Source: a virus. From it: a stretch of 64,000 bases of DNA. The stretch covers positions 1 through 64,000 of IMG/VR virus record IMGVR_UViG_3300036795_000108; one strand, 5' to 3'. A program made the position numbers and the translations under genes. The notes below the pieces were generated by a model. The model made no database searches. It worked only from the letters and a program-made list of their open reading frames with translations, and was not told where the DNA came from. Within the stretch, counting starts at the first letter, position 1. Every line of letters begins with the position of its first letter. Shown here in pieces: positions 1 to 64,000 of the stretch.

Positions 1-23
1 GGGCGCCGACGATGAGGAAGGCG

Positions 24-923
24 TCAGCCGGCAGTCGCGGCGCGGCCTTCCTCGAGCGTTGGCGGCGCCGCGGCGCCCAGCCGCTCGGCCATCACGTCGC
101 AGAACGTAGCGCTGAGATCGACTCCAACCGAGTTCAGATTCATCGATCGCGCGACGGCTAGCGTTGTGCCGCCGCCCGCGAACGGGTCCAGCACAGTTCC
201 GTCCGCGGGGCACCCGGTGCTGAGGCAGCGTCGGACCAACGCCTCGGGGTAGGGAGCGTAGTGCAGGCCTCGTGTGCTGCTGCGCCGCTCAGGTTCGATC
301 TGCCAGACGTCCTCTTCACCCTCGAGGCCGTCGCGGTCAAAGTGGTAGCGGACCCCTTTCGAGAAGAGGAAGAGGTGCTCGTGCTGTCGCCAGGGGCGAT
401 CGTGGGCAGTCGGTTCGGGCATCGCGCTCCGCCTGACCCAGATGATTTCAGAGCGCAGTGTCCAGCCGCTATCGGCCAGCGCCAAGGCCACACGCCACGG
501 GATCCCGAGCAGGCTCTTGCGAGGCACTCCCAGCCCAGGGCCGTCGACAGCGCGCAGTTGGCGGCGGGCAAGGTGTCGGGCGGTGTGCTTGCTGTCGCGG
601 CCATGGGGTCGACCCTTGGCGTTGTAGAACGTGTCCCCAAGATTGAGGAACATCACGCCCGTTGGCTTCAGCACATGCGAGACGCCCGCGAACACTGCGA
701 GCAGGTTGTCCACGAACCCCTGCACCGTAGGCTCCATCCCAAGCTGGCCGTCAACGCCGTAGTCCCGTTGCCAATAGTACGGCGGGCTGGTTACGACGCA
801 GTCGATGCTCTCCGCCGGGAGCTGATGCAGGATCTGGCGGGCGTCATCGCAGTAGACCTTCCACGAGGGCGAGTCCTCAGGATGGCTCTGGACGTACGGT
901 ATCGGCGGGTTCGAGTCGCTCAC
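24..923 (-). CDS. Beta-class DNA N-methyltransferase
   Basis: Probably methylates an exocyclic amine of adenine or cytosine in DNA using S-adenosylmethionine. The catalytic motif IV, SPPY, lies near residue 46. The SAM-binding motif I, LDPFAGGGTT, lies near residue 255 in the C-terminal part. This IV-before-I order is the beta class of amino-methyltransferases. Length (299 aa) is normal for a solitary phage enzyme, and no restriction endonuclease is seen beside it. I chose the GTG at 923 because AGAGAGG precedes it by five bases; an in-frame start at 944 is possible. Likely role is protection of phage DNA from host restriction (inference). Confidence 0.9.
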   Translation of the reverse strand: MSDSNPPIPYVQSHPEDSPSWKVYCDDARQILHQLPAESIDCVVTSPPYYWQRDYGVDGQLGMEPTVQGFVDNLLAVFAGVSHVLKPTGVMFLNLGDTFYNAKGRPHGRDSKHTARHLARRQLRAVDGPGLGVPRKSLLGIPWRVALALADSGWTLRSEIIWVRRSAMPEPTAHDRPWRQHEHLFLFSKGVRYHFDRDGLEGEEDVWQIEPERRSSTRGLHYAPYPEALVRRCLSTGCPADGTVLDPFAGGGTTLAVARSMNLNSVGVDLSATFCDVMAERLGAAAPPTLEEGRAATAG

Positions 924-1022
924 TCGGCCTCTCTGTCTGCGCAACGTGAGATGGTTGGATCCGACTGCAGCAGTCTGACTGCGGCACCGGACGGAACGAT
1001 CGGTCGCCGCTTTGGCTGGACA

Positions 1023-1445
1023 TCAGCGACCCGTCTCGACCTTCCAGACCTTGACAGCGCCCGGCGCGTCCTTGCCGCAGAGCTCGAACGACGGATCACG
1101 CTCTAGATCGGGCTCCCAGCCGGCCGGCGGCTCGTCGGGCGGCATGGTGCTGCCGTCATCGAGCGGCACCCAGTGGCCCTCGACCATCTCGCCCCGGTCA
1201 TCCCACCACCGCTCGCCCGCGCCGTAGTCCCAGATCTCCTGCGGGCTCATCCAGCGGGCGTAGACGGTCTCGCACCGATGGTCCTTGAAGTCGCCACCGT
1301 GCTCACCGGCGGTCTGGCTGATCGCCGTGGCCCGCTTGACGTACCGCGAGTCGTAGAGCACGTGTGTCGGATCGTCGTAGTCATAGCCGACCACGCAGCC
1401 GCTGAAGCTGGGGATCTCGGCCAATTGGTCTGCCTGCCCGGTCAT
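1023..1445 (-). CDS. Hypothetical phage protein
   Basis: A 140-residue acidic protein rich in Trp, Asp and Tyr, with no recognised domain. The start at 1445 follows GGAGGCGACCGG. That leader and the first codons (MTGQAD) are nearly identical to those of the gene starting at 2024, which suggests a local duplication of the initiation region. It is read leftwards in the small-gene early cluster. Function unknown. Confidence 0.65.
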   Translation of the reverse strand: MTGQADQLAEIPSFSGCVVGYDYDDPTHVLYDSRYVKRATAISQTAGEHGGDFKDHRCETVYARWMSPQEIWDYGAGERWWDDRGEMVEGHWVPLDDGSTMPPDEPPAGWEPDLERDPSFELCGKDAPGAVKVWKVETGR

Positions 1446-1494
1446 CCGGTCGCCTCCGTGGTCAAGGGGAACCGTCGGCCGCGTGCGCCGCTGC

Positions 1495-1632
1495 TCATGG
1501 GACCACCAGATACCCGACGCGGCCATGCGGCCCATAGCACCACGCCTCGATCATGTAGTAGCCCCCGCACGGATGCGGCTCCCAACTCTCGACGGCGATG
1601 CAGTGGCTTGGCAGGAGGCACTTGAAGTTCAT
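1495..1632 (-). CDS. Small Cys/aromatic-rich protein (45 aa)
   Basis: A short ORF starting MNFKCLLPSHC whose ATG overlaps the TGA of the upstream gene as ATGA at 1629-1632. It has four cysteines and several Tyr/Trp residues in 45 codons, unlike random sequence. The tight stop/start overlap is the pattern used by its neighbours and supports translation by coupling. Function unknown; a small metal-binding fold is possible. Confidence 0.55.
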   Translation of the reverse strand: MNFKCLLPSHCIAVESWEPHPCGGYYMIEAWCYGPHGRVGYLVVP

Positions 1633-2024
1633 GCGAGCCTGACTTCCTGCCGCCCAATGCCGGTCACCTTGTGCGATGGGTGGTCTAGGGTCCAGCAGCA
1701 GGCGTCACGAAACCGCGTGGCGAGATATCCGGACTGCGTCCAGTCGAGGTGCGCGCGGCACGCTTCGGCGAGCGTTTCGTGCGCGTTGCCCTTACGCCAC
1801 CATCGCACCCAGTTGCAATTGAGACCACCATGACCGACCCAGAGCTTCCCGGAGCTGGAACGGGCGATGATGATGCCGTCGTCCCCGCCGATGTTGAACG
1901 CCTCGCCGCGAGGGAGGTCGAAGGCCTTGAGAATGAGGTCCGCGACGAGCTGCGCATCGCGGTCGGACAGCTGCCGGCGGTCGAGCCCCAGCATCTCCAA
2001 CAGTCGATCTGCCTGTCCGGTCAT
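1629..2024 (-). CDS. Hypothetical phage protein
   Basis: A 131-residue protein with no recognised domain. The C-terminal half is rich in Trp and Cys (NCNWVRWWRKGN, ACCWTL). It overlaps its neighbours by four bases on both sides, so it is in an operon. Its start (GGAGGCGACCGG then ATGACCGG) matches that of the gene at 1445. Function unknown. Confidence 0.65.
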   Translation of the reverse strand: MTGQADRLLEMLGLDRRQLSDRDAQLVADLILKAFDLPRGEAFNIGGDDGIIIARSSSGKLWVGHGGLNCNWVRWWRKGNAHETLAEACRAHLDWTQSGYLATRFRDACCWTLDHPSHKVTGIGRQEVRLA

Positions 2025-2392
2025 CCGGTCGCCTCCCCGCTGACGATCCGCAAACCCTCGATCGCGTCCAACGCCAACTCCGGCAGCTCGCAGATATCGC
2101 CCGCATCGTCGTGGCCGGTCAGCACCAGGTCGCCGCAGATGTAGTCGTGGATGAAGCTCGGCGACAGCAGCGTCGTCGCCCGAGTGTTGACCGGCAGGCT
2201 CTGGATCTTGCCGCGCTCATTACAGAACGCGGCGACGCTCCCGGGCTCGCCAACCCACTCCGGTACCGGTGGGGACTCAAAGTAGCCGCCGACGATCTCC
2301 TGGATCACCATCGTGTCCGAGCCAGGATCACCCGACAGGTCGATCTCGCGGATCGGCTCGGCCCTGTCCGCGGGTATCACGAACGCTTTCAT
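2021..2392 (-). CDS. DUF3846-like protein
   Basis: A 123-residue protein starting MKAFVIPADRAEPIREIDL. It contains VQ/VIQEIVGGYFES, a CNERGK segment, LPVNTRAT and a CGDLVLTG segment. That order is the one I know from the DUF3846 family of phage and plasmid proteins, whose function is not established. It overlaps the next gene by ATGA at 2021-2024. Confidence 0.65.
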   Translation of the reverse strand: MKAFVIPADRAEPIREIDLSGDPGSDTMVIQEIVGGYFESPPVPEWVGEPGSVAAFCNERGKIQSLPVNTRATTLLSPSFIHDYICGDLVLTGHDDAGDICELPELALDAIEGLRIVSGEATG

Positions 2393-2712
2393 CCGCGCCG
2401 CCCGTCTAACTCGCGCTCGACGAGCTGCTCATGCCGGTCGTCGGTGCAGCCATGCACCAGGCAGTCAGCATCCGCCTGCAGCACGTCGCCGTGCGCTGAG
2501 AGCACGCACGAGCAGTCGCTGACCGTCGGCTCCTCGACCTCCCGTACGATCTCATGCGGACGTACCGCGATCGCGCGCTGCCCGCCGCCGGCGAGCGTCA
2601 GGCTGACCCAGCCGTCCTCCGCGACGAACAGCACCGTCCCCTGATACGCGACGCAGCCCATCGGCGGCGGGCGAGCCTCGCGGACACGGTCATCCCTTCT
2701 GAACTCAGTCAT
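2389..2712 (-). CDS. Hypothetical protein behind a CGTTATACTC promoter
   Basis: 107 residues. The N-terminal half looks like a small beta-rich (SH3-like) segment (VAYQGTVLFVAEDGWVSLTL); the C-terminal half has Cys and His (CSCVLSAHGD, CLVHGC). The chosen ATG at 2712 follows GAAAGGACGACTG. A second in-frame ATG at 2754 sits five bases after the -10 box and could give a leaderless form with 14 more residues. Function unknown. Confidence 0.65.
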   Translation of the reverse strand: MTEFRRDDRVREARPPPMGCVAYQGTVLFVAEDGWVSLTLAGGGQRAIAVRPHEIVREVEEPTVSDCSCVLSAHGDVLQADADCLVHGCTDDRHEQLVERELDGRRG

Positions 2713-3194
2713 CAGTCGTCCTTTCGTGGGTTCCCCCGTTCGGGAGGGGCACATGCGTGAGTATAACGGAGGATTCGGACGGACGGCAAGATCCCGTCTA
2801 AGGCTACCGCCGCCACCACCCGCGGGACGAGGCCCGCAAGCGCCGCGCAGAGGCCCAGCGTTCCCGCGAAAACCCAGTTCCAAGCGGAGCCGTCACCGAG
2901 CGCGTAGACGAGATTCCGGGCGAACAGCAGCACGAAGACGATCGTCTCAGCGAAAACCAAGCGCCGGTCCCGGCGCCGGTCCCGGCGAGCGCGGCGCAAC
3001 GCGAGATGGACCCCCCGGGCGATCGCCGCGTCATCATTCGCGAGCGCGCCCGGAGCGACCTCCTCCCGCGCCAGCAAGACCGCGACGACGCCCTCCGAGC
3101 GCAGGTCAAAGCTCCCGGCGCCCAAGTCATTAGCGACCGTCCCGTCATGCGCGACGCCATCCTGCCCGAAACGGATGTCGCGCCCAACCGGCAT
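2712..3194 (-). CDS. Two-TM membrane protein
   Basis: 160 residues. The N-terminal 70 residues look soluble (VGRDIRFGQDG, DLRSEGVVAVLLARE). A basic stretch (RRARRDRRRDRR) is followed by two hydrophobic segments, LVFAETIVFVLLFARNLVYA and a second ending GLVPRVVAAVAL, consistent with inner-membrane anchoring. The ATG at 3194 shares TGATG with the end of the preceding frame. The last codons cross the promoter at 2759 and overlap the next start. Role unknown. Confidence 0.6.
   Translation of the reverse strand: MPVGRDIRFGQDGVAHDGTVANDLGAGSFDLRSEGVVAVLLAREEVAPGALANDDAAIARGVHLALRRARRDRRRDRRLVFAETIVFVLLFARNLVYALGDGSAWNWVFAGTLGLCAALAGLVPRVVAAVALDGILPSVRILRYTHACAPPERGNPRKDD
2759..2768 (-). promoter_or_regulatory. 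CGTTATACTC promoter element, copy 1
   Basis: Minus-strand TATACT with a TTGCCG 18 bases upstream, a good sigma70-type pair. It lies inside the 3' end of the upstream membrane-protein gene and drives the gene starting at 2712. Confidence 0.7.
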
Positions 3195-3498
3195 CACGCA
3201 GACCGCGGAGTCAGCTCGCGCGCCTTGACCCACGCGGCAACCTCCATCCCGCACGCCGCCTTACCGAAGTAGTAGCGCGGGAACCATCCGCAAAATCGAC
3301 GGTCAGGACACGCGGATCGGTCTGGTCGACCTTGACGATGAACCGGCCCCGGTCGCAGTAGGGCGGCCGGATCTCGATCGACACGCGGCACTGCTCGAAC
3401 AGCAGGTCCACGTAGGTGCCGTGATCCTCCATGCTGACGTCCGGGAGCAGTGCCCGAACGCCGGTCCTGACGAACGCGAGTTCTGTCGCAGCGCTCAT
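3194..3498 (-). pseudogene. Hypothetical gene with apparent one-base frameshift
   Basis: The N-terminal frame from the ATG at 3498 reads as a credible protein through RFIVKVDQTDPRVLTVDFA. It then turns into Arg-rich shadow sequence. In the next frame the sequence resumes convincingly as WFPRYYFGKAACGMEVAAW and ends at 3194, exactly where the next gene starts (TGATG). One missing base between about 3270 and 3290 would join both halves into one protein of about 100 residues. This is either a sequencing or assembly error or a true mutation. Function unknown. Confidence 0.55.
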
Positions 3499-3509
3499 CG
3501 ACCGCTGCG

Positions 3510-3638
3510 TCAGCTAGTCGCGGTCGTCGGACTCGCGAACTCCGAAAGCACCTGCGGCGTCGCCGTATCGAACCCGACGACGTCGAGCATCCCCGGATCC
3601 CGCGGATCGGCGATCGAGAACCCATTGCTGACCAGCAC
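3510..3638 (-). CDS. Possible small protein (42 aa)
   Basis: A GTG-started ORF (VLVSNGFSIADPRDPG...) filling the space between two genes. It encodes a plausible peptide with FDTATPQVLSEFASP. The ribosome site is weak, so it is uncertain. Confidence 0.35.
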   Translation of the reverse strand: MLVSNGFSIADPRDPGMLDVVGFDTATPQVLSEFASPTTATS

Positions 3639-3646
3639 CCGTCAGT

Positions 3647-3862
3647 CTAGCTAGGTTCCCCGTCCCTGTCGACCGCGTCCGCACGGATCATGCCCGCCCC
3701 GCCGCACGAGTAGCCAGCACCATCCTCCCACGGCACCCACGGATGATTCTCACACACCAGTCCGCCGCCCTCGGCGATCCGCTCCTGGATGTCGTTGCTC
3801 GCGCCCGGGTACGCCTCGCAGATCACATCCGCCCGGTTGACGTTCCTGCCTATTTGCGTCAT
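3647..3862 (-). CDS. Small Cys-containing phage protein
   Basis: 71 residues with the pattern CEAYPGAS, then CENHPWVPWEDG and CGGAGM. This type recurs in actinophage genomes; its function is unknown to me. The ATG at 3862 overlaps the TGA of the preceding gene. Three cysteines and a histidine could bind a metal. Confidence 0.7.
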   Translation of the reverse strand: MTQIGRNVNRADVICEAYPGASNDIQERIAEGGGLVCENHPWVPWEDGAGYSCGGAGMIRADAVDRDGEPS

Positions 3863-4035
3863 CACACGTCCCTCAGTCGTTGCGGGTTGTGCGGGAAGAA
3901 CGCCTTCATGATCTGGACCGGCGTGTAGGGCAGCTCGTCGCGGTGCTCAGCACACCAGTGCAGGACCTGCCGGTTCGTTGTTCCGTCAAGGGGGGCGCCG
4001 TGCTCCTCAAGGATCGCGATGAGCGTCGATCTCAT
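3862..4035 (-). CDS. Small hypothetical protein (57 aa)
   Basis: Starts MRSTLIAILEEHGAPLDG and looks helical with a Trp-Cys pair (LHWCAEHRDELPY). It overlaps the upstream small gene by 29 bases and the downstream one by TGATG. The composition is normal for a compact soluble protein. Function unknown. Confidence 0.55.
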   Translation of the reverse strand: MRSTLIAILEEHGAPLDGTTNRQVLHWCAEHRDELPYTPVQIMKAFFPHNPQRLRDV

Positions 4036-4153
4036 TCGATGCGATGTCCGCCGCCTTGAGATGGATGTCAACGCGGCGCAGCCACTCGGCGAAGTCGGCC
4101 CACGGGATGTCCTCGTGATTGGACGTGGTCTGGGTCCTAAGCATCGGAGCCAT
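4007..4153 (-). CDS. Small hypothetical protein (48 aa)
   Basis: Starts MAPMLRTQTTSNHEDIPWAD and continues FAEWLRRVDIHLKAADIAS, an amphipathic helix-like stretch. It lies between two good genes, in frame with neither. Its 3' end overlaps the next start by 29 bases. Function unknown. Confidence 0.5.
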   Translation of the reverse strand: MAPMLRTQTTSNHEDIPWADFAEWLRRVDIHLKAADIASNEIDAHRDP

Positions 4154-4189
4154 CCGGGTTGCGGGAGCGAATGGCCTTCAAGTTGCTGA

Positions 4190-4480
4190 TCACGGCCAGA
4201 TCCCCTCATAGGTATCAACGATGCGTTGGGCAATCTGCTTGACGGGCGTGCAGCGACCGTCAACCTCCCACGCCTCCAGCACCTGCGTAGCGCGGCGCAC
4301 GGGCTCGTCATCTGCGTCAGCGTCGAACCAATGAGCGACGACTTCACGCGTCGCTTGGTTGCCGCCCTTCAGTGGGTAGTACGTGCATGGCCAAGAACAG
4401 GAGAGCCATCCCGCAATGCCTGTAAGCAATTCGCTGCGGGTCCGAAGCGACGAGCTTTCGCTATTGCCTGAATGCGTCAT
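4190..4480 (-). CDS. Hypothetical protein (96 aa)
   Basis: The start at 4480 follows GGAGGGGCG and overlaps the upstream stop as ATGA. The middle (LSCSWPCTYYPLKGG) is Cys/aromatic rich. The C-terminal part (VRRATQVLEAWEVDG, IAQRIVDTYEGIWP) is helical. No domain recognised. Confidence 0.65.
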   Translation of the reverse strand: MTHSGNSESSSLRTRSELLTGIAGWLSCSWPCTYYPLKGGNQATREVVAHWFDADADDEPVRRATQVLEAWEVDGRCTPVKQIAQRIVDTYEGIWP

Positions 4481-4779
4481 CGCCCCTCCACCAGGGCGCG
4501 CATCGCTGCCCGTCCCTCGGGTGACCTCGCCCACTGGTCGCTCTCCTCTTTCGTCGCGTCGAACTCACCGGCGATGACGCGCTCGGCGAGCGCCATAGCT
4601 GTCGGGAGCATCAGGCTGCGCAGTTCATGGACGAGGAGATGCTCGGGCATCGCGTGCGGCGACTTGAAGTCATGGAACTCGTCTCAACGGGCGCGGACCG
4701 CGAGATCGCGGAAGCCCACCGCGTTCAACTCCTTCGCCAGTCGCTCGCTGCTCGGCTGGGGGCTATAGGAATGACTCAT
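4477..4779 (-). pseudogene. Conserved small phage gene interrupted by an in-frame TGA
   Basis: From the ATG at 4779 the frame reads MSHSYSPQPSSERLAKELNA up to LAVRAR, then a TGA at 4684-4686. It continues in the same frame as DEFHDFKSPHAMPEHLLVHE and ends VIAGEFDATKEESDQWA...VEGR at 4477. The two repeated (G/D)EF segments and the MPEHLLVHEL piece fit one known actinophage small-protein pattern, so a single gene of about 100 codons is likely. TGA is used as an ordinary stop elsewhere, so general recoding is excluded. Point mutation, read error or readthrough remain possible. Confidence 0.6.
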
Positions 4780-4952
4780 GAGCGCCTGCTCTCCGGCAGA
4801 CTGAGGCGCCATCCGGCCTCAAGAACCGATCGTGCGGCCGCGCAGAGACACTCGTTGCCGTTCGCATGGTGCTCGAGCGCGTACTCGATCGCGTCACGCG
4901 CCGTCTTCAGCCGATCGCTGTCACTTTGCTCGGGACGCGACTGCTCGGTCAT
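4776..4952 (-). CDS. Small hypothetical protein (58 aa)
   Basis: MTEQSRPEQSDSDRLKTARD start, followed by AIEYALEHHANGNECLCAAA. Mostly helical, with a Cys pair. Start and stop overlap both neighbours (TGATG at 4952, ATGA at 4776). Function unknown. Confidence 0.6.
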   Translation of the reverse strand: MTEQSRPEQSDSDRLKTARDAIEYALEHHANGNECLCAAARSVLEAGWRLSLPESRRS

Positions 4953-5209
4953 CAGGCTTCCTCTCCACGCTTGGGGGCTCCATCGGAGGTAGCTCCGACC
5001 GGAGGGATCGGCGGGTGGACGCGTCGAAGGCTCAGGATCTCCGGGTCAAGCAGGTTGCGGTCAGGCCACTTCCGGGCCACACCGAACGCACCCTCAGGAT
5101 CATGCTCGGCCTGCTGCTCGGCCACGTCGAACGTCCGCCTGTCGAGGATGGTCCCGGGCCACGCAGCCGAGTAGTCAACCCACGCCACGACCTCCCACCG
5201 CTCGGTCAT
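4952..5209 (-). CDS. Hypothetical protein (85 aa)
   Basis: Starts MTERWEVVAWVDYSAAW. An N-terminal beta-strand rich part precedes a Pro-rich tail (RRVHPPIPPVG). Operon member with four-base overlaps on both sides. No domain recognised. Confidence 0.6.
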   Translation of the reverse strand: MTERWEVVAWVDYSAAWPGTILDRRTFDVAEQQAEHDPEGAFGVARKWPDRNLLDPEILSLRRVHPPIPPVGATSDGAPKRGEEA

Positions 5210-5394
5210 GGCAGCTTCCGGACTCCGGTGATCTTGAATCTCCCGGTCACACCGACGACCGGGAGCTCGTCAAGTTGCTGCTGGACGAGCTTCTGCGCAG
5301 CCTCGGGTGACTCCCCGTCCTCGACGTAGATCTCGGTCCCCCAATAACGATCGACGACCATGATCGTGACGCCGTAGTTGCGTTGCTCGGTCAT
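5206..5394 (-). CDS. Small hypothetical protein (62 aa)
   Basis: Starts MTEQRNYGVTIMVVDRYWG; alternating hydrophobic residues suggest a small alpha/beta fold (SPEAAQKLVQQQLDELPVVG). The ATG at 5394 overlaps the TGA of the gene upstream. Function unknown. Confidence 0.6.
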   Translation of the reverse strand: MTEQRNYGVTIMVVDRYWGTEIYVEDGESPEAAQKLVQQQLDELPVVGVTGRFKITGVRKLP

Positions 5395-5570
5395 GGGTTC
5401 ACGCTCTCCCACCACACACCAACGCGCTCGGCCCCGTCGAACACCTCGACGACCCGGAACGGTCGAGACAGAAGAAACACGACCGCCTCCCGCACCGAAC
5501 GCTGAACCGTCACGCCCCGCACATGCAAGCCGCCGGCATACCAGGCGTCATAGCCGAACCGGCGTCTCAC
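5391..5570 (-). CDS. Small hypothetical protein (59 aa)
   Basis: GTG-started ORF beginning RRRFGYDAWYAGGLHVRG, continuing with VREAVVFLLSRPFRVVEVFD. Its GTG overlaps the stop of the MihF gene (GTGA) and its TGA overlaps the next ATG. That double coupling and a natural composition make it a credible gene. Function unknown. Confidence 0.6.
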   Translation of the reverse strand: MRRRFGYDAWYAGGLHVRGVTVQRSVREAVVFLLSRPFRVVEVFDGAERVGVWWESVNP

Positions 5571-5914
5571 GACCGCTCGAAGTGAGCGACGATCGCGTCC
5601 AAGTCCTCGCCCGACAGGACGTCGACATGCTCGGTGCCGTCCAGCCCCAACGGGGCGAGGATCTTCGCCGCGCGCAACGGCCCGACCTCCCGGACCGCCA
5701 TCAACAACTCCGCGACCTCCATCCGGCCGACGACACGCACCCCGCCGATCTCATCCGCGTCCGCGCCACGCGCCCCCTGGCGCAGCGCATCCCCCACCGC
5801 CATGTTCCCGGAGTGGATGCTCGCCTTGACCGCCGCGCGCGCCTCACGGGCCTGCAGGGCGTGCTCAAGGCCACGCTGCGTCTCCTCCTCGGTCAACTCA
5901 TGCCGGTCGGTCAT
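5567..5914 (-). CDS. MihF-type integration host factor homologue
   Basis: 115 residues. An N-terminal helix with AREARAAVKASIHSG leads into a compact helix-two-turn-helix region: VVGRMEVAELLMAVREVG, PLRAAKILAPLGL, SGEDLDAIVAHF. The same order is found in the actinobacterial integration host factor (MihF/sIHF), which binds and bends DNA. The start at 5914 follows GAGGACTGAC. Likely roles are nucleoid shaping, site-specific recombination or transcription control of the phage. Family assignment is strong; the phage role is inferred. Confidence 0.8.
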   Translation of the reverse strand: MTDRHELTEEETQRGLEHALQAREARAAVKASIHSGNMAVGDALRQGARGADADEIGGVRVVGRMEVAELLMAVREVGPLRAAKILAPLGLDGTEHVDVLSGEDLDAIVAHFERS

Positions 5915-5915
5915 G

Positions 5916-6344
5916 TCAGTCCTCCTCATCGTCCTGGGCCCTAGCGGGCCGGTTCGGGAATACCGGCGGCATCGCGACCGTCGGCTGCAACACCTCCGTC
6001 AACTGGTCCTGGGTGTTCGGCGCATCCTCCTCGTTCCGGGTCCTCGTCGCCGGCACGCTGGTGGCTTGGATCGAGCCCTCGTAGACAAACCGGGGGACCT
6101 GCCCATGCTCCCGATCCACCATCGCGTTGAAGTCGTCCAGCGGCCTCAGCCAATAGCCGATGTCAGAGAAGCTGAGCAAGGAACCCGGTGTGAGAGGCCG
6201 ATAGACGACGTGGATCTCGCCCTGCAACGTCGGGCCGGGACTCAGGTCGAGCTTGACCAGCGTGTGCTCAACGATGCCCAAGCCGAGAACCTCATACTCG
6301 CCGCCCTTGTAATGCCGGTAACGACCGGGGCCCTGATAGGCCAT
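5916..6344 (-). CDS. DUF1653-domain protein
   Basis: 142 residues. Residues 5-75 hold GRYRHYKGGEYEVLGLGIVE, VVYRPL and a WLRPLDDF segment, which match the DUF1653 pattern (a small beta-barrel of unknown function found in bacteria and phages). The remaining tail is Pro/Glu rich and probably disordered. The start at 6344 follows GGAAGGATAGAG and lies 30 bases downstream of the CGTTATACTC promoter at 6373. It heads the small-gene operon running left to the methyltransferase end. Confidence 0.75.
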   Translation of the reverse strand: MAYQGPGRYRHYKGGEYEVLGLGIVEHTLVKLDLSPGPTLQGEIHVVYRPLTPGSLLSFSDIGYWLRPLDDFNAMVDREHGQVPRFVYEGSIQATSVPATRTRNEEDAPNTQDQLTEVLQPTVAMPPVFPNRPARAQDDEED

Positions 6345-6372
6345 CTCTATCCTTCCGAATCCGGGTAGCGGC

Positions 6373-6382
6373 GAGTATAACG
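6373..6382 (-). promoter_or_regulatory. CGTTATACTC promoter element, copy 2
   Basis: Minus-strand TATACT in the space between a hairpin and the DUF1653 gene. Only a poor -35 (GGGACG, 17 bases away) is visible. Confidence 0.65.
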
Positions 6383-6411
6383 CGGCGCGAAACCCACGTC
6401 CCCGGAACGAC

Positions 6412-6435
6412 CAAGACCCGCCGAAACGGGCCTTG
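6412..6435 (-). terminator. Hairpin after the HTH gene, possible terminator
   Basis: Nine-base arms (CAAGACCCG and CGGGCCTTG on the plus strand, one mismatch) around a six-base loop. The following T content is weak. It sits between the end of the HTH gene and the next promoter. Confidence 0.4.
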
Positions 6436-6466
6436 GCGCGACCGGATCTCTCTCGCCCTTCGCAGT

Positions 6467-6706
6467 TTACAGGCCCTCGGGGCTGCGAGGAGTCGTCTTG
6501 CGGACAAGCTCGTCCAGGTTCGCCTGGGAGAATCTGCGCTGCCCACCGGGCGTCCGATACGACCGCAGGTAGCCCATGTCAGACCACCGCCGGACCGTCC
6601 CCAAAGACACGCCAAGCTGCTGGGCCGCCTGGCCGACGGTCAAGCCGAACGGCGGGTCGACGCGGTGAGTGGTCCGGCTGCCGCTCGCTCCGCTGGAAGG
6701 ACTCAA
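6467..6706 (-). CDS. MerR/excisionase-type helix-turn-helix protein
   Basis: 79 residues. The core LTVGQAAQQLGVSLGTVRRW, then SDMGYLRSYRTPGGQRRF, is the winged helix-turn-helix shared by BldC-like regulators and phage excisionases. The apparent start is TTG at 6706, seven bases after the upstream stop, with AAGGA further back. Such proteins serve either as excisionase partners of a tyrosine integrase or as transcription regulators; the sequence does not decide between them. Confidence 0.75.
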   Translation of the reverse strand: MSPSSGASGSRTTHRVDPPFGLTVGQAAQQLGVSLGTVRRWSDMGYLRSYRTPGGQRRFSQANLDELVRKTTPRSPEGL

Positions 6707-6711
6707 GACGA

Positions 6712-7437
6712 TCAGAGTTCCTTCTCGCCGTGGACGGCCACCTTCGCCACGGCCTCGTTGATCTGCACCCGTAGGCGACCGAAGGGCGCGGCGGCGGACG
6801 CCAGCATGTCGGCGGCCTCCTTGAGATTCGCGACCGTGGCGGGATCACTAAGCGCTCGCCGCATGTCCCTGAGATGCCGATCGAGCAACTCCAAGTCGTG
6901 CCGATCGACCAATGTCAGCCCGATCGGCGGCCGAAGTCTCGCCGCCGCGTTCTCCACGCTGGCTCTATCGTCGAGGTTCGCTTGCTGATGGCGATCCATT
7001 CCACCCTCGCAGGTGCGACCGAGCCCAATCCACACCACGTCGCACGGACTCGCCTCGTTCGCTCCATGCTCGTCAGCGATGCACGAGTGGACGTGGACAT
7101 CCTGCGGCCCGTAAGGACCGAAGCACCACGACATCCCGTGCGGGGCATGTGTCATGCGCATCGAAGGGGGGTCCTGCGCATCAGAACCCTCCAACTGCGC
7201 TAGCTCTCGCTGGCCGCGCTCCGTCAAAACGGGCGTAGGCCCAATGCCCGTCCGTCCGGGCGGATATTCATCGATCAGTCCGCGCTTCACAAGCAGGACA
7301 CGGGTGCGGCTGTGAGGAGCGCGCTCACCGTCGATTCCCCAGCGGTACACGTCCTTACGAAGCTGCATCCGTCCCTCCCTCACAGCTCGAAGGATGCGGA
7401 TCACCTCATCGCGATCCAGATCAACCTTGGCTGGCAT
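6712..7437 (-). CDS. Hypothetical protein with winged-helix-like N-terminus
   Basis: 241 residues. The N-terminal 80 residues (RDEVIRILRAVREG, RVLLVKRGLIDEYPP, LTERGQRELAQLE) resemble a winged helix. The middle is His/Cys rich (MTHAPHGMSWCFGP, HVHSC). The C-terminal 90 residues are helical. The start follows AAGGAGG at good spacing and overlaps the small gene upstream by 17 bases. Function unknown. Confidence 0.65.
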   Translation of the reverse strand: MPAKVDLDRDEVIRILRAVREGRMQLRKDVYRWGIDGERAPHSRTRVLLVKRGLIDEYPPGRTGIGPTPVLTERGQRELAQLEGSDAQDPPSMRMTHAPHGMSWCFGPYGPQDVHVHSCIADEHGANEASPCDVVWIGLGRTCEGGMDRHQQANLDDRASVENAAARLRPPIGLTLVDRHDLELLDRHLRDMRRALSDPATVANLKEAADMLASAAAPFGRLRVQINEAVAKVAVHGEKEL

Positions 7438-7552
7438 TCAGTGCCCTCCTTCGCAAGCGCCCGACCAGGGACCCGACATAGACCTTTCCCGCGATGTGGT
7501 CGAAGATGATCGCCTCGCCGGGTTTGGGCATCGGCAGCGGCTTCTCAGCCAT
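7421..7552 (-). CDS. Small hypothetical protein (43 aa)
   Basis: MAEKPLPMPKPGEAIIFDHI start with GAGGAGGGACTGGG before the ATG. It encodes a basic tail (VGRLRRRAL). It overlaps the Cys-rich ORF in another frame over 115 bases, so one of the two may be spurious; the strong ribosome site favours this one. Function unknown. Confidence 0.55.
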   Translation of the reverse strand: MAEKPLPMPKPGEAIIFDHIAGKVYVGSLVGRLRRRALNASQG

Positions 7553-7680
7553 CCCAGTCCCTCCTCGTCCGGATGCAAGTCGCAGTTCGGGCACTCCGAA
7601 CGATCCTCATACGCCGGATCGATCCGCGTCGCCTTATGAGCGCCGGGATCCCACATCGTTCCGCACCGCCGGCACGTCAC
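7438..7680 (-). CDS. Zinc-ribbon-like small protein
   Basis: GTG-started, 80 residues. Residues 2-35 have CRRCG and CPNCD pairs, a clear zinc-ribbon arrangement. The last 40 residues (RRSSSTTSRERS...) lie over the coding sequence of the next gene and look like shadow sequence. A lost stop or a one-base error near 7555 would explain the tail. It overlaps the upstream Cys-rich gene by 47 bases. Confidence 0.5.
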   Translation of the reverse strand: MTCRRCGTMWDPGAHKATRIDPAYEDRSECPNCDLHPDEEGLGWLRSRCRCPNPARRSSSTTSRERSMSGPWSGACEGGH

Positions 7681-7825
7681 GCAACGATCCTGGGCTTGGC
7701 GCGTCTAACTCACCCAGCGCTGCCTGGACAGCCTCGCGCAGCCGCTCAAGCTCGCACAGCGGACAGAACGCATCCTCCATGTAGCCGACCAGATGACACT
7801 CATGGATGCTGCACTCAGCACTCAC
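7634..7825 (-). CDS. Small Cys/His protein (63 aa)
   Basis: Starts MSAECSIHECHLVGYMEDAF and continues CPLCELERLREAVQAALGEL. A CxxxxC...CxxC set with two histidines suggests zinc binding followed by a coiled helix. It overlaps the HNH gene by ATGA. Function unknown. Confidence 0.65.
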   Translation of the reverse strand: MSAECSIHECHLVGYMEDAFCPLCELERLREAVQAALGELDAPSPGSLRDVPAVRNDVGSRRS

Positions 7826-8451
7826 GCGACCCGCTCCAAAGCCAGCAGCTCGTCCATCCGCGCAACGGCCTCGTCCCGCGAGATGTCCTCGTCGAGGTAG
7901 GCGAACGCGTACCAGCCGGCGGCGTGCGGCTTGAACCAGTCAGAGTGCGCCCACGGCCATACGCGCTCCATCTGCACGCGTCCCTGGATCTGCAGGTGGC
8001 AGCGTTGGCAGAGCGCAGCGAGGTTCCACCAGCGCAGGTCGGCCTTGACGCCGTTGAGGTGGTGGACCGTCAGGATGCGGTACTCGGCCTCCACCTCAAG
8101 CCACCGGCTGCCCGCGTGAAGCCACTGGCCGACCTCTGAAGGCGGTGTCGTCTCGGTCCACCCGCTGCGCTCATCGAGGCCGTTCCGGCACCGGCACGGC
8201 CCTTCGTGGAGGCAGTCGAGATCGCACGGCGACCAGCGACCCAATCCGGCGCGGACGCGGAACGGGTGGTGGCACCGCTCACAGCGATGGCCCGCCAACG
8301 CGCGGACGACATCCTTCACACCGCCCGGCAGAACCATGTCCGCCAGGTCCAGCAGCGGGTGGTCGATAGGTAGGTGATGCCACGCGAACGGGTAGCCGTC
8401 GGCGCCGCACTCGTTCGGCTCGTAAATCCGCAGAGCCTCCAGACCCGTCAT
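7822..8451 (-). CDS. HNH endonuclease-like protein
   Basis: 209 residues. A treble-clef piece (CERCHHPF) lies near residue 56. The catalytic HNH core ILTVHHLNGVKADLRWWNLA, then LCQRCHLQIQG, lies near residues 126-157. Phage HNH proteins nick or cut DNA in packaging, homing or host DNA breakdown. This one is far from the visible structural genes, so packaging is less certain. The C-terminal 50 residues are Trp rich and of unknown use. Confidence 0.75.
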   Translation of the reverse strand: MTGLEALRIYEPNECGADGYPFAWHHLPIDHPLLDLADMVLPGGVKDVVRALAGHRCERCHHPFRVRAGLGRWSPCDLDCLHEGPCRCRNGLDERSGWTETTPPSEVGQWLHAGSRWLEVEAEYRILTVHHLNGVKADLRWWNLAALCQRCHLQIQGRVQMERVWPWAHSDWFKPHAAGWYAFAYLDEDISRDEAVARMDELLALERVA

Positions 8452-8855
8452 CCCAACTCCCCGGTAAAGCCCGGATGCTTCGCCGCCATATGCCGACGCA
8501 ACTGCACGAACGACCGCTTACAGCACGGGCACACCGCAGCGGCCGCACGCTTACGCGCTTTCGTTGCGGTCCCCTTGTACGCCCGCGCTGACGCCTGGGC
8601 CTGGTCACGCTCAGCCGCCAGCCGCGCGGCCCGCGAGCGCTCCGCGTCGAGCCGTCGCTTCAGCCGGTCGGACTCGCCCTCGCCGGCGATGACGTGGGTG
8701 TGTCCCAGCGGGCAGTAGATGCTGGTGTGCTTCCACCCGTTGGCGTGGTCTCGTTGCTGCTTAGCTCGAAGCTCGCTCGGGACCGCGTGGTACACCCCGC
8801 ACCAGCAGACGACCGTAACGAGCTGGCCGCTGTAGTTGATGGTCTGACTCGACAT
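8448..8855 (-). CDS. C2H2 zinc-finger protein with coiled coil
   Basis: 135 residues. The N-terminal part has CWCG and CPLGH pieces. A charged coiled coil (SDRLKRRLDAERSRAARLAA) spans residues 64-95. A C-terminal classical finger, VCPCCKRSFVQLRRHMAAKH, follows. This layout recurs in actinophages; a DNA-binding or scaffold role is likely. The ATG at 8855 shares TGATG with the upstream stop. Confidence 0.7.
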   Translation of the reverse strand: MSSQTINYSGQLVTVVCWCGVYHAVPSELRAKQQRDHANGWKHTSIYCPLGHTHVIAGEGESDRLKRRLDAERSRAARLAAERDQAQASARAYKGTATKARKRAAAAVCPCCKRSFVQLRRHMAAKHPGFTGELG

Positions 8856-9076
8856 CAAATCTCCTCGTCCGCGTTGACGATGTTGAAGGCAAGCGCTGGG
8901 ACCGCCTCAGACGACGCCCGGAACGACACGTCATCCTGCTCAACTAAGCCGAGCCAGATCAACGCCCGAAACGTCTCCGGCGGCCGCAGGTCATTCGCTG
9001 ACACCCAGCCATCGCGGCGGACAAGTTCCTCCAGCCAAGCGATCCCCTCAGCGCTCAACCGCATCTCCGAAGTCAT
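8855..9076 (-). CDS. Small winged-helix-like protein
   Basis: 73 residues: a helical start (LSAEGIAWLEELVRRDGWVS), then ALIWLGLVEQDDVSFRAS, which resembles the helices and wing of small winged-helix proteins. Four-base overlaps join it to both neighbours. Function unknown. Confidence 0.6.
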   Translation of the reverse strand: MTSEMRLSAEGIAWLEELVRRDGWVSANDLRPPETFRALIWLGLVEQDDVSFRASSEAVPALAFNIVNADEEI

Positions 9077-9402
9077 CCGATCCCCAATTCTCGCTCAAGC
9101 TCGGCGACCCGACGCTCCCTATCGCGAAGCTCCCGCTCCCGGCGCTCGCGCTTCTGCGCCCTGGACTCGCCGGCAATCACACGAGCAACGCTATCCGCTG
9201 GCCTCTGCCAGAACGACATTCGGGCGATGACGAAGAACGGCCCTAGCCAGACGAGCGTCAGCGAGATCAGCAACAGCGCCGCGAGGTCGCCGGTCGTGAT
9301 CTCCTCCTGCTCATATTCAATCTCCGCGCGGCAGACCGCCCTCCATGACGCGAGAAAGACGAGTACGCCCGCACCGAGCCCAAGCCACGCGACCCAGCTC
9401 AT
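9073..9402 (-). CDS. Two-TM membrane protein with coiled-coil tail
   Basis: 109 residues. Two hydrophobic segments (WLGLGAGVLVFLASW and LAALLLISLTLVWLGPFFVI) flank a short loop. A highly charged tail follows (RAQKRERRERELRDRERRVA), predicted coiled coil facing the cytoplasm. The start at 9402 is overlapped by the stop of a seven-codon upstream ORF that begins six bases after the -10 box. Function unknown. Confidence 0.65.
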   Translation of the reverse strand: MSWVAWLGLGAGVLVFLASWRAVCRAEIEYEQEEITTGDLAALLLISLTLVWLGPFFVIARMSFWQRPADSVARVIAGESRAQKRERRERELRDRERRVAELERELGIG

Positions 9403-9422
9403 CCAGATCTCCGTCGACTCAT
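9399..9422 (-). CDS. Seven-codon leader ORF
   Basis: ATG six bases after TATACT, then MSRRRSG and a TGA that overlaps the ATG of the membrane-protein gene (ATGA). It would be the first thing translated on a leaderless mRNA and could couple translation to the main gene. Confidence 0.4.
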   Translation of the reverse strand: MSRRRSG

Positions 9423-9427
9423 CGCCC

Positions 9428-9437
9428 GAGTATAACG
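9428..9437 (-). promoter_or_regulatory. CGTTATACTC promoter element, copy 3
   Basis: Minus-strand TATACT preceded by GACGCTGCGT. No clear -35 at 16-18 bases. It lies between the terminase-small-like gene and the membrane-protein gene. Confidence 0.65.
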
Positions 9438-9463
9438 CAGCGTCAACCCGCCGGGGGTTTCCC

Positions 9464-10027
9464 TTATGCGTCCGCCGGAGCCTGGACAGCCTCCGGGCCC
9501 GCAGCGATCGCCAACGCCGCAGCCGACCCGAACTCAGCCAGCTCCCGCCGACGAGTCTCCGGATCAAGCACCCGATCGGTCGTCGTCGTGACTCTCGCCT
9601 CGATCTCCTCCCGACGACGCCAGCGAGCCGGGAACCGACGCTCCAAGATCGTCATATACGCCTGCCAGCCCGGCTTCCCCTGACGACAGTTCAGCAGCAG
9701 AGCCGTCTCAGCTTCACCCTCGGCGCCTTTATAAGCGTCCCGGAACCACACGAACAAAGCCATCTCATCGTCAAGCGATTCGAGTTCTTCCTCGGTCGCC
9801 TGATCCCATTCCTCGGCCTTCGCGGCCCACTCATACAGCCGGGCTTTGCTGACCCCGCGGGTTTGGGCTGCGATCTCGACGTAGACGCCCTGGCGAATAA
9901 GAGCGATGATGCTGTCCGCCAGCTCGTAGGTCAGTTTCGTGGGGCGGCCCGGCCGGCGTCTCGGTCCGTAGGGGCTCGGCGCCTCGCGTGTCCTGCGGGG
10001 CTTAGCGATCGTTGCGTTGGCCGGCAC
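9464..10027 (-). CDS. Terminase small subunit-like HTH protein
   Basis: 187 residues. After a basic arm (GPRRRPGRPTK) comes a helix-turn-helix: ELADSIIALIRQGVYVEIAA, then QTRGVSKARLYEWAAK. The middle helix region ends in WQAYMTILERRFPARWRRR, a signature I associate with phage terminase small subunits and related HTH proteins. It would recognise the packaging site, but no large subunit is in the window, so a regulatory role is possible. The start is a GTG with AGGAGG upstream. Confidence 0.65.
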   Translation of the reverse strand: MPANATIAKPRRTREAPSPYGPRRRPGRPTKLTYELADSIIALIRQGVYVEIAAQTRGVSKARLYEWAAKAEEWDQATEEELESLDDEMALFVWFRDAYKGAEGEAETALLLNCRQGKPGWQAYMTILERRFPARWRRREEIEARVTTTTDRVLDPETRRRELAEFGSAAALAIAAGPEAVQAPADA

Positions 10028-10051
10028 CCTCTTCGCCCTCCTCTTATCCGC

Positions 10052-10249
10052 TCACGCCCTCCCGGGCGCCTCCAGGAGGATTGTATGGCCCGGTCCGCTG
10101 ACGCGCGCGCAGAAGTCCGCCCACTCATCCGCTCGGAACGTCAACTCGCCGCAGTTCGCTCGGTGCTGCTCGTCCGGTCCGGCGAAGACAGCGACATGCA
10201 CATGGATCCCGACGCGCTTAGGACGGTAGGCGAAGCTGGTTGAGCTCAC
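10052..10249 (-). CDS. Small hypothetical protein (65 aa)
   Basis: GTG start overlapping the stop of the ASCH gene. The sequence (VGIHVHVAVFAGP, CGELTFRADEWADFCARV) looks like a compact alpha/beta protein. The small ELTFRADEW/FCARV piece resembles the DUF397-like actinobacterial style, but the match is too short to name. Function unknown. Confidence 0.6.
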   Translation of the reverse strand: MSSTSFAYRPKRVGIHVHVAVFAGPDEQHRANCGELTFRADEWADFCARVSGPGHTILLEAPGRA

Positions 10250-10647
10250 GCGAGCGCTCCGGTCAGGATGTCGAGTTGCGCGAGCACCCCGTCATCCGGC
10301 GTCCAGAGTCCGAGTTTGCCCTTGCGAGCGATCGGCTCGTCAAGCGTTACGGGGTTCGCGAGCACCCACTGGTACTCCTCCGGGCAACTCCACGGGCTCG
10401 GATAGTTGCGGACGCAGTCAATGATGTCAACGATCGCAATGATCGCGCTCTGCGGCGTGTCGAGCAGGCTGTCCGAGTGGATGTCGAGGATCTCGGCTGC
10501 CTTCCGCGCGCCGGGCTTGTCGTAGGCGGCGCCGGCGTGGATCAGAAGAGGGCCGCGATAGCTGGTCTTCCAAGAGCGGTTCTCGACGTCCTTCAGTCCC
10601 GTGGCGATTAGGCTTGCCCACGGTTGCTTGATGGTCAGGGTCTTCAC
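10246..10647 (-). CDS. ASCH (PUA-like) domain protein
   Basis: 133 residues. LTIKQPWASLIATGLKDVEN followed by RSWKTSYRGPLLIHAG is the classic opening of ASCH domains, a PUA-like fold thought to bind RNA or modified bases. The GTG at 10647 follows GAAAGGCAGACC. It lies 48 bases from the promoter at 10695. An in-frame GTG at 10683, closer to the promoter, would add 12 residues. Confidence 0.8.
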   Translation of the reverse strand: MKTLTIKQPWASLIATGLKDVENRSWKTSYRGPLLIHAGAAYDKPGARKAAEILDIHSDSLLDTPQSAIIAIVDIIDCVRNYPSPWSCPEEYQWVLANPVTLDEPIARKGKLGLWTPDDGVLAQLDILTGALA

Positions 10648-10694
10648 GGTCTGCCTTTCGTAGATGGGCGTGGTTCGGGTCACGCCGTACGCCT

Positions 10695-10704
10695 GAGTAT
10701 AACG
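10695..10704 (-). promoter_or_regulatory. CGTTATACTC promoter element, copy 4
   Basis: The best-formed copy: TTGACG, 16 bases, TATACT on the minus strand, upstream of the ASCH gene. Confidence 0.75.
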
Positions 10705-10719
10705 GAGCGTCGGTGCCCG

Positions 10720-11826
10720 TCAAGCAGCCCGAAGCTGTCGGGCCTGCTCCAAGCTAAGCGCAGGCCCGACGTACTGGAATCCCGCAGTGCGACGCTTCGT
10801 TGCATGCGTGTAGTTCTTAGTGCTCCCACGGCTCTCGGCGGCAGAGCGTGCGGGCTTACGCGTCAGCGCCCACACCGTCGAACGGTTCAGGGCGGAGATC
10901 ACCGCCGGGTGAGTCGAAACGACGATCGGCTTCTCGCCCAGCGCCTTCCACATCGCCGCGGTCTGGGTGTTCAGTGCGTGTCCGATCCCAACGCCCTGGA
11001 AGTCCGGCAGGCACACTGAGCGCGAGAGTCGGCGCATCGGGTTGCGGTTCGGTTGCGGCAGCCAGCCCGCGAACGCCACCGGACGGTCCCGCCAGTACGC
11101 GGCGAAGCACACGGCGCCCCGGTGGATGTCGTGATCTAGATAGTGATGCGGAGCGAAGATCTCCCAGAGGCGACGCTCGCAGCGCGAGATGTCAAGCTCG
11201 ATCCCCGGTCGTTGAAGACACCCCCAGGAGAACTCGTTGACGTCCGGCCGGTACACCCAGTCCGGGGTCAGCCACGCCTCCACATCCTCGTGGCACGTCA
11301 CGGCGATGAGCTTCTGCCCCCGCCGGCGCACGGTCTTGGCGATCGCCGCCGAGCCGATCTGAGCGACCGTCCGGTCCACCACGCTCGTGAACTCATCCAC
11401 CACCGCCAGGTCGTGCTTCTCCGCCAACGTCCGGGCCATCGTCGCCCGGAACTGCTCCCCGTTTGAAAGCGCCTGGTACGGCCTCAGCCATGCCGGCGGG
11501 CTTGAGAACCCCACCGATGAGAGCAGCTCGGTGATCTCCTTCATCGCCAGCGCCTCCGGGAAGCCCTCCACCACCGAGCGATCCTTCGGCCACCGGTAGG
11601 TCGTCGCGATCTCCTTCGGCCAGCACTCCCGGGCGATCGTCGACTTGCCCGAACCCGACGGCCCGACGATCAGCCCGATCGACCAGTCCTGCTCATCCAA
11701 CGGCAACTCGGCCTCCCAACTGAGGGTCGAGGTCCGCTGCACCGGAAGGTCGAACAGGCCGCGGAGTTGCATGACGCGCGCCGTCTCCCGGATCGGCGTC
11801 TGGACCGTCACAGCAACGCTCGGCAC
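10720..11826 (-). CDS. ABC-type ATPase fused to a GNAT-like (possibly Mom-like) domain
   Basis: 368 residues. The N-terminal half is a soluble ABC ATPase: Walker A GPSGSGKST at 55-63, signature SNGEQ at 121-125, Walker B LAVVDE at 140-145, H-loop His 179. No membrane partner is present. The C-terminal half begins with APHHYL (225-230) and has VCLPDFQGVGIGHAL at 271-285, the acyl-CoA-binding motif A of GNAT proteins. HHY before a GNAT core recalls Mom, the Mu adenine-modifying enzyme. Its gene overlaps the ParB-like gene by 19 bases, so they probably act together, perhaps on DNA bases or target sites. ATPase and GNAT calls are firm; DNA modification is inference. Confidence 0.8.
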   Translation of the reverse strand: MPSVAVTVQTPIRETARVMQLRGLFDLPVQRTSTLSWEAELPLDEQDWSIGLIVGPSGSGKSTIARECWPKEIATTYRWPKDRSVVEGFPEALAMKEITELLSSVGFSSPPAWLRPYQALSNGEQFRATMARTLAEKHDLAVVDEFTSVVDRTVAQIGSAAIAKTVRRRGQKLIAVTCHEDVEAWLTPDWVYRPDVNEFSWGCLQRPGIELDISRCERRLWEIFAPHHYLDHDIHRGAVCFAAYWRDRPVAFAGWLPQPNRNPMRRLSRSVCLPDFQGVGIGHALNTQTAAMWKALGEKPIVVSTHPAVISALNRSTVWALTRKPARSAAESRGSTKNYTHATKRRTAGFQYVGPALSLEQARQLRAA

Positions 11827-12332
11827 CGAAACCCCTCCCCTGTGAGGCGCTCAAGCATCTCGCGCTGCTGGGCCTCGTTCTCGACCGAGACGATGATCTC
11901 AAACGAGTCGGGGATCAACACCGGATCCGGAGACGGCTCAGTCGCCTTGTCAAGCAGCCGTTGCAACTCGTCCTCCTCATACCCGGTGCCGGTGTAGTCA
12001 CCCTCAAGCTCTGTCAGCAGCTCGCGCAGCAGACCCTCGTCATAGTGCGCCGCATCCGCGGTCCGGTTATCCACAAGGACGATCCGCCGGGCCTCATCAT
12101 CAGAACAGTCGATCAGGTGCGCCAGAGCCTTGCGCCACCCCAGCTCGCGCATCGCGATCGTCGAGTGGTTCCCCGCCAGCACCATCATGTCGGCCTGGCG
12201 CACGACGATCGCTCGGAACTGCCCGTGATCCTGCAGGCTCCCCTTGATCCGCTCCACGTCACCCCGACGCGGGTTGCGCTCATACAGCGTGAGCTTCGCC
12301 AGTTCGACCTGGCGTGTGCTGTTGACCTTCAT
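11808..12332 (-). CDS. ParB-like nuclease-domain protein
   Basis: 174 residues. The ParB/Srx fold shows as VELAKLTLYERNPRRGDVER, then HGQFRAIVVRQ, LAGNHSTIAMRELGW and a DDEARRIVLVDNRTAD segment. These proteins bind DNA or nucleotides; some hydrolyse CTP or ATP or nick DNA. The C-terminal 60 residues contain an acidic helix (EEDELQRLLDKA). It overlaps the ABC/GNAT gene, a pairing I have seen in phages. No centromere-like repeats are visible, so plasmid-type partition is not supported. Confidence 0.75.
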   Translation of the reverse strand: MKVNSTRQVELAKLTLYERNPRRGDVERIKGSLQDHGQFRAIVVRQADMMVLAGNHSTIAMRELGWRKALAHLIDCSDDEARRIVLVDNRTADAAHYDEGLLRELLTELEGDYTGTGYEEDELQRLLDKATEPSPDPVLIPDSFEIIVSVENEAQQREMLERLTGEGFRCRALL

Positions 12333-12372
12333 CTAGACGCCCTTGATCGCCACACCTGCCACCCTAAAGCAA

Positions 12373-12430
12373 GGGGCGTGGACGCCGCCGGCCCGAGGCC
12401 CCGATGGCCGGCCCGACGACGCCACGCCCC
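12373..12430 (-). terminator. Strong intergenic hairpin
   Basis: Arms GGGGCGTGG (12373-12381) and CCACGCCCC (12422-12430), with further GGCCGG complementarity inside. It lies after the collagen-like gene. No T-run follows, so it may be a structural element rather than a true terminator. Confidence 0.45.
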
Positions 12431-12472
12431 GTACTGCTCCCCTCAGCGGCTAGCCGCCGAAGTCATGTCAGG

Positions 12473-13255
12473 TCAGCCGGTGATCTGCACCGGGTAGATC
12501 GCGACCGCCTGCTCGCCGTCCGCGCAAACCGTCGCGGTCACAGTCGCGTTGGGATCAGCGTGCAACGCCACGAACTGGAACCCGTCGCTCTTGGCGCTGT
12601 GCGCCAGATCCGTGTAGGTGCAGCTCTCGGCCGGATAGCCGAGCCCCGAAGTCTCATCGACGCAGGCCGCGCTCGAATCCGAATTGCCGACGTATGAGAA
12701 GTCATACGGGTTGTAGGTCAGCGTGATCGAACCATCGCTCGACTCGCCGTTGGGCTGCAGCACCGTGACCGTCAGCGTGTTGGTCGACCCGGCCGTCAGA
12801 TCGGTGACGGGCGCGTTGGCCGTGCCGTCCCATCCCCATCCGCCGCCGCCGGCTGAACCGTCCTGGCCGGGCGCCGCGTCGATGCACAGGTCCGGCGTGC
12901 AGGACTGGATGCTCTCACCGGTCGCTGACGCCGGCGCGCCCTGCGGTCCTGTCGCGCCGGTCGCGCCGGTTGCTCCCCTGGCCCCCGTAGCGCCCTTTGC
13001 GCCCTGGGGCCCGGCAGGACCCGTGATAGCTGTCGCCTTCGCCTTGAGCTGCTGCTGGACGCCCTGGGAGAGCTTGGCCTGGGAGACCGCGCCCTTGTGG
13101 ATCTTCTGCGACGTCACAGCGCCGTTCTTGATCTGCGACGTACCGATGTGCAGGACGCCAGCAGCGCTTGCGGCGCCGACGCCCGATACGGACAGCGCGA
13201 GCGCTGCCGCTGAAAGTCCTACCGCAGCCGATGGCCGCTTGATACCGAACCTCAT
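12473..13255 (-). CDS. Secreted collagen-like protein
   Basis: 260 residues. A basic start and hydrophobic core (AAVGLSAAALALSVSGVGAA) form a Sec signal peptide with a likely cut after ASA. Next come IKNGAV and HKGAV/LSQGVQQQL motifs typical of exported Thermoleophilia proteins. About ten Gly-X-Y triplets follow (GPAGPQGAKGATGARG, GATGATGPQGAPA), then a beta-rich C-terminal domain with several Cys. The ATG at 13255 follows ATGGAGGCGTT. The gene has its own promoter and probably changes the surface of an infected or lysogenic cell (moron-like, inferred). Confidence 0.75.
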   Translation of the reverse strand: MRFGIKRPSAAVGLSAAALALSVSGVGAASAAGVLHIGTSQIKNGAVTSQKIHKGAVSQAKLSQGVQQQLKAKATAITGPAGPQGAKGATGARGATGATGATGPQGAPASATGESIQSCTPDLCIDAAPGQDGSAGGGGWGWDGTANAPVTDLTAGSTNTLTVTVLQPNGESSDGSITLTYNPYDFSYVGNSDSSAACVDETSGLGYPAESCTYTDLAHSAKSDGFQFVALHADPNATVTATVCADGEQAVAIYPVQITG

Positions 13256-13293
13256 AACGCCTCCATCTGGTTGACTTTGTGCCCCCAGCCCAT
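13252..13293 (-). CDS. Thirteen-codon leader ORF
   Basis: Starts 11 bases after TATACT and reads MGWGHKVNQMEAL. Its TGA overlaps the ATG of the collagen-like gene (ATGA). This may couple translation. Confidence 0.4.
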   Translation of the reverse strand: MGWGHKVNQMEAL

Positions 13294-13683
13294 CTAGCCC
13301 CGCGAGTATAACGCGGGAACGTATCTCGTGTCCCATTGTTCGCGGTCGGTGCCCGTGACCCGCAGGAAGGCGCGTCGCACGCCCGGCGGGTAGGTGGCGT
13401 GTGGCCAGCCCGTCGCATCGGCGAACTGCGCGGACGCGACCTCCAGCACGACGCCGTCGGGCAGGCACTTCTCGACCCTGCCGAGCACATCCGTGCGCGG
13501 GCAGTACCAGAGATCGCCGGGCATCGCAGTCGCGGCACGCCAGCGAGCAAGATCGCGAAGCATCATCTGCCGGGGATGCAGGATGATCCACGCGAGCCGC
13601 TGCCGACGCGACAGGGCGCTCAGCAGAACGCCTTCCGGCACGTCCTGCATGACGCGCTGCGCCCAGTGTCCGAGGTGGCGCAT
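13294..13683 (-). CDS. Hypothetical protein (129 aa)
   Basis: Starts MRHLGHWAQRVMQDVPEG; contains LSRRQRLAWIILHPRQMMLR, LWYCPRTDVLGRVEKCLPDG and ends in DTRYVPALYSRG, which is encoded by the promoter element itself. The ATG shares TGATG with the JAMM gene stop. No domain recognised. Confidence 0.6.
   Translation of the reverse strand: MRHLGHWAQRVMQDVPEGVLLSALSRRQRLAWIILHPRQMMLRDLARWRAATAMPGDLWYCPRTDVLGRVEKCLPDGVVLEVASAQFADATGWPHATYPPGVRRAFLRVTGTDREQWDTRYVPALYSRG
13304..13313 (-). promoter_or_regulatory. CGTTATACTC promoter element, copy 5
   Basis: Minus-strand TATACT inside the last codons of the upstream gene, 49 bases before the collagen-like start. GGGACA lies 18 bases upstream. Confidence 0.65.
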
Positions 13684-14129
13684 CACGCCGATCGACGCTC
13701 CTCGCACTCCTCCAAACGCGGAGAGGCCGTCAGCTTGACCGCCGCCGCCCGCAGATGCCCGTCGACAACCTCTACGCAGAACGCGCCGAACTCCCCGCGA
13801 TACCCCACCGCCATGCTCACGATCACATACAGGATCCCCGGCTCGGCGTGCGCGATGTCCGAGTCGCTTGGCCGCGGGCCCGAACGCACATGGGAGTGAT
13901 AGACCGCGAGACGGTCATGGCCAGCGTCCTCAATGTCAGCGTAGACCTGCTGTTGCTCGGCGGCGTCGACGAGGAACGTCGCGGCGTGATGCGCGACGTT
14001 CGTCAGCCGCCACGTCCGGGCTGGCTCCTGGTTGCCGCTGAGCAGTCCGACGCACTCCTCCGGCCAGCACTCCATTGCGTGCCGGAGGATCTCGCGTCGA
14101 GCGCTGTACGGCAGGAAGAACTCCGTCAA
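13683..14129 (-). CDS. JAMM/MPN-domain metalloprotease
   Basis: 148 residues, a single domain. The zinc motif is complete: Glu 24/25 in PEECVGLLSG, then H78-S-H80, seven residues, S88 and D91 (HxHx7SxxD). JAMM enzymes cut isopeptide or C-terminal peptide bonds of ubiquitin-like or sulfur-carrier proteins. In tail modules the domain is usually joined to NlpC/P60, but here it stands alone among early genes. The start is a TTG overlapping the previous stop. The substrate is unknown; processing a host ubiquitin-like or ThiS/MoaD-like protein is a guess. Confidence 0.8.
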   Translation of the reverse strand: MTEFFLPYSARREILRHAMECWPEECVGLLSGNQEPARTWRLTNVAHHAATFLVDAAEQQQVYADIEDAGHDRLAVYHSHVRSGPRPSDSDIAHAEPGILYVIVSMAVGYRGEFGAFCVEVVDGHLRAAAVKLTASPRLEECEERRSA

Positions 14130-14479
14130 AGCCCGGCCTCATTCACGGCGTTGATCACATCTCGTACAGCCCCTCCGTAAATGTACCCTTCGTGACGCTC
14201 ATAGTCCCGACACGCGACCGCCTCCTTGATGATCGGATCGGCGAGCATGGCATCACGAAGAACGCTGCGCGCTATCTCAAAGTCGGCATATGCCACTCGG
14301 CGGACTAAGCTCACACTCTCGTCGGTTGGCCACTCCACGCGTGGTGTTTCTGCGGCGTCCAGCATTTCACGCGCCAGATCAGTGACGTGTTGACGCGTGA
14401 GATCTTGGTCTGCGATGTGCCGCTGTAGCACCGCAGCCGCATCCTCGATGCGCTGCTCCTGGGTCTTCTCGCTCGGCAT
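14126..14479 (-). CDS. Hypothetical helical protein (117 aa)
   Basis: Starts MPSEKTQEQRIEDAAAVLQR; long helices (QHVTDLAREMLDAAETPRV, RRVAYADFEIARSVLRDAML) and an HEGYIYGGAVRD tail. Overlaps both neighbours by four to five bases. No domain recognised. Confidence 0.65.
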   Translation of the reverse strand: MPSEKTQEQRIEDAAAVLQRHIADQDLTRQHVTDLAREMLDAAETPRVEWPTDESVSLVRRVAYADFEIARSVLRDAMLADPIIKEAVACRDYERHEGYIYGGAVRDVINAVNEAGL

Positions 14480-14799
14480 CAGTTCAATCCCATGATGAGG
14501 GAGTCCAAGCCGAACGCCGTCGGGCGGCCATCCTCGTCGTCGTCGCTTATCGCGAGCGTCTGCTGAGCCTGCTCGCGCGCCTGGGCGGCATACGCCTCCG
14601 GGATCGTGGTGGAGATGACAACCTCCATCAACTCGCCGATCTCCTCGCGCGTCATCTTCACGCCGAACGCGAAGCTCACGTACGGCATCGCCGGGTGAGT
14701 CTGGATATCCGCGATGAACGCCGTCTTGACATCGCCGGCAGCGTCGACGATGAGGTCCAGGTCGGGTCCTGTCTTGGTCGAAATGGTCTTGAGGTTCAT
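14479..14799 (-). CDS. Hypothetical protein (106 aa)
   Basis: Starts MNLKTISTKTGPDLDLIVDA; a beta-rich N-terminus followed by MTREEIGELMEVVISTTIPE and a Gln/Ala helix. The start at 14799 follows AGGACTCACCC. It lies just downstream of the structured element at 14824-14886, which may control it. Function unknown. Confidence 0.65.
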   Translation of the reverse strand: MNLKTISTKTGPDLDLIVDAAGDVKTAFIADIQTHPAMPYVSFAFGVKMTREEIGELMEVVISTTIPEAYAAQAREQAQQTLAISDDDEDGRPTAFGLDSLIMGLN

Positions 14800-14823
14800 G
14801 GGTGAGTCCTGTTCTGTTCGGGG

Positions 14824-14886
14824 CCGGCCTGACTGCCGGAGGCCAGCGCCGCGGGACCTTTCCGCGGACGCTCGCCTCCGTCGATG
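14824..14886 (-). ncRNA. Structured RNA-like element, copy B
   Basis: Begins right after a stop codon with CATCGACGGAGG. It folds as an outer GGAGGC/GCCTCC stem, then AGCG/CGCT and CCGCGG/CCGCGG, and ends in GGCAGTCAGGCCGG. It shares its ends and architecture with copy A but differs in the stems. Confidence 0.5.
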
Positions 14887-14967
14887 TCAACCCGCACTCG
14901 CAGCCTCCCTGACCCGATCCACCATGTTGATCGCGTCCTTCTTCGTCATTCCGATGATGATCTCCAT
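14887..14967 (-). CDS. Very small protein (26 aa)
   Basis: MEIIIGMTKKDAINMVDRVR then EAASAG. It lies between the two structured elements, with GGGAGC upstream of the ATG. It would be a single amphipathic helix. Too short to be certain. Confidence 0.4.
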   Translation of the reverse strand: MEIIIGMTKKDAINMVDRVREAASAG

Positions 14968-15002
14968 TTGGGGCGCAGCTCCCTAAGTTGGCGTTAGGTA
15001 TC

Positions 15003-15064
15003 CCGGCCTGACTGCCCGGACCGCAGCGCCCGAGCCAAAGCCCGGGCGCTCCCGTCCGTCGATG
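15003..15064 (-). ncRNA. Structured RNA-like element, copy A
   Basis: Begins two bases after the DUF932 stop with ATCGACGGACGGG. A GGAC/GTCC outer stem encloses a perfect-ended hairpin (AGCGCCCGGGC/GCTCGGGCGCT, loop TTTG), then GGGCAGTCAGGCCGGG. See copy B. Confidence 0.5.
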
Positions 15065-15065
15065 T

Positions 15066-16091
15066 TCAGCCAAGCACCGTCGCGAGCGTCTCGACCGTCG
15101 AGGCGTCGAGCTTCTCAAAGCCCCCCTGCACCGCCTTGAGCTGGTTGCGCTCGACGCGCTCCGAACCCCGGACGCTGAACACATGGTGGTCGGCCGTGTT
15201 GACCGCCTGCACGACACCCCACGCCGTGTTCCTCCACGGAGCGACCCGGTTGTCGTTGTCCCAGAGGTTCTGGAGCGCGGCCTGCTTATTGGTCGCTCTC
15301 CCGATCGCAGCCTTCCGCGTCTTATCCGCCGGGACCGGCGCCAACTCGGCGAGGAACTCCGCCCACTGCGCGTCAGTGACGGTCGTGTTCGTCAACTCCT
15401 CGACCTCGGCCGTGAAGTCCTCGGCGATCGTATAGACGATCGCCAGCGCCTCACGCGCGTCGGCGAGCTTCGCCTGCGAATACTTCGTGTGACGGACCTT
15501 GAACACCTGGCCCTGCTCGCCGAGGCCCGCGGCCATCGTGTTGTCGCACACCACGTTCTGGACGCAGCGCTTATAGGTCGTGGACAGCGACCCGTCAAAC
15601 GCGGTCGCCGCCAGCAGGTAGGGACGAAACTCCACGCCGCTCGGCGTCGTGATGCTGTCCGGCACCTCGATCTGCACCCACGCGATCCGGCCGTTGCGCA
15701 GCAGGCCCGCGGAGCCGATCCCGAGATCGTCGTCAAGCAGCGACGCGACCTCCTTGAGCAGCCACTCGTCGTACTGGTGGATCTGCCAGCCATCCTTCGG
15801 GACGCCGAGGATGAACCCCGTGTCGTCGCGCATGATGGCCTTGAACCCGCCGGACGTCTCGGGCGTGGACTGGATGACACCGTCCGGAGTGATCGCCGTT
15901 GCGACGACCGCGCCCTCGATGGCGTGCCAGTCGAACAGGCGACGCTCGACGTCCTCGACGGGAATGAAGCCCGGGTAGTGGTTCGGTTCGGCGCCCTGCT
16001 CGCTGGCCTTGTAGTGCCAAGCGTTGCCTCGCCGGTCGGTCAGGCCGATCAGGGTGTTTTGATTCAGCCATTCGTACGTCTCGGAACTCAT
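15066..16091 (-). CDS. DUF932 phage/plasmid-like protein
   Basis: 341 residues. N-terminal WLNQNTLIGLTDRRGNAWHY, then PVEDVERRLFDWHAIEG. The DUF932 core includes LLRNGRIAWVQIEVPD, LLAATAFDGSLSTTYKRCVQ and NVVCDNTMAAGLGE. Families of this type are common on phages and plasmids and have no settled function; a DNA or replication-related role is often supposed. The start follows GAAAGGGCATCAC and the gene has its own CGTTATACTC promoter about 45 bases upstream. Confidence 0.85.
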   Translation of the reverse strand: MSSETYEWLNQNTLIGLTDRRGNAWHYKASEQGAEPNHYPGFIPVEDVERRLFDWHAIEGAVVATAITPDGVIQSTPETSGGFKAIMRDDTGFILGVPKDGWQIHQYDEWLLKEVASLLDDDLGIGSAGLLRNGRIAWVQIEVPDSITTPSGVEFRPYLLAATAFDGSLSTTYKRCVQNVVCDNTMAAGLGEQGQVFKVRHTKYSQAKLADAREALAIVYTIAEDFTAEVEELTNTTVTDAQWAEFLAELAPVPADKTRKAAIGRATNKQAALQNLWDNDNRVAPWRNTAWGVVQAVNTADHHVFSVRGSERVERNQLKAVQGGFEKLDASTVETLATVLG

Positions 16092-16140
16092 GTGATGCCC
16101 TTTCGTAGATTCGAGCGGTTCGGGATCGCTCGCTACGCAA

Positions 16141-16150
16141 GAGTATAACG
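16141..16150 (-). promoter_or_regulatory. CGTTATACTC promoter element, copy 6
   Basis: TAGACG, 17 bases, TATACT on the minus strand, upstream of the DUF932 gene. Confidence 0.7.
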
Positions 16151-16167
16151 GAGCGCGGCTGTACCGT

Positions 16168-16557
16168 CTAGTGGCAGCGGTGCAGCCGATGGATCGCCTC
16201 GCCCTCCAAAGGCCCATCGCACACATACAGCCGGCCGACGTCGTTCTCATCCAGGGCGACGCCCAGCACGCCCGTGGGATCCTCCCCGACGTACCCCGCG
16301 TCGCCGCAGCGCCAGCAGGAGATCGAGTAGTCCCGAGCGCGAGGCGACGCCCGGACGCCGTTCGGCCAGCACACCGGGCAGCGTTGGCGTTGCCCGTTGG
16401 TCTTGAACAGGTTCGGGACCTCCGCCCGGTCCACCAGCGCGGTCATCCCCCCGCGGATCGCGACCTCTAAGACGGGTTCTCCGCATCGGGGACAGACGGT
16501 CGACCAGACCCGTGAGGTTGGCGTCCCGGCTCGTGGCTCTCCCCGCACAGCGGACAC
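16168..16557 (-). CDS. Zinc-ribbon protein
   Basis: 129 residues with CPRCGEPV, CPVC and CWRCGDAGYVG, two zinc-ribbon knuckles, and an acidic C-terminal part ending HRLHRCH. The only start that keeps the first CPRC is the GTG at 16557, which overlaps the upstream gene by 91 bases. A later ATG at 16446 after GGGGGG would remove that knuckle. Probably nucleic-acid binding. Confidence 0.6.
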   Translation of the reverse strand: MSAVRGEPRAGTPTSRVWSTVCPRCGEPVLEVAIRGGMTALVDRAEVPNLFKTNGQRQRCPVCWPNGVRASPRARDYSISCWRCGDAGYVGEDPTGVLGVALDENDVGRLYVCDGPLEGEAIHRLHRCH

Positions 16558-16754
16558 GCGCGCAGAATATCACCGGGGTCCGGTGTAATAAGCGCACCGC
16601 AGCCCCGGCAAGGCCACGCCTGCTCGCCCTGGTAGGCGAAGTCGCCGTTGGGTTGCATCATGTAGACGGCGCCGTCGACATCAAAGGCCGTGGGGCGGCC
16701 TCGCTCGGCCGGGCGTCCGTCGAACGGGCCGCCGATCAAGTAGCGGGTTTTCAT
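16467..16754 (-). CDS. Small zinc-ribbon-like protein
   Basis: 95 residues. KTRYLIGGPFDGRPAERGRP is a pattern seen in many actinophage small proteins. It is followed by YMMQPNGDFAYQGEQAW, then CRGCG and CPLCG, a zinc ribbon. GAGGA before the ATG overlaps the end of the methyltransferase remnant. Function unknown. Confidence 0.65.
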   Translation of the reverse strand: MKTRYLIGGPFDGRPAERGRPTAFDVDGAVYMMQPNGDFAYQGEQAWPCRGCGALITPDPGDILRACPLCGESHEPGRQPHGSGRPSVPDAENPS

Positions 16755-16769
16755 CGGATCTGCAGGTCC

Positions 16770-16948
16770 TCATCTGCGCCCCTCGTAATCGAGGATTCTT
16801 CGCCCGAGCCATTCGAGGACATTGACGGTGACGGCGTTCCCGCACGCGCTGTAGCGCCGGCCGTCGGGTTGGGGATCGTCCACTGGTCGGGGAAGCCCTG
16901 TAGCCGTTCGCACTCCGTGGGCGTCAGCATGTCGCGAAGCCAGTTCAT
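16770..16948 (-). pseudogene. C-terminal remnant of a C5-cytosine methyltransferase, frameshifted
   Basis: MNWLRDMLTPTECERLQGFP then DQWTIPNP matches motif IX and its flank of Dcm-type enzymes. After about 16870 the frame becomes shadow. The next frame continues as RRYSACGNAVTVNVLEWLGR, then RILDYEGRR and stop, which is motif X. One missing base near CCGAC would restore P-D-G-R-R-Y. Motifs I to VIII are absent upstream, so even when repaired it is only the C-terminal piece. Confidence 0.7.
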
Positions 16949-16986
16949 CGCTCGATGACGATGGACGTAGTCGAAAACGCCGCCGC

Positions 16987-17349
16987 TCACCGCCGGCCCT
17001 TCCACCGCGAGGACTCCATCAAAACGCCCCGCTCCACATCCCGCTTCAACCACACCGTCCCCTGCGCCAACCTCGTGCCCGGCAAGCTCCGCCGCTCACA
17101 CCACTTCCCCACATTCGCCTTCGCGACCCCCAAAAGCTCCGCCGCCTCCTTCACCCCAACCGTCGCCGGCGGCTTACGACGCGACATCTCCCCGGCCGCG
17201 ACCCGGGTGACCGCCTCCGTCGCCCAGACCGGCCCGTTCGCCAACTCCAACACCGCCAGCCCCTTCAGCTTCTCGCGGACCGACCCGGGCCGCAACCCCA
17301 AGATCGCCGCCGCCTCCGTCCGCCCGACGACATCAGGGCCGCTACCCAT
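16987..17349 (-). CDS. Tandem helix-turn-helix DNA-binding protein
   Basis: 120 residues with two MerR/excisionase-type helix-turn-helix units: VVGRTEAAAILGLRPGSVRE at residues 7-26 and VGVKEAAELLGVAKANVGKW at 64-83. Basic segments surround both (SRRKPPA, ESSRWKGRR). It overlaps the upstream membrane-protein gene by eight bases. Likely a regulator or recombination directionality factor. Confidence 0.65.
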   Translation of the reverse strand: MGSGPDVVGRTEAAAILGLRPGSVREKLKGLAVLELANGPVWATEAVTRVAAGEMSRRKPPATVGVKEAAELLGVAKANVGKWCERRSLPGTRLAQGTVWLKRDVERGVLMESSRWKGRR

Positions 17350-17524
17350 CGTCGCCGAGCAGATCCCAGTCGCGTTCCTCCACCACGCTGAACAGGCCGC
17401 CGAACAGCAACACGACCCCGAACACGAACACCGGCCACGACACGACGGCAGACAGCACCGACACGCCCGCCAAGCCGAGCCCGACGACCATCGCGACAAT
17501 CCTCACCACGTCAAATCCTCTCAT
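17342..17524 (-). CDS. Small membrane protein, probably leaderless
   Basis: 60 residues. Two hydrophobic helices (VVRIVAMVVGLGLAGVSVLS and PVFVFGVVLLFGGLFSVV) precede an acidic tail (EERDWDLLGDDG). The ATG lies six bases after the -10 hexamer, with no room for a ribosome site, so the mRNA should begin at or next to the start codon. Function unknown. Confidence 0.65.
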   Translation of the reverse strand: MRGFDVVRIVAMVVGLGLAGVSVLSAVVSWPVFVFGVVLLFGGLFSVVEERDWDLLGDDG

Positions 17525-17529
17525 CGTCC

Positions 17530-17539
17530 GAGTATAACG
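17530..17539 (-). promoter_or_regulatory. CGTTATACTC promoter element, copy 7 (leaderless)
   Basis: TATACT, CGGACG, ATG on the minus strand: start codon at the expected +1. Confidence 0.7.
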
Positions 17540-17547
17540 CCGGGTCC

Positions 17548-18051
17548 CTAGAACGCTGCCAACTGCTCGACCGGGGCCTGCTTCAGGCCATCCGCTGCGG
17601 TCACCGCCACGCCGAGCGCCTGCCAGCAATGACCCGTCAGACCGTACAGCGGACCCATGCCCGTCGCTTTGCGCCCGATCGCCTTGCTGTCCCCCCCGAA
17701 GCGGTCCACGAGCGCCTGGCGGACATGAGAGTCCTTAGCTGTCCCCGAATGGCAGAGATGATGCTTGACGTCCATCCGGGAGGGGCGCAGCGCCTCGGAA
17801 TCATCAACCAGTCGCCAGCGCTCCGCGAACCGCCCGGACCAGAACACCGTCTCGAACGTCTCCGAGCCGACCGGCTTACCGAAGCTCGTCACGCGCTCGA
17901 TCGCGATCCGCTCGCAGTCCAAGCCGTCGATCCGGTACAGCAGCCGCCAGTTATCGACCTTGTCCTCCCAGCTCACCGGCAGGCCCGTCTCGGTATCCAA
18001 GACGACGTAGGCCGAGATCTCATGCCCGGGATCGATCGCGAGCAGCAGCAT
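17548..18051 (-). CDS. RuvC-like Holliday junction resolvase
   Basis: 167 residues. An RNase H-like fold with catalytic acids in LLLAIDPGH (Asp 7) and IAIERV (Glu 52). A DSHVRQALVDRFGG motif near 107-120 carries the His/Asp pair typical of RuvC-type phage resolvases. It would trim branched DNA during replication or recombination before packaging. Like the gene downstream it starts six bases after a -10 box, so it is probably translated from a leaderless mRNA. Confidence 0.8.
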   Translation of the reverse strand: MLLLAIDPGHEISAYVVLDTETGLPVSWEDKVDNWRLLYRIDGLDCERIAIERVTSFGKPVGSETFETVFWSGRFAERWRLVDDSEALRPSRMDVKHHLCHSGTAKDSHVRQALVDRFGGDSKAIGRKATGMGPLYGLTGHCWQALGVAVTAADGLKQAPVEQLAAF

Positions 18052-18056
18052 CGCCG

Positions 18057-18066
18057 GAGTATAACG
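18057..18066 (-). promoter_or_regulatory. CGTTATACTC promoter element, copy 8 (leaderless)
   Basis: TATACT, CCGGCG, ATG on the minus strand, at the start of the resolvase gene. Confidence 0.7.
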
Positions 18067-19074
18067 CTACGCAACCGCTCCCGCACGCAGCGGCTGGACA
18101 TCACGCTCCAAGTCATACAGATCCGCGACCGACCACACATCCTCGCCGGCGACCGTGACGACCACATCGCAGTTCAGGATCATCGCGTCGACCAACTCCA
18201 CCGAGACGCGGTCCTGGTCGCCGAACAGCACGCTCTGCAACCGCCGCGGGTTCAAACCCAACTCCGCCGCCAAACGGCCGGCGCTCAACTCGCTGCGGCG
18301 CCCATCACCCGACATCGTCCACAGGGCGCGCTGGATCGAGAACGCGAACAGCCACAGCCGACACGGCCCGCAGCCCACCACGTCCGGAGCGCCGGCACTA
18401 GCCCGCGCGACCCGCTGAGCCTTACGCTCGATCGTGAAGAACCCCGGGTCCTCAGCGATCTTCGCGGCACGCCACGCCGCGACCCTCGCCCGGTTACGCG
18501 CCCGAAACTCCTCCCCATCGGCACGCCGCGCATAATGCCGGCGCCCCGCCGCGCGCATCCGATCGCGCCACACCGCCAAGCGCTCAGGATCCTGACGGAT
18601 CCGCCGGTAGGTCGCCTGGCTCTGCGCCCGCACCCGATCGCGATGATCCTCGCGCCACCGCGCCAGCCGCCGCGACTCGCACACCCGGCAGCGCGGCACC
18701 CACGTCCGGGCGCGCCCATCCGACCGGCGGCCCATGCTCGTGAACTGCGACACCAACGGATCGTCATCAACCACCTTCTCCACTCCGCACCCCGCGCAGC
18801 GCTTCACCCGGACCGGACGGCCGTCGCGCATCACCATCTTGACCGTCACATACGGCGGCGGCACCGTCGGAGGGGCCGACAGCACCAGTTGCGTCGACAC
18901 CCCCAACGCCCGGGCTATCCGCCGGACCGCGCGAGCATCCAAGCCGCGCGTCCCATACTCGAAATCCCGCATGTACGTCCGGCACACCCCCGCCTGCTTC
19001 GCCATCTGAACCTGAGTGATTCCCTTCTCGCTGCGCATCTGCCGCAGCGTCTGAGACGCGCCGCCGACGCTCAC
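18067..19074 (-). CDS. XRE-type regulator with zinc knuckles and a second HTH-like region
   Basis: 335 residues. XRE helix-turn-helix at residues 10-60 (LRQMRSEKGITQVQMAKQAG then VCRTYMRDFEYGTRGLD). A Cys set follows: CAGCG near 84 and CRVCESRR near 115. A long basic region (RARNRARVAAWRAAK) and another Cys pair (GCGPC) come next. A C-terminal HTH-like stretch reads LSAGRLAAELGLNPRRLQSV. The GTG at 19074 follows GGGAGGGG and overlaps the preceding stop. It could be the lysogeny or early-gene repressor, but domain content is all that supports this. Confidence 0.65.
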   Translation of the reverse strand: MSVGGASQTLRQMRSEKGITQVQMAKQAGVCRTYMRDFEYGTRGLDARAVRRIARALGVSTQLVLSAPPTVPPPYVTVKMVMRDGRPVRVKRCAGCGVEKVVDDDPLVSQFTSMGRRSDGRARTWVPRCRVCESRRLARWREDHRDRVRAQSQATYRRIRQDPERLAVWRDRMRAAGRRHYARRADGEEFRARNRARVAAWRAAKIAEDPGFFTIERKAQRVARASAGAPDVVGCGPCRLWLFAFSIQRALWTMSGDGRRSELSAGRLAAELGLNPRRLQSVLFGDQDRVSVELVDAMILNCDVVVTVAGEDVWSVADLYDLERDVQPLRAGAVA

Positions 19075-19193
19075 AGCAACCCCTCCCGCCATTCCATCCA
19101 CCGGCAGCGCATCCGACGCAGCCTCCATAACCACGGCCAGCGATCCACGATCGACAGTCCGAACGGATCACGCCACGCGCCTCGTCTCATCAT
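19071..19193 (-). CDS. Small Trp/Arg-rich protein (40 aa)
   Basis: MMRRGAWRDPFGLSIVDRWP then WLWRLRRMRCRWMEWREGLL. Six Trp and nine or ten Arg residues give a strongly basic, aromatic peptide. ATGATGA overlaps the upstream stop and GTGA joins it to the XRE gene. That double overlap supports real translation. It might bind nucleic acid or membrane. Confidence 0.55.
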   Translation of the reverse strand: MMRRGAWRDPFGLSIVDRWPWLWRLRRMRCRWMEWREGLL

Positions 19194-20089
19194 TTCACGC
19201 TCCAAAGAATCGCTCGCCCGCTACGTCCAGCCGGGGCGATGACGCCCCGCCGCTTCAAATCGCTCACGCCAGCCCGCGCCACATCGCTGGAAATCCCGCA
19301 CCACGCCATCGCGAACTCCCGAGCGAAACAGAACGGCTCCGGCATCGGCCACCTCGGATCGCGCAAGCCCAACAGCAGCCCGACGCCAGCAGCGACCTTC
19401 AACGTCGCAGCCGGAGCCTCGCCGACATCCAACGGCCATCCACCGCGGCCCAGCAACCCCGCCTCATGATCGAGACGCTCGCCCCACCGAGCCAACTCCA
19501 CCATCGAGAACACGTCCCGAGCCACCCCCACCCGCCGATAGGCGATCAACGCCCGGACGCTCGCCAACGTCATCGACCCGCGCTCCGGGCACAGATAGCT
19601 CCCGAAACGCATCTCGGCCTCATGCTCATGCCCGGGGATCACGCAACTGAACCGCTCGCCGATCGCTCCCAACGCCCGGGCTCGACGCTCCGTCCGATCC
19701 AGACCGACCCCCAAAGAGACATCGATAACGCTACGGGGTGAAGTAGTTGACTTGTAGGTAGTAGTTGTCTCTATGGGGGTCGCTGTCTCTATGGGGGTGG
19801 ACGGAAGGAAGGATTCGAGCGGGGCGAGCAGGCAGGTTGGGGGCGGATCGACGCTTCTCAGGGCTGCGGTGAGACTCCGCAGGCGGTGGTAGGGCAGGTC
19901 CTGGCGGGGGGGGGTGATCCGGTTGAGGATCCTTAGGGAGCGGTGGCGTAGCCGGCGTTCGTGATGTTCGACGGCGTTGCGGAGATGCTGGGCGTCGCAT
20001 TCGGAGATTCCCGTCCGCGTGGCGTACTCGCGGGTCTGGGCATCCACCGCCTCACAGAACACGCTTCCTGAAAGCACCTGCGGGCTCAT
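19190..20089 (-). CDS. Primase-associated zinc/winged-helix protein
   Basis: 299 residues. An N-terminal helical region precedes a Thr/Pro linker made of repeats (TPIETATPIETTTTYKSTT). A likely zinc segment follows (CVIPGHEHEAEMRFGSYLCP), then MTLASVRALIAYRRVG. A C-terminal winged helix reads REFAMAWCGISSDVARAGVS, then DLKRRGVIAPAGRSG. The order resembles replication-associated proteins encoded next to phage primases. Its ATG overlaps the stop of the primase-helicase, so the two are made together. Exact role unproven. Confidence 0.6.
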   Translation of the reverse strand: MSPQVLSGSVFCEAVDAQTREYATRTGISECDAQHLRNAVEHHERRLRHRSLRILNRITPPRQDLPYHRLRSLTAALRSVDPPPTCLLAPLESFLPSTPIETATPIETTTTYKSTTSPRSVIDVSLGVGLDRTERRARALGAIGERFSCVIPGHEHEAEMRFGSYLCPERGSMTLASVRALIAYRRVGVARDVFSMVELARWGERLDHEAGLLGRGGWPLDVGEAPAATLKVAAGVGLLLGLRDPRWPMPEPFCFAREFAMAWCGISSDVARAGVSDLKRRGVIAPAGRSGRAILWSVK

Positions 20090-21852
20090 CCCGTCCTCCC
20101 GTCCTCGATTGACAGCAGACTCGTCTGGCGTTCCGGCCATGGCTCCAGGGCCCAGCGACGCAGCTCAGCGGGCGCGTTGGGATCGTCCGGGTGGGCTCCG
20201 AGCTTGCTCAGCGCCTTGCGGACCGTGTCAGGGCCGACCTCCAATGTCCGGGCGATCTCCAACAGCGTTAGGCCGGGGGTGTCCTTCAGCAGCGCTCCGA
20301 GGCGTTTCTTGGCCGCGGGCTTGTTCGCGCTGTCGTTAGGGTCGCGGTAGAACTGCCCGGAGTCCTTGTCGAACAGCAGCCCCCACCATGTTCCGACCGG
20401 TGGCAGCGACCCGATCCGGTCCTTGAAGAAATGCAGGCGCGCGTAGCCCGAGGAGACGTGTTGCAGGCCCAGCACGATCTCGGAGTTGCGGGTGTAGACG
20501 CCGTTGCCGGAGATGTCGTTGATCGTGAAGGAGTTCAGTCCGGCCGCCGGATGGGGTTTGCGGCGGTGCATCGGCACGATCGTCGCGAAGTGATATCGCC
20601 GCGCCCACCCGTCGATGAGGCTCATGATCCGCTTCGCGCGGGCCTCCTCGTTCGGGTCGCCGGCGTAGAGCTGGTACAGCGGGTCGAAGGCAACCACGTC
20701 ATAGCCGCCGGCTTTCAGGACATCCTCGACGTAGGCGATGTCCTCGGGGCTTTCGTCAAGCGACAGGCCGTCTGGCTCGTGCAGCAGATCGACGTTCCTC
20801 TCACCCTCAAGCCCAGCTTCACGCAGACGCTGTTTGACGGTTTCCTCGCCCTGCTCGACGTCGACGACTAGGGCGCGTCCGCCGGTGCCGTGCCAGCCCA
20901 AAAACTCCTCTTTGCAGACCACCGCTCGGATCATCTGGACGGTGATCGTCGTCTTGCCCTCCCCCGTGCCGGCCCCGGTTGACAGGCGCGTGTCTCGCCA
21001 CAGCAGCGGACCGAGGATCTGCAGGCTCTTATCCGGCGCGGGGCGCGCACAGAAGTCCCGGGCTGAGATGACGCCCTTCCTGGTGCCGGTGCTCGTCAGC
21101 GCGCTGGTCCCATCGAAGGGGCGCAGGTCCTTGAGCGTACGCCCGGCCGCGAGATGCTCGGACACGTCCTTGGCGTCGACGGGCTCATACAGCTTGACCT
21201 TCGCCGCGATCCCGTCCAGGGCGTCTGCGACCTGCAGGGCGTGTTTGCGGCCCGGCTCGTCGTTGTCGGTGATGACCGCGACCTTCGCGCCGCGCAGCGT
21301 CTCGGTGTACTCCGGACGCCACTTCCCGACGCCCCCGGGCATCGTTGTCGCGACAGCCGCGATTCTCTCCAGGGCGTGGACGTCACGTTCGCCTTCCACC
21401 ACGCTGACCCACCGTCCGGCGTCCCTTGCGGCGAGAACAGCAGGAAGGCGGTACAGGACGCGGCGGACGTTACCGAGCCGCCATTCCCAGCCGCCCGCGC
21501 CATCGGGTCGGCGTTGGCGGAAGTCCTTGGGTAGGAAGCGACAGACCTGGTAGAGCAGTTCGCCGTGCTCATCGGTGTAGTCGTAGGTCGCGACGATCTC
21601 CGACCGGACGCCCGGCCCATCAGCGAACAGGTCTGAGAACTCAAGGCCGAGCACGGCGAGAATGTCAGCCGTCTCACAGTCGGCGTAGCACCTCACTAGG
21701 ACGGTGCCATCCGCAGTCTCCTTGATCCCGAGGCTGGGGTTACGGTCGGCGTGCGCCGGACAGAGCGCCTGATAGCCCTTCTCCGCGTTGCCTTTCGGGA
21801 TGCAGTCCCGGGTTTCGAGCGCGTCGACTACGCGCTGCAGGGCGCCACTCAC
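20086..21852 (-). CDS. DNA primase-helicase (zinc finger, TOPRIM, RecA-like)
   Basis: 588 residues. The CHC2-type zinc finger uses C31, H34, C55 and C59. TOPRIM shows VVEGERD (Glu 153) and VITDNDEPGR (Asp 196/198). A RecA/DnaB-like ATPase of the RepA (AAA_25) type has Walker A GAGTGEGKT near 293-301, Walker B VVAFDPLYQL with Asp 390, and VPMHRRK. The last 90 residues include an HTH (LTLLEIARTLEVGPDTVRKA). Primes and unwinds phage DNA at the fork. Start is GTG at 21852, after a 318-base gap with hairpins. Confidence 0.9.
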   Translation of the reverse strand: MSGALQRVVDALETRDCIPKGNAEKGYQALCPAHADRNPSLGIKETADGTVLVRCYADCETADILAVLGLEFSDLFADGPGVRSEIVATYDYTDEHGELLYQVCRFLPKDFRQRRPDGAGGWEWRLGNVRRVLYRLPAVLAARDAGRWVSVVEGERDVHALERIAAVATTMPGGVGKWRPEYTETLRGAKVAVITDNDEPGRKHALQVADALDGIAAKVKLYEPVDAKDVSEHLAAGRTLKDLRPFDGTSALTSTGTRKGVISARDFCARPAPDKSLQILGPLLWRDTRLSTGAGTGEGKTTITVQMIRAVVCKEEFLGWHGTGGRALVVDVEQGEETVKQRLREAGLEGERNVDLLHEPDGLSLDESPEDIAYVEDVLKAGGYDVVAFDPLYQLYAGDPNEEARAKRIMSLIDGWARRYHFATIVPMHRRKPHPAAGLNSFTINDISGNGVYTRNSEIVLGLQHVSSGYARLHFFKDRIGSLPPVGTWWGLLFDKDSGQFYRDPNDSANKPAAKKRLGALLKDTPGLTLLEIARTLEVGPDTVRKALSKLGAHPDDPNAPAELRRWALEPWPERQTSLLSIEDGRTG

Positions 21853-21908
21853 GGATGCTGCACGGCGCCGTAGCGGGGAGGATTATCTGCGGTCTCCTGC
21901 GGCACTCC

Positions 21909-22030
21909 GACCTCCGTTGGGTTGGACTTTCCGTTCGTCCAAACCGGAGGTCTGTATAGTCAACCCCGGTTTGTGCTTGGCGGCGACGAACCTTAGCGAA
22001 CCCCGCAAGCGCTCTGCTTTGCGGGGTTTT
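21909..22030 (+). ncRNA. Candidate plus-strand small RNA or hairpin element
   Basis: Arms GACCTCCG (21909-21916) and CGGAGGTC (21945-21952), with inner TTGGAC/GTCCAA. TATAGT follows at 21955. A terminator lies about 40 bases further on. No plus-strand gene is near. If TATAGT is a -10, a transcript of about 65 bases ending at 22030 would result. Confidence 0.4.
21999..22030 (+). terminator. Intrinsic terminator, rightward
   Basis: Perfect ten-base arms AACCCCGCAA and TTGCGGGGTT around a ten-base loop, with TTTT at the end of the second arm. On the other strand no T-run follows. Confidence 0.7.
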
Positions 22031-22170
22031 CGCTATTTACGAGGTTTCCGGGGGGAGATCGACCGCGCCTGCACGCCCCTGTAGCGTTCGACGCGCAGCA
22101 CCTCTCCTCCCCGCGCCCGACCCTGGCCTCCCATCCTCCCGGGGTCGGGCGCAACCCTCACCGCCCAGAT

Positions 22171-22671
22171 TCAGGCGGCCTCAGAGGTCCCGAGCGCCTT
22201 CGCGATCTTCGCGTCCGAAACACCCGCCCCGGACATCAGATCCACCACCTGCTCATAGGTGAACATGCGCCCCGCGGACTGCACGTAGGTCGGCCGGAGC
22301 TTCTGCCGAACCTTCGCGGACTTCACCCGGTCGGGGTTATCCGCGTCGCGCTTGGGGACGATCTCGACCTTCGACGGCTCCCAGGAGACGAGCACCTCCC
22401 CGGAGGACTCAAGATCCTGCAGGCCGCCGAGCATCGGGACCTCCGCCGACATCAGCGAGCACGTGTACTCGATCGGGATGTTCGCCCGGACGAGGTTCTT
22501 CAACGTCCGCTTCGGATCGCCATCCAATGACCCCAACGGAAACATCTCGCCCTGATCCTCCTCCTCGGGCTCCTCGCCGGCGCGCTGCGCGACCGACCGG
22601 CCCGGCGGCTCCTCGCCCTCCGGCCAACCCGACTCGGCGCGGCGCTTGGCCAGTTCGTCTTCGTCAGTCAT
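22171..22671 (-). CDS. Hypothetical protein, acidic N-terminus and C-terminal HTH-like helix
   Basis: 166 residues. The first 45 residues are very acidic and probably disordered. The middle (DPKRTLKNLVRANIPIEYTC, LESSGEVLVSWEPSKVEI) looks beta-rich. The end (MFTYEQVVDLMSGAGVSDAK then IAKALGTSEAA) resembles a helix-turn-helix. It stands just upstream of the primase region. Function unknown. Confidence 0.6.
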   Translation of the reverse strand: MTDEDELAKRRAESGWPEGEEPPGRSVAQRAGEEPEEEDQGEMFPLGSLDGDPKRTLKNLVRANIPIEYTCSLMSAEVPMLGGLQDLESSGEVLVSWEPSKVEIVPKRDADNPDRVKSAKVRQKLRPTYVQSAGRMFTYEQVVDLMSGAGVSDAKIAKALGTSEAA

Positions 22672-22694
22672 CCCGTCCTCCTACTGGTTGGGGG

Positions 22695-23192
22695 TCACGG
22701 CGCGTAATAGCGCCGCACGTAGTCGTCGGCGAAGTCGCCGAACAACAGCTTGATAAAGCGAAGGTTCTCAGGTCGCAAGACCTGCACGCTCAGCGTCGAT
22801 GAGCGAACGTGATGTCCAGAGTGGCAGCGTCGACAGAGCGTCAAGGCGTTGTCTGGATGCCAGAGATCACTTTTCGCGTGACGCAGATGCTGCTCATAGG
22901 CCACGTGATGGGTATCGAGATTACGCGTCGAACCACAGGATCTGCACTGACGAAGCGGGTCCCGGAACTGTGAGCGCAGGTGATGGTCTGGAATGTCGCG
23001 CGAACGCGAAGCGCGGATGGCTTGGCAACGCACACAGCGCCTCCCACCGGTCGGAGAGCCGCAGTCGACGCATCCCCCGGACTTATCGACGGGTCGCCTC
23101 AGCGCGCCGGAGGATGCCCCCAGCGCGGTCGTGCGCTTCGGACCCTGAGTTGACTTCAGCGGCGAGGACCGCTTGAGAGGGGTTCGCTTCAT
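22695..23192 (-). CDS. HNH endonuclease
   Basis: 165 residues. A basic N-terminus (MKRTPLKRSSPLKSTQGPKR) precedes a zinc pair (CVDCG...CVRC). The HNH core follows: CRSCGSTRNLDTHHVAYEQH, then NALTLCRRCHSGHH. Both treble-clef knuckles and the His pair are present, so it should be active. Free-standing HNH nucleases in phages act in homing, packaging or host DNA cutting. It overlaps no neighbour; the 23-base gap to the next gene fits a mobile insertion (inference). Confidence 0.8.
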   Translation of the reverse strand: MKRTPLKRSSPLKSTQGPKRTTALGASSGALRRPVDKSGGCVDCGSPTGGRRCVRCQAIRASRSRDIPDHHLRSQFRDPLRQCRSCGSTRNLDTHHVAYEQHLRHAKSDLWHPDNALTLCRRCHSGHHVRSSTLSVQVLRPENLRFIKLLFGDFADDYVRRYYAP

Positions 23193-23207
23193 CGGGAGTA
23201 CGCGAGC

Positions 23208-23518
23208 CTACCGACGAGCGACGCGCGACGCTAGGCTGCCCCGCGCCCATCCGCTCTCGTGCTGCTGGAATAGATGCCCGACAAACCCGCCGCCGAGAAG
23301 CTGAAAGCTGCCGACGTACGCGCGACCATCATCCGGGACCGGATGGCCGGTCCCATGAACATGAACCGCCGCACCACAGACGCCTCCCCCGGATCGACCA
23401 GCACCCACATGAACGGCTCGTCATGCTGCACATCCACGCACAGGACGCGCGCACCACCAGGCATCGCCACCTCGAAGGTGTCAGCCGCCTCGACCGCGTA
23501 CTTCCAGATCGCGTTCAT
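23208..23518 (-). pseudogene. DUF7352-like protein with apparent frameshift
   Basis: From the ATG at 23518: IWKYAVEAADTFEVAMPGGA, then VLCVDVQHDEPFMWVLVDPG, a pattern I know from a small phage family (DUF7352-like). Near 23345-23370 the frame breaks. The next frame gives GTGHPVPDDGRAYVGSFQLL then GGGFVGHLFQQHE, the expected C-terminus, ending at 23208. One missing base repairs it. Function of the family unknown. Confidence 0.65.
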
Positions 23519-23679
23519 GAGACGAGCAGGACGATGCCGTAACACGCGCCCGCGACCAGCAGCAGGTAAACCACCACACCCACCGCAAGCGCCACGTCCA
23601 GCCCGCGGTCACCAGCCCCATCCATGTCCTCCAGGTAGCGCCGGCGCATCTCCTCGGCATAACGAATCGGATCAGTCAC
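23515..23679 (-). CDS. Small one-TM protein (54 aa)
   Basis: GTG start overlapping the exonuclease stop (GTGA). TDPIRYAEEMRRRYLEDMDG is a charged helix; VALAVGVVVYLLLVAGACYG is a clear membrane segment at the C-terminus. Its TGA overlaps the next ATG. Function unknown. Confidence 0.6.
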   Translation of the reverse strand: MTDPIRYAEEMRRRYLEDMDGAGDRGLDVALAVGVVVYLLLVAGACYGIVLLVS

Positions 23680-24797
23680 AACACACTCTCCTCAGCTAGT
23701 ACGCCAGCATCCCTCGCGGCCCGCTCCAACAACTCGTCAAACGGAGACGGATCCGCAGACTCCGGCTCAAACAAGCCGAAGGTCCGTTTACCGTCGAGCT
23801 TCACATCCCAGCCGACCATCCGGCGGCCACGCGAATGCGGAACCTCGATAGGACCAAACTCAGACACCCAGCCCTTCAGGAACGGAGCACGCTCCTCCCG
23901 GATACGACCGGCCACGATCCACTCCTGAGCAAGCCTCCGTGCCTCATTAGGGTCAGCAGGGATCCCAACCTGATCGCGGATGGGACAATCGCGCGGACGT
24001 GAGCACAGCGCGCAGTGCGGACCAGCGCTCGCGATCCACCGTGGGGAATCCTCGCCTTCCGTTACGGCTTGGTGCAACAGCGACACCTGCGCGGAGACGA
24101 CATCCCGCAAACGCTCGATCTGCTCCCTAGTGATCCACACCTCGCGAGCTTCGCCCCAGAACACGTGCCATTCGCGAAACCAAAAGCGGTGGATGAACGG
24201 GTAGTTATCAAAGACCAGCAGGGCGTAGATGACACTTTGTGTCCAGCCCAGCTCCGTCATCCCCCTACCGTCCTCCTTGGCCGCCTCCTCGTCGCGTGGT
24301 TGTTTCGGGCGGGCATAACCGGTCTTCGCGTCGATAGACCCAGCCGTCAGCCCATCGGGATCAGCAAAGAGCGTGTCAAGCTGCCCTGAGATCCTCACCG
24401 CCTCCCCATTGTCGAGGGTGATCTCAGAGTAGAGCCGAATCTCGGTATCCACGATCTGCTCGATGGATAACTCCATGCCGGCGCACCACTTCACGACGAG
24501 GATGCGCAGGCGCGTCATTCCGCGCATCGTGACCGGAACTACCTCATCTGACGGGATGTCGCGCTGGGCGATCACGTCCACTAACCGCTCTAGGCCTTGC
24601 TCGACCGACATCGTGCGTTCAGCATGCACGCGCATCTCGGTGATCGTAAGATGCTTCCAGCGGTGAAACAGTGTGCCGACTGCGGCGAACTCGCTAGGCG
24701 TCCGCCGCCGATCCGTCATCGCGAACAGCGCCCGTAAAGCACAAGAGTCGAACGTCGCGATGATACTCTGCCGATAGTAGGGCGGAGCGGTAAGCAT
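23676..24797 (-). CDS. Cas4/AddB-type PD-(D/E)XK exonuclease with Fe-S cysteines
   Basis: 373 residues. RecB-family nuclease motifs in order: GTLFHRW (His 45), GQLDTLF (Asp 141), SIDAKTG (Asp 156, Lys 158) and QSVIYAL (Gln 187, Tyr 191). An early Cys 19 in SIIATFDSCALRALF and a late CALCSRPRDC cluster are the four iron-sulfur ligands seen in Cas4 and AddB. With the RecT-like gene nearby it probably makes single-stranded ends for annealing. The ATG shares TAATG with the upstream stop. No cas1/cas2 genes are seen, so a CRISPR role is not suggested. Confidence 0.8.
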   Translation of the reverse strand: MLTAPPYYRQSIIATFDSCALRALFAMTDRRRTPSEFAAVGTLFHRWKHLTITEMRVHAERTMSVEQGLERLVDVIAQRDIPSDEVVPVTMRGMTRLRILVVKWCAGMELSIEQIVDTEIRLYSEITLDNGEAVRISGQLDTLFADPDGLTAGSIDAKTGYARPKQPRDEEAAKEDGRGMTELGWTQSVIYALLVFDNYPFIHRFWFREWHVFWGEAREVWITREQIERLRDVVSAQVSLLHQAVTEGEDSPRWIASAGPHCALCSRPRDCPIRDQVGIPADPNEARRLAQEWIVAGRIREERAPFLKGWVSEFGPIEVPHSRGRRMVGWDVKLDGKRTFGLFEPESADPSPFDELLERAARDAGVLAEESVL

Positions 24798-25687
24798 TAG
24801 CGCCTGAACTCGAACGCGCGTTGCTTGACGACCAGCGGCTTGTCCTTCGGTCCCTTGACGGAATCGGGGATCCATATAGGTAAATGTCGATTCTGACTCG
24901 GATACCACTGATTCCGCCAATGGGCCCGGGAGATCCACCTATGAGTCCAATTGACGTTTCGCCTGTCATCCGTGTCCGCGTAGATCTTGCGTCGCAAAAC
25001 CATGACGATGACGGTCTTGACCTGTCGGGCTTTGGCACGCCGTCGAACCGGCCGGCTGACATCTCCCTTGTTCAAAACGAACAGGCGTTGCTGGGCGAGA
25101 AACCAGAAGGAGACAAGCAGCTTCGCGATCGGGAACTGGTAGCTGGCCACACTCCCGTCGCCGGGAAACGCGACCTCTGATACAAGCGGCGCGAGCGTCC
25201 CGAATGCGTCCGAGTAGCCGATCACAACGGCGAGGTTTGAGTCGGGCCTCTTGACCGTCACCCACGCGAACGCGACCAGTGAAGCATCCTCCCAGAAGTT
25301 AGGGATCGACTCGGCTAGCCAGACAAACCCGTTGGGGATCAGCAGATCGCTTTCTCGTAGCTCGAAAGGGTCCATAGGATCGCGGAAGCCCGCTGCGATA
25401 ATCGCCGAAACCTCCGCGGAGGCGTAAATGGCTTCGCAGTCGGACAGGCCCATCTTGGTCGCCGTATAGAGGGGAGGCATGTCCATCTCTGCAAACAGAT
25501 CCGCCTTATCGGGCAGCAGCGTTGGGCCAATATGGGTCATGGCGGCCGAGATCGTCTTCGCCCAGTCATCTCCGCGTTGACTTCTGACGAACGCGATGGC
25601 GTCCGTCAGCTTGTCCATCGCGATCTCGTAGCCGCGATCCGTCGGCTGTCCGTAACCGTGGACTCCTGGTATACGCTTTTCCTGCAT
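24797..25687 (-). CDS. Conserved mobile-element protein of unknown function
   Basis: 296 residues. Starts MQEKRIPGVHGYGQPTDRG after GAGGTCCG; a start at 25619 (MDKLTDAIAF) is possible. The last 60 residues, WISRAHWRNQWYPSQNRHLP, then IWIPDSVKGPKDKPLVV, follow an H-x-R/W-GxWRxQ...IxPxxKGP pattern common in phage and plasmid replication regions; its function is not known to me. The N-terminal part lacks a recognised domain. It is coupled to the exonuclease gene. Confidence 0.6.
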   Translation of the reverse strand: MQEKRIPGVHGYGQPTDRGYEIAMDKLTDAIAFVRSQRGDDWAKTISAAMTHIGPTLLPDKADLFAEMDMPPLYTATKMGLSDCEAIYASAEVSAIIAAGFRDPMDPFELRESDLLIPNGFVWLAESIPNFWEDASLVAFAWVTVKRPDSNLAVVIGYSDAFGTLAPLVSEVAFPGDGSVASYQFPIAKLLVSFWFLAQQRLFVLNKGDVSRPVRRRAKARQVKTVIVMVLRRKIYADTDDRRNVNWTHRWISRAHWRNQWYPSQNRHLPIWIPDSVKGPKDKPLVVKQRAFEFRR

Positions 25688-25708
25688 CGGACCTCGATTC
25701 CGGTGTCG

Positions 25709-25737
25709 GCCCCGGAGCGTTCCTGCGCTGCCGGGGC
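25709..25737. promoter_or_regulatory. Hairpin in the 5' leader of the gene at 25687
   Basis: GCCCCGGAGCG and CGCT-G-CCGGGGC arms, one bulged base, six-base loop. On the plus strand ATTCTTTA follows, so it may also stop rightward transcripts. Confidence 0.4.
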
Positions 25738-25782
25738 ATTCTTTACGGGCGTCTAATCCTACAGCCGATCCCGGCTCGCGGG

Positions 25783-26154
25783 TCACGCAGTCTCTTTCGC
25801 CCAGCGGTTCTGCTCGTCCTTGACCAGCCCCGTCCGGGGCATCACGCGGTACAGGTAGTTCGCCGTGATGCCGAGCTTCTGAGCGATCTCCGGGATCGTC
25901 AACGGCCCGTTCTGCTCGACCGCCCCTACGGCCTGCTGAAGCCGCGAGCCGCCCTTCTGAGACCCCGGAGGGCGCCCGCGACGACGACGAGTCGGGCGCG
26001 ACTTGACGACGGTGTCCTCCAACTTGGCTGTCGAGGCGGGCGGCTGGCCATTCTCGCCGAGCGCTCCGAGCGCGGCCCGCAGCTTCTCGGCCTGGACCTC
26101 ATGAAAGACAAGGCCCTCCCGGATCTTCTCCGCCACTGCTTCTACGTGCTGCAT
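25783..26154 (-). CDS. AT-hook and winged-HTH DNA-binding protein
   Basis: 123 residues. Coiled N-terminus (VEAVAEKIREGLVFHEVQAE), then an AT-hook-like basic motif TRRRRGRPPGSQKGG near 56-70. A helix-turn-helix follows, LTIPEIAQKLGITANYLYRV, ending MPRTGLVKDEQNRW. It could be a nucleoid-type or transcription regulator for the recombination genes next to it. The ATG follows GAGGAAGTG. Confidence 0.65.
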   Translation of the reverse strand: MQHVEAVAEKIREGLVFHEVQAEKLRAALGALGENGQPPASTAKLEDTVVKSRPTRRRRGRPPGSQKGGSRLQQAVGAVEQNGPLTIPEIAQKLGITANYLYRVMPRTGLVKDEQNRWAKETA

Positions 26155-26175
26155 CACTTCCTCCTCTGGTTGACT

Positions 26176-26439
26176 CTAGGTAATCGGGGCGTCTACCGTC
26201 CGCGGAGTCAAGGCATCGAGCGCTTCTTGTAACTCGCGACGATGAAACCCCGGGACTACCTGCGCATGTTCGGCGAGAAGATGCTCAACCGCGTGGATAA
26301 GTTCGCTCATGGGCGCAACCGACGCGACCTCGACATCCTCGCCGAGCGCCAATGACGGACCTCGTTTAGCGACGATGTCGAGTGGCATCAGCGACCGGGC
26401 GTCGGAGCCAGTGAGCACCCAATGTCGTCGGTCAGGCAC
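26176..26439 (-). CDS. Hypothetical protein (87 aa)
   Basis: GTG start inside the last codons of the RecT-like gene. Reads PDRRHWVLTGSDARSLMPLD, then SELIHAVEHLLAEHAQVVPG, helical. No domain recognised. Confidence 0.55.
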   Translation of the reverse strand: MPDRRHWVLTGSDARSLMPLDIVAKRGPSLALGEDVEVASVAPMSELIHAVEHLLAEHAQVVPGFHRRELQEALDALTPRTVDAPIT

Positions 26440-27553
26440 CGCGTTCCTCCTCCGGGAGCTGGGAGCGCAGGTAGGCGATCTCCTCATCCATCTCCGCTAC
26501 CTGCTCAAGCGTGACGCCTAACGCGGTCTGCTTGTCCTCCAACTCCGCGATGCGAGCGCGCGCGACCTCCGGAGCGATCTCCACCCCGCCATCCCCGCCA
26601 TCCCCGCCATCCTCCGGTACCACCACCGCGTCGGTGACCAACTCCTCGCTCGCATCCTCAGCCCGGCGGTTTAGCTCCTCGGCCTGCCGAAGCCACACCT
26701 CGATCGCCGCGCCATCCTGGCCACCCAACGCCATCTGCGCCGCCGCTGGCGACAACGTGCCCGGACGCACCTCCTGAGCCCGATCGTAGATCGCCCGGAA
26801 GCGCTCACGGAACGCCTCGGGCAGATCATTCGTGATGCTGACGACCATCTCCTCGACCGTCTCCGCGCTCGGCGCCGGCCGCGACGGCTCATCGCTCCAC
26901 GTCGGGATCTCGCCCTCGGTGTAGACCGCGATCCCGCCAGTCGCCTTCGGGCAGTACCACTTCACCCCATTCGACATCGCCCGGTTGAACTTCATGTTGC
27001 GGGGATAGGTGACGTGATTCGGGTCCGCCCCCTTGCTCGTCTTATCGAGCAGGTGAGCACGCCCGGCGTCCTCGTCATCGAAGCGCGACTCTCCCGCGTA
27101 CTCCTCGCCCGGGCGCTGACGCGAGGGCTGGCAGTGATCGCAATGGCGCTCCTGCACTCCGGCGTTCGGGCAACCCTTGGCGTGACGCAGATAGCCGACC
27201 TCGTCGGGATCGGCGAACTCGGTGCGCTCGAAGAAGTGGATCTCGCACGCCGCGTTCGTATGCTCGACGATCGCGTAGCGGTAGTCGGGCAGCTCCTGTA
27301 CGAACGTCGCCAGCAGGTTGGCACCCACAACCGGGTTGCCCTTGACCATGTAAATCCCGGTCATTGACTGCTGCGCCGTCAGCCCCAGGCTGCGACCCAT
27401 CTGGATCTTCGTTACCGCCTGGTAGAAGTTGCGGACGTCCGGGAACATCCCCGACTCCGCGAAGCCCTTAGACAGGCGGATGTCGAAGTCGAGTTGCTTG
27501 TGGGGATTGAGGGTCGCTACCTCGCTGCCCGGCTTCTGTTCAGTCTCCGGCAT
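26432..27553 (-). CDS. RecT-like single-strand annealing protein
   Basis: 373 residues. The N-terminal half, FPDVRNFYQAVTKIQMGRSL, then GLTAQQSMTGIYMVKGNPVV and GANLLATFVQE, matches the RecT/phage recombinase pattern. An inserted Cys/His segment (CPNAGVQERHCDHC) may bind zinc. Residues 245-373 are acidic and helical (EDGGDGGDGG linker). It would pair with the Cas4/AddB-like exonuclease. The start is supported by GGAGAGGAGCAGG and a 14-base overlap with the gene upstream. Confidence 0.75.
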   Translation of the reverse strand: MPETEQKPGSEVATLNPHKQLDFDIRLSKGFAESGMFPDVRNFYQAVTKIQMGRSLGLTAQQSMTGIYMVKGNPVVGANLLATFVQELPDYRYAIVEHTNAACEIHFFERTEFADPDEVGYLRHAKGCPNAGVQERHCDHCQPSRQRPGEEYAGESRFDDEDAGRAHLLDKTSKGADPNHVTYPRNMKFNRAMSNGVKWYCPKATGGIAVYTEGEIPTWSDEPSRPAPSAETVEEMVVSITNDLPEAFRERFRAIYDRAQEVRPGTLSPAAAQMALGGQDGAAIEVWLRQAEELNRRAEDASEELVTDAVVVPEDGGDGGDGGVEIAPEVARARIAELEDKQTALGVTLEQVAEMDEEIAYLRSQLPEEERGA

Positions 27554-27776
27554 CCTGCTCCTCTCCGTTGTACGGCTGCTCATGTCGATGTCTCATCCCT
27601 AACGCGAACTCGGCGTCGGCGCGGACGGAGAACGGACCGTCGATCAAACGCTCGTCCGGACCGACCGCGAAGAACACCCCGTCAGCCTCCTCCACATACG
27701 GCTGCGGGAGCGCCTCATAGTCCGGATGCTCGCGCAGATAGCGCGACGGAAACAGCATCCCTTCGACCATCGGCAT
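27540..27776 (-). CDS. Small hypothetical protein, first gene of the recombination operon
   Basis: 78 residues: MPMVEGMLFPSRYLREHPDY, VEEADGVFFAVGPDERLIDG, FSVRADAEFALGMRHRHEQ. The ATG follows GAAAGAGGTGGCGTC, 40 bases from the promoter at 27817. The ALGMRHRHE end is a piece I associate with small actinophage proteins of unknown function. Confidence 0.6.
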   Translation of the reverse strand: MPMVEGMLFPSRYLREHPDYEALPQPYVEEADGVFFAVGPDERLIDGPFSVRADAEFALGMRHRHEQPYNGEEQDAGD

Positions 27777-27816
27777 GACGCCACCTCTTTCATAGGAACC
27801 TCTGCTCGGGAGCACA

Positions 27817-27826
27817 GAGTATAACG
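27817..27826 (-). promoter_or_regulatory. CGTTATACTC promoter element, copy 9
   Basis: TTCACA, 16 bases, TATACT on the minus strand; drives the recombination operon. It is divergent from the glycosyltransferase genes. Confidence 0.7.
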
Positions 27827-27991
27827 CAGCGCCAAGAGGTGTGAAGATCGAGACGCCGGACCGCGATCTGTTTTCTCGCTCCGAAGATGGCCCAGAACGA
27901 GCCCGAACAAGAACGGCTGGGTGGCCGCTCCGCCTACGAAAGGACATCGCGGTCCGGCAGTCTCAATCGCCGGGGAGGATACACGCTCCCG

Positions 27992-27997
27992 TACGAT
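27992..27997 (+). promoter_or_regulatory. Possible rightward -10 box of the first glycosyltransferase
   Basis: TACGAT, seven bases, ATG. Fits an actinobacterial TANNNT box with a leaderless start. No ribosome site lies close to the ATG. Confidence 0.35.
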
Positions 27998-28004
27998 CCC
28001 CCGC

Positions 28005-28769
28005 ATGGACAGCGATCCGCGACTCGGATTCGTGATCGTCGACTGGAAGACCCCACGGCTCGCCGCGGCCTGCTCAGAGTCGATCCGGACGCTGCGCCCC
28101 CGCTCCGAGATCCTCACCGTCAACGCCGCCGGCGCGAGCCTCGGATACGCCCAAGCTCTCAACGCCGGGATCGGCGCGTTGTGCTCCGAGGCGGACGTCA
28201 TCGTCTGCCTGAACGCCGACACGCGGATGCTCGAAGCAGACGACGCGATCCTCGACCTGTTCGACCGCGACCCGGACCTCGCGATCATCGGCCCGCGGCA
28301 GATCAACGCCCGGCGCCAGATCGTGCATGGCGGGATCGTTCAATGGCCCGACGGCACCCCCTGGGATCTGGACCTGAGGCACCGCTGCTGGCATCAGCTC
28401 GTCGACCAGCCGCACGTCGACGCGCTTACCCGCATGACGTTCGAGGTCCCGACCGTCGCCGGCAGCGTCATCTACTGCCGGCGCCGTACCCTGAGCGCGC
28501 TCGGCGGCTGGCCGGAGTTCAGCCGCTACTACTACGAAGACACCGGCCTCTGCCTGCTGGCGCGCCACCACCAGCGCCGGGTCCTCTACACCGGCAGCGT
28601 CACCTGGGAGCACCTGCACGAGGGATCGCCGTTGCGTCGCAGCGTGCGGACGCACTTCATCACCAAGGCGACCGGCCAGTTCATCGCATGGAGCGCCGAG
28701 CAGGGCATCCCGCTCAACATCGAACCGGACGCGCAGAGAGTCCTCGCCCGGGATGCGGGAGTGCTGTGA
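28005..28769 (+). CDS. GT2-family glycosyltransferase
   Basis: 254 residues, the first of two coupled rightward genes. GT-A fold motifs: GFVIVDWKTPRLAA, then NAAGASLGYAQALNAGI, the CLNADTRML metal-site segment, VAGSVIYCRRRTLSALGGWP and YYYEDTGLCLLARHH. The order matches rhamnosyl-type GT2 enzymes that use nucleotide sugars. It lacks membrane segments. The acceptor could be host wall polymer, a virion protein or DNA; the sequence does not tell. Codon use is similar to its neighbours. Confidence 0.8.
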   Translation: MDSDPRLGFVIVDWKTPRLAAACSESIRTLRPRSEILTVNAAGASLGYAQALNAGIGALCSEADVIVCLNADTRMLEADDAILDLFDRDPDLAIIGPRQINARRQIVHGGIVQWPDGTPWDLDLRHRCWHQLVDQPHVDALTRMTFEVPTVAGSVIYCRRRTLSALGGWPEFSRYYYEDTGLCLLARHHQRRVLYTGSVTWEHLHEGSPLRRSVRTHFITKATGQFIAWSAEQGIPLNIEPDAQRVLARDAGVL

Positions 28770-29545
28770 GCGTCGGCGCGGAGGGCCTGAACCTCGTCGC
28801 GTCCGTCATCGCGCGAGACGAGCTGGCGAGATATCAACCCGCGCTCGTCCACCACCTGAGCGGCTGGGTTGACGAGGTCAGGGTCCTCGATGACTGCAGC
28901 ACCGACGGGACCTACCAGGCCCTCGAAGCGCTCGGGCCTAAGGTCCACGTCCAGCACATCCTCGGCGCGAGCGCGTGGGACATGTTCGGCGAAGGAGCCG
29001 CCCGGCAGCAGGCCCTCGAATGGGCGATGCAAGCCCGCCCGACACACGTCCTCCACGTCGACGCCGACGAGGTCATCCCGGACGGCAAGCTGCTGCGCCG
29101 CGCGATCCTGCGCAACCCCGACTGTGACGTGTTCACCCTGACGATGCGGGAGATCTGGAAGCGCGACGGGATCCCGTGGCAGGAACGCGTCGACGGGCAG
29201 TGGGGGCCGCGGGAATGCCCGATCCTATGGCGGGTGCCCGACTCTGCGCGGCGGACCGGGGAGCTACCCGATGGCTACAACATCCGGCCGGTGAAGCTCG
29301 CCAGCGGCCGGGAACCAGAGATCGTCGCGACGCTCGGCGCGTTCGGGGATGCGGTCCGCACCGGCGTGGACATTCTGCACTTGGGTTGGAGTGACCCGGC
29401 GGAGCGCCGGCCCCGGTATGACCGGTACATGCAGATCGACGGGGGTGAGCATCACGCGTCCGAGCATCTGCTGTCCATCATCGAGCCGCCCGAGCTTGAG
29501 CCCTACCCGGCGCATCACGGCGTGCTGGGGTCTTCTACCTCATAG
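28766..29545 (+). CDS. GT2-family glycosyltransferase, second copy
   Basis: 259 residues. Opens VASVIARDELARYQPALVHH and has VDEVRVLDDCSTDGTYQALE and the VLHVDADEVIPDG metal-binding Asp set. This is the type in which the sugar-binding DDCSTDGT and DADE motifs are standard. The GTG overlaps the previous stop (GTGA). Its 3' end overlaps the opposite-strand gene by 31 bases. Distinct in sequence from the first enzyme, so they probably add different sugars. Confidence 0.8.
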   Translation: MSVGAEGLNLVASVIARDELARYQPALVHHLSGWVDEVRVLDDCSTDGTYQALEALGPKVHVQHILGASAWDMFGEGAARQQALEWAMQARPTHVLHVDADEVIPDGKLLRRAILRNPDCDVFTLTMREIWKRDGIPWQERVDGQWGPRECPILWRVPDSARRTGELPDGYNIRPVKLASGREPEIVATLGAFGDAVRTGVDILHLGWSDPAERRPRYDRYMQIDGGEHHASEHLLSIIEPPELEPYPAHHGVLGSSTS

Positions 29546-29811
29546 GCCGCGCCGCGTGCGACATGCTCGCCGCCGGCTGGAAGTTGGGACTCTCCGACCT
29601 TGCGGTACGCCACCGTGTCGGCGACATCCTCGTCCGCCTGCCTCGCATCCCACATCGCGAGAGCCTCCCCGTCGACCCCTTGGAGGACCAGCAGGTGATC
29701 TGGCAAGGGCCACGCGCGTTCCTCGCTTGGGATGGAGATCGTCTTCCCCGCGAACGGGTCGTCTTGGAAGCGGAGCAGAAACCCGCGCGGATCCAAAGCA
29801 GTCATCGTCAT
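29515..29811 (-). CDS. Hypothetical protein (98 aa)
   Basis: Starts MTMTALDPRGFLLRFQDDPF and has ERAWPLPDHLLVLQGVDGEA. Compact alpha/beta look, no named family. Convergent with and overlapping the second glycosyltransferase gene. Function unknown. Confidence 0.55.
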   Translation of the reverse strand: MTMTALDPRGFLLRFQDDPFAGKTISIPSEERAWPLPDHLLVLQGVDGEALAMWDARQADEDVADTVAYRKVGESQLPAGGEHVARGAAYEVEDPSTP

Positions 29812-29813
29812 CG

Positions 29814-30629
29814 TTATTCCTTTTCTGTTTGTTGCTTCACACCGTTGACGTAGTCAAGGGCATGCTGGCCACTGCCGAAGTAGAAATCGCGCCAGCCATC
29901 CTCACTCCATCGCAGGCCCCCGATGCCCGTGCGGAGCGCGTCGACTGCCAAGTCCCACCGCTCCTGATCGCTGAGGTCGTACCAGACATCCCAGTCCCGC
30001 GCGTCGGGGTCGTCGCCCTCAACGCGATCGGCAGGATCGCGGACGCCGATCAGCGGCGGTATCCACGTCTTGCCCTCGAACGCGACGTAGGCGTTCGGGA
30101 ACGACTCGCAGACGCTGTAGCTGGTGACGACGATCTCGCCGGCGCGGAGCACGCGACACGCCTCGCGCCAGCCGGACGGGTAGTCGCCGTGGCCCTCGCG
30201 GAACACGCTGGTCTTGAACCCATCCTCGATCAGGCCGGCGATGAACTCGCCGTCCTCGGGCTCGACGTAGCCGTGGATCTCGCACTGGCCGTGGACGCGG
30301 GCGGCGAGCGCCATAGGCGCCGAGCCGACGCGCAGACAGGTATTGAGAACTGTCGCGAAGATCTCCTCACCATCGGCAAAGTGCTGCGGCCCGCAGCTCT
30401 GGAGAAACATCTCGAACTCGTGGTCAATCTGGTTTCCCCAGCCGGAGTGCTGCTGGTGAGCAGTGTCGTGGATGTAGTGGTCTGACGGGACCAGCGCCAC
30501 CTTCTCCTCGCTGCGGAGTATCCCGAAGATCCCGGCCGCGAAGTGGTTGCAGAGCTGCCCCATGTAGGCGCGTTCAGTCCCGTAGACCTCGACAGTCTCG
30601 GTGGGGGTGTGGAAGTAGATCCGGCTCAT
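29814..30629 (-). CDS. Conserved actinophage protein of unknown function
   Basis: 271 residues. MSRIYFHTPTETVEVYGTER, then LCNHFAAGIFGILRS and VALVPSDHYIHDTAHQQ recall a protein often seen in actinophages. It also has FATVLNTCLRVGSAPMALAA, AGLIEDGFKTSVFREGHG and WTWRD-like WDVWYDLSDQERWDLAVDAL. No catalytic motif is obvious. It overlaps the next gene by ATGA. Confidence 0.7.
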   Translation of the reverse strand: MSRIYFHTPTETVEVYGTERAYMGQLCNHFAAGIFGILRSEEKVALVPSDHYIHDTAHQQHSGWGNQIDHEFEMFLQSCGPQHFADGEEIFATVLNTCLRVGSAPMALAARVHGQCEIHGYVEPEDGEFIAGLIEDGFKTSVFREGHGDYPSGWREACRVLRAGEIVVTSYSVCESFPNAYVAFEGKTWIPPLIGVRDPADRVEGDDPDARDWDVWYDLSDQERWDLAVDALRTGIGGLRWSEDGWRDFYFGSGQHALDYVNGVKQQTEKE

Positions 30630-30775
30630 GAATTAGATGACGGCGGCGGCGACTTCTTCTCGTAGATCGGCACCCACGTCAACCCCGGTCCCGCAGGTGG
30701 CTGGCCGAACTTCGCAGGCCACCACTTACCGGTCCCAACAAGCCGCCACCCCTTCAGATACCTGGGAGTGGTCAT
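30626..30775 (-). CDS. Small hypothetical protein (49 aa)
   Basis: MTTPRYLKGWRLVGTGKWWP then AKFGQPPAGPGLTWVPIYEK and a Ser/Pro tail. Overlaps both neighbours by four bases. Five Trp in 49 residues. Function unknown. Confidence 0.6.
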   Translation of the reverse strand: MTTPRYLKGWRLVGTGKWWPAKFGQPPAGPGLTWVPIYEKKSPPPSSNS

Positions 30776-31017
30776 TGGCAACCGTGCGACTCGGCAAGTC
30801 GCGCTCGGGCGAACTCGCGGTTACGCTCACCCTCCAAGGCGTCGCGAGCAGGCTCCTCCGACTCGGCGGCCGCCAACACCTGCTCCGCGAGCATCAACGC
30901 CGCCTCGCGCTGATTGACCGGGGATCTGCTATTCAGCACCCGCTCGGCCAGCAGCGACCAGACCGACGGGATCAGGACACGCCCATCGCGTGTCACCTCC
31001 GGACGAAACGACTTCAT
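30772..31017 (-). CDS. Small hypothetical protein (81 aa)
   Basis: MKSFRPEVTRDGRVLIPSVW, then helices (VNQREAALMLAEQVLAAAES). Coupled to both neighbours. Function unknown. Confidence 0.6.
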   Translation of the reverse strand: MKSFRPEVTRDGRVLIPSVWSLLAERVLNSRSPVNQREAALMLAEQVLAAAESEEPARDALEGERNREFARARLAESHGCQ

Positions 31018-31244
31018 AGTCCCATCTCCATCGGGTCGAGTTGGCAGGCGGTCGACGCGCAGTCGAACACCCCATGCGTCCGGCAGGGCGGGGTGCCTTG
31101 GTCATCGTAGGAGCACACCGAGCCGTCCGGGCAGATGATCGTGATGGAGCCGTCCGGGCTTGGGATGATCCGTAGGGACGCGCCTGTATAGGCCAGCGAT
31201 GTCTCCTCGATCCGGGCGTCCTGCTCATGGGTCGTAAGGCTCAT
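31014..31244 (-). CDS. Small hypothetical protein (76 aa)
   Basis: MSLTTHEQDARIEETSLAYT, then beta-rich LRIIPSPDGSITIICPDGSV and a CRTHGVFDCASTAC cysteine set. Coupled to both neighbours. Possibly zinc or disulfide stabilised. Confidence 0.6.
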   Translation of the reverse strand: MSLTTHEQDARIEETSLAYTGASLRIIPSPDGSITIICPDGSVCSYDDQGTPPCRTHGVFDCASTACQLDPMEMGL

Positions 31245-31459
31245 CAGGAATCCTTCGTCTGCGTTGGATACGCGCAGAAGTCGCCGGTCGGATCGACCCG
31301 CACATAGATCCCCGCGGCCGTGGACTCTCCGCAGTGGCAACACCGTCCGGTCGGGGGGGCGAGGATGCCTATTGGCTCGCGTCCGGGTTCGTTGATGAAC
31401 TCGGGCCAGCACCTAGTGCAGAGAGGCTGCGTCCAGCTAAAGCGTTGCTCAGGGGCCAT
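31244..31459 (-). CDS. Zinc-ribbon small protein (71 aa)
   Basis: MAPEQRFSWTQPLCTRCWPE, then CCHCGESTAAGIYVRVDPT. The CxxC...CxxC pair followed by G-IYVR-DP is a recurrent actinophage zinc-ribbon family. The start follows GAAAAGAGGATTTG. The promoter at 31506 precedes it by about 50 bases. Confidence 0.7.
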   Translation of the reverse strand: MAPEQRFSWTQPLCTRCWPEFINEPGREPIGILAPPTGRCCHCGESTAAGIYVRVDPTGDFCAYPTQTKDS

Positions 31460-31505
31460 CAAATCCTCTTTTCGTAGGGGCGCCTGTTCGGGAAGCGCTC
31501 CGCCT

Positions 31506-31515
31506 AAGTATAACG
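31506..31515 (-). promoter_or_regulatory. CGTTATACTT promoter element, copy 10
   Basis: Minus-strand TATACT; the only copy that differs from the ten-base consensus (last C is T). ATCACA lies 17 bases upstream. Divergent from the rightward operon. Confidence 0.65.
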
Positions 31516-31536
31516 GAGCGTCAAGCGGATGTGATG

Positions 31537-31542
31537 TAGGCT
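31537..31542 (+). promoter_or_regulatory. Possible rightward -10 box
   Basis: TAGGCT, six bases, ATG: the same leaderless geometry as on the minus strand. Confidence 0.4.
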
Positions 31543-31548
31543 CCCGCC

Positions 31549-31785
31549 ATGCCGAAACTCTGGACCCCACCAGCGGAGCCCGAACTCGAGCTAGGGCGCC
31601 GGCCCGGCATCCGCTTCAACGTGCCCGAAGCGCAGTTGCGCGCCGCGGTCCGGCAGCAGGCTGCGGCCGAGCAGATCCGCGCCGCCGAAGAGATCACCCG
31701 CGCTACCCGCCGTGCAGCCAAAGCCGCGAAGCGTAAGGCGCACGCGGTCGCTCGCAAACGCGCCCAGCTTGAGCGGCAGCGGTGA
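31549..31785 (+). CDS. Small basic helical protein (78 aa)
   Basis: MPKLWTPPAEPELELGRRPG then a long Ala/Arg helix (EQIRAAEEITRATRRAAKAA). First of four rightward overlapping genes ending in a glycosyltransferase. Could be a coiled coil or DNA-associated protein. Function unknown. Confidence 0.6.
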   Translation: MPKLWTPPAEPELELGRRPGIRFNVPEAQLRAAVRQQAAAEQIRAAEEITRATRRAAKAAKRKAHAVARKRAQLERQR

Positions 31786-31994
31786 TGCGCCCCCGAGCTG
31801 CCCGGTCGATCGTGCGGTGGATCTCCGCCGCGATGGACCGCAGCTACGCCGCCTACCTCGACAACCACGAGGAGCTGTCGCAGTCCTGGGCTGCTGTCTT
31901 CCGCTGGCGCCAGCGAGTTGGTCTGAAGCTCGCGGTCGTGATTGACCGTGACGCGGCGTTGGATCAGATGGCGAACGAAGGGTGGTGGGGATGA
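31785..31994 (+). CDS. Small hypothetical protein (69 aa)
   Basis: MRPRAARSIVRWISAAMDRS, then YAAYLDNHEELSQSWAAVFR and WRQRVGLKLAVVIDRD. Helical, Trp rich. TGATG overlap with the gene before. Function unknown. Confidence 0.6.
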   Translation: MRPRAARSIVRWISAAMDRSYAAYLDNHEELSQSWAAVFRWRQRVGLKLAVVIDRDAALDQMANEGWWG

Positions 31995-32215
31995 GACAGA
32001 TCCCGCCGATGCCCAAGATCCCGGCCGACTACACGGCCCTCATCACCACGCACGACGGCTGGTGGTTCCGCTACACCGTCACCCGCCACCACGGCATGTT
32101 CAACCTGGAGCGCACGCACAGCCATCACCGCACACTACGCGGCGCACGGCGAAGCGCCCGACGGTGGACGGCTCGCAATGAGACATCCGAGCCGCAGGTC
32201 GTGGAGTGGACGTGA
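31991..32215 (+). CDS. Small hypothetical protein (74 aa)
   Basis: MRQIPPMPKIPADYTALITT then HDGWWFRYTVTRHHGMFNLE, His/Arg rich. ATGA overlap upstream, GTGA overlap downstream. Function unknown. Confidence 0.6.
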   Translation: MRQIPPMPKIPADYTALITTHDGWWFRYTVTRHHGMFNLERTHSHHRTLRGARRSARRWTARNETSEPQVVEWT

Positions 32216-32949
32216 CGGTCCCGCTCGTCATCGCCTGCCCCGCGTACCGTCGAGCTTGGATTCTCCCGAGGTGGTTTGACTCGGTCCAGGCCCAGCACCC
32301 GCCGGACGGAACGCGCTACGTGTTCGCGCTCAGCTACGACGAAGACGGCCGGGATCCCGACGGGACCGCCGCGGTGATTCAACAACGATGCCCCGCCGCG
32401 GAGATCCTCGACGTGCCCGGCATCGGCTTCGAGGACTCCGAACGCGACAGCGAGCACCGCTACGCCTACCTAGCCGACATCCGCAACCGGCTGCTGCGGA
32501 TCGTCGCGGCCATCGGACCGGCCTACTACCTGAGCCTCGACAGCGACATCCTCATGCGCCCAGACGCGCTCTCCGCCCTCCTGCGGGCCGCAGACGGCAG
32601 GGGCGCAGTCGGCGGCCTTATCGACATGGGAGGCGCCCAGATGCCCGGACACTGGTCCTGGATGCACCTCGACGGCGACGACGCCTACCGCTCCAACCAG
32701 AGGGTCCCGCTCGCGACTGACTGGCCCGGACCGATCGGCGAGAACGAGGCGATGCCGCAACTCCCCAGTCGCCTGCGGGTCGGCGTCATCATGGGCTGCA
32801 AGCTGATGAGCCCCAACGCCTACCGCAACGCCCGCTACGCCGACCACGTCGACGGCGAAGACGTCGGCTGGGCAATCCAAGCCCGTGCGATGAACGTGCC
32901 GCTCTGGCTCGTCCCGGCCGCCCGAGGCGAGCACATCCTGCGCTACTAG
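32212..32949 (+). CDS. Glycosyltransferase, GT-A fold
   Basis: 245 residues. VPLVIACPAYRRAWILPRWF opens the fold. YYLSLDSDILMRPDAL holds the DxD metal site. VIMGCKLMSPNAYRN and a DHVDGEDVGWAIQARAMNVP acceptor-side motif follow. It resembles GT2/Anp1-like enzymes that take nucleotide sugars. The GTG start overlaps the preceding stop. This is the third glycosyltransferase of the window and the second rightward group. Acceptor unknown. Confidence 0.75.
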   Translation: MTVPLVIACPAYRRAWILPRWFDSVQAQHPPDGTRYVFALSYDEDGRDPDGTAAVIQQRCPAAEILDVPGIGFEDSERDSEHRYAYLADIRNRLLRIVAAIGPAYYLSLDSDILMRPDALSALLRAADGRGAVGGLIDMGGAQMPGHWSWMHLDGDDAYRSNQRVPLATDWPGPIGENEAMPQLPSRLRVGVIMGCKLMSPNAYRNARYADHVDGEDVGWAIQARAMNVPLWLVPAARGEHILRY

Positions 32950-33293
32950 GCCACGCGGCTGTCGGCATGCTCAGCCAGCGCCCGCAGACGCTCGGCCAGT
33001 AGCAGCGCCTGACGTCTGGTCAACTCGCCGCAACGCTTGTCCTCCGACCACGGCGGCGCCGCCAACCCCAGCCACAGCGACCGGGCCGACACCAATCCCA
33101 TCCGCCTCGGCCACGACATCACGTCGAGCGCGCGGACGTTACGCAGCTCCGCGGGGGCCTGCTCTAGCAACTCCGCGACCATCCGCAGTCCCGCCGGCCG
33201 CGACGCCGCACGGACACGATGGTGATGGCGGGCCTGCAGCTTGCGCGCCCGCGTCGCCTTATCGAACGACGGGACTCTCCTCAAGTCGACCAT
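32946..33293 (-). CDS. Hypothetical protein, possible H2TH-like helices
   Basis: 115 residues. MVDLRRVPSFDKATRARKLQ, a basic helix, then RNVRALDVMSWPRRMGLVSA and ELTRRQALLLAERLRALAEH. The last two helices recall the helix-two-turn-helix of MihF-type proteins, but Gly and spacing are not convincing. It follows GGAGGAGGAAATG and the promoter at 33328, so it is the first leftward early gene. Confidence 0.5.
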   Translation of the reverse strand: MVDLRRVPSFDKATRARKLQARHHHRVRAASRPAGLRMVAELLEQAPAELRNVRALDVMSWPRRMGLVSARSLWLGLAAPPWSEDKRCGELTRRQALLLAERLRALAEHADSRVA

Positions 33294-33327
33294 TTCCTCC
33301 TCCTCCGCAGGGAGATCATAGGCCGAG

Positions 33328-33337
33328 GAGTATAACG
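33328..33337 (-). promoter_or_regulatory. CGTTATACTC promoter element, copy 11
   Basis: Minus-strand TATACT directly downstream of the hairpin that closes the late block. No clear -35. Confidence 0.65.
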
Positions 33338-33345
33338 CTGAACAG

Positions 33346-33381
33346 GAGCCCCCGGCGCGAGACGCGGAACGCCGAGGGCTC
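33346..33381 (-). terminator. Terminator-like hairpin closing the late operon
   Basis: GAGCCC-C-CGGCG and CGCCG-A-GGGCTC arms around a 12-base loop, 28 bases after the last late gene. The following CTGTTC is only weakly T rich. Confidence 0.55.
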
Positions 33382-33408
33382 TACCGTCCAGGCTACGCAA
33401 CCGGAAGG

Positions 33409-33651
33409 CTACTCCGTTGCCTGGGCCTCCAGGAACTGCTTGACCTGCTCGGTGCTGAACACCTCCACGTTCGTCACCGCGTCGTCGCAGACGATCACGC
33501 TGACATCCCGCGGCAGGCGACCATGCAGAAGGCCCTTCGCGCGCTCCATCGCCTCCCGGGTCGCGTTCTTCATCCGGACGACCACCACATCCCCCGACTT
33601 GGGCGTGAACGCCTTCATCTCCTCGATCTCCGATGGCTGCTCGACGGTCAT
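33409..33651 (-). CDS. Small hypothetical protein (80 aa), last late gene
   Basis: MTVEQPSEIEEMKAFTPKSG, then DVVVVRMKNATREAMERAKG, CDDAVTNVEVFSTEQVKQF. Small alpha/beta protein. ATGA overlap with the holin gene. Function unknown; possibly part of the lysis group. Confidence 0.6.
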   Translation of the reverse strand: MTVEQPSEIEEMKAFTPKSGDVVVVRMKNATREAMERAKGLLHGRLPRDVSVIVCDDAVTNVEVFSTEQVKQFLEAQATE

Positions 33652-34112
33652 GCCGGGCTCGCATCGTTGCTGATCGCCGGGCGAGCGTTCGTGCCGCCAC
33701 CCAGTTTGACTGAGATCCCCGACGGCTTCCACACCACGACATGGGTCAGGAACGCCGCGATGACCGCCGAAATCACGAGCTGGTAGGTCGTGTTGTTGAA
33801 CCCGATCACGTTGGTCGACAGCGCCGTGTAAAGAGCCGACGCGCCGGCCGCGACTAACGCTAGGACGATCCCCTTGATCGGCTCTGACACCCACGGCGCG
33901 TAGTGATTCAGGACGTAGGTCACCAGCGGAACCAGCGAGCCGATCACCAGCGTCCAAAGCTGGGTCTGGGGCAGCACCAGATAGGTCGGCGTCTTGACCG
34001 GCACGTCCGCGAGCGCGTTGCCAGCCACCGCGAGCATGACCAGCAGGAACACGAACGTCGCCCCCAGTAGCAGCAGCCATCGCCGCGACTGCCGTCTTGC
34101 GACTCCCTGCAT
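33648..34112 (-). CDS. Putative holin
   Basis: 154 residues, about four membrane segments: WLLLLGATFVFLLVMLAVAG, LWTLVIGSLVPLVTYVLN, GIVLALVAAGASALYTALST, QLVISAVIAAFLTHVVVW. A basic N-terminus and charged tail frame them. It follows two lysin genes in the same operon and has a strong AAAGGAGG site. Size, topology and place fit a pore-forming holin that releases the lysins; no family-specific motif is seen. Confidence 0.65.
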   Translation of the reverse strand: MQGVARRQSRRWLLLLGATFVFLLVMLAVAGNALADVPVKTPTYLVLPQTQLWTLVIGSLVPLVTYVLNHYAPWVSEPIKGIVLALVAAGASALYTALSTNVIGFNNTTYQLVISAVIAAFLTHVVVWKPSGISVKLGGGTNARPAISNDASPA

Positions 34113-34125
34113 AGAGATTCCTCCT

Positions 34126-34653
34126 TTAGAGCAGCCCGCCGACGGCGAGCAGGGTTGGGTAGTGACCGCGCGCCACGTGGTACGCGGTCTCATCCTTGTA
34201 GCGGACGTAGTTAGACGAGAACGCCAAACCGTGTGAGCAAAGCAAGGGGTTATCGCCATCGGGCTGCATCACCATCGTGACGTGAACGCTGCCGCTGGGC
34301 CCGTAGGTGATGATCGTCCCGGCGCGTACATTCGCGATGCCCTCGAAGTGCGGGAGTACCTGCCACATGTCCTCGCTGTCGGCCTCAAAGCCAAAGCGGC
34401 CGAAGCCCTTCCAGCCCGACCACTTAGTAGTCCAATTGATCGTGGCACGACAATCGGCAGGCCACTTATCGCCAGCCTTGAAACGCTGCTCGGCCACCGC
34501 CATGCTGTACGGCAGCCAGTTCAAGCCACCCCCGAACTCATAGCTGATCGACTTCGGGCCGTGAGCGACGAGAAACGCGCAGTGAGCAACCGCTCCCGTC
34601 CGCCGCTTCTCAGCACTGACCTTCTTCGCGCCCGGCGTCCACAGCGATGTCAC
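34126..34653 (-). CDS. CHAP/NlpC-like cysteine peptidase (endolysin)
   Basis: 175 residues. A papain-like peptidase: WPADCRATINWTTKWSG carries the nucleophile Cys, GSVHVTMVMQ the His, and a SHGLAFSS segment follows. The order, with an ITYGPSGSVH beta strand, matches small phage endopeptidases that cut peptidoglycan cross-links. No export signal or wall-binding domain is present. Start is GTG, coupled to the upstream lysin gene (GTGA). Confidence 0.65.
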   Translation of the reverse strand: MTSLWTPGAKKVSAEKRRTGAVAHCAFLVAHGPKSISYEFGGGLNWLPYSMAVAEQRFKAGDKWPADCRATINWTTKWSGWKGFGRFGFEADSEDMWQVLPHFEGIANVRAGTIITYGPSGSVHVTMVMQPDGDNPLLCSHGLAFSSNYVRYKDETAYHVARGHYPTLLAVGGLL

Positions 34654-35840
34654 GAATACGCCTTCTCGATCTTCGCTACCACCGTCTGCCGATGGCGATA
34701 CTCGCGGTTCAGCGACAGGCAGCGACGATGAGTCACCACACGGTTGATCGGCTTCAGCGCCTTCGTGGTGGCATGCAACGCCTTCTCGCGCTTGGCTCGC
34801 TTGGTATGGGGATGCTGGTGCAGTTGCTTGCGGAAGTAGGTCCGGCGAGCCACCAGCGTCGAATAGACCTTGACCTCCTTCACGCAGCCGCGCGACCGGT
34901 ACAGGTGACGGTTGTGCTGCTCGCTGAGCAGATCGCCCGCGACCTCCTTATGGATCGTCCGGCACGTCTTCGAGCCCGCCGCGTGCTTACCGAAGCAGAT
35001 CGGCCGGGCCGGCTTCTGCTTATACGGGACCTGGCCGTAATCCGCGCAGCTCGCATAGTCATAGTCGACGCTGTAGCCCGACAGGTAGTGATTGATCGAC
35101 GCCTGATACAGGCACGCCCGGGAGCGGTGCCCGTAGCTCCAGGCGACCGTCTGCCAGTCGTTACGAGCCGTCGTCAGACCATCGGCCTCCAACCCCGCGA
35201 CGACCGCATCGGAGCCGTAGACACCCGTCCGGGATCCCAGCACCGACTTGACCCCGGTGAAGTAGCTGCGCACCGCCGCGGCCGACGTTTCGGTATCCAC
35301 CGCGAAATGGATCGGAACGTAGGTCGGGAAGCCGACCTCCGCGGCCTCGTGTCGCGCCGCCTCCGCATCCCTCACGCCACTGGAATAGCCGGTCAGGGCT
35401 CTAGCCGCCGACGTCTCCCAGACGACGCACGCGGCGCCGTGGGCCTCCCAGGCCCGCAAGCCCGCCGCCGTCCAGTCCTTACCGCCCGGATAGCCGCTCA
35501 GGTACGTGCAGTCGAACTTGGCGTAGGCGATCCTCGTGCTGACCGCCCCGTAGCTGTCAACACCGAACGTCGACGCTGACGCCTTCGGGGCCGGCAGGGT
35601 CGGAAGCTGAGCCTGGCCCGGCGCGGCCGCAGCGCACTGCATGTAGTAGCCCGGTGCCTGCGGATCAGCCGGGCACGGCTTGCCCTTCACCGGCGTCACG
35701 ACCGGCGGGGTCGCGACCGCCCGGATCGTCGTTGAGGATCCCGGGCCGATCACCCCGACCGACAACAGCACAACCGCGGCGATCAGCAGGACCAGTGCAA
35801 CGGCCCCCATGACGACGCGCACCAGCGTCTGCCTGTTCAT
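34650..35840 (-). CDS. DUF1906 glycoside-hydrolase-like lysin with N-terminal membrane anchor
   Basis: 396 residues. One membrane segment, MGAVALVLLIAAVVLLSVGV, near residues 11-30 is a signal anchor. Residues about 90-270 form the DUF1906 (GH25-like TIM barrel) domain: STFGVDSYGAVSTRIAYAKF, WEAHGAACVVWETS, YVPIHFAVDTETSAAAVRSY and VYGSDAVVAGLEADG. The C-terminal 130 residues are basic (RRTYFRKQLHQHPHTKRAKR), perhaps wall binding. It is the likely muralytic enzyme of the phage. Confidence 0.75.
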   Translation of the reverse strand: MNRQTLVRVVMGAVALVLLIAAVVLLSVGVIGPGSSTTIRAVATPPVVTPVKGKPCPADPQAPGYYMQCAAAAPGQAQLPTLPAPKASASTFGVDSYGAVSTRIAYAKFDCTYLSGYPGGKDWTAAGLRAWEAHGAACVVWETSAARALTGYSSGVRDAEAARHEAAEVGFPTYVPIHFAVDTETSAAAVRSYFTGVKSVLGSRTGVYGSDAVVAGLEADGLTTARNDWQTVAWSYGHRSRACLYQASINHYLSGYSVDYDYASCADYGQVPYKQKPARPICFGKHAAGSKTCRTIHKEVAGDLLSEQHNRHLYRSRGCVKEVKVYSTLVARRTYFRKQLHQHPHTKRAKREKALHATTKALKPINRVVTHRRCLSLNREYRHRQTVVAKIEKAYS

Positions 35841-35893
35841 CCTCGCTCCTCGTCCGTTCGCGTGCCGAGGATGCTAGGGAAGTCCGCAGGCGC

Positions 35894-36217
35894 CTACTTC
35901 GAGCGTGACCGGCGCCCCCGGGGCTTCGACGCGGGCTTCTCGTCCTCGCCGGACATCGCCTCCGCCACGACCCCGTCGACCTCGGTCAACTCCACGATGC
36001 GTCCCAGACCCCGCAGGAACCCCACAGCGGCCGTCATCCGATCCGGCCCGATGTCCTTGCCCTCCCCCCAGTTGCGAAGCTGAGATTCGTCGCAGCCGGG
36101 CTGCCGGTGGACGTAGTTATAGACCGCGTTCGCGTCCTGGATGAGCTGATCGAGATCATCGCCATTCACGTCGGCATGGAGCCGCGCGTGGATGGTCTTG
36201 TCGGAGAAGAACGCCAC
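35894..36217 (-). CDS. Hypothetical protein between tail tip and lysis genes
   Basis: 107 residues: AFFSDKTIHARLHADVNGDD, LDQLIQDANAVYNYVHRQPG, a middle helix and a basic Ser/Arg tail (KPRGRRSRSK). Position suggests a minor tail or lysis accessory. No domain recognised. Confidence 0.6.
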   Translation of the reverse strand: MAFFSDKTIHARLHADVNGDDLDQLIQDANAVYNYVHRQPGCDESQLRNWGEGKDIGPDRMTAAVGFLRGLGRIVELTEVDGVVAEAMSGEDEKPASKPRGRRSRSK

Positions 36218-36238
36218 GGGCGAATCCTAACCGACCGA

Positions 36239-39200
36239 TCAGCCCGATCCGACAAGGACCAGCAGCGACACCACGTAGCCCACCGTGCAGGTCACCGAGC
36301 TGCTCGTCGTCAACCGGACCACCATCTGAGGCTCGACCGCGTTGTTGCGCCCAACCGCGTTAGAGATATCCAGCACGCCCGTCGTCAGCACGGTCTGCCC
36401 CGTGTCCTGGCCGTTGACCTCCACCGCGAACGACGTCACCTGATCGGACTTCGACAAGATCGTCAACGTCGCCTGGCGCACCGTCGCGAGATCCACCGGC
36501 AACGGGACCGTCGAATACGCCGGAGCCAGCACCTGGGTGCCCGTACGCTCCACGAGCTGCCCCTGGAACTGCCGGCGGTCGCTCGTGAACTGCCGGATGA
36601 ACCGGCGCATCGCGAACTCGAAGTTGCGTTGGCGATCGCGAAACGACACCGACGTCTGCCCGATCCCGTCCCGATACCAGATGCGGGTCAGCGACATGAG
36701 CTGCCGCGGGGTGATGTCCTTGATGAAGATCTCGGGCATCTGCACCCGCAGACCGTCACCTGGCTGCCAGTCGAACTCCGCCAACTGTTGACTCAACGGC
36801 CATGTGTCCTGCATCGACCGGGGCGCCGACGCGTCCGAGGTGATCTGCTGCCACGCCTCCGAACGAAACTCAAGCAGCGTCTCAAGCTGCAACACGAGCA
36901 GCGACATCTCCGTCGTGGCCGGCAGCGACTCCGACTCCGACAGCACATAGGAGTGCGCTTTGAGGATGTCGAAGTCGAACGCCTCGGCCGTCAACGATCC
37001 CGTGTTACTCCCACCGAGGCCCTGTGCCGATGCGAGATCGGTCATGGCGTTGTCCTCGGCCGTGCTCGTCTCCTGCGGGTTCGCGGCATTCGTCCCATCC
37101 AGGATGTAGTCCGTGTCGCGACCAACCCGCGCCTGCGGGATCACCGCGCCCGGGAAGTAGCCCGACTCCAACGCCATCGGTACCGACTTCCACTGGTAGG
37201 CGAAGCTCTCCCCAATCGTTGACTGCAACGTGTCGAAGTAGGAGTCCTGCGGCGTCACCTGCTGGGTGAAGCACCCGTACGGCGCGAGCGACGTCGATGA
37301 GCAGACATCACCCGAGGAGTCGGTGAACCCGACCGTCGTGGACAGACCCGAGTCCTGGGAATGGTAGATGTACTCGAACACCAGCGGGTACCAGCCGTCG
37401 GTGTCGCCGAGCGCCGTGCGTAGATCCGGCGAGGTCCCCCGGAGCGTCTCGCTCGTATAGTCCCCGATGGTCTCGTGCGCGGCGTTGTAATGGTGGGAGA
37501 TCTGCGCTACTGAAAGCAAATACGGGTATATCGCGACCTCACCGAGGTCCCCGGCGAACGACTGGATCACAGTGGACGGCTCCCCTGTAGCGAACCCAAG
37601 TGACTGTGCCGCTACGTCAACAACGCCGAGCGTCCCGGTCCACGCAAGTGCCCCATCGATATACAGCGACGAGCCGTTAGTTACCCCACTATCGAACCGC
37701 AGGACGACATGATGAAATGTCTCATAGCCCGGAGCGGCACTGGTGTTGTACTGCGTGTTCGTCGCGAAGTCATAGACGCAGAACGTCGTGTCATTGAGGA
37801 ACACGCCCCAGGCGTCCTGCTTCACGACTATGCCCGATAGGTCCCCCGTGTCGGGGAAACCATTGACCGACGCCCAGAACTCGACCGAGCATGTTGTGAA
37901 CGCCGCCTCGGCCGCCGATCCGAGATATGCGTAGGCGTTCGCCGTCTCGCCCGGTGGCGTGTTCCCGAAGCCGATGCAGGTCGCCGTATCACCGGTGATC
38001 GACTCGGTAAGCGACAGGACATGCGTTCCGGAGCCGTTCACCGCCCCGGAGTAGACGGCGTCCTCGACGTTCCCCGCCCTGTCGAACATGCTCGTGCCGC
38101 TCGTCTCGCCCATCTGGAAGTAGCAGTAGGGGTTATCAGCAAGCACCGTCGTGGAATACGCAGGTAGTGTCGCCGAGGAGCAGAGGATCGACTCGCCCAC
38201 CCGGGTCTTGCCGACCCACATCGCCTGCGAAACGTTCAACGCCGCGAGTTTCAACACTACAGGCGAACCGCTACTGAGGTTCAGGTAGATGGCGCCCGTC
38301 CATCGCACATACGCTGACAGCGCGTTGCCGAGCGCGTTCGGCAGCCAGCCGGGAGCGCCCGCTGCCGCCGTCGCCGTGTTCGTCCCCGGCGGACTTGCCG
38401 ACGTGGTGCTGGAAACGTTCCTGTCCGTGAAGGTCGCAGACGGCTGATCCGTCAGGTACTTCTCAGATCCCGACGTCGTGCTGCGATAGATCTTGTATCC
38501 GATCGCGCCGCTGACCGCACCCCACGTCAGAGTCGGGATGAAGTTGCCCGTCGTGTTCGCCGTCGGCGCGGGACTGCTCGTGATCTGCTCGCCGTAGCCG
38601 CCGATCTCCACCGACGTCTGGGACGCGAAGACCGAATCGCAGAGGTAGTACGGGTTGGTCGGCGAGTCATAGGCTAGATAGATGTTGTACCCCACAGCAC
38701 CTGGCACCGCCGACCAGCTCAACAGCACTACGGTATTCGCGATGTTGTTCGAGCCCTCGGCGTTGCTGACCGTCGTTTCGCCGCCGCCGGCGACATAGGC
38801 CGTGACGACCCAGAAGCACAGTCGCGACGAACCCGTGTTCCCTGCCGCGGGATAGCTCACCACGGCCTGGGTCGGTGCAGAAAGCGGACCCGGTGACGCG
38901 ACCTCGACCTCCGTTGACGCCGTCGTCTCACCGTTGCTGTTGAAAGCGGTCAGCTTGTAGTAGACCGTCTCGCCGTCCGTGAAGCCAGACCCATAGTTCG
39001 AGGAACTGATCGATATGCCACTCGGCACCGGCAGCGTCCCCGCAGCGGAATCGAATAGAAGCCCCGTATCGACGCGCACCGCTGACGGGTTCAAGGTCGG
39101 CGGCACCGCACCGTACTGCCCCGACGCAACGCCCGTGTCCGGCGTCCCGACCGAAGCGAGTGACGTGTCGTAATACTCGCCCTGAAGCCCACCGCTTGAC

Positions 39201-40465
39201 GGTGGCGACGGCAGGAAGTAATCCCCCGACTGGCCACCGTTCAACGGCGGGGTCGTGCGGCGCACCACGATGTAGTCGACGCTCACCGAATCGCCCGGCG
39301 AACCGCCGACGTAGACGAACGGACGCGCGTCGTGATGCGTCGTCGGGAACGACACGCGCGGCGATACCGCTATGAGCTGCCCGTCGAGGTAGTAGTAGAC
39401 CCATCGTTCGCGCGCCTCGATCGCCAACGTGTACGGCGGCGCGAACTGGTTGGCCGCATCAAGCAGCGCCGTCGCGTTCGCCGGCCACGACCGCCACAGG
39501 GCGAGTGACGGATCAATCGCGCCCGGATCGATCGTGACCGCATAGACATCGCCCGTCTCGGGCACAAGCTGGATCGTGTAGACGCCGAGGCCCGCGTTCG
39601 CGAGCGTCCCAGGGATCGCCGAGGTCGCGTCACCCACACCGAAACAGACGGTCGGGGCCGCGGCTAGGAAGCTCGCCGCGGAGATCGAGCACTCCATCCT
39701 CCAGCATGAGTGATCGGCCATGCCCGCATCCGTCAACGGCCAGCTCGACGTGCTCCCATCGTAGGCGTACAGGTAGGCGCCGGTCGCGCCGGTCGGGATC
39801 GTCAGCACCACGTTGCTGTTGCCGTCCAGCGCCGCGCCGCCATACCACGCCCACGCACCATCCGACGTCGAATAGACGCCCGAACCCAGGTACGGCTGGT
39901 GCGCCCACGGCGCCGAATCATCAAAGTCGTCGGAGACGATCCCCTGCCAAGCCCGGGTGTAGAACTCGAACACGTCGCGTGGCGCGTGATTCCAGAAACC
40001 GCTCGCCGTCTCGCGCGTCTTCTTGAAGATCTCCGTCACATCCCGGCAGACGATCGACAGGGCGTCCTGGGTCGTCGTCTCCGACACCGGGGTGCCCGTC
40101 TGCACCAGTTCGTTCTGCCCGCGGATCACCTCGATGTACTCATCGCCCGGCATGTAGCCGAAGACCTGACCGCTGCCATCCGGATCCGGCGTGTCGGAGT
40201 AGTAGTAGAGCCGGTCGACGTTGTTACGGCCGTCCGAACCGACCGGTGGAAGCTGGACGGTCATCTCGGAGCTGTCGTTCAGGACCGGGTCCTGCTCGAC
40301 CTGCTGGAAGCCGCCCGTGCCGTTCAGACCCTTGCTTGCCGACGTGATCCACGAATAGCCGAAGATCGGATCGACATACGCCCCCGGCGTCCCCGCAGGC
40401 ACCATCTGAACGAGACGCAACCGGACCCTCTCCGGGAACTGAAGCGCGGACTTGCGGTTCGCCAT
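36239..40465 (-). CDS. Large minor tail / tail-tip protein with Fn3-like and LamG domains
   Basis: 1408 residues. The N-terminal 400 residues (FPERVRLRLVQMVPAGTPGA, GYMPGDEYIEVIRGQNEL) look like a tip protein joined to a jelly-roll part. Two or three fibronectin-III-like segments (GETVYYKLTAFNSNGETTAS, LTWGAVSGAIGYKIYR) lie near 480-720. A LamG-type module follows near 780-1010 (CYFQMGETSGTSMFDRAGNV, CSVEFWASVNGFPDTGD). It ends in a C-terminal beta region. The place after the distal tail gene fits a receptor-facing protein that binds glycans. Confidence 0.75.
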   Translation of the reverse strand: MANRKSALQFPERVRLRLVQMVPAGTPGAYVDPIFGYSWITSASKGLNGTGGFQQVEQDPVLNDSSEMTVQLPPVGSDGRNNVDRLYYYSDTPDPDGSGQVFGYMPGDEYIEVIRGQNELVQTGTPVSETTTQDALSIVCRDVTEIFKKTRETASGFWNHAPRDVFEFYTRAWQGIVSDDFDDSAPWAHQPYLGSGVYSTSDGAWAWYGGAALDGNSNVVLTIPTGATGAYLYAYDGSTSSWPLTDAGMADHSCWRMECSISAASFLAAAPTVCFGVGDATSAIPGTLANAGLGVYTIQLVPETGDVYAVTIDPGAIDPSLALWRSWPANATALLDAANQFAPPYTLAIEARERWVYYYLDGQLIAVSPRVSFPTTHHDARPFVYVGGSPGDSVSVDYIVVRRTTPPLNGGQSGDYFLPSPPSSGGLQGEYYDTSLASVGTPDTGVASGQYGAVPPTLNPSAVRVDTGLLFDSAAGTLPVPSGISISSSNYGSGFTDGETVYYKLTAFNSNGETTASTEVEVASPGPLSAPTQAVVSYPAAGNTGSSRLCFWVVTAYVAGGGETTVSNAEGSNNIANTVVLLSWSAVPGAVGYNIYLAYDSPTNPYYLCDSVFASQTSVEIGGYGEQITSSPAPTANTTGNFIPTLTWGAVSGAIGYKIYRSTTSGSEKYLTDQPSATFTDRNVSSTTSASPPGTNTATAAAGAPGWLPNALGNALSAYVRWTGAIYLNLSSGSPVVLKLAALNVSQAMWVGKTRVGESILCSSATLPAYSTTVLADNPYCYFQMGETSGTSMFDRAGNVEDAVYSGAVNGSGTHVLSLTESITGDTATCIGFGNTPPGETANAYAYLGSAAEAAFTTCSVEFWASVNGFPDTGDLSGIVVKQDAWGVFLNDTTFCVYDFATNTQYNTSAAPGYETFHHVVLRFDSGVTNGSSLYIDGALAWTGTLGVVDVAAQSLGFATGEPSTVIQSFAGDLGEVAIYPYLLSVAQISHHYNAAHETIGDYTSETLRGTSPDLRTALGDTDGWYPLVFEYIYHSQDSGLSTTVGFTDSSGDVCSSTSLAPYGCFTQQVTPQDSYFDTLQSTIGESFAYQWKSVPMALESGYFPGAVIPQARVGRDTDYILDGTNAANPQETSTAEDNAMTDLASAQGLGGSNTGSLTAEAFDFDILKAHSYVLSESESLPATTEMSLLVLQLETLLEFRSEAWQQITSDASAPRSMQDTWPLSQQLAEFDWQPGDGLRVQMPEIFIKDITPRQLMSLTRIWYRDGIGQTSVSFRDRQRNFEFAMRRFIRQFTSDRRQFQGQLVERTGTQVLAPAYSTVPLPVDLATVRQATLTILSKSDQVTSFAVEVNGQDTGQTVLTTGVLDISNAVGRNNAVEPQMVVRLTTSSSVTCTVGYVVSLLVLVGSG

Positions 40466-42546
40466 CAGCCCCGAGTGACCTTCCGGATCTCCACGCGCTG
40501 ATCCAGCAGCGCAACGGACCCAACGTCACGGGAGCCCTGATGCCCCACGTAGTCGCGGACCAGCGCAGCCTCGATCCGGTCGATCTGGATGTTGCCCGAC
40601 CCGGCCGAACGGTACCCCGTCACCGTCAACGTCGGGTTGACAGCCGAGGCGGTGACCTCGCCAAGATCGATCCAGGTCCATGCCGTTGCCGTGCTCGTCA
40701 GAATGCTCGACGCGTTCGTGCCGAGATGCCACAGAAACGAGCCGGTCGCGCCCGAGGTGCCGACCTTCACACGCGCGGCCAGCCGGTACGTTCTCTGCGC
40801 GAGGAAAGTCGTCGCCTGGGTCAGCGTGACGTTCGTCGCAGCTGTCTGCGTGTCGGAAACCGCGAACCCGTTGGATGCGGTCGCGTCCGTCGTCTGGGCC
40901 GTCGTCCCCGACGCGTTACGGATCGACTCGGCCTCCGCGACCTGCCCCGTCTGCAGCAGCGCGAAGTTCAAATGCGCGCTGAGATAGTCCGCCGGGTTAT
41001 TGGTGCTGGCGGTCGCCTCGATGAGGATCTCGTTTCCGGCCGAGGCGTAGAGCGGATATGCCTGCGACACGGCCGTGTAGGCGTTCGTCAGGACCGCGAG
41101 GTTGAGCTGATGGGTTCCGCCCTGCGGGATGACCGCCAGCCAGTTCTCGCCCGGGAAGTAGCCCGTCGCGCCGAGCACGGTGCCCGTCACAAACGGAGAG
41201 GTGCTCGACCCCGACGCGCTCGACAGGAACGCCACGCCGCCCGTCGTGGAGGTGCCCTCGTTCTTCATGGCGCTGGTGTTCGTCGCGCCGGCGGCCATCT
41301 GGACGATCAGCCACGTAGCACTCGTCGCGTTGGAGTACACCTCGAAGCGTGGCCCCAGCCAGCCGCGCTGCAAGGTGATGTAAACCCGGTCGCGTGTCCC
41401 GGTCGCCGGGATTCCCAGCACCACTTGGATGACCGCCCGGTCCGGCGTGTACTCCGCGACCGTCGCTGAGATCAACGTCGTATCGGCACCCGCCGCCAGC
41501 GTGTTGCGCACACCCACCTTGCACTGCTCTACGTACGCGGAGGTCGCTGCGTCCCACGCATCCACGATCAGCCCGGCAGCCGCGGTCCCCGACGTGTCAT
41601 AGCGGACTCGGCACACGCCGTTTGCGATCACCGGAGCGTCCATCGCCTGACCCGCCGTCAGCCAGTTATAGGGGTAGTCCGAGCCGTAGATCTCCTCCCA
41701 GCCATAGGAGGTCTGAAGCGCACTCGTCCCCGGGAACGGCGCCACGTCATACGCGCCGCCCGTGCCGAACGGCCCGAACTGCCCGCGGCGATCCCAGATC
41801 ACCACATCCCCAAGGTTGAAGTTCGCCTCCGCGCGCTCCCAGCTCACAACATCGCCGTTGACGACGTTAGCCGAGCCGCTGCCGAACGGCTGACCGTAGC
41901 TCGACCGTGCGTTGCCGATCGGGATCAACCCATCCGCGCTCGGCCGCGGCGTCACGCTCACTGACATCGGCACATCCAGTATCGACGGGTCCGTCGCGCC
42001 AACCGGCAGGGCGATCAGCGGGACGGCCGTCAAGCCGGCGAACAGCGCAGCCGTGTTGACCTGCTGGCCGAGATAGTCAATCGGGGAGGTCGTCAACCGC
42101 AGGTCGGTGATATCGATCCGATAGGCGTCACGGTGCGTGTTGAGCGCCGCGACCCGGTAGGCGCTATCCAGGGTCAACGTGAACTCCCCCAGTGTCGGAC
42201 CGCCGTCAGCATCCGCCAACGTGCCGGTACCGATCACCATCCACCCGTTGCGCTCCGGATCGAAGATGAACCGGACGTAGAGCCCGTTCAGCCGGTAGGT
42301 CGCGTTCTGCATCATCGACCGCATCTGCCGGCGCATCCTCATCCCCGTCGTGTACGGGTTCGCGTCACCCGTCGTCCCGTGGATCGGGAACGTCAGCGTG
42401 AAGCCCTTCACTTTGCGCATCCCGACAGCGGTCGAATCGCCCGTCGTCGTAACATCCGAGCCGAGCGCCTCCGAGATGTTTGTCTCCACGGTCGGCAGCC
42501 CGAGCCGACCAATCCAAAGGTCACGTATGGGTGTGTACGGACTCAT
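40465..42546 (-). CDS. Distal tail-like protein with carbohydrate-binding-type middle
   Basis: 693 residues. Residues 1-200 look like a Dit core: MRKVKGFTLTFPIHGTTGDA, YRLNGLYVRFIFDPERNGW and LGEFTLTLDSAYRVAALNTH. The remainder is beta rich with two sandwich-type modules (DVVIWDRRGQFGPFGTGG, FLAQRTYRLAARVKVGTSGA). The gene lies between tape measure and tip genes, the usual Dit position. ATG overlaps the tape-measure stop. Confidence 0.7.
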   Translation of the reverse strand: MSPYTPIRDLWIGRLGLPTVETNISEALGSDVTTTGDSTAVGMRKVKGFTLTFPIHGTTGDANPYTTGMRMRRQMRSMMQNATYRLNGLYVRFIFDPERNGWMVIGTGTLADADGGPTLGEFTLTLDSAYRVAALNTHRDAYRIDITDLRLTTSPIDYLGQQVNTAALFAGLTAVPLIALPVGATDPSILDVPMSVSVTPRPSADGLIPIGNARSSYGQPFGSGSANVVNGDVVSWERAEANFNLGDVVIWDRRGQFGPFGTGGAYDVAPFPGTSALQTSYGWEEIYGSDYPYNWLTAGQAMDAPVIANGVCRVRYDTSGTAAAGLIVDAWDAATSAYVEQCKVGVRNTLAAGADTTLISATVAEYTPDRAVIQVVLGIPATGTRDRVYITLQRGWLGPRFEVYSNATSATWLIVQMAAGATNTSAMKNEGTSTTGGVAFLSSASGSSTSPFVTGTVLGATGYFPGENWLAVIPQGGTHQLNLAVLTNAYTAVSQAYPLYASAGNEILIEATASTNNPADYLSAHLNFALLQTGQVAEAESIRNASGTTAQTTDATASNGFAVSDTQTAATNVTLTQATTFLAQRTYRLAARVKVGTSGATGSFLWHLGTNASSILTSTATAWTWIDLGEVTASAVNPTLTVTGYRSAGSGNIQIDRIEAALVRDYVGHQGSRDVGSVALLDQRVEIRKVTRG

Positions 42547-45500
42547 GTGCCGTTCAAGAGCCCGGCGAGATCGGTGTACGTGTCACTCTCGAAGCTCACA
42601 CCCAACTGTCCTGAGAGTGCCGAAGTGTTCTCTGCGGTGCTCTGCGTATTCGCCTGGATCGCCTGCTGGGCGTCAAGCTGAGCGGAAAGGATATCGTTTT
42701 GCTGCCCTCCGATCGCCTCCGCGATCTGCGTCGCGAGATCGGTGTCGCCGACGGACTCCGCGGCCTTCTGCTGGTTTTGCAATGCGACAAGCTGGGCCTG
42801 TAGCGCCGGGATGACCGTCTGATTGATGTAGTCCGCGTACTGCGCCTCCGCGCCCGGGGTGTTCTGCGTATTCGCGAGCTGCTGCTGCAGTTGGATCGTC
42901 TGCTCGCCGGTGGCCGCCATCGTCGAAGCGTGCGTCGCCGCGTCCAATGCCGTCTGGGCCTGGCCCTCCACGCCGGTGCGGATCGCCTGCAGAGCCTCAA
43001 GAGAATCCTGCTGGTAGGTCCCCTGCGCGCCCTGGATCGACTCTGCGATCTGATCCGCGAGGGTTTGATCGCCGACCGATAGGGCCGCCTGCTGCTGGGA
43101 CTGCAACGCCGAGATGAGCCCCGCCTGCTGGCTCGCTTGGTTCTGATAGCTCGCGGCGAGCTGCTGCCCACCCGCGACCGTCTGCGTGAGATCCTGAGCG
43201 CCGCCGAGGCCCTGTAGCTGCTGCTGAAGGTTGCTCGTCGCCCCCGACGCCATGTTCACGCCGTGCTGCGCCATGTCGGTCAACGCCTGGGCCTGACCCT
43301 CGACCCCGGCCTTGATCGCCTCCGTCGCGCTGAGCAACGCCTGCTGATAGTCGCCTTGGGCTGACTGGATCGACTCCGCGATCTGCTGCGCCAACGGCTG
43401 ATCTCCGACCTTCTGAGCGGTCGCCTCCTGGCTGGTCAGGGCTGCGATCTGTCCTTGGATCGCGCCGGCCTGCTGCTGGTAGCTGGCCGCCAGCGCCTGC
43501 CCGCCCGCGACCGTCTGATCCGCCGTCGTGCGCCCACCCAGCGCTGCGGTGCCCTGCAACTGGGTTTGGAGCATCGACGTGGCGCCGGCCGCCATCGTCG
43601 CACCGTGCGTCGCGGTGTCCGCGGCCTGCTGAGCGGCTGTCTCAAGCGCCGTGACTCTCGCCTGCGCCGCGTTGCCCAACGCCGTGTCGAGGCCCTGCAT
43701 CGCCGTCTGAAGCTGGCCCTTGAGTTCCTTCGCGCTGCTCTTGTCACCCGCCTTCACCGCGGCCTTATACGCCGTCTCGAGCTTCGAGACGACATCCCGC
43801 ATCGTCTTCACCGACGCGTCGGCGTACCCCTCCAGCATCTTGGTGCCCTTCGCGGACTCCGCCGAGATGTCCTTGCGGTTCATCAGGTTCGTCAACGCCG
43901 TCTGGCCGTTCTGGACCGCCTGGGTCTCGTTCTGCGCCGCCATGACGATCGCGCCGACCCGGGCGCCCATCGCCGCGCTGGTGAGCTTCAGCGCCTGCTG
44001 GAGCCGGTCGACCTCCTGCTTATCCGACGCGGACTCCTTGCCCTTCTGCAACAGCGTGATCTCGCTCTGGATCTGCTGGCGAGTCGCGAGCAGCCGCCCG
44101 TAGCTGATCGTGCCCGCACTGTTCAGCGCCGCCGACAGGCTCGTCATCGCCTTCGCGATGTTCCGGTTCTTCCCGCCGGCCGCGAGTCCCTTCAGCGCTG
44201 TCTGGACCTGCTCGGTCGTCTGAGCGACCGCCTGCCTGGTCGCGTTGATCCCCAACGTGACGATCGTCGTCTCCATCGACTGCACGACCGCCGCGAGGCT
44301 CTGAGTGCCGCTCGTGGATGTCGGCATCTGGAAGTTCGCTGGGGTGATCGCGAACTGCGAGCGCTGCTGCTTGGGGAGCCCGGTCAGATAACGGTTGCCC
44401 GAGAGCAGGCCCGTCCCGGATGTGCGCCTGACCGGACCGCCCGTCCGGTAGCCCATCGCCCGCAGTTTCGGTGAACTCGGCTCGCGATAGCCCGGCTGGC
44501 CCTTCCCCCACGAACCCGTATCCCACTGCGTCTGACCGTTCGCCATCCGCGTGCCCGCCGCCACAAAGCCACCGCCGCGGAACCCCGCCGGGTGACGCCT
44601 GATCGGGAAGCTCTCTGACCAGTTTGAGTCAAAGTGCGGGCCCTTGCCCGGGTAGGACGACTCCATGTACTTCTGGAAGAAGTGCATCATCGTGTGAGCA
44701 GCCTGGCCCTGATAGCCCGCGGGGCGCGTGCCGACCGTGATGTACTTGCCATCGCCGGGCACCCCGTAGGTCGCTGTCTGGCTGGTCGTCCACGGCGACG
44801 CGACCGGCGGCAGGACACCCCGGCCCCCCACGTTGATCAGGTCGCTGACCGTCGCCGAACAGTCCAACGCTCGCGACGCGGCGTTCGGCGGACGACCGTC
44901 CGCAGATCCCCCCGCCTTCACATACGGCAGGCCGTTGATCCGGTTCGCCTCCCGGTACATGCTTGCCCGCAACGCCCCCAACTTCGACGCCGCCGGAGTG
45001 CTGCCGCGCACGCCCACCCCCACGCCACCCGAACGCGCGTTCTCGCTGATCGTTTTCGTAACCGTCTCGAGCTGCGCGCCCTGGATCGCCTCGCGTAGAA
45101 GCTGCCCGGTCGACAGGCCCGACCCGGCGATCGCATAGTCCATCGCCTGCTGAAACGCATCCCCGCTGATCCCCGGACCGCGCGGCACCTGATGCGACAC
45201 CGTGCGCTCGCCGCTGCCACCCGACTTCGACGCGACCTGCACCGCACCCGCCGAATAGCCGATCGCGCGCGCTAACGCCGGATGCAACCCCACCTTCACC
45301 GACTTATTGCCCTTCACGCCCGAGCCGATATCGGACTTATAGCCCTCCGCGTAGTGCGTGCCGCCGCCCGGCTTGCGGAAGTACAGATCCGAGCCGTAGC
45401 GCATCCCCGTCTGTGTCGCCGACACGCCCAGCACGCCCGACAGGTCCGGCCGCAAGCCCTTGTTCGCGCCCGCCTCCAGGTACTCCGAGAACGACATGCC

Positions 45501-48500
45501 CGCGTGGTAGTTCGCGGCGCCGCCCGCCTGCGCAGCCAAACCATGCTGGTCGATCGCCGCGCCGACCGACAGCCACGTCAGACCACTGATCGAACGCCGC
45601 GCCTCCTGACGCTTGGTCTTGGCCTTGCGTGCCGCCTCGTCATGCTTGGTCTTCGAGGTCTTCCCGGCCTCGTAGTTGGCCTCCTGCGCCTTGTACGCCT
45701 GATAGCTGACCACCGGGTATGTCCTGCCGTTGAACGTGTAGGACTTCGCGCCCTGATAGCCCGGGCCCCAGTACATCTCATAGGTCGACGTCGACCCGGG
45801 GATCAGCACCGGCCCTTCCAAACCCGTCGGCTTGCTAGACGCCGACGACGAGGATGTCTTGTCATGGTGGGTGTAGCTCTGCTGCGCCTGCTTGACACCC
45901 GTGATCGCGTCCCCAAGAGCACCGCCGTTCTGGAAACGCCGGATGAAGCCACCCCCGCGGTAGCCCTGCGCAAACGCGGCCTCTGCGCCCGCCACCCGGT
46001 TCGCCGCCGCTGGGATCCCCGGCTTCTCGAAGTTGTTCATCAACCACAACGCCGCCGCGCTCGGGGTCCGCTGACTGTTCATCTCCGACACGCCCACACG
46101 GCCGATGTCCGCCGTCAGCAGCGACGCCTGCGTCGGGATCGCCTGCCACGGAACGTGATGCTGCTGCGCATAGCTGAACAGCTTCGAGCCCGGCGTCCAC
46201 TGCCACAAGCCGGCCGCCCCGCCGCCACTGATCGCCGGATGAAGCGAAGACTCCTGCACCGCATTGCCGATCGCGCCCGCAATCGCGACCTTGTCCCACC
46301 CACCGGCATGCAAGGACTGGGCGATCTGATCCGACACCGGACCCTTGACCGACACGCCTAGGATCGACGCGCCCGCCTTGCCGTTCCGCATCCCCTCGAG
46401 CTGCGCGATCATCCGGTTCGCGGCCTTCGTCTCGGTATTCAACGCCGCCTGCCCCTCGCGCACAATCGTCCCGCTCGCCTCGATCACCGGCGCCTTGATC
46501 CTGTCCACAAACCCACCGTCGGCGAAGTGCGGCATCTGCTGGGAGGCGATCGCGCCGAGCAGCCCCGGCGCGGCGTGCTCCATCATCTGCTGGCCGTGCC
46601 CGGTCATGACGAACTCGTTACCGGCCGCGAGAATCGGTGTGCTGTCGCTATACGGGTCGCCCGGCACCCAGCCACCGAAGTTCTTCGCGATCCCACGGAT
46701 CGTCGCCTTGTTCTGCCCGCCCCCCGTAGCGACCGTCGGCTGGCCGATCAGCTTCGTAGAGCCGAACGCCTTCAGCGTCGCATTCAACTCCTGGGTGAGC
46801 AGCTTGTTGCCCTGCTGAACGGAGATGACGCCCGAACTCATCGCCTTGCTGACATTCGCGGCATACTGCGACCAGTTCTGGTTGGCGTCCTGCATCGCCG
46901 AGAGACTGCCGCTCTGGATCGCCTTGGTCTGTGACTGCTGCTGGCTCGTCACAGCCGTCGTCATCTGCTGGAAGTAGTTCTGGGTCAGCGTCTGAAGCTG
47001 GCCGTACTGGGTAGACGCGATCTGCTTTTGCTTGGCGGTGCCATCCGACATCACGTCCTTGAGCTGGCTCATCGCCGCGCTGAGGTCACTCACCATGCCG
47101 CCGCCCGTCTTCTTGGCGATCACGCGGATCGACGGGAACTCCGTCTCCAGGTTCCCGACGGCGGTGCCCAGGTTCTTCTGGGCCGACTGCAATCTGAACG
47201 AGGACGCGAGATCGCTCGCCGTGTCCTCCCCCTGCTTGCGCAGATAGTTGTGCAGGCCCGGGAACTGCTTCTCCATCGAAGCGATCATGCTCGACACCGC
47301 GCCCGCCGGGAGCTTGCCCTTGGCCTCCAAGCCGGCCGAGAGTTGCAGCATCGCCTGGCCCGCAGCGTCGCGCAGTGACGGCGCCGAGTTGTTGAACTGC
47401 GCGACCCAGTCCGTGACCATGCCCTTCGCGTCGGGCAACTGGATCTGAGAGAGCTGCTGCGTGAACTTCGACACGTCCGCGCCCTGCAGATCACCCGCCG
47501 CCTTGCTCGCCGCCGAAGACATCGCCTGCAGTTGCCCGATCTGCTTCGAGAAGTCCGGGCCCTTCTCCGTAACCGCACCGAAACGACCCATGACCGTCGT
47601 CGTCGTCTGGCCCATCTTGGTGAAATGCGACGCGACGTCGTCAGCCTGCTTGCTGAGCTTCTGCAACGCCGCGACATTCCCCGAACTGGCGGCCTGCTTG
47701 ATCTGGTTCTGAAGACCCGCGACCTGCTTGTCCTGCGCGGACGGCTGGTTCAACAGCGACTCGATTCCCTTCGCCGCCGCACCCACGCCGGCGCCGACCG
47801 CCGCCCCGACGCCCGTGCCGAGCACCGGCACGACCGAGCCGATACCAGCACCAATGCCGGCGCCCGTCCCGATCGCCTTGCCCCAGCTCTTGCCCTGCTG
47901 GCCGAACAGACCGCCAACCGCTCCACCCCCCATGTTGCCGAGCAGACCACCCACGCCCGCCGCCATCCCACCGGAGAGCAATGTCGTGCCCATCGACGCG
48001 GCGCCCTCCGCGCCGAACAACGCGCCCAGCAGACCATCCGAGGACGCCGCGGTCTGCGTGCTGCGCGCCAACGTATCCGCGTCCGTCGCGTCGCCCATCA
48101 CCCCAGCCGTCCCAGCCTCCAGATTCGATGCGGTCTTCGCAGCCGCGCTCTCCCCAGAAAGACGCAGCCGGGGGGGCCCACCCCCCAATGCCGCCGCGTC
48201 GCCCTCAGCGCCCGCTACGGCGCCCTCAGCGCCACTTGCGCCCTCCACCGCGTCAAGGCGGCCGTACTGGTCGATCAGCTTGTTCAGCGCCGCGGTCTGC
48301 GCCTCGATCTGAGTGGTCTGCAACTTCATGGCGTCCGCCGCCTTCTCAGACTCCGACGGCTGCTCGGTAAACAGCTTGTTCACCGACGCCAACGGCGTCC
48401 TCAGACCCTTTAGCGCCTCCTGGATCACCACCCAGTCGGACTTGGCGCCACGCACCGCACTACCGATCCCACGCAGCGTCTTGGAGAGCAGGATCAGCCC

Positions 48501-50168
48501 GGTGACCGCACCCGCGCCGATCAGCAGCGCATGCAACGCCGTCCTGTTCTGCTTGAAGAAATCGATCGTGTCATGCGCCGCGCTCGCCGCGCCCTTCAAC
48601 GCCGGGATGATGTACTTCATCAGCGCCGCGCCCGTCGTCAACGCGCCACTCGCGAACTTCAGCAGCGTCGGCGCCATCTGCTCAGAGAACTGAAACTCAA
48701 GCCCCTGGGTTTGGAGTGACAGATTCTCCTGCTGCTTCTGCAGCTTCGCCGTGGCCGCGGCCGCCGGACCGCTCATCGTCAACCCGTAGGACTGAGCCTT
48801 CTTCGCAGCGCCATCGAACTCCTTCGAGCCACCCGCCAAGATCTCCGAGAGGGAACTGTAGGACCGGCCGAACAGCGTGCTCTCAATCGTCGTCTTCTCC
48901 GTACCCGCGCGCATCTTGTCGAGCTTGTCGCTCACAGTGTCAAACAGCGCGCCGGTGTTATGCGCGTCGGCCTGAACCGTCTTCTGAGAGATGCCGAGTT
49001 CCTGATACGCCTTCGAGGCAGTCAGCGTCGAGGATGTCGACTTATCCAGCAGGTCGCTGCTGATCGTCACCGCCGCCGTGCTGCCCGTCGGCAGCCGCGA
49101 CACGCGAGACTGGACGACACCCTCCAACGACGGCAGGTTCTGCGCGCCCTTCTTGAGCTGCTGATAGGTGATCCCCAGCCGGGCGAAATCCTGCTGCGCG
49201 GACTTCGTGCCATCCAACGCCGACTTCACCCGACCGCCCAGCTTCGACAATGCCGCCTTAGAAGACGAGTCGATCGTGCCCATCGACTTGCTCGACGCCA
49301 CCCCAAGATCACGCATCGCGGTCGTCAACTGCTCCGCAGACACCCCGCGCGACTGCGCGACCGCGATCCAAGACGCAGCCTGCTTCTGATCCAAGCCCGT
49401 GATCGCCGTAAGCTGCTGAGTCTCCTCGGTCAACTGCTTAGTGCTACTCAGCGCCGCCTTGATCCCCTCCGTCGAGATGAACCCAAGCGCCGCGCCAGCG
49501 ATGCCGCTGCCCGCATAGCCGACCACGCTCCGCGCGCGACCGCCGAGCCCCGCCGCGAGGCCGCGCTCAAGACCGTGGCCCTCCTCCTCCGCCTTAGACC
49601 CACCACGGCGCCCCGTACTCGTCGCCGACAAACCCACCGCCCGGCGCAGCCGGTTCCGTGCCTCGACCTGACGGTCGATCGCCGCGACCTCGTCATCCTG
49701 CTGCTTGACGATCACCGCACCCGCCTCCTGCGCCGTGATCTTCGTCTTCTCCATGATGTCGATGATCGACTGGTAGGACACATGCTGTTTACGCAGCGCC
49801 TCGATCACCTCCAACGTCGTCTTGGAGACCTGCGCACCCATCTCCGCCTGGGCCTTGTCGACCTTCATAGCCGCCGACGTCGCCAGCCTCTCGTTCTCCT
49901 GCCACGCCGCGCTGACCCTCGCTACCGCCACGCGGGTCTTCGCCGCAGAATCCGCGACCCTCGCCTGCGACGTCGAAACCGTCGTCGCTGCCTTAGTCGC
50001 CGCCGCGCCCTGGCCAGTCAACGCCGTCGCGGTCTGCTTGACGCTGTCGCGGAACTTCTGATCCAACGCGACCGCCTGCGTCAAACCCTGATCTGAGAAC
50101 GTCAGCGCATAGTCAGCCCGGACGACCGGGCCAGCAATCCCCCCCGCGCCCGGAGCGCCGATACTCAC
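42543..50168 (-). CDS. Tape measure protein with lysozyme, NlpC/P60-like domain and C-terminal repeats
   Basis: 2541 residues, the longest gene. N-terminal 550 residues are coiled coil with a phage tail tape-measure core. Hydrophobic segments lie near 545-565 and 725-790. A tail-lysozyme domain lies near 1270-1400 (AIAGAIGNAVQESSLHPAIS, GLWQWTPGSK). An NlpC/P60-like region near 1735-1855 contains ALDCSATVSDLINVGGRG. Residues about 2155-2470 are three repeats of about 95 residues ending in AQIAESIQ-like and VAGGQxLAASYQ segments. It sets tail length and probably digests peptidoglycan during entry. GTG start overlaps the chaperone stop. Confidence 0.9.
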   Translation of the reverse strand: MSIGAPGAGGIAGPVVRADYALTFSDQGLTQAVALDQKFRDSVKQTATALTGQGAAATKAATTVSTSQARVADSAAKTRVAVARVSAAWQENERLATSAAMKVDKAQAEMGAQVSKTTLEVIEALRKQHVSYQSIIDIMEKTKITAQEAGAVIVKQQDDEVAAIDRQVEARNRLRRAVGLSATSTGRRGGSKAEEEGHGLERGLAAGLGGRARSVVGYAGSGIAGAALGFISTEGIKAALSSTKQLTEETQQLTAITGLDQKQAASWIAVAQSRGVSAEQLTTAMRDLGVASSKSMGTIDSSSKAALSKLGGRVKSALDGTKSAQQDFARLGITYQQLKKGAQNLPSLEGVVQSRVSRLPTGSTAAVTISSDLLDKSTSSTLTASKAYQELGISQKTVQADAHNTGALFDTVSDKLDKMRAGTEKTTIESTLFGRSYSSLSEILAGGSKEFDGAAKKAQSYGLTMSGPAAAATAKLQKQQENLSLQTQGLEFQFSEQMAPTLLKFASGALTTGAALMKYIIPALKGAASAAHDTIDFFKQNRTALHALLIGAGAVTGLILLSKTLRGIGSAVRGAKSDWVVIQEALKGLRTPLASVNKLFTEQPSESEKAADAMKLQTTQIEAQTAALNKLIDQYGRLDAVEGASGAEGAVAGAEGDAAALGGGPPRLRLSGESAAAKTASNLEAGTAGVMGDATDADTLARSTQTAASSDGLLGALFGAEGAASMGTTLLSGGMAAGVGGLLGNMGGGAVGGLFGQQGKSWGKAIGTGAGIGAGIGSVVPVLGTGVGAAVGAGVGAAAKGIESLLNQPSAQDKQVAGLQNQIKQAASSGNVAALQKLSKQADDVASHFTKMGQTTTTVMGRFGAVTEKGPDFSKQIGQLQAMSSAASKAAGDLQGADVSKFTQQLSQIQLPDAKGMVTDWVAQFNNSAPSLRDAAGQAMLQLSAGLEAKGKLPAGAVSSMIASMEKQFPGLHNYLRKQGEDTASDLASSFRLQSAQKNLGTAVGNLETEFPSIRVIAKKTGGGMVSDLSAAMSQLKDVMSDGTAKQKQIASTQYGQLQTLTQNYFQQMTTAVTSQQQSQTKAIQSGSLSAMQDANQNWSQYAANVSKAMSSGVISVQQGNKLLTQELNATLKAFGSTKLIGQPTVATGGGQNKATIRGIAKNFGGWVPGDPYSDSTPILAAGNEFVMTGHGQQMMEHAAPGLLGAIASQQMPHFADGGFVDRIKAPVIEASGTIVREGQAALNTETKAANRMIAQLEGMRNGKAGASILGVSVKGPVSDQIAQSLHAGGWDKVAIAGAIGNAVQESSLHPAISGGGAAGLWQWTPGSKLFSYAQQHHVPWQAIPTQASLLTADIGRVGVSEMNSQRTPSAAALWLMNNFEKPGIPAAANRVAGAEAAFAQGYRGGGFIRRFQNGGALGDAITGVKQAQQSYTHHDKTSSSSASSKPTGLEGPVLIPGSTSTYEMYWGPGYQGAKSYTFNGRTYPVVSYQAYKAQEANYEAGKTSKTKHDEAARKAKTKRQEARRSISGLTWLSVGAAIDQHGLAAQAGGAANYHAGMSFSEYLEAGANKGLRPDLSGVLGVSATQTGMRYGSDLYFRKPGGGTHYAEGYKSDIGSGVKGNKSVKVGLHPALARAIGYSAGAVQVASKSGGSGERTVSHQVPRGPGISGDAFQQAMDYAIAGSGLSTGQLLREAIQGAQLETVTKTISENARSGGVGVGVRGSTPAASKLGALRASMYREANRINGLPYVKAGGSADGRPPNAASRALDCSATVSDLINVGGRGVLPPVASPWTTSQTATYGVPGDGKYITVGTRPAGYQGQAAHTMMHFFQKYMESSYPGKGPHFDSNWSESFPIRRHPAGFRGGGFVAAGTRMANGQTQWDTGSWGKGQPGYREPSSPKLRAMGYRTGGPVRRTSGTGLLSGNRYLTGLPKQQRSQFAITPANFQMPTSTSGTQSLAAVVQSMETTIVTLGINATRQAVAQTTEQVQTALKGLAAGGKNRNIAKAMTSLSAALNSAGTISYGRLLATRQQIQSEITLLQKGKESASDKQEVDRLQQALKLTSAAMGARVGAIVMAAQNETQAVQNGQTALTNLMNRKDISAESAKGTKMLEGYADASVKTMRDVVSKLETAYKAAVKAGDKSSAKELKGQLQTAMQGLDTALGNAAQARVTALETAAQQAADTATHGATMAAGATSMLQTQLQGTAALGGRTTADQTVAGGQALAASYQQQAGAIQGQIAALTSQEATAQKVGDQPLAQQIAESIQSAQGDYQQALLSATEAIKAGVEGQAQALTDMAQHGVNMASGATSNLQQQLQGLGGAQDLTQTVAGGQQLAASYQNQASQQAGLISALQSQQQAALSVGDQTLADQIAESIQGAQGTYQQDSLEALQAIRTGVEGQAQTALDAATHASTMAATGEQTIQLQQQLANTQNTPGAEAQYADYINQTVIPALQAQLVALQNQQKAAESVGDTDLATQIAEAIGGQQNDILSAQLDAQQAIQANTQSTAENTSALSGQLGVSFESDTYTDLAGLLNGT

Positions 50169-50832
50169 AACCCAACGCCCTTCTGCAAGCTCACGCCCGC
50201 CTGCACCTTCGCGAGCGTGATCCGCAACTCGCGCTCACCCTCGACGATGCGGCCCAGTTCCTTCGCGAGCTTGGCTGTCTCCAACGGGCCCATCTCCTCA
50301 AACTCCGCGTAGCTCATCCCGCCGTAGAACGCCAGGAACGCCGCTAGGGCGTAGTGGACTCGGTCGAAGTCGTCGTCGACGGGGGCGACGTAGGGTCCTC
50401 ATTGGACAGCACGTAGTTCATCAGCCCCTCGATATCACGGGCGTCGATGTCCTCCGCGAGATGCTTGAGCAGCGCCGCCTCAACGACCGGCTGCTGATTG
50501 TCGTCGACGAGCATGATCGAAAGCTGCTTGGCCAACGACGCGTTGTTGACCTCCGCGACCTCATCCGAACCCTCGCCGGCCTCGCGGGCCAGCCGCTTGG
50601 CCTCCTCCTCCTCCACGCCGTTCTCAATCGCCTCGTCATACGCGTCCCGGTAGTCCTGGGACTCCATTCCGACCCGCCGGCCGTCCGCCGCCGCCTGACG
50701 GCTGAGTGCCCGGACCTTGCGCATCTTCGCGTTCGTCAAACGCGCCGGGTGATACGTCTGCTCTCCGAGGACGACCGGGCCGCTCTCGCGCTCTGAGGCT
50801 CGCTGGTTGGCGTCGAATCCTGTTCGTGACAT
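50165..50832 (-). CDS. Tail assembly chaperone, -1 frameshift product
   Basis: If ribosomes slip back one base at the five-C run, the first ORF joins FDRVHYALAAFLAFYGGMSY, AEFEEMGPLETAKLAKELGR and RELRITLAKVQAGVSLQKG, ending on the tape-measure start (GTGA). The added segment is a helical protein of about 65 residues with no other start that would explain the first part. This mirrors lambda gpG/gpGT, where the long form loads the tape measure. Confidence 0.75.
50344..50832 (-). CDS. Tail assembly chaperone, short form
   Basis: 162 residues. Helical: TNAKMRKVRALSRQAAADGR, QDYRDAYDEAIENGVEEEEA and LAKQLSIMLVDDNQQPVVEA, then EDIDARDIEGLMNYVLSNED. Without slipping it ends in a low-complexity STTTSTESTTP tail. 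Its place just before the tape measure is characteristic. It overlaps the upstream gene by 97 bases. Confidence 0.75.
   Translation of the reverse strand: MSRTGFDANQRASERESGPVVLGEQTYHPARLTNAKMRKVRALSRQAAADGRRVGMESQDYRDAYDEAIENGVEEEEAKRLAREAGEGSDEVAEVNNASLAKQLSIMLVDDNQQPVVEAALLKHLAEDIDARDIEGLMNYVLSNEDPTSPPSTTTSTESTTP
50381..50385 (-). promoter_or_regulatory. Programmed -1 frameshift site
   Basis: On the minus strand GCCCCCG in codons TCG-CCC-CCG. A backward slip of one base changes the Ser/Thr-rich tail to PVDDDFDRVHYA. It is the only homopolymer in the overlap. Confidence 0.65.
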
Positions 50833-51140
50833 GTGTCGCTGCTCCTATCCGCCAGATCGGCGGTATGGGTGTCCGTCGTGGAGATCACAAAGACCTCAAC
50901 GACTCGGGATCGCCCAGCTTCCCTCCTGGCCTGGGCGACGATGTCAAGGACATCCGCGGCGTAATCCGCCTCGACGTCCCCGGCGGCGATCCGCACATAG
51001 CCGATCGCGTCCTCGGCCGCGTCCTGCAGCCGATCCAGCTCAGCCAGCACCCGAACCAGCGGCCGCAGCGAAGCCAAGGCATCCTTCGCCTTGCGCTTGA
51101 CCGCGAGCCGCTTCGCCCGGATGTTCGGCCGATCCGACAT
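50736..51140 (-). CDS. Hypothetical tail-region protein
   Basis: 134 residues. The first 85 residues (AKRLAVKRKAKDALASLRPL, LAELDRLQDAAEDAIGYVR) form a basic-then-acidic helical region. The last 45 residues overlap the chaperone gene and look like shadow sequence. Position suggests an early tail factor. Start ATG at 51140. Confidence 0.5.
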   Translation of the reverse strand: MSDRPNIRAKRLAVKRKAKDALASLRPLVRVLAELDRLQDAAEDAIGYVRIAAGDVEADYAADVLDIVAQARREAGRSRVVEVFVISTTDTHTADLADRSSDTCHEQDSTPTSEPQSARAARSSSESRRITRRV

Positions 51141-51142
51141 GG

Positions 51143-51298
51143 TCAGTACCAGCGTCGACCGCCGACCGCATGGCCGACCGCGCCGAGCGCGAACAGCACC
51201 AGCCCGACCACCAGCACGATGATCCCGATCGTGAACAGCACCGCGACCTTCGGGATCAGCAGGCCCAGCACGATGAGGATGACGCCCAGAACGATCAT
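51143..51298 (-). CDS. DUF6131-like two-TM small protein (51 aa)
   Basis: MIVLGVILIVLGLLIPKVAV, TIGIIVLVVGLVLFALGAVG, HAVGGRRWY. Two membrane helices with the final GGRRxxY: the same size and ending as DUF6131 proteins of actinobacteria and their phages. It is unusual between tail genes. It could be a membrane-linked lysis or exclusion factor. Confidence 0.65.
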   Translation of the reverse strand: MIVLGVILIVLGLLIPKVAVLFTIGIIVLVVGLVLFALGAVGHAVGGRRWY

Positions 51299-51302
51299 CG
51301 CG

Positions 51303-51701
51303 TCAGAACTCGGTGCGGACCTGATGGTCGATGTTCCACGTGATCGACGGGGAGGTCCCCGCGATCGTCGCGACCCACCGGCACTTCACGCCCAGCCCGA
51401 CGAACGTCATCTGCGCCGAGCCGTCCGCGGTGATCGCCCCGAACGCCCCGTTGGGGACATCCGTCCATGTGGTGCCGTCCATCGAGTTCTGCAGCTTGAC
51501 GGTGATCGACGCGCCCGAACCCGAGATCGCGGTCACGTTGACCTGCGCGTCGAGCTGGTAGGCGTCCTCGGTCGCGAACGCCGACCCGGTGAATGTCGCC
51601 GTGCTCGTCTTCGAGGCGATGTCCGCGCCGGCCAGCTTGCGGGTCGGACGGTACCGACGATCAAGGCTCGCGCCCGCCGTCGCCCTTGATGCCACTGTCA
51701 T
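51303..51701 (-). CDS. Small structural protein, beta-rich
   Basis: 132 residues. An arm (ATAGASLDRRYRPTRKLAGA) precedes a jelly-roll-like body (DAYQLDAQVNVTAISGSGAS, ITVKLQNSMDGTTWTDVPNG). Resembles phage tail decoration proteins with sandwich fold. It follows the tube gene, so a tube ornament is likely. Confidence 0.6.
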   Translation of the reverse strand: MTVASRATAGASLDRRYRPTRKLAGADIASKTSTATFTGSAFATEDAYQLDAQVNVTAISGSGASITVKLQNSMDGTTWTDVPNGAFGAITADGSAQMTFVGLGVKCRWVATIAGTSPSITWNIDHQVRTEF

Positions 51702-51723
51702 CTGATTCTCCTTTTGACGCGAC

Positions 51724-52803
51724 CTAGATCAGTGCCGTCGAGATGCCGTTGATGGACTGGAACTGGACGTCGGCGTCGTCATACGGCGAGTAGTAGCCGC
51801 CGAAGTTCACCGCGTAGGTGATGTCGCCGTTGGCCTGCAGGTCGCCCGGGCCCGCCGAGTCTGCGGTCAACTCAACCGCGTTGATCGTGACCTGCACCGC
51901 CTCATACTGCGGCCCGGTCGAACCCGAGATCGCACCCCCGACGAAGTTGAAGGCGAACTTCTGGACCTGCGCGAAGTCCAGCGCGACGTCCTGCGCGCTG
52001 TTGACATTGCCGAACGTCAAGGTGCCCGTGATGTCAAGCTGAGCCCCGAGCTTGTACTGCGACGGGAACCACAGCTTCCGGGTCAGCGGCGACGCGCCCA
52101 ACGTCTGAGCGACGATGTTGTGCCCCGCATACCACTTCCGGGTGATGTTGTTGTTGAACGTCAGATCGACGCCCTGCAGATCCGGGATCGTCGTCGAAGA
52201 CCCATCGATATACGCCGAAGCGTCGCGCAGCAGCAGGATCTGATCGACGTCGGTGTAGGTCGGCGTCGGCATGTCCGTCGCATACGGCCCGTAGTACAGG
52301 CCCTGGATCTCCGCCGAAAGCGTCCCCTCGCTGTCCAGTGGGAAGCTCGCCGTCAGCGAGTTCACGAACCCGCCCGACATCTTCTGGTTCAGGTCGTCGC
52401 GAACGAGCTGGCAGTGCATCGACGGAAGCTGTGTCGCCCCGAAACCCAGCTCCGTGAACGAGTGGGTGTACCCGGTGTCCGCGGACCCCGTGACGGTGTC
52501 CGTTGCGCCGAGCAGCTTGCGCATCAGCTTCTCCCACACCGACCGGTACGCCGGCACGGGGATCGTCATCGTGGGGCCGGCCATCAACGGGTCGGGGGTC
52601 GCGATCGAACGCCGCCCCCGGACCTCGTTCGACTTGTCGATCCGAGTCAGGCCACGATCCAGCGACCCGCCGGTGACCGGCCAGAACACGGTCGCGTCCG
52701 GCACGGTGCCGTCCGTGAGGTTCTCGTATGAGGTCCCGCCGATGACGTCGTCCGTGATACCGAACAGGCGGCGAATTGCGGGACTCGGATAGGTGACGGG
52801 CAC
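51724..52803 (-). CDS. Major tail tube protein
   Basis: 359 residues. Starts MPVTYPSPAIRRLFGITDDV; repeated beta segments (MAGPTMTIPVPAYRSVWEKL, TGYTHSFTELGFGATQLPSM, SASFPLDSEGTLSAEIQG-like LTASFPLDSEGTLSAEIQ). These are the signature of phage tail-tube subunits of the double-barrel type. The LYYGPYATDMPTPTYTDVDQ part lies between two barrels. The place before the chaperones agrees. Forms the hollow tube. Confidence 0.8.
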   Translation of the reverse strand: MPVTYPSPAIRRLFGITDDVIGGTSYENLTDGTVPDATVFWPVTGGSLDRGLTRIDKSNEVRGRRSIATPDPLMAGPTMTIPVPAYRSVWEKLMRKLLGATDTVTGSADTGYTHSFTELGFGATQLPSMHCQLVRDDLNQKMSGGFVNSLTASFPLDSEGTLSAEIQGLYYGPYATDMPTPTYTDVDQILLLRDASAYIDGSSTTIPDLQGVDLTFNNNITRKWYAGHNIVAQTLGASPLTRKLWFPSQYKLGAQLDITGTLTFGNVNSAQDVALDFAQVQKFAFNFVGGAISGSTGPQYEAVQVTINAVELTADSAGPGDLQANGDITYAVNFGGYYSPYDDADVQFQSINGISTALI

Positions 52804-52806
52804 TGG

Positions 52807-53232
52807 CTATCGCTCCTTGGGCTTGTCGATGGGCTGCGGCAGGACGGTCGTCTCAGACGGCGGGAAGTCCTCCGCTGTCCTCGCGGTCTGATCGGCCTCC
52901 CAGAACGCCGCGTCACGCGCCGCCGCCTTGGAGGCGATCTCCTCGATCGTCGGGCCGCGAGGGAAGCCGCCCGCGGCGATGGTCAGCGCCTCCTCGTCGA
53001 TCTCCTTGACCGAACGGCAAGCGAGGCCACGCGCATCCGCGAACCGCTTCGCGGCCGCCGTGAGTTGACTGCCCGACAGCGGGTCGCCGTTGTCGTCCTG
53101 CAGCTCCGGTATCCGCTGCGCGGCCCGCTCGACGGGGATCCCGCCCTTGCCGGAGCCACCGATGACGCCGACGCCGGCCAGCTCGACGCTATACGGCGCG
53201 TCGTCATTGGTGACGAAGATGGTCGGTGACAT
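52807..53232 (-). CDS. Hypothetical structural-operon protein
   Basis: 141 residues. Small Gly-rich start (VGVIGGSGKGGIPVERAAQR), helices (LTAAAKRFADARGLACRSVK) and a Pro/Glu tail. No domain recognised. Lies between neck and tail tube genes. Confidence 0.6.
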   Translation of the reverse strand: MSPTIFVTNDDAPYSVELAGVGVIGGSGKGGIPVERAAQRIPELQDDNGDPLSGSQLTAAAKRFADARGLACRSVKEIDEEALTIAAGGFPRGPTIEEIASKAAARDAAFWEADQTARTAEDFPPSETTVLPQPIDKPKER

Positions 53233-53265
53233 GAGTGGTTGGTGCCTCCTGGGTCGATGGGTGGG

Positions 53266-53775
53266 CTACTGGACCTGCCGGTCCGAAATGAAGGTCTGGA
53301 TGAACTCGATCCCGCTCACGGTGCTCGAACCGAAGCTGTCCATGAACGAGTTCAGCGACGTGCGCATCGCCCACGTGATCGCGCCCTGGATCGCGGGGGG
53401 CTGACCGCTGCCGCTCCAGAAGTTCGCGTCCACCAAGGCCCGGTAGGCGTCCGCGTACATCTCGACCGCCGACATCAACTGGTCGCTGTCAGACGGCCCC
53501 TGCCCGATCCGCGATGAGATCACGAACGTGTCGCGCCGGCGGATCAGGTCCATCTGCTGCGACGTGCTCGGCAGCAGCGTGTTCCACAGGCACGGCGGGT
53601 CGGGCGTGTCAGGCCGCCAGCGGTACGTACGCAACGTCACGTCGCCCGGAAGGTCCGCGAGCGCCGGCAAGCCCGGCAGGAGCGCCTGGAGAGCCGTCAG
53701 ACGGTCCATGAGCGCCGTCAGCGACCCCGGGGAGCCGATCGGGACGTCGGTGATGAAGTCGATCGTGGCGCTCAC
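53266..53775 (-). CDS. Putative tail terminator or neck protein
   Basis: 169 residues. A helix rich in Leu (LTALMDRLTALQALLPGLPA) precedes a DVTLRTYRWRPDTPDPPCLW segment. RDTFVISSRIGQGPSDSDQL and a helix-strand order (VEMYADAYRALVDANFW) follow. The position between gp10-like neck protein and tube is that of a tail terminator. Based on context more than motif. Confidence 0.55.
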   Translation of the reverse strand: MSATIDFITDVPIGSPGSLTALMDRLTALQALLPGLPALADLPGDVTLRTYRWRPDTPDPPCLWNTLLPSTSQQMDLIRRRDTFVISSRIGQGPSDSDQLMSAVEMYADAYRALVDANFWSGSGQPPAIQGAITWAMRTSLNSFMDSFGSSTVSGIEFIQTFISDRQVQ

Positions 53776-54329
53776 AGCGATGTCCTGTACTCGATCTGCT
53801 GCACCTTGCGGGCCCGGCCGAGCAGGCCCTGAGCAACCTCGGGGATCTTCGCCAACTCCTGCTGCCAGCGATCCATCGTCCCGTCAACCGCGCGCTGGAC
53901 GAAATGCTGCGCCGGGGTGCCCCTGATGCTCCGCGCGAACACATACCGGGCGTTCGCGCCCGCGTTGCCCTTGCGCTGGCGACCCGCCAACGTGAAGCTC
54001 GCGTTGCCGGGCTCCGGGAAACGAAATGCCTTCGCGCGCGTCGGATAGATCCGGCTGCGTCGCGGCCCGTAGATGCCGGTCCCCTGGTCGACGTAGATGC
54101 CGTAGAAGGCCGAGGTGCCGACCTGCCCCTGGATCGTGTTGTCACCCACCGTCCGCACGATGTGCGTCATCCGGCGCCGCAGGTCACCCGTCCGCGACGG
54201 CGCGAGCGTCCGCATCGAATCCTCGACGTACTGCATCGCGGACTCCATCTGCAAGCGGGCCGCCTCAAAGTACGCGTCGCGGACCGCCTGCGGCGTCTGG
54301 TTGCTCAGGTCAAGGACGACGGACGGCAT
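53772..54329 (-). CDS. HK97 gp10-like neck protein
   Basis: 185 residues. Helix AARLQMESAMQYVEDSMRTL, then APSRTGDLRRRMTHIVRTVG, FYGIYVDQGTGIYGP and a RGTPAQHFVQRAVDG end. The APSRTGDLR...YG.YVDQGT...P.hF pattern is that of the HK97-gp10 family, which joins head and tail. ATGA overlap with the next gene. Confidence 0.75.
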   Translation of the reverse strand: MPSVVLDLSNQTPQAVRDAYFEAARLQMESAMQYVEDSMRTLAPSRTGDLRRRMTHIVRTVGDNTIQGQVGTSAFYGIYVDQGTGIYGPRRSRIYPTRAKAFRFPEPGNASFTLAGRQRKGNAGANARYVFARSIRGTPAQHFVQRAVDGTMDRWQQELAKIPEVAQGLLGRARKVQQIEYRTSL

Positions 54330-54330
54330 C

Positions 54331-55374
54331 TCAAATGAACGCGCCGTTGGGCACGATGTACGTGCTCAACGCCGCCTGGGTTGAGGAAGGCAGCGTCTTG
54401 AAGAACTGCCAGATCACGCCGTCCGCGGTGATCATCTGATCGCTGAACGCGGCGTTGCGCTCCATGTAGAGCCGGCCCGCGACCTGATAGACGGCATCGA
54501 CCACGTCCGGGGGCGGCACGAGCCATCCCCACCGACCGACGATCTGCAGGTCCTGGGTCATCCACGGCCCGTAGCCGAGCATCACCCCGAACGCCGCAGC
54601 GTCCGGCAGGAACGGGATCAACTCGATGCTGGTGACCGGCTCGGCGTCCGCGTCACCCAACCCGAACTGCCCATCCGGCCCATAGCCGCCATAGCCGAGG
54701 TCGTACTGGTTGGCCTGAAGGCGCTGGCCACGCAGGCTCAGGCCCTGAAACTGCGGCATCCGCGGATCCGGCGCCGAATCGATGACCCGCAGGTCAGGGA
54801 CGCGCACCGTCGTCTTGCCGCGCGTCGAGAACGCTTTGAGCACCGGCGGCGCCGAGTCAAACCCACAGTCGGTCACCACCACCGCAGCGGAAACCCCGAG
54901 CGCGCCCGCGTCCGTGGTGACCGCCGGCTGAACACCCACCAGCGACCCGCCGAACGTGATCGACACCGAATAGGTCGGCAGCGGGCCGCCGGACACCAGC
55001 ACCTCGCCGGCGCCCAAACCCCATGCGCCGTCCAGCGCCGTCTGGATCTCCGCTGCCGTCCAGTCCGCGTCGATCTCCGCCGTCTCACCATCAAACGTCA
55101 ACGGGAACGAGCCCGACACGGCCGCGATCGGCTGGACTGACATGATGCTGACGAGCCTGCGCTGAAAGCCCGTATCAGGGTCATCCAACGCAGGCTCGGG
55201 AGCGAAACGCCTACGGGTGAAACGCTCCACGAACCGCTCCGCCGCGCACAACTTCGACGTCAGGACGGTCAGCTTCAGCGTCGAGTTCGCCTCAACGTTG
55301 ATCTGGTCCTGCGCGATCAGCACATCCGAGAATCTCGGCTGCGCCGGCGCGGGGATATTCACGGTCACGGACAC
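54331..55374 (-). CDS. Head-tail connector with inserted beta domain
   Basis: 347 residues. Termini (LTVLTSKLCAAERFVERFTR near 36-55, and DVVDAVYQVAGRLYMERNAA near 290-310) look like the helical gp6/YqbG connector type. Between them lies an insert of about 100 residues, FPLTFDGETAEIDADWTAAE, IQTALDGAWGLGAGEVLVSG, PTYSVSITFGGSLVGVQPAV. This insert is a repeat seen in phage and bacterial surface proteins. Length is about twice a plain connector. Confidence 0.6.
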   Translation of the reverse strand: MSVTVNIPAPAQPRFSDVLIAQDQINVEANSTLKLTVLTSKLCAAERFVERFTRRRFAPEPALDDPDTGFQRRLVSIMSVQPIAAVSGSFPLTFDGETAEIDADWTAAEIQTALDGAWGLGAGEVLVSGGPLPTYSVSITFGGSLVGVQPAVTTDAGALGVSAAVVVTDCGFDSAPPVLKAFSTRGKTTVRVPDLRVIDSAPDPRMPQFQGLSLRGQRLQANQYDLGYGGYGPDGQFGLGDADAEPVTSIELIPFLPDAAAFGVMLGYGPWMTQDLQIVGRWGWLVPPPDVVDAVYQVAGRLYMERNAAFSDQMITADGVIWQFFKTLPSSTQAALSTYIVPNGAFI

Positions 55375-55399
55375 GAGCTAACCCGAACGGCGAGGACGG

Positions 55400-55798
55400 T
55401 CAGTCCTTGCTCTTGGCCGAGGACTTCGCGCGTGACGCCGCCGCCTCGACCCCTCCCTCCTCGGCGGGATTCTCCTTCGCGGCCGCCTTGGCCTTGGCGC
55501 CTGTCGCCTGCTTGGCGGACTCGTCATGCGTCGCGTCGATGTCGCGCTCCTTCTCCTCCGACATCGAATCCGCGAGCGCGCGATCCTGCGGATGGGTGAG
55601 CGGATCGCCACGCAGATCCGCGTCCGCGACCTCGACCTCGCGACGCTGCGGGTTCGGCGGACCGGTCTGCCCGACCAGATCCACCGGCTCGCCCACGCCC
55701 TCCTTGATGATCTTCTCGATCGTGACCGTGTCACCGTCGGGAATGTCGAACGGCTGGCCCTCCACGAACCGGCCCTTGCCAGTGCCCTTGAACTGCAT
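55400..55798 (-). CDS. Hypothetical protein next to capsid gene
   Basis: 132 residues. A beta N-terminus (MQFKGTGKGRFVEGQPFDIP, DGDTVTIEKIIKEGVGEPVD) leads to a long acidic/basic low-complexity tail (AKAKAAAKENPAEEGGVE). Could decorate the head or be a tail-fold adapter. The start follows AAAGGAGCATTTCTG. Confidence 0.6.
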   Translation of the reverse strand: MQFKGTGKGRFVEGQPFDIPDGDTVTIEKIIKEGVGEPVDLVGQTGPPNPQRREVEVADADLRGDPLTHPQDRALADSMSEEKERDIDATHDESAKQATGAKAKAAAKENPAEEGGVEAAASRAKSSAKSKD

Positions 55799-55832
55799 CA
55801 GAAATGCTCCTTTCGGTGCCGCTCTCTCCGGC

Positions 55833-57428
55833 TTAGGAGACGAGCACGCCCTCCTGCTGGATGATCTGGCTGGGGTACAGCGAGTTGATGTCGTGACGCA
55901 GCGTCGACTTGAACAGCGTCTGGTTGTTCTGGAACGACGAGACCCAGGTCGTGCCGCCATCCGGCGTGTAGGACGCGTCGGTGGACACCTCGACGACCAT
56001 CTCCTGGTTCAGGCCGACGACCAACTGGGCCATGTCGACCAGCAGCAGCCACGTCGCGTTGTTCGACGAACCCTGCGTCAGGTTCGTCGGGATCTGCTGG
56101 GAGCAGTAGAACGGGACGCTGTCCAGCACGCCCGAGATCCCGACGCCCGCGCCGGTGATCGCACCCGAAGCCGACGGGTCGACCTGATTCTCGGTGTAGC
56201 GCAGCAGCGACGTGTCCGCGAGGAACCGCCCGAGCGAGTCGGTCAGACCCTCGACGTAGGTCAGGAACATCGGATTGAAGAACCACGTCCACCGCGGGTT
56301 GGGCACGTTGAAGCGCCGCACGTAGTTGCGGATCGCGCGGAGCTGAGGCAACGTCGGCTGGAAGCCGTCCGTCGCCGGCGTGATCGGGTTGGTGACGATC
56401 CCCGAGATGTTCACGATGCCCGTCGGGGAGCCCGTCTCCGTGCCCGGATCGCCCATCAGGAAGTTCTTGTCCTCCTTCAGAGCGATGACCGTCGCGAGAT
56501 CCTGCCGGATCGCCATCTCGGCGTCGGTCTGCACCTGGTTGGGCACGTCGGTACGCCGACTGTCGTTCAGCAGGTAGGTCGAGACGGGAACCAGACCGGT
56601 GAGGTTCTTCGGGGTCAGCAGCGTAACCTGAGCGAACGTCTCCTGCGACGGAGTGATCGCCGCGTTCTCCGGCGTGTAGTACGCCGTCGCGCCCGTGGAA
56701 AGCTGCACCTGATTCATCTGCGCCGAGAACGGCACGATCCGCGGACCCGCGCGACGCACGACCGTCACCCCGCGGAACAGCGGCAGAATGTCAGGCATCC
56801 AGTCCGCCGGGATCAGATAGCCACCCGCCGAGCCGGTGCCCTCCGCCAGCGCCTTCTGCTCCATCATGAACTGCCGCTCGGCATCCGACGCGAAACCCTT
56901 CGCCATCGCGTCCATCGCCGAGAAGAACCGCATGAACGACTTGGCCTCCTTCAGCGCCTTCACGCCGACATGCGCGCCCGCGGACGCCGCCTCCAAGCCG
57001 CTACCGGCAAGGATCAGCCCGCCCTGCTGGGTTGAGCCGCCACCCGCGAGATGCTTGATGACATCGTCGCTGGCGCCATCACCCGCGAAGCGGTTGCCGC
57101 CGTGCTGCTTGAGCGTCTCAACGGCCGTCGAAACCGTCTGAGCCTGCCGAGCGAGCGTGTCGCCGGCCTGCTTCAGCGTGGCCTCGCGTGCGTCCAACTC
57201 CGCAATGCGATCCTCAAGCGACTTCTCGCCGGTCGTCGCGGCCGCCGGGGCGCCGTTGCCGTCTCCCTCACCATCACCGTCTCCGGCGGACGGCTTGATG
57301 CCCTTGACCTGGGTCTCCAGGGTGCTCAGCAACTCCGCGAGATCCGGCCCGTCATCGGCGCCCACAATCGGCGCGAAGCGAGCCCGGAACTCCTCGGGGC
57401 TGAGATCTCGAATGCGGGTCGTATGCAC
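55833..57428 (-). CDS. Major capsid protein, HK97 fold
   Basis: 531 residues. Residues 1-125 (EFRARFAPIVGADDGPDLAE, LEDRIAELDAREATLKQAGD) form a delta/scaffold-like coiled domain, probably cut away. The HK97 body begins near 180 with GTGSAGGYLIPADWMPDILP and follows with RIVPFSAQMNQVQLSTGATA, an E-loop region, VPVSTYLLNDSRRTDVPNQV, LRAIRNYVRRFNVPNPRWTW and SLYPSQIIQQEG at the end. Start is GTG after AAAGGAG. No separate protease gene is seen in the window. Most abundant head protein. Confidence 0.9.
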   Translation of the reverse strand: MHTTRIRDLSPEEFRARFAPIVGADDGPDLAELLSTLETQVKGIKPSAGDGDGEGDGNGAPAAATTGEKSLEDRIAELDAREATLKQAGDTLARQAQTVSTAVETLKQHGGNRFAGDGASDDVIKHLAGGGSTQQGGLILAGSGLEAASAGAHVGVKALKEAKSFMRFFSAMDAMAKGFASDAERQFMMEQKALAEGTGSAGGYLIPADWMPDILPLFRGVTVVRRAGPRIVPFSAQMNQVQLSTGATAYYTPENAAITPSQETFAQVTLLTPKNLTGLVPVSTYLLNDSRRTDVPNQVQTDAEMAIRQDLATVIALKEDKNFLMGDPGTETGSPTGIVNISGIVTNPITPATDGFQPTLPQLRAIRNYVRRFNVPNPRWTWFFNPMFLTYVEGLTDSLGRFLADTSLLRYTENQVDPSASGAITGAGVGISGVLDSVPFYCSQQIPTNLTQGSSNNATWLLLVDMAQLVVGLNQEMVVEVSTDASYTPDGGTTWVSSFQNNQTLFKSTLRHDINSLYPSQIIQQEGVLVS

Positions 57429-57578
57429 TGCGGTGGCTCCTTTGGAACGGGTTGGTCACGCTCGCGCGCGACGGTATGAACCCGAACCGTGTGACTGACC
57501 GGCTAACGCCAGCATTGCCCCAAGTGGGGAGTCAGGAGCCCGATGCGAAGAAAAGGCTACAGAAGCGCGCAGGCGTGC

Positions 57579-57995
57579 TCAGAAGCCACGACGCGCCTGG
57601 ATGAACGAGTGCGCCACCCGCGTCCCCTCGACCAGAAACGCGAAACGATGCACACCCGGACGGCTAAGCACCACCACCGCCTCAAAGGTCCCGTCGGGCT
57701 GCTGCGACACCGCGACCGCCTTCGGCTCAGACGTGCCCGCCGCCAACAGCTCGCAGGTCACCCGCCCCGATGGCTGCACCGACCCCCCAGCACCCGGGAA
57801 CATCGCCCGGAGCGCGACCGCGTCGCCCCTGCTGAACACCGCGCCCTGTCGAGGCGCGACCACCAAGCATGCCACCGGTCTCGCAGGCCCCGGCTGGCGC
57901 TCCCGGCGACGCACGTTGCTCGGACCGCGAGCATCCGCGAACACCGGACCCGGCAGATCCCCACGCCGACGAGAGCCATCCCCACGCTCGCTCAT
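57579..57995 (-). CDS. Hypothetical small tail-associated protein
   Basis: 138 residues. An Arg-rich N-terminus (SERGDGSRRRGDLPGPV) precedes an Ig-like beta part (FSRGDAVALRAMFPGAGGSV, GTFEAVVVLSRPGVHRFAF). The pairing with a BppU-like protein and ATGA overlap suggest a baseplate or fibre accessory. Confidence 0.55.
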   Translation of the reverse strand: MSERGDGSRRRGDLPGPVFADARGPSNVRRRERQPGPARPVACLVVAPRQGAVFSRGDAVALRAMFPGAGGSVQPSGRVTCELLAAGTSEPKAVAVSQQPDGTFEAVVVLSRPGVHRFAFLVEGTRVAHSFIQARRGF

Positions 57996-58324
57996 GGCAG
58001 CGCCAGCACCGTCAGCCGGTCCCCCGTCGCGAACGTCTCGATCTCCTCCGAGGACCACGTGACGACGATGAACGGCTGATAGACATCCGCGTTCGCCGTG
58101 TCGCCCGACGCGAACTCATAGGTCAGATTCCAGAAGTGCAGGCCATCGGGATCCGCGGTCGCGGGCCAAACCGCAGAGCCATCCCCGGAGAACTGGTAGG
58201 CCTTGCCGATGAACTCGACGAGGATGCTCTCCGCCGAGGAGAGGTTCAGCACGCCCGTCTCGTCAGACACCTGAAAGCGAGCGTCGGGGTAGCTGTCCCC
58301 GACATACATGCTGCGGCTGCTCAC
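57992..58324 (-). CDS. BppU-N-like baseplate/fibre protein
   Basis: 110 residues. SMYVGDSYPDARFQVSDETG, VLNLSSAESILVEFIGKAYQ and a WPATADPDGLHFWNLTYEFA strand match the first domain of BppU-type baseplate proteins, which anchor receptor-binding fibres to tails. Being only that domain it may be an adaptor. GTG start. Confidence 0.65.
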   Translation of the reverse strand: MSSRSMYVGDSYPDARFQVSDETGVLNLSSAESILVEFIGKAYQFSGDGSAVWPATADPDGLHFWNLTYEFASGDTANADVYQPFIVVTWSSEEIETFATGDRLTVLALP

Positions 58325-58330
58325 GGCGTC

Positions 58331-58510
58331 TCAGCCCTCCAGTGCGATGCTCGTCGTGTTCCCGTCAAGACTGGCCGACGGCGCCGGATTCTGTACCAAC
58401 AGCGCCGGCCCGGGATTTCGCATCGCCAGCGCGGGCCCGGGGTTCTGCATCGTCGCCGAGGTCGGCAGCCACACCGCGATCCCGGAGCCAGTCAATTCGA
58501 TCCACGGCAT
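58331..58510 (-). CDS. Small Pro-rich repeat protein (59 aa)
   Basis: MPWIELTGSGIAVWLPTSAT, then three near repeats: QNPGPALAM, RNPGPALLV, QNPAPSASL. A collagen- or beta-spiral-like rod is possible. It lies between the recombinase and the BppU-like gene. Function unknown. Confidence 0.5.
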   Translation of the reverse strand: MPWIELTGSGIAVWLPTSATMQNPGPALAMRNPGPALLVQNPAPSASLDGNTTSIALEG

Positions 58511-58544
58511 CTCTGCCGCATGCTACGTCAGCGTGCAGGCGACC

Positions 58545-59228
58545 TCAGCGACGTACGTCGTGCGGCAATTCGATCATCGGCGCGCGTCGGGCAATAACGG
58601 GCGCTAGGCGCTCCATTGGATTGATCGACTCTAGGTAAACGGCGGTAGTCGTCAGATCGGCGTGTCCAAGAACAGCTTGGATCGTCAGTAGGTCAGCACC
58701 CTCGCGACGTAACTCCACGGAGAGCCCGTGGCGCAGAGCGTGGGGATGGGCCCGTTTACCAAGATGCGCACGCTGACCCGCGTCTCGCATCTGCCGCCGC
58801 AGATCGCAGTCCCACCACTTCGCGCCAGCAGTCAACCCCATCACAACCGGCAACAGGTATCCAGGCGCGAGGTCGCGACGAACGCGGAGCCACTGCTCAA
58901 GCTCGTCCCAGCCCCACGCGTCCATCCCGACAAGACGGCTGCGGTCACCCTTCCCATGCCGGATCAGGATGGTGCCCTGTTCAGGATCAAGATCGCGTTC
59001 GGTGAGATCCAGCAGCTCGCTGACACGCATCCCGGTCCGGTACATGACGATGATTGCAGCGCGAAGACGCGCGGCCATCACCTCGTAGGTCGCACCGGGT
59101 TTCTGCGGCACGCACTCGCTAAGAAGCGCGACGACATCGGTGAGCAGCAGCGGCTCTAGGGGATACTTGCGACGGTGAGCGCGGTCTCGTCGTGAGCCAC
59201 GCATACGAGTAGGCTGCGTTCTGTCCAT
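58545..59228 (-). CDS. Tyrosine recombinase, compact
   Basis: 227 residues. All catalytic residues seen: Arg 68 (TGMRVSEL), Lys 93 (RHGKGDRS), H163-A-L-R166, His 189 (LGHADLTT) and Tyr 198. It is mostly the catalytic domain; the usual core-binding (SAM-like) and arm-binding domains are lacking or very short. It lies in the late direction between the spike and capsid genes, 150 bases from an imperfect palindrome. It may be the integrase or a switch enzyme for the neighbouring fibre genes. The start follows ACGGAGTCTCTC. Confidence 0.75.
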   Translation of the reverse strand: MDRTQPTRMRGSRRDRAHRRKYPLEPLLLTDVVALLSECVPQKPGATYEVMAARLRAAIIVMYRTGMRVSELLDLTERDLDPEQGTILIRHGKGDRSRLVGMDAWGWDELEQWLRVRRDLAPGYLLPVVMGLTAGAKWWDCDLRRQMRDAGQRAHLGKRAHPHALRHGLSVELRREGADLLTIQAVLGHADLTTTAVYLESINPMERLAPVIARRAPMIELPHDVRR

Positions 59229-59321
59229 GAGAGACTCCGTTCTCGTGGGCCATGACCCTGGGCGGTTCCTGCCGCGCCGGGGTCGCTTATTGAGGTCTTT
59301 CAGGCTAGGGAACGCAAGGGT

Positions 59322-59360
59322 GAATCGGTACTAGACCTTCGTCTAGTCCTCTACCGGTTC
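59322..59360. repeat. Nested inverted repeat upstream of recombinase, candidate core site
   Basis: GAATCGGTA (59322-59330) and TACCGGTTC (59352-59360) enclose CTAGAC-CTTC-GTCTAG. One arm mismatch. In the otherwise empty 153-base gap. May be a recombination site or a terminator of the spike gene. Confidence 0.45.
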
Positions 59361-59381
59361 TCACGCAAGCTGGGACGAGAC

Positions 59382-62009
59382 TTACTTGCGCGCTGGCGCG
59401 AAGGTGATCGTGGGCGCAGCCGTGTAGGTGATCGCATACCAGTCCCCGGCCTCAATGTCGATCACGGTGCCGGGGAACGTGCCCGAAGACTGGGTGAGGA
59501 TGTTGAAGATGTGGGAGTCGTCGCGGCTGAAGTTGATCGCGGTACCGGTGCCCCCGCTGATGTAAAGCTTGCCGGGCAAGCCCTCCGCATGCTGCTGGTA
59601 GGTCGTAGAGGCTGGCGCGGTGATCGTGTACGGGGCGATCGGATAGACGCCGCCCTGGGGGATGAAACCGCCATCGTGGAAGATCTTGCCGATGTAGTTA
59701 GCTGCGTTCACATACGCTGGCGAGCTGCTGCCCTCGATCTCTGAGAAGTTCGCATTGGAGATCCGGAGGCGAAGCGAAATGACCGTGAAGCTGTTGCTGA
59801 GATGCCACGCATACGGCCCCGTCTCGCCGTAGAGGCTTGGCTTGAAGCTGTCGATCTCACCCTCGGTGATCGTGTTGCTCGCCGTGGAGAAGTCGATCCC
59901 GGAGATGGAATGCGTCGAGGCGCCGCGCAGGTTGAATCCGGGCCGGATGTCCTTCCAGCCATCGAGGTGAAAGGTGCCGGTCCCGAGCCCGATGCCCGCG
60001 ATACCCGCCGTGGTGTTCCCGTTTGTGTCGCCGGTGATCGTGGTGCGCACGTTCTTGAAGCACAGGCGGCTGACGACCGAGGACTCGCCGGCGTTCATGC
60101 TCGCGCCGATGTAGATCGCGCGGATGGTGGTCGCGGCCGCGGACAGGCTGATCGCAGGCGCCTCGACCTCGAAGTCGTCGATCTCCAGGCGGTGAACCGC
60201 GGTGGTCAGCACGCTGATCGCCCGGATCGAGTTCAGGTCGGGGCAGAGGCTCGTATGGGTGGACTGCGCGATCCGTACTCGGTGAAGCGGACAGCCGCCA
60301 CCCTCGCCGGACAGCTTGATGCCGACCGGTGTGCTGGTGAGCGTGCCCTGGTAGGTGTAGCGGGTGCGGTGCTTCTCGATGCGCGTGTACTGGGGCGCTA
60401 TCGGCCAGGAGAATGAGTTGATGTAAACGCCGCAGTCGTTGATCGCGTCCACAGAGTCGCAGCCGTAGATGAGACCGTAGGAGTGCCCGTCGAGCTCGTA
60501 CGCGTCATCGACAGCGCCGTGGGGGACACGGCAGCGGATGCACCCCATGCGACCGCCGTAGCCGCGCGCGCCGAACTGGAAGCCCGCGCCGCGCGCGTAG
60601 CTGGTGGGAATGTTGGCATGCTGCGGGTCGACGTCATGCTCGCAGTCGATCGCCCAGATCTTGTCGCAGAAGCAGTTGATCGCGAACGCTGGACCTTGAA
60701 GACCACCGGCGGTCCAACCGGTGCCCGCGTCCGTGAAGGTAGTCGCCGTGGACGCCACGGCCTGGTTCTCGGTGTACCAACCGGGTGTCGCGCCCTTGTA
60801 GATGATGATGCTCGAGATGCTCGACCCACCGGGGATCGCCCATGAGAGGCTGGCCTGCAGGTTGGAGCCGCTCATGAGACAGAACGCCTCGGCAGACGGG
60901 TAGCAAGGATGGCCGGTGCTGTCGAGCGCGACGAGGCGGTAGTAGGCGTAGCCGACCGAGTTGCCAGTCCCGGACGACGCACTCGCCGCGAGGCTCGTGA
61001 GCTGGTTGGTAGTTCCCGTCTGGATGGCCTGGCCGCCGCCGGCTGAGACGAGCATCCCGGTATCGCCGCCGCCGAAATTGCAGTGCTGCGCGTTGATGTT
61101 CGTCAGGATCGAGCGGAGCGCCTCGCCGTAGTTGTGGTGGCGACAGACGATCGAGATGGCGGCGCGTGCAGAGTTGGCCTGCGTGTAGTCGCCGGTTGAA
61201 ACGACCGAGGGAGTGTTCTCAGTGATGACATCGTTGAACGTGATCCGGTCGCCGTTGACGTAGTAGCGCTGCGTGCCGCCCTCGCTGGCGCCCAGGACGA
61301 CTGCGTCCTTACTCTGCACGTTGTTAGCGTCGACGGTGAAGCCCCGGAATGCGAGACGCGAGAACAGGTCCGAGCAGGTCAGCGTCGCGCCGGTGACCGA
61401 GGTCGTCGCAGGCGCAGAGAGCGTCCAGGAGGTCGTCCCGGCACCGGAGAGGAGCGTCGTGCCGAGCGGGATATCCGGATGGGTGACGAGCATCCCGTTC
61501 TGAAAGTTCGTCTGTGAGCCCGCGGTGACGGTTACCGCGGTCGAGCCCGCTGCGGTCGTCGCGGTGACAGAGCTGCTCTGGATCTGCTGGGCGCTGAAAT
61601 CGAATGCGCGCGGTGTGTTGGTCGAGAGCTTGATCCGGGTGGCGTGGCTCCCCTTGCCTTCGACCGTGAGCGGACAGTTGCGCGGCACCTGCAGGCCACC
61701 GGCCGTACTGCTATTCAGGTAGCAGATGCCTTGCGACAGCTCGATGCCCTGCGGCATTCCATTGCTGGCGTAGTTCGTTGCGGCCTGGTTGATCGCGGCC
61801 TGGACTGCGGCGGTGTCGTCGGTGGTGTTGTCGAACTTCGCGCCCCATGCCTTCGTGCTGATGAGCGGCATGTCGGCATAGCCGGCGGTGCCATCGGATC
61901 GGATGACCTTGGCCTGATTCGCGACAGCGCTGTATACGCTCCCGGCTCCCCCCACGAGATCCACCGAATCCGGTAGGTTTCCTCCGCCTGTTGCAACCCT
62001 GACGGTCAT
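59382..62009 (-). CDS. Beta-helix (pectate-lyase-like) tail spike
   Basis: 875 residues. A short adaptor region (residues 1-50) leads into the Pectate_lyase_3-type opening AWGAKFDNTTDDTAAVQAAI. Right-handed beta-helix repeats follow, with LTVEGKGSHATRIKLSTNTP and many NGxxV-like rungs (FRGFTVDANNVQSKDAVVLG). A Fn3-like insert lies near 340-430, and the C-terminal end is a beta sandwich. It probably binds or trims a host glycan. No catalytic residues can be assigned safely. Confidence 0.8.
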   Translation of the reverse strand: MTVRVATGGGNLPDSVDLVGGAGSVYSAVANQAKVIRSDGTAGYADMPLISTKAWGAKFDNTTDDTAAVQAAINQAATNYASNGMPQGIELSQGICYLNSSTAGGLQVPRNCPLTVEGKGSHATRIKLSTNTPRAFDFSAQQIQSSSVTATTAAGSTAVTVTAGSQTNFQNGMLVTHPDIPLGTTLLSGAGTTSWTLSAPATTSVTGATLTCSDLFSRLAFRGFTVDANNVQSKDAVVLGASEGGTQRYYVNGDRITFNDVITENTPSVVSTGDYTQANSARAAISIVCRHHNYGEALRSILTNINAQHCNFGGGDTGMLVSAGGGQAIQTGTTNQLTSLAASASSGTGNSVGYAYYRLVALDSTGHPCYPSAEAFCLMSGSNLQASLSWAIPGGSSISSIIIYKGATPGWYTENQAVASTATTFTDAGTGWTAGGLQGPAFAINCFCDKIWAIDCEHDVDPQHANIPTSYARGAGFQFGARGYGGRMGCIRCRVPHGAVDDAYELDGHSYGLIYGCDSVDAINDCGVYINSFSWPIAPQYTRIEKHRTRYTYQGTLTSTPVGIKLSGEGGGCPLHRVRIAQSTHTSLCPDLNSIRAISVLTTAVHRLEIDDFEVEAPAISLSAAATTIRAIYIGASMNAGESSVVSRLCFKNVRTTITGDTNGNTTAGIAGIGLGTGTFHLDGWKDIRPGFNLRGASTHSISGIDFSTASNTITEGEIDSFKPSLYGETGPYAWHLSNSFTVISLRLRISNANFSEIEGSSSPAYVNAANYIGKIFHDGGFIPQGGVYPIAPYTITAPASTTYQQHAEGLPGKLYISGGTGTAINFSRDDSHIFNILTQSSGTFPGTVIDIEAGDWYAITYTAAPTITFAPARK

Positions 62010-62032
62010 CTAACTCCCCCAGTACGCATTCA

Positions 62033-64000
62033 TCAGTAGGTGCTCAGGGCGGGCATTTCCACCTTCGTGGCCGTGACGGGCAGCGTGACCGATGACGCTG
62101 GGGTCAGCGACGGCGCCGACACACCGCCGGCGCCGGGCACGTTCTCCATGATGTACGTCCCGGTCGCCGAGGACGAAACGATCCCGATGTAGTAGAGCCC
62201 CGACGAGAGGGCCTGTGAAGCGGAGAACGCGACGAACTGGGCGCCGTACGTGCCCGCCTGAGCTGTGCTGGCGCTGGACCCGAGCAGGTTGCCGCCCGCG
62301 TCACGGATCGTCACCACGATGTTCCCGTTGACGGTGCCCTCGTTATAGAAGCACAGCCCGGTGAGCGTGAGCCTTAGCGGGATCTGGAGAGGCGCGAGAT
62401 ACTCCTCGTTCGCCGCCAGGATGGTCGACCCGTACGGCCCGAAGCCCACGGGCTTGAACAGGGTGGTCGACGTAGCCGGGACGGGCACGTAGTTGAACGA
62501 GTCCCGGAAGACGGCGGCCGCGGGCTTGGCGGTGACCTGGTCGTTGTGGTAGAGGCCCCAGTTATCGGCCGTGACGGTGGTGTCCGTGCCGCTGTCGTAC
62601 TCGCAGAAGACGAAGGCGCGCTCGACGTAGGGGATCTCGCGCATCCGCTGGAAGGCGTGGCTGATGTAGGCGGCCTGCAGCGCCTCGGTGACGGCAGCGG
62701 TGCCAGTTCCCGTGGCCTGCCCCCACTCGTTGAGCCATATCGGCTTGTCGCCGTCCCCGTTGGTGGCCATGAGCGCCTGGATCGCCGAGATGCGAGTCCA
62801 GCCGTTCGTCAAGGTCTCCGATCCGGCGAGCGGGTCGTTCCCGTTGCCGTAGGAGTGATAGGCCAGCACGTCGAAGTAGCCCTGCGCGCCGGCGGCGTAC
62901 ACCTCCGTCAGCCAGTACGTGTCGAGGTTGATGCCGCTGGTGTTGCCCTCGGTTCCCCCCGGCGCGATGCCGCCCAGGAGCACGAGCGCGGTCGAGTCCG
63001 CAGCCTTGATCACCGGGTAGGCGGCCTGGAGCAGCGACACGTACGTCGCATAGCCCGTGTTGTCGGAGAACATGACCGAGTTGTTCGGCTCGTTCTCGAT
63101 CTCCCACCAGTGACAGCCGTACTTGCCGCGGTCCTTGTAGCGGCCCACGCAGGCGCTCGCAAAGCTGGCGTAGTCCGCGGGGTCCGTCGGCGGCACGTTC
63201 CAAGACTCGCTGCCGTTCGCCCAGCCGGGGCAGAAGCACAAGAGGAACTGCACGCGAAGGCCCTGGGCGTCGGCCGCGTCGTAGATCGCGTCGGCCTGCG
63301 TCCAGGTGAAGGAGCTGCCGTTGGTTGGCTGCACCTGATCCCACTTCAACGCCACACGGACCGCGTCCGCGCCGAGACTCGCGATCAACGCCATGTCGGT
63401 CGCAAGCTCCTCCGTCGTCATCGTCCACTGGGAGGAGTCGGTGGCGATCCCGAGCCCCTGCCTATGGATGGGAAGTAGCGACGAGACCGAGGCGGTGCTC
63501 AGAGCCGATGCGGCGAGGCCGCCAAGATCGGTGGCTTCGACGCCCGTGTCGATGATCGCGTCCTTGGTAACCGAGTCGTCGTCGGCGCCACCGAGGCCAC
63601 CCAGCGCCTGGACGTCAATATTCGTCCCGTCGGTGCATGCGATCAGCACCTGAGTCGTCGTCCCGGCCATCGTCGGGATCGCCACGGCCTCTGAGTCCGT
63701 GCCGTCCGACACCGTCAACGTGCGGCCACCCGTGCTGTCCTGCGTCAACGTGAACAGCGCCTGATACCCGGCGGCGATCGGGTCGACGGTGATCGTGAGG
63801 TCCGCGTCCAGCGTCCCGTGGATCATCTGCTGTTTCGCACCGGAGAACTCAAGCGTGTACGCCGACCCCATGTTCCCCGGCGTGGCCTGGGACCCGGTGA
63901 GTATCGAAGCCGGGATCTCACCCGGACCCCCAGCGCCCGGCAATGTGATATCCGCTGCTGCGACCGGATCCGCGGGCTGGCGCTGACTCGCGGTCGAGTC
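62033..64000 (-). CDS. Tail fibre with glycoside hydrolase (GH5/GH39-like) fold, 5' end cut by window
   Basis: At least 655 residues; the frame stays open to 64000, so the true start is beyond. A beta N-terminus (TLDADLTITVDPIAAGYQAL) precedes a TIM-barrel part: LIASLGADAVRVALKWDQVQ, FLLCFCPGWANG, CHWWEIENEPN (acid/base Glu), VLAYHSYGNG and IWLNEWGQATGT (nucleophile Glu). A beta-sandwich tail follows. This is a clan-A hydrolase layout, perhaps acting on exopolysaccharide. It stands first in the late block of the window. Confidence 0.75.
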   Translation of the reverse strand, partial: DSTASQRQPADPVAAADITLPGAGGPGEIPASILTGSQATPGNMGSAYTLEFSGAKQQMIHGTLDADLTITVDPIAAGYQALFTLTQDSTGGRTLTVSDGTDSEAVAIPTMAGTTTQVLIACTDGTNIDVQALGGLGGADDDSVTKDAIIDTGVEATDLGGLAASALSTASVSSLLPIHRQGLGIATDSSQWTMTTEELATDMALIASLGADAVRVALKWDQVQPTNGSSFTWTQADAIYDAADAQGLRVQFLLCFCPGWANGSESWNVPPTDPADYASFASACVGRYKDRGKYGCHWWEIENEPNNSVMFSDNTGYATYVSLLQAAYPVIKAADSTALVLLGGIAPGGTEGNTSGINLDTYWLTEVYAAGAQGYFDVLAYHSYGNGNDPLAGSETLTNGWTRISAIQALMATNGDGDKPIWLNEWGQATGTGTAAVTEALQAAYISHAFQRMREIPYVERAFVFCEYDSGTDTTVTADNWGLYHNDQVTAKPAAAVFRDSFNYVPVPATSTTLFKPVGFGPYGSTILAANEEYLAPLQIPLRLTLTGLCFYNEGTVNGNIVVTIRDAGGNLLGSSASTAQAGTYGAQFVAFSASQALSSGLYYIGIVSSSATGTYIMENVPGAGGVSAPSLTPASSVTLPVTATKVEMPALSTY

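Follow-up and report, generated by a model that had tools for sequence, protein, structure and literature searches.

Within the first 64,000 nucleotides (the window) of the 87,221-base viral record IMGVR_UViG_3300036795_000108, the 10-base element CGTTATACTC occurs in 10 exact copies, all on the minus strand. An eleventh minus-strand copy, at 31506, reads CGTTATACTT, with T as its last base instead, and two further exact copies, also minus-strand, lie beyond the window at 73841 and 77994. This brings the total to 13, all in one orientation and all in agreement at nine bases. The eleven window coordinates, the strand and the altered base at 31506 had been given correctly in the initial annotation, which also proposed random sequence as a yardstick for the density of the motif. 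Measured in this way, shuffled sequence holds about one match with at most one mismatch (1.07 +/- 1.08), compared with 12 in the window, a number reached by 0/100 shuffles; the twelfth match is a one-mismatch site on the plus strand at 39169. Across the whole record, CGTTATACT is seen 13 times on the minus strand, where a third-order Markov model leads one to expect 0.012.

By the gene model used here, a home-made codon-usage caller with approximate boundaries that missed at least the integrase, a minus-strand start codon lies 5–50 nt downstream of 13/13 elements, whereas a called start follows within 50 nt of 7% of random positions. Of the 13, 11 are fully intergenic, in a record whose intergenic fraction is 9%, and none is found at 34.1–72.9 kb, which covers most of the structural block; the earlier statement that the elements stand upstream of minus-strand genes and are missing from the late block is thus borne out. 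From left to right, the element at 2759..2768 lies 46 nt upstream of the ATG (2712) of g6, that at 6373..6382 precedes a DUF1653 gene (start 6344), and that at 9428..9437 is followed by a 7-codon open reading frame with its ATG at 9422. Further copies precede an ASCH-domain gene (10695..10704, start 10647), a collagen-repeat/tail-fibre-like gene (13304..13313, start 13255) and a DUF932 gene (16141..16150, start 16091). The element at 17530..17539 is followed by an ATG at 17524 in frame with g43, while that at 18057..18066 adjoins the stop codon of g45 (XRE) and is followed by the ATG (18051) of a RuvC-like resolvase gene. The copy at 27817..27826 precedes g57 (start 27776) and is divergent from plus-strand glycosyltransferase genes; those at 31506..31515 and 33328..33337 precede a 71-aa open reading frame (start 31459) and g68 (start 33293), respectively. 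Outside the window, the elements at 73841 and 77994 flank a small group of genes that lies between terminase and portal. The genes served, which include several unknowns besides those named, are of a content that suggests early expression. Strong hairpins stand out upstream of 6373, 10695 and 33328, those at 6373 and 33328 being possible terminators. A general terminator-promoter boundary at the elements was considered and rejected, since such hairpins do not stand out at every site.

Inspection of the bases in and around the element reveals the features of a promoter core. The record contains 13 TATACT hexamers, every one within an element, and no TATAAT; outside the element, no TATANT occurs on the minus strand of the record, and the sole intergenic TTGAC-spaced candidate lies on the plus strand. 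Apart from the element, the genome shows essentially no clear promoter type. Its TATACT (13/13) agrees with the TANNNT −10 of actinobacterial sigma-A promoters, and its CGT (13/13) with the S-R-N triplet, often CGN, that precedes the −10. Information content is limited to the element plus a C five bases (10/13) and a C three bases (12/13) before it, so that of the partly conserved upstream bases described earlier only these two residues stand. The four −35-like hexamers claimed for individual sites are present, namely TTGACG at 10695 (spacer 16 nt, the best among the elements), TTGCCG at 2759 (spacer 18), TAGACG at 16141 (spacer 17) and TTCACA at 27817 (spacer 16). Overall, the −35 is weak: the summed agreement amounts to 40 matches, only slightly above the random expectation of 34.2 +/- 2.9 (P about 0.03). 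This anatomy backs the earlier proposal that one promoter core recurs where leftward non-structural genes begin.

At 3/13 elements (9428, 17530 and 18057), an ATG stands exactly 6 nt past TATACT, a shared offset with P 6e-4, or 0.007 when about 12 offsets are allowed for. At 17530 and 18057, this ATG opens the gene itself; at 9428, it opens the 7-codon frame, the stop of which overlaps the ATG of g28 (9402). Because TATACT would then occupy −12 to −7, the A of the ATG would be +1, which is the leaderless arrangement.

Four of the other elements have leaders that carry a hairpin with a constant CCCGAAC and arms of 5–6 pairs that differ from copy to copy. In the leader of the 10695 element (10664..10685 approx., minus strand, as are the other three), the loop CCCGAAC is closed by the 6-bp stem GGCGTG/CACGCC and followed by TACGAAAGG, and in that of 16141 (16109..16133 approx.) by the 6-bp stem CGAGCG/CGCTCG, again followed by TACGAAAGG. 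The leader of 31506 (31479..31500 approx.) combines the same loop with the stem GCGCTT/AGGCGC and TACGAAAAG. In that of 2759 (2732..2750 approx.), the stem CCCCT/GGGGG around CCCGAAC precedes CACGAAAGG, although single-sequence folding favours another pairing there. After the hairpin, all four leaders show ACGAAAGG or ACGAAAAG. The record contains 42 occurrences of CCCGAAC, and complementary arms accompany 4/4 in element leaders versus 2/38 elsewhere (Fisher 1.3e-4, in a comparison framed post hoc, once the leaders had been seen). Degenerate forms of the hairpin may exist at 27817 and 77994, and an Rfam gathering search gave no match.

Several features of the gene content bear on the host. The best relatives of the DUF932, primase/helicase and terminase proteins are largely actinophages, albeit distant ones; the start-site motifs are AAAGGA/GAAAGG and never TAAGG, a result that the caller's own motif list could bias; and a lysin-like gene carries an Rv2525c-like domain. 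Together they point to a likely actinobacterial host.

We interpret the element as the core of promoters that work without a −35 and are recognised by the housekeeping sigma-A polymerase of the host, probably an actinobacterium, and place the probability of this reading at about 0.68. The extended −10 region would be CGT, the −10 itself TATACT, and the conserved C the base directly after it; the 13 copies would initiate separate leftward transcripts supplying non-structural genes. Transcription would begin on the A of the ATG at two or three sites, and at four sites the leader would begin with a hairpin, with a ribosome-binding site of the GAAAGG type behind it. Start-site mapping in Mycobacterium tuberculosis found a TANNNT −10 with no −35 motif, an SRN triplet before 49% of the −10s (CGN in 45% of those), and 26% of genes leaderless (PMC3898074). 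The CGT-TATACT of the phage, its weak or missing −35 and the leaderless geometry at 2–3 sites resemble these housekeeping promoters (PMC3898074), but in place of their loose TANNNT the phage has 13 copies identical at nine positions. Since sigma-A tolerates TANNNT, a set of 13 promoters should contain some TATAAT, TAGAAT or TATGAT. The nine invariant bases exceed what sigma-A requires, which counts against a host-polymerase reading alone and leaves room for a shared repressor.

A near-identical core is also conserved on an uninfected chromosome before a chromosomal gene, which we take from its sequence to be ribF of Rhodanobacter. The gene was first met in a genome scan, after which orthologues were fetched by protein and not by motif. 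Among the 30 with an identifiable start, which share ancestry and come from another phylum than the presumed host, TATACT occupies −12..−7 from the ATG, the leaderless position, in 30/30. It is accompanied by C-15 (29/30), G-14 (28/30), T-13 (24/30) and C-6 (24/30), and the flanks have diverged. When the 10-mer was counted in one Rhodanobacter genome, only two copies were present.

Instead of the host sigma-A, a phage-encoded factor (a divergent sigma, an activator or an RNA polymerase modifier) might direct the polymerase to CGTTATACTC after infection and thereby govern a phage regulon. The very uniform core with its weak −35, the lack of any other recognisable promoter class in the record and the many early proteins of unknown function would suit such a factor, which we nevertheless regard as distinctly unlikely. 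A sigma factor gene with regions 2 and 4 was not found in the 87,221-base record, which may be incomplete: Sigma70 region 2 has no match, region 4 has weak sub-cutoff matches only, and the two early genes with such matches score better as HTH_17. Furthermore, the record shows no second promoter class from which the factor could be made first. The initial annotation had taken the fixed −10 with a weak −35 as a sign of a special sigma or activator, but CGN-TANNNT without a −35 is the ordinary form for sigma-A of M. tuberculosis (PMC3898074). Given this form, the conserved core before ribF in Rhodanobacter and the missing sigma region 2, there is no need to invoke a phage sigma or activator.

The strict invariance is what a repressor would account for, if one phage protein bound CGTTATACTC at all 13 promoters and silenced the non-structural genes in the lysogen, in line with the overlapping operator put forward in the initial annotation. 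A tyrosine integrase gene at 58545–59228 suggests that the phage is probably temperate, so that a prophage would have to keep many scattered promoters silent, and this makes a repressor reading the same core a live alternative, though a doubtful one. Several helix-turn-helix proteins are encoded (including an XRE gene at 18067–19074 and excisionase-like genes at 6467–6706 and 16987–17349), and cluster A repressors bind as monomers to asymmetric sites in one orientation (PMC9283540). Against the predicted binding, the promoter reading already accounts for every invariant base (−10, extended −10 and the one base that follows), and conservation beyond these amounts to two C residues; no copy of the element lies away from a gene start, and no dedicated repressor was identified. 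Should a repressor indeed read the core, a single motif would be both promoter and operator of the non-structural operons, and the phage would possess a compact, one-motif means of silencing its prophage.

The element had also been likened to the start-associated sequences and stoperators of mycobacteriophages, and it is neither. The start-associated sequence of cluster K, GGGATAGGAGCCC, is 13 bp long, lies 3–7 bp from the start codon and holds the ribosome-binding core (PMC3203893). As a short asymmetric repeat, mostly in one orientation and before non-structural genes (PMC3203893), it is similar to the phage element, which differs in lying 5–50 nt from the start. That the element acts on translation, or as some other start-associated signal of this kind, is very improbable even though every copy precedes a start codon, for the distance varies, most sites have separate ribosome-binding sites downstream of the element, and GGGATAGGAGCCC has no match in the window at up to two mismatches. 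The stoperator consensus is GGTGGMTGTCAAG; allowing up to one mismatch, no near-consensus L5 site was found, and with exactly two mismatches there are 12 sites on both strands, a count reached by 1.25% of permuted patterns. Cluster A stoperators share with the element their asymmetry and orientation with transcription (PMC9283540). Stoperators also occur outside promoters, in short gaps between genes, whereas 13/13 of the phage sites lie at gene starts with promoter anatomy and none was found elsewhere.

The nearest precedent for the element, read as a set of sigma-A promoters, is to be found in the cluster O mycobacteriophages. In the parts of the report drawn on here, phages such as Corndog have 8–9 predicted SigA promoters, most of them leftward, four inside a long leftward gene block and some leaderless, their +1 coinciding with the start codon (PMC4351075). 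The present phage likewise has several leftward promoters of this predicted type, some leaderless. A Corndog promoter with a −35 and TAGAAT (TGTCAA-17-TAGAAT) is unlike the phage element, and the same parts of the report describe no single fixed core for cluster O (PMC4351075), the feature that distinguishes the present phage.

Searches of IMG/VR and GenBank phages with the DUF932, RuvC-like resolvase, terminase and primase proteins returned distant mosaic relatives only, none of which has the element upstream, and no close relative of the phage was present in the collections searched. Scans of IMG/VR for the element with CCCGAAC, the element with ATG, and GCTCCGTTATACTC gave apparent chance single matches, with no second array in the loci examined. 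For a phage without a close known relative, the elements supply ready operon boundaries. They would also constitute a natural set of 13 promoters with the same core that vary in −35, spacer and leader, and in whether they are leaderless, and on which the requirements of −35-less promoters in a GC-rich host could be tested. A separate scan for CCCGAAC together with TACGAAAGG returned matches dominated by one freshwater phage family, an observation that we offer as a lead only.

Leaders resembling the hairpin leaders of this phage occur in a freshwater phage family (IMG/VR loci such as L100, L119, L101 and L113; G+C about 0.46), where a hairpin that has about 10 pairs and shows compensatory changes lies 5' of a 193-aa gene, its constant loop includes CCCGAA, and TACGAAAGG comes next. 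Rfam returned no match for this leader hairpin among the loci searched. Another record of 58,260 bases (L126) carries a recombination directionality factor gene like that of Streptomyces phage Samy, and the leader of this gene comprises, in order, CATAACT, AGGCGTA, a hairpin, CATCTACGAAAGG and ATG, a layout similar to that of the promoter-like element sites 10695 and 16141 of this phage. Furthermore, a near-invariant CGTTATACTC-like core was found at the leaderless position of ribF in 30 Rhodanobacter genomes (L220-L249), with no conserved -35 evident upstream of ribF in these genomes.

Within the window, the plus-strand intergenic stretch 21907-22035, a candidate small RNA or antisense transcript, contains TATAGT at 21955 and a GC-rich hairpin with a T-run (21999-22028; arms AACCCCGCAA/TTGCGGGGTT). 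An inverted repeat of 21 nt (86%) lies at 27855-27958, in the interval that separates the 27817 element from the divergent glycosyltransferase genes, and one of its arms overlaps a copy of TACGAAAGG. The phage is probably temperate, because a tyrosine integrase is encoded on the minus strand (58545-59228) within the structural block. Among the members of alignment A1, one small early-region protein has a hit to the Ro60 vWA domain (E 5.9e-12).
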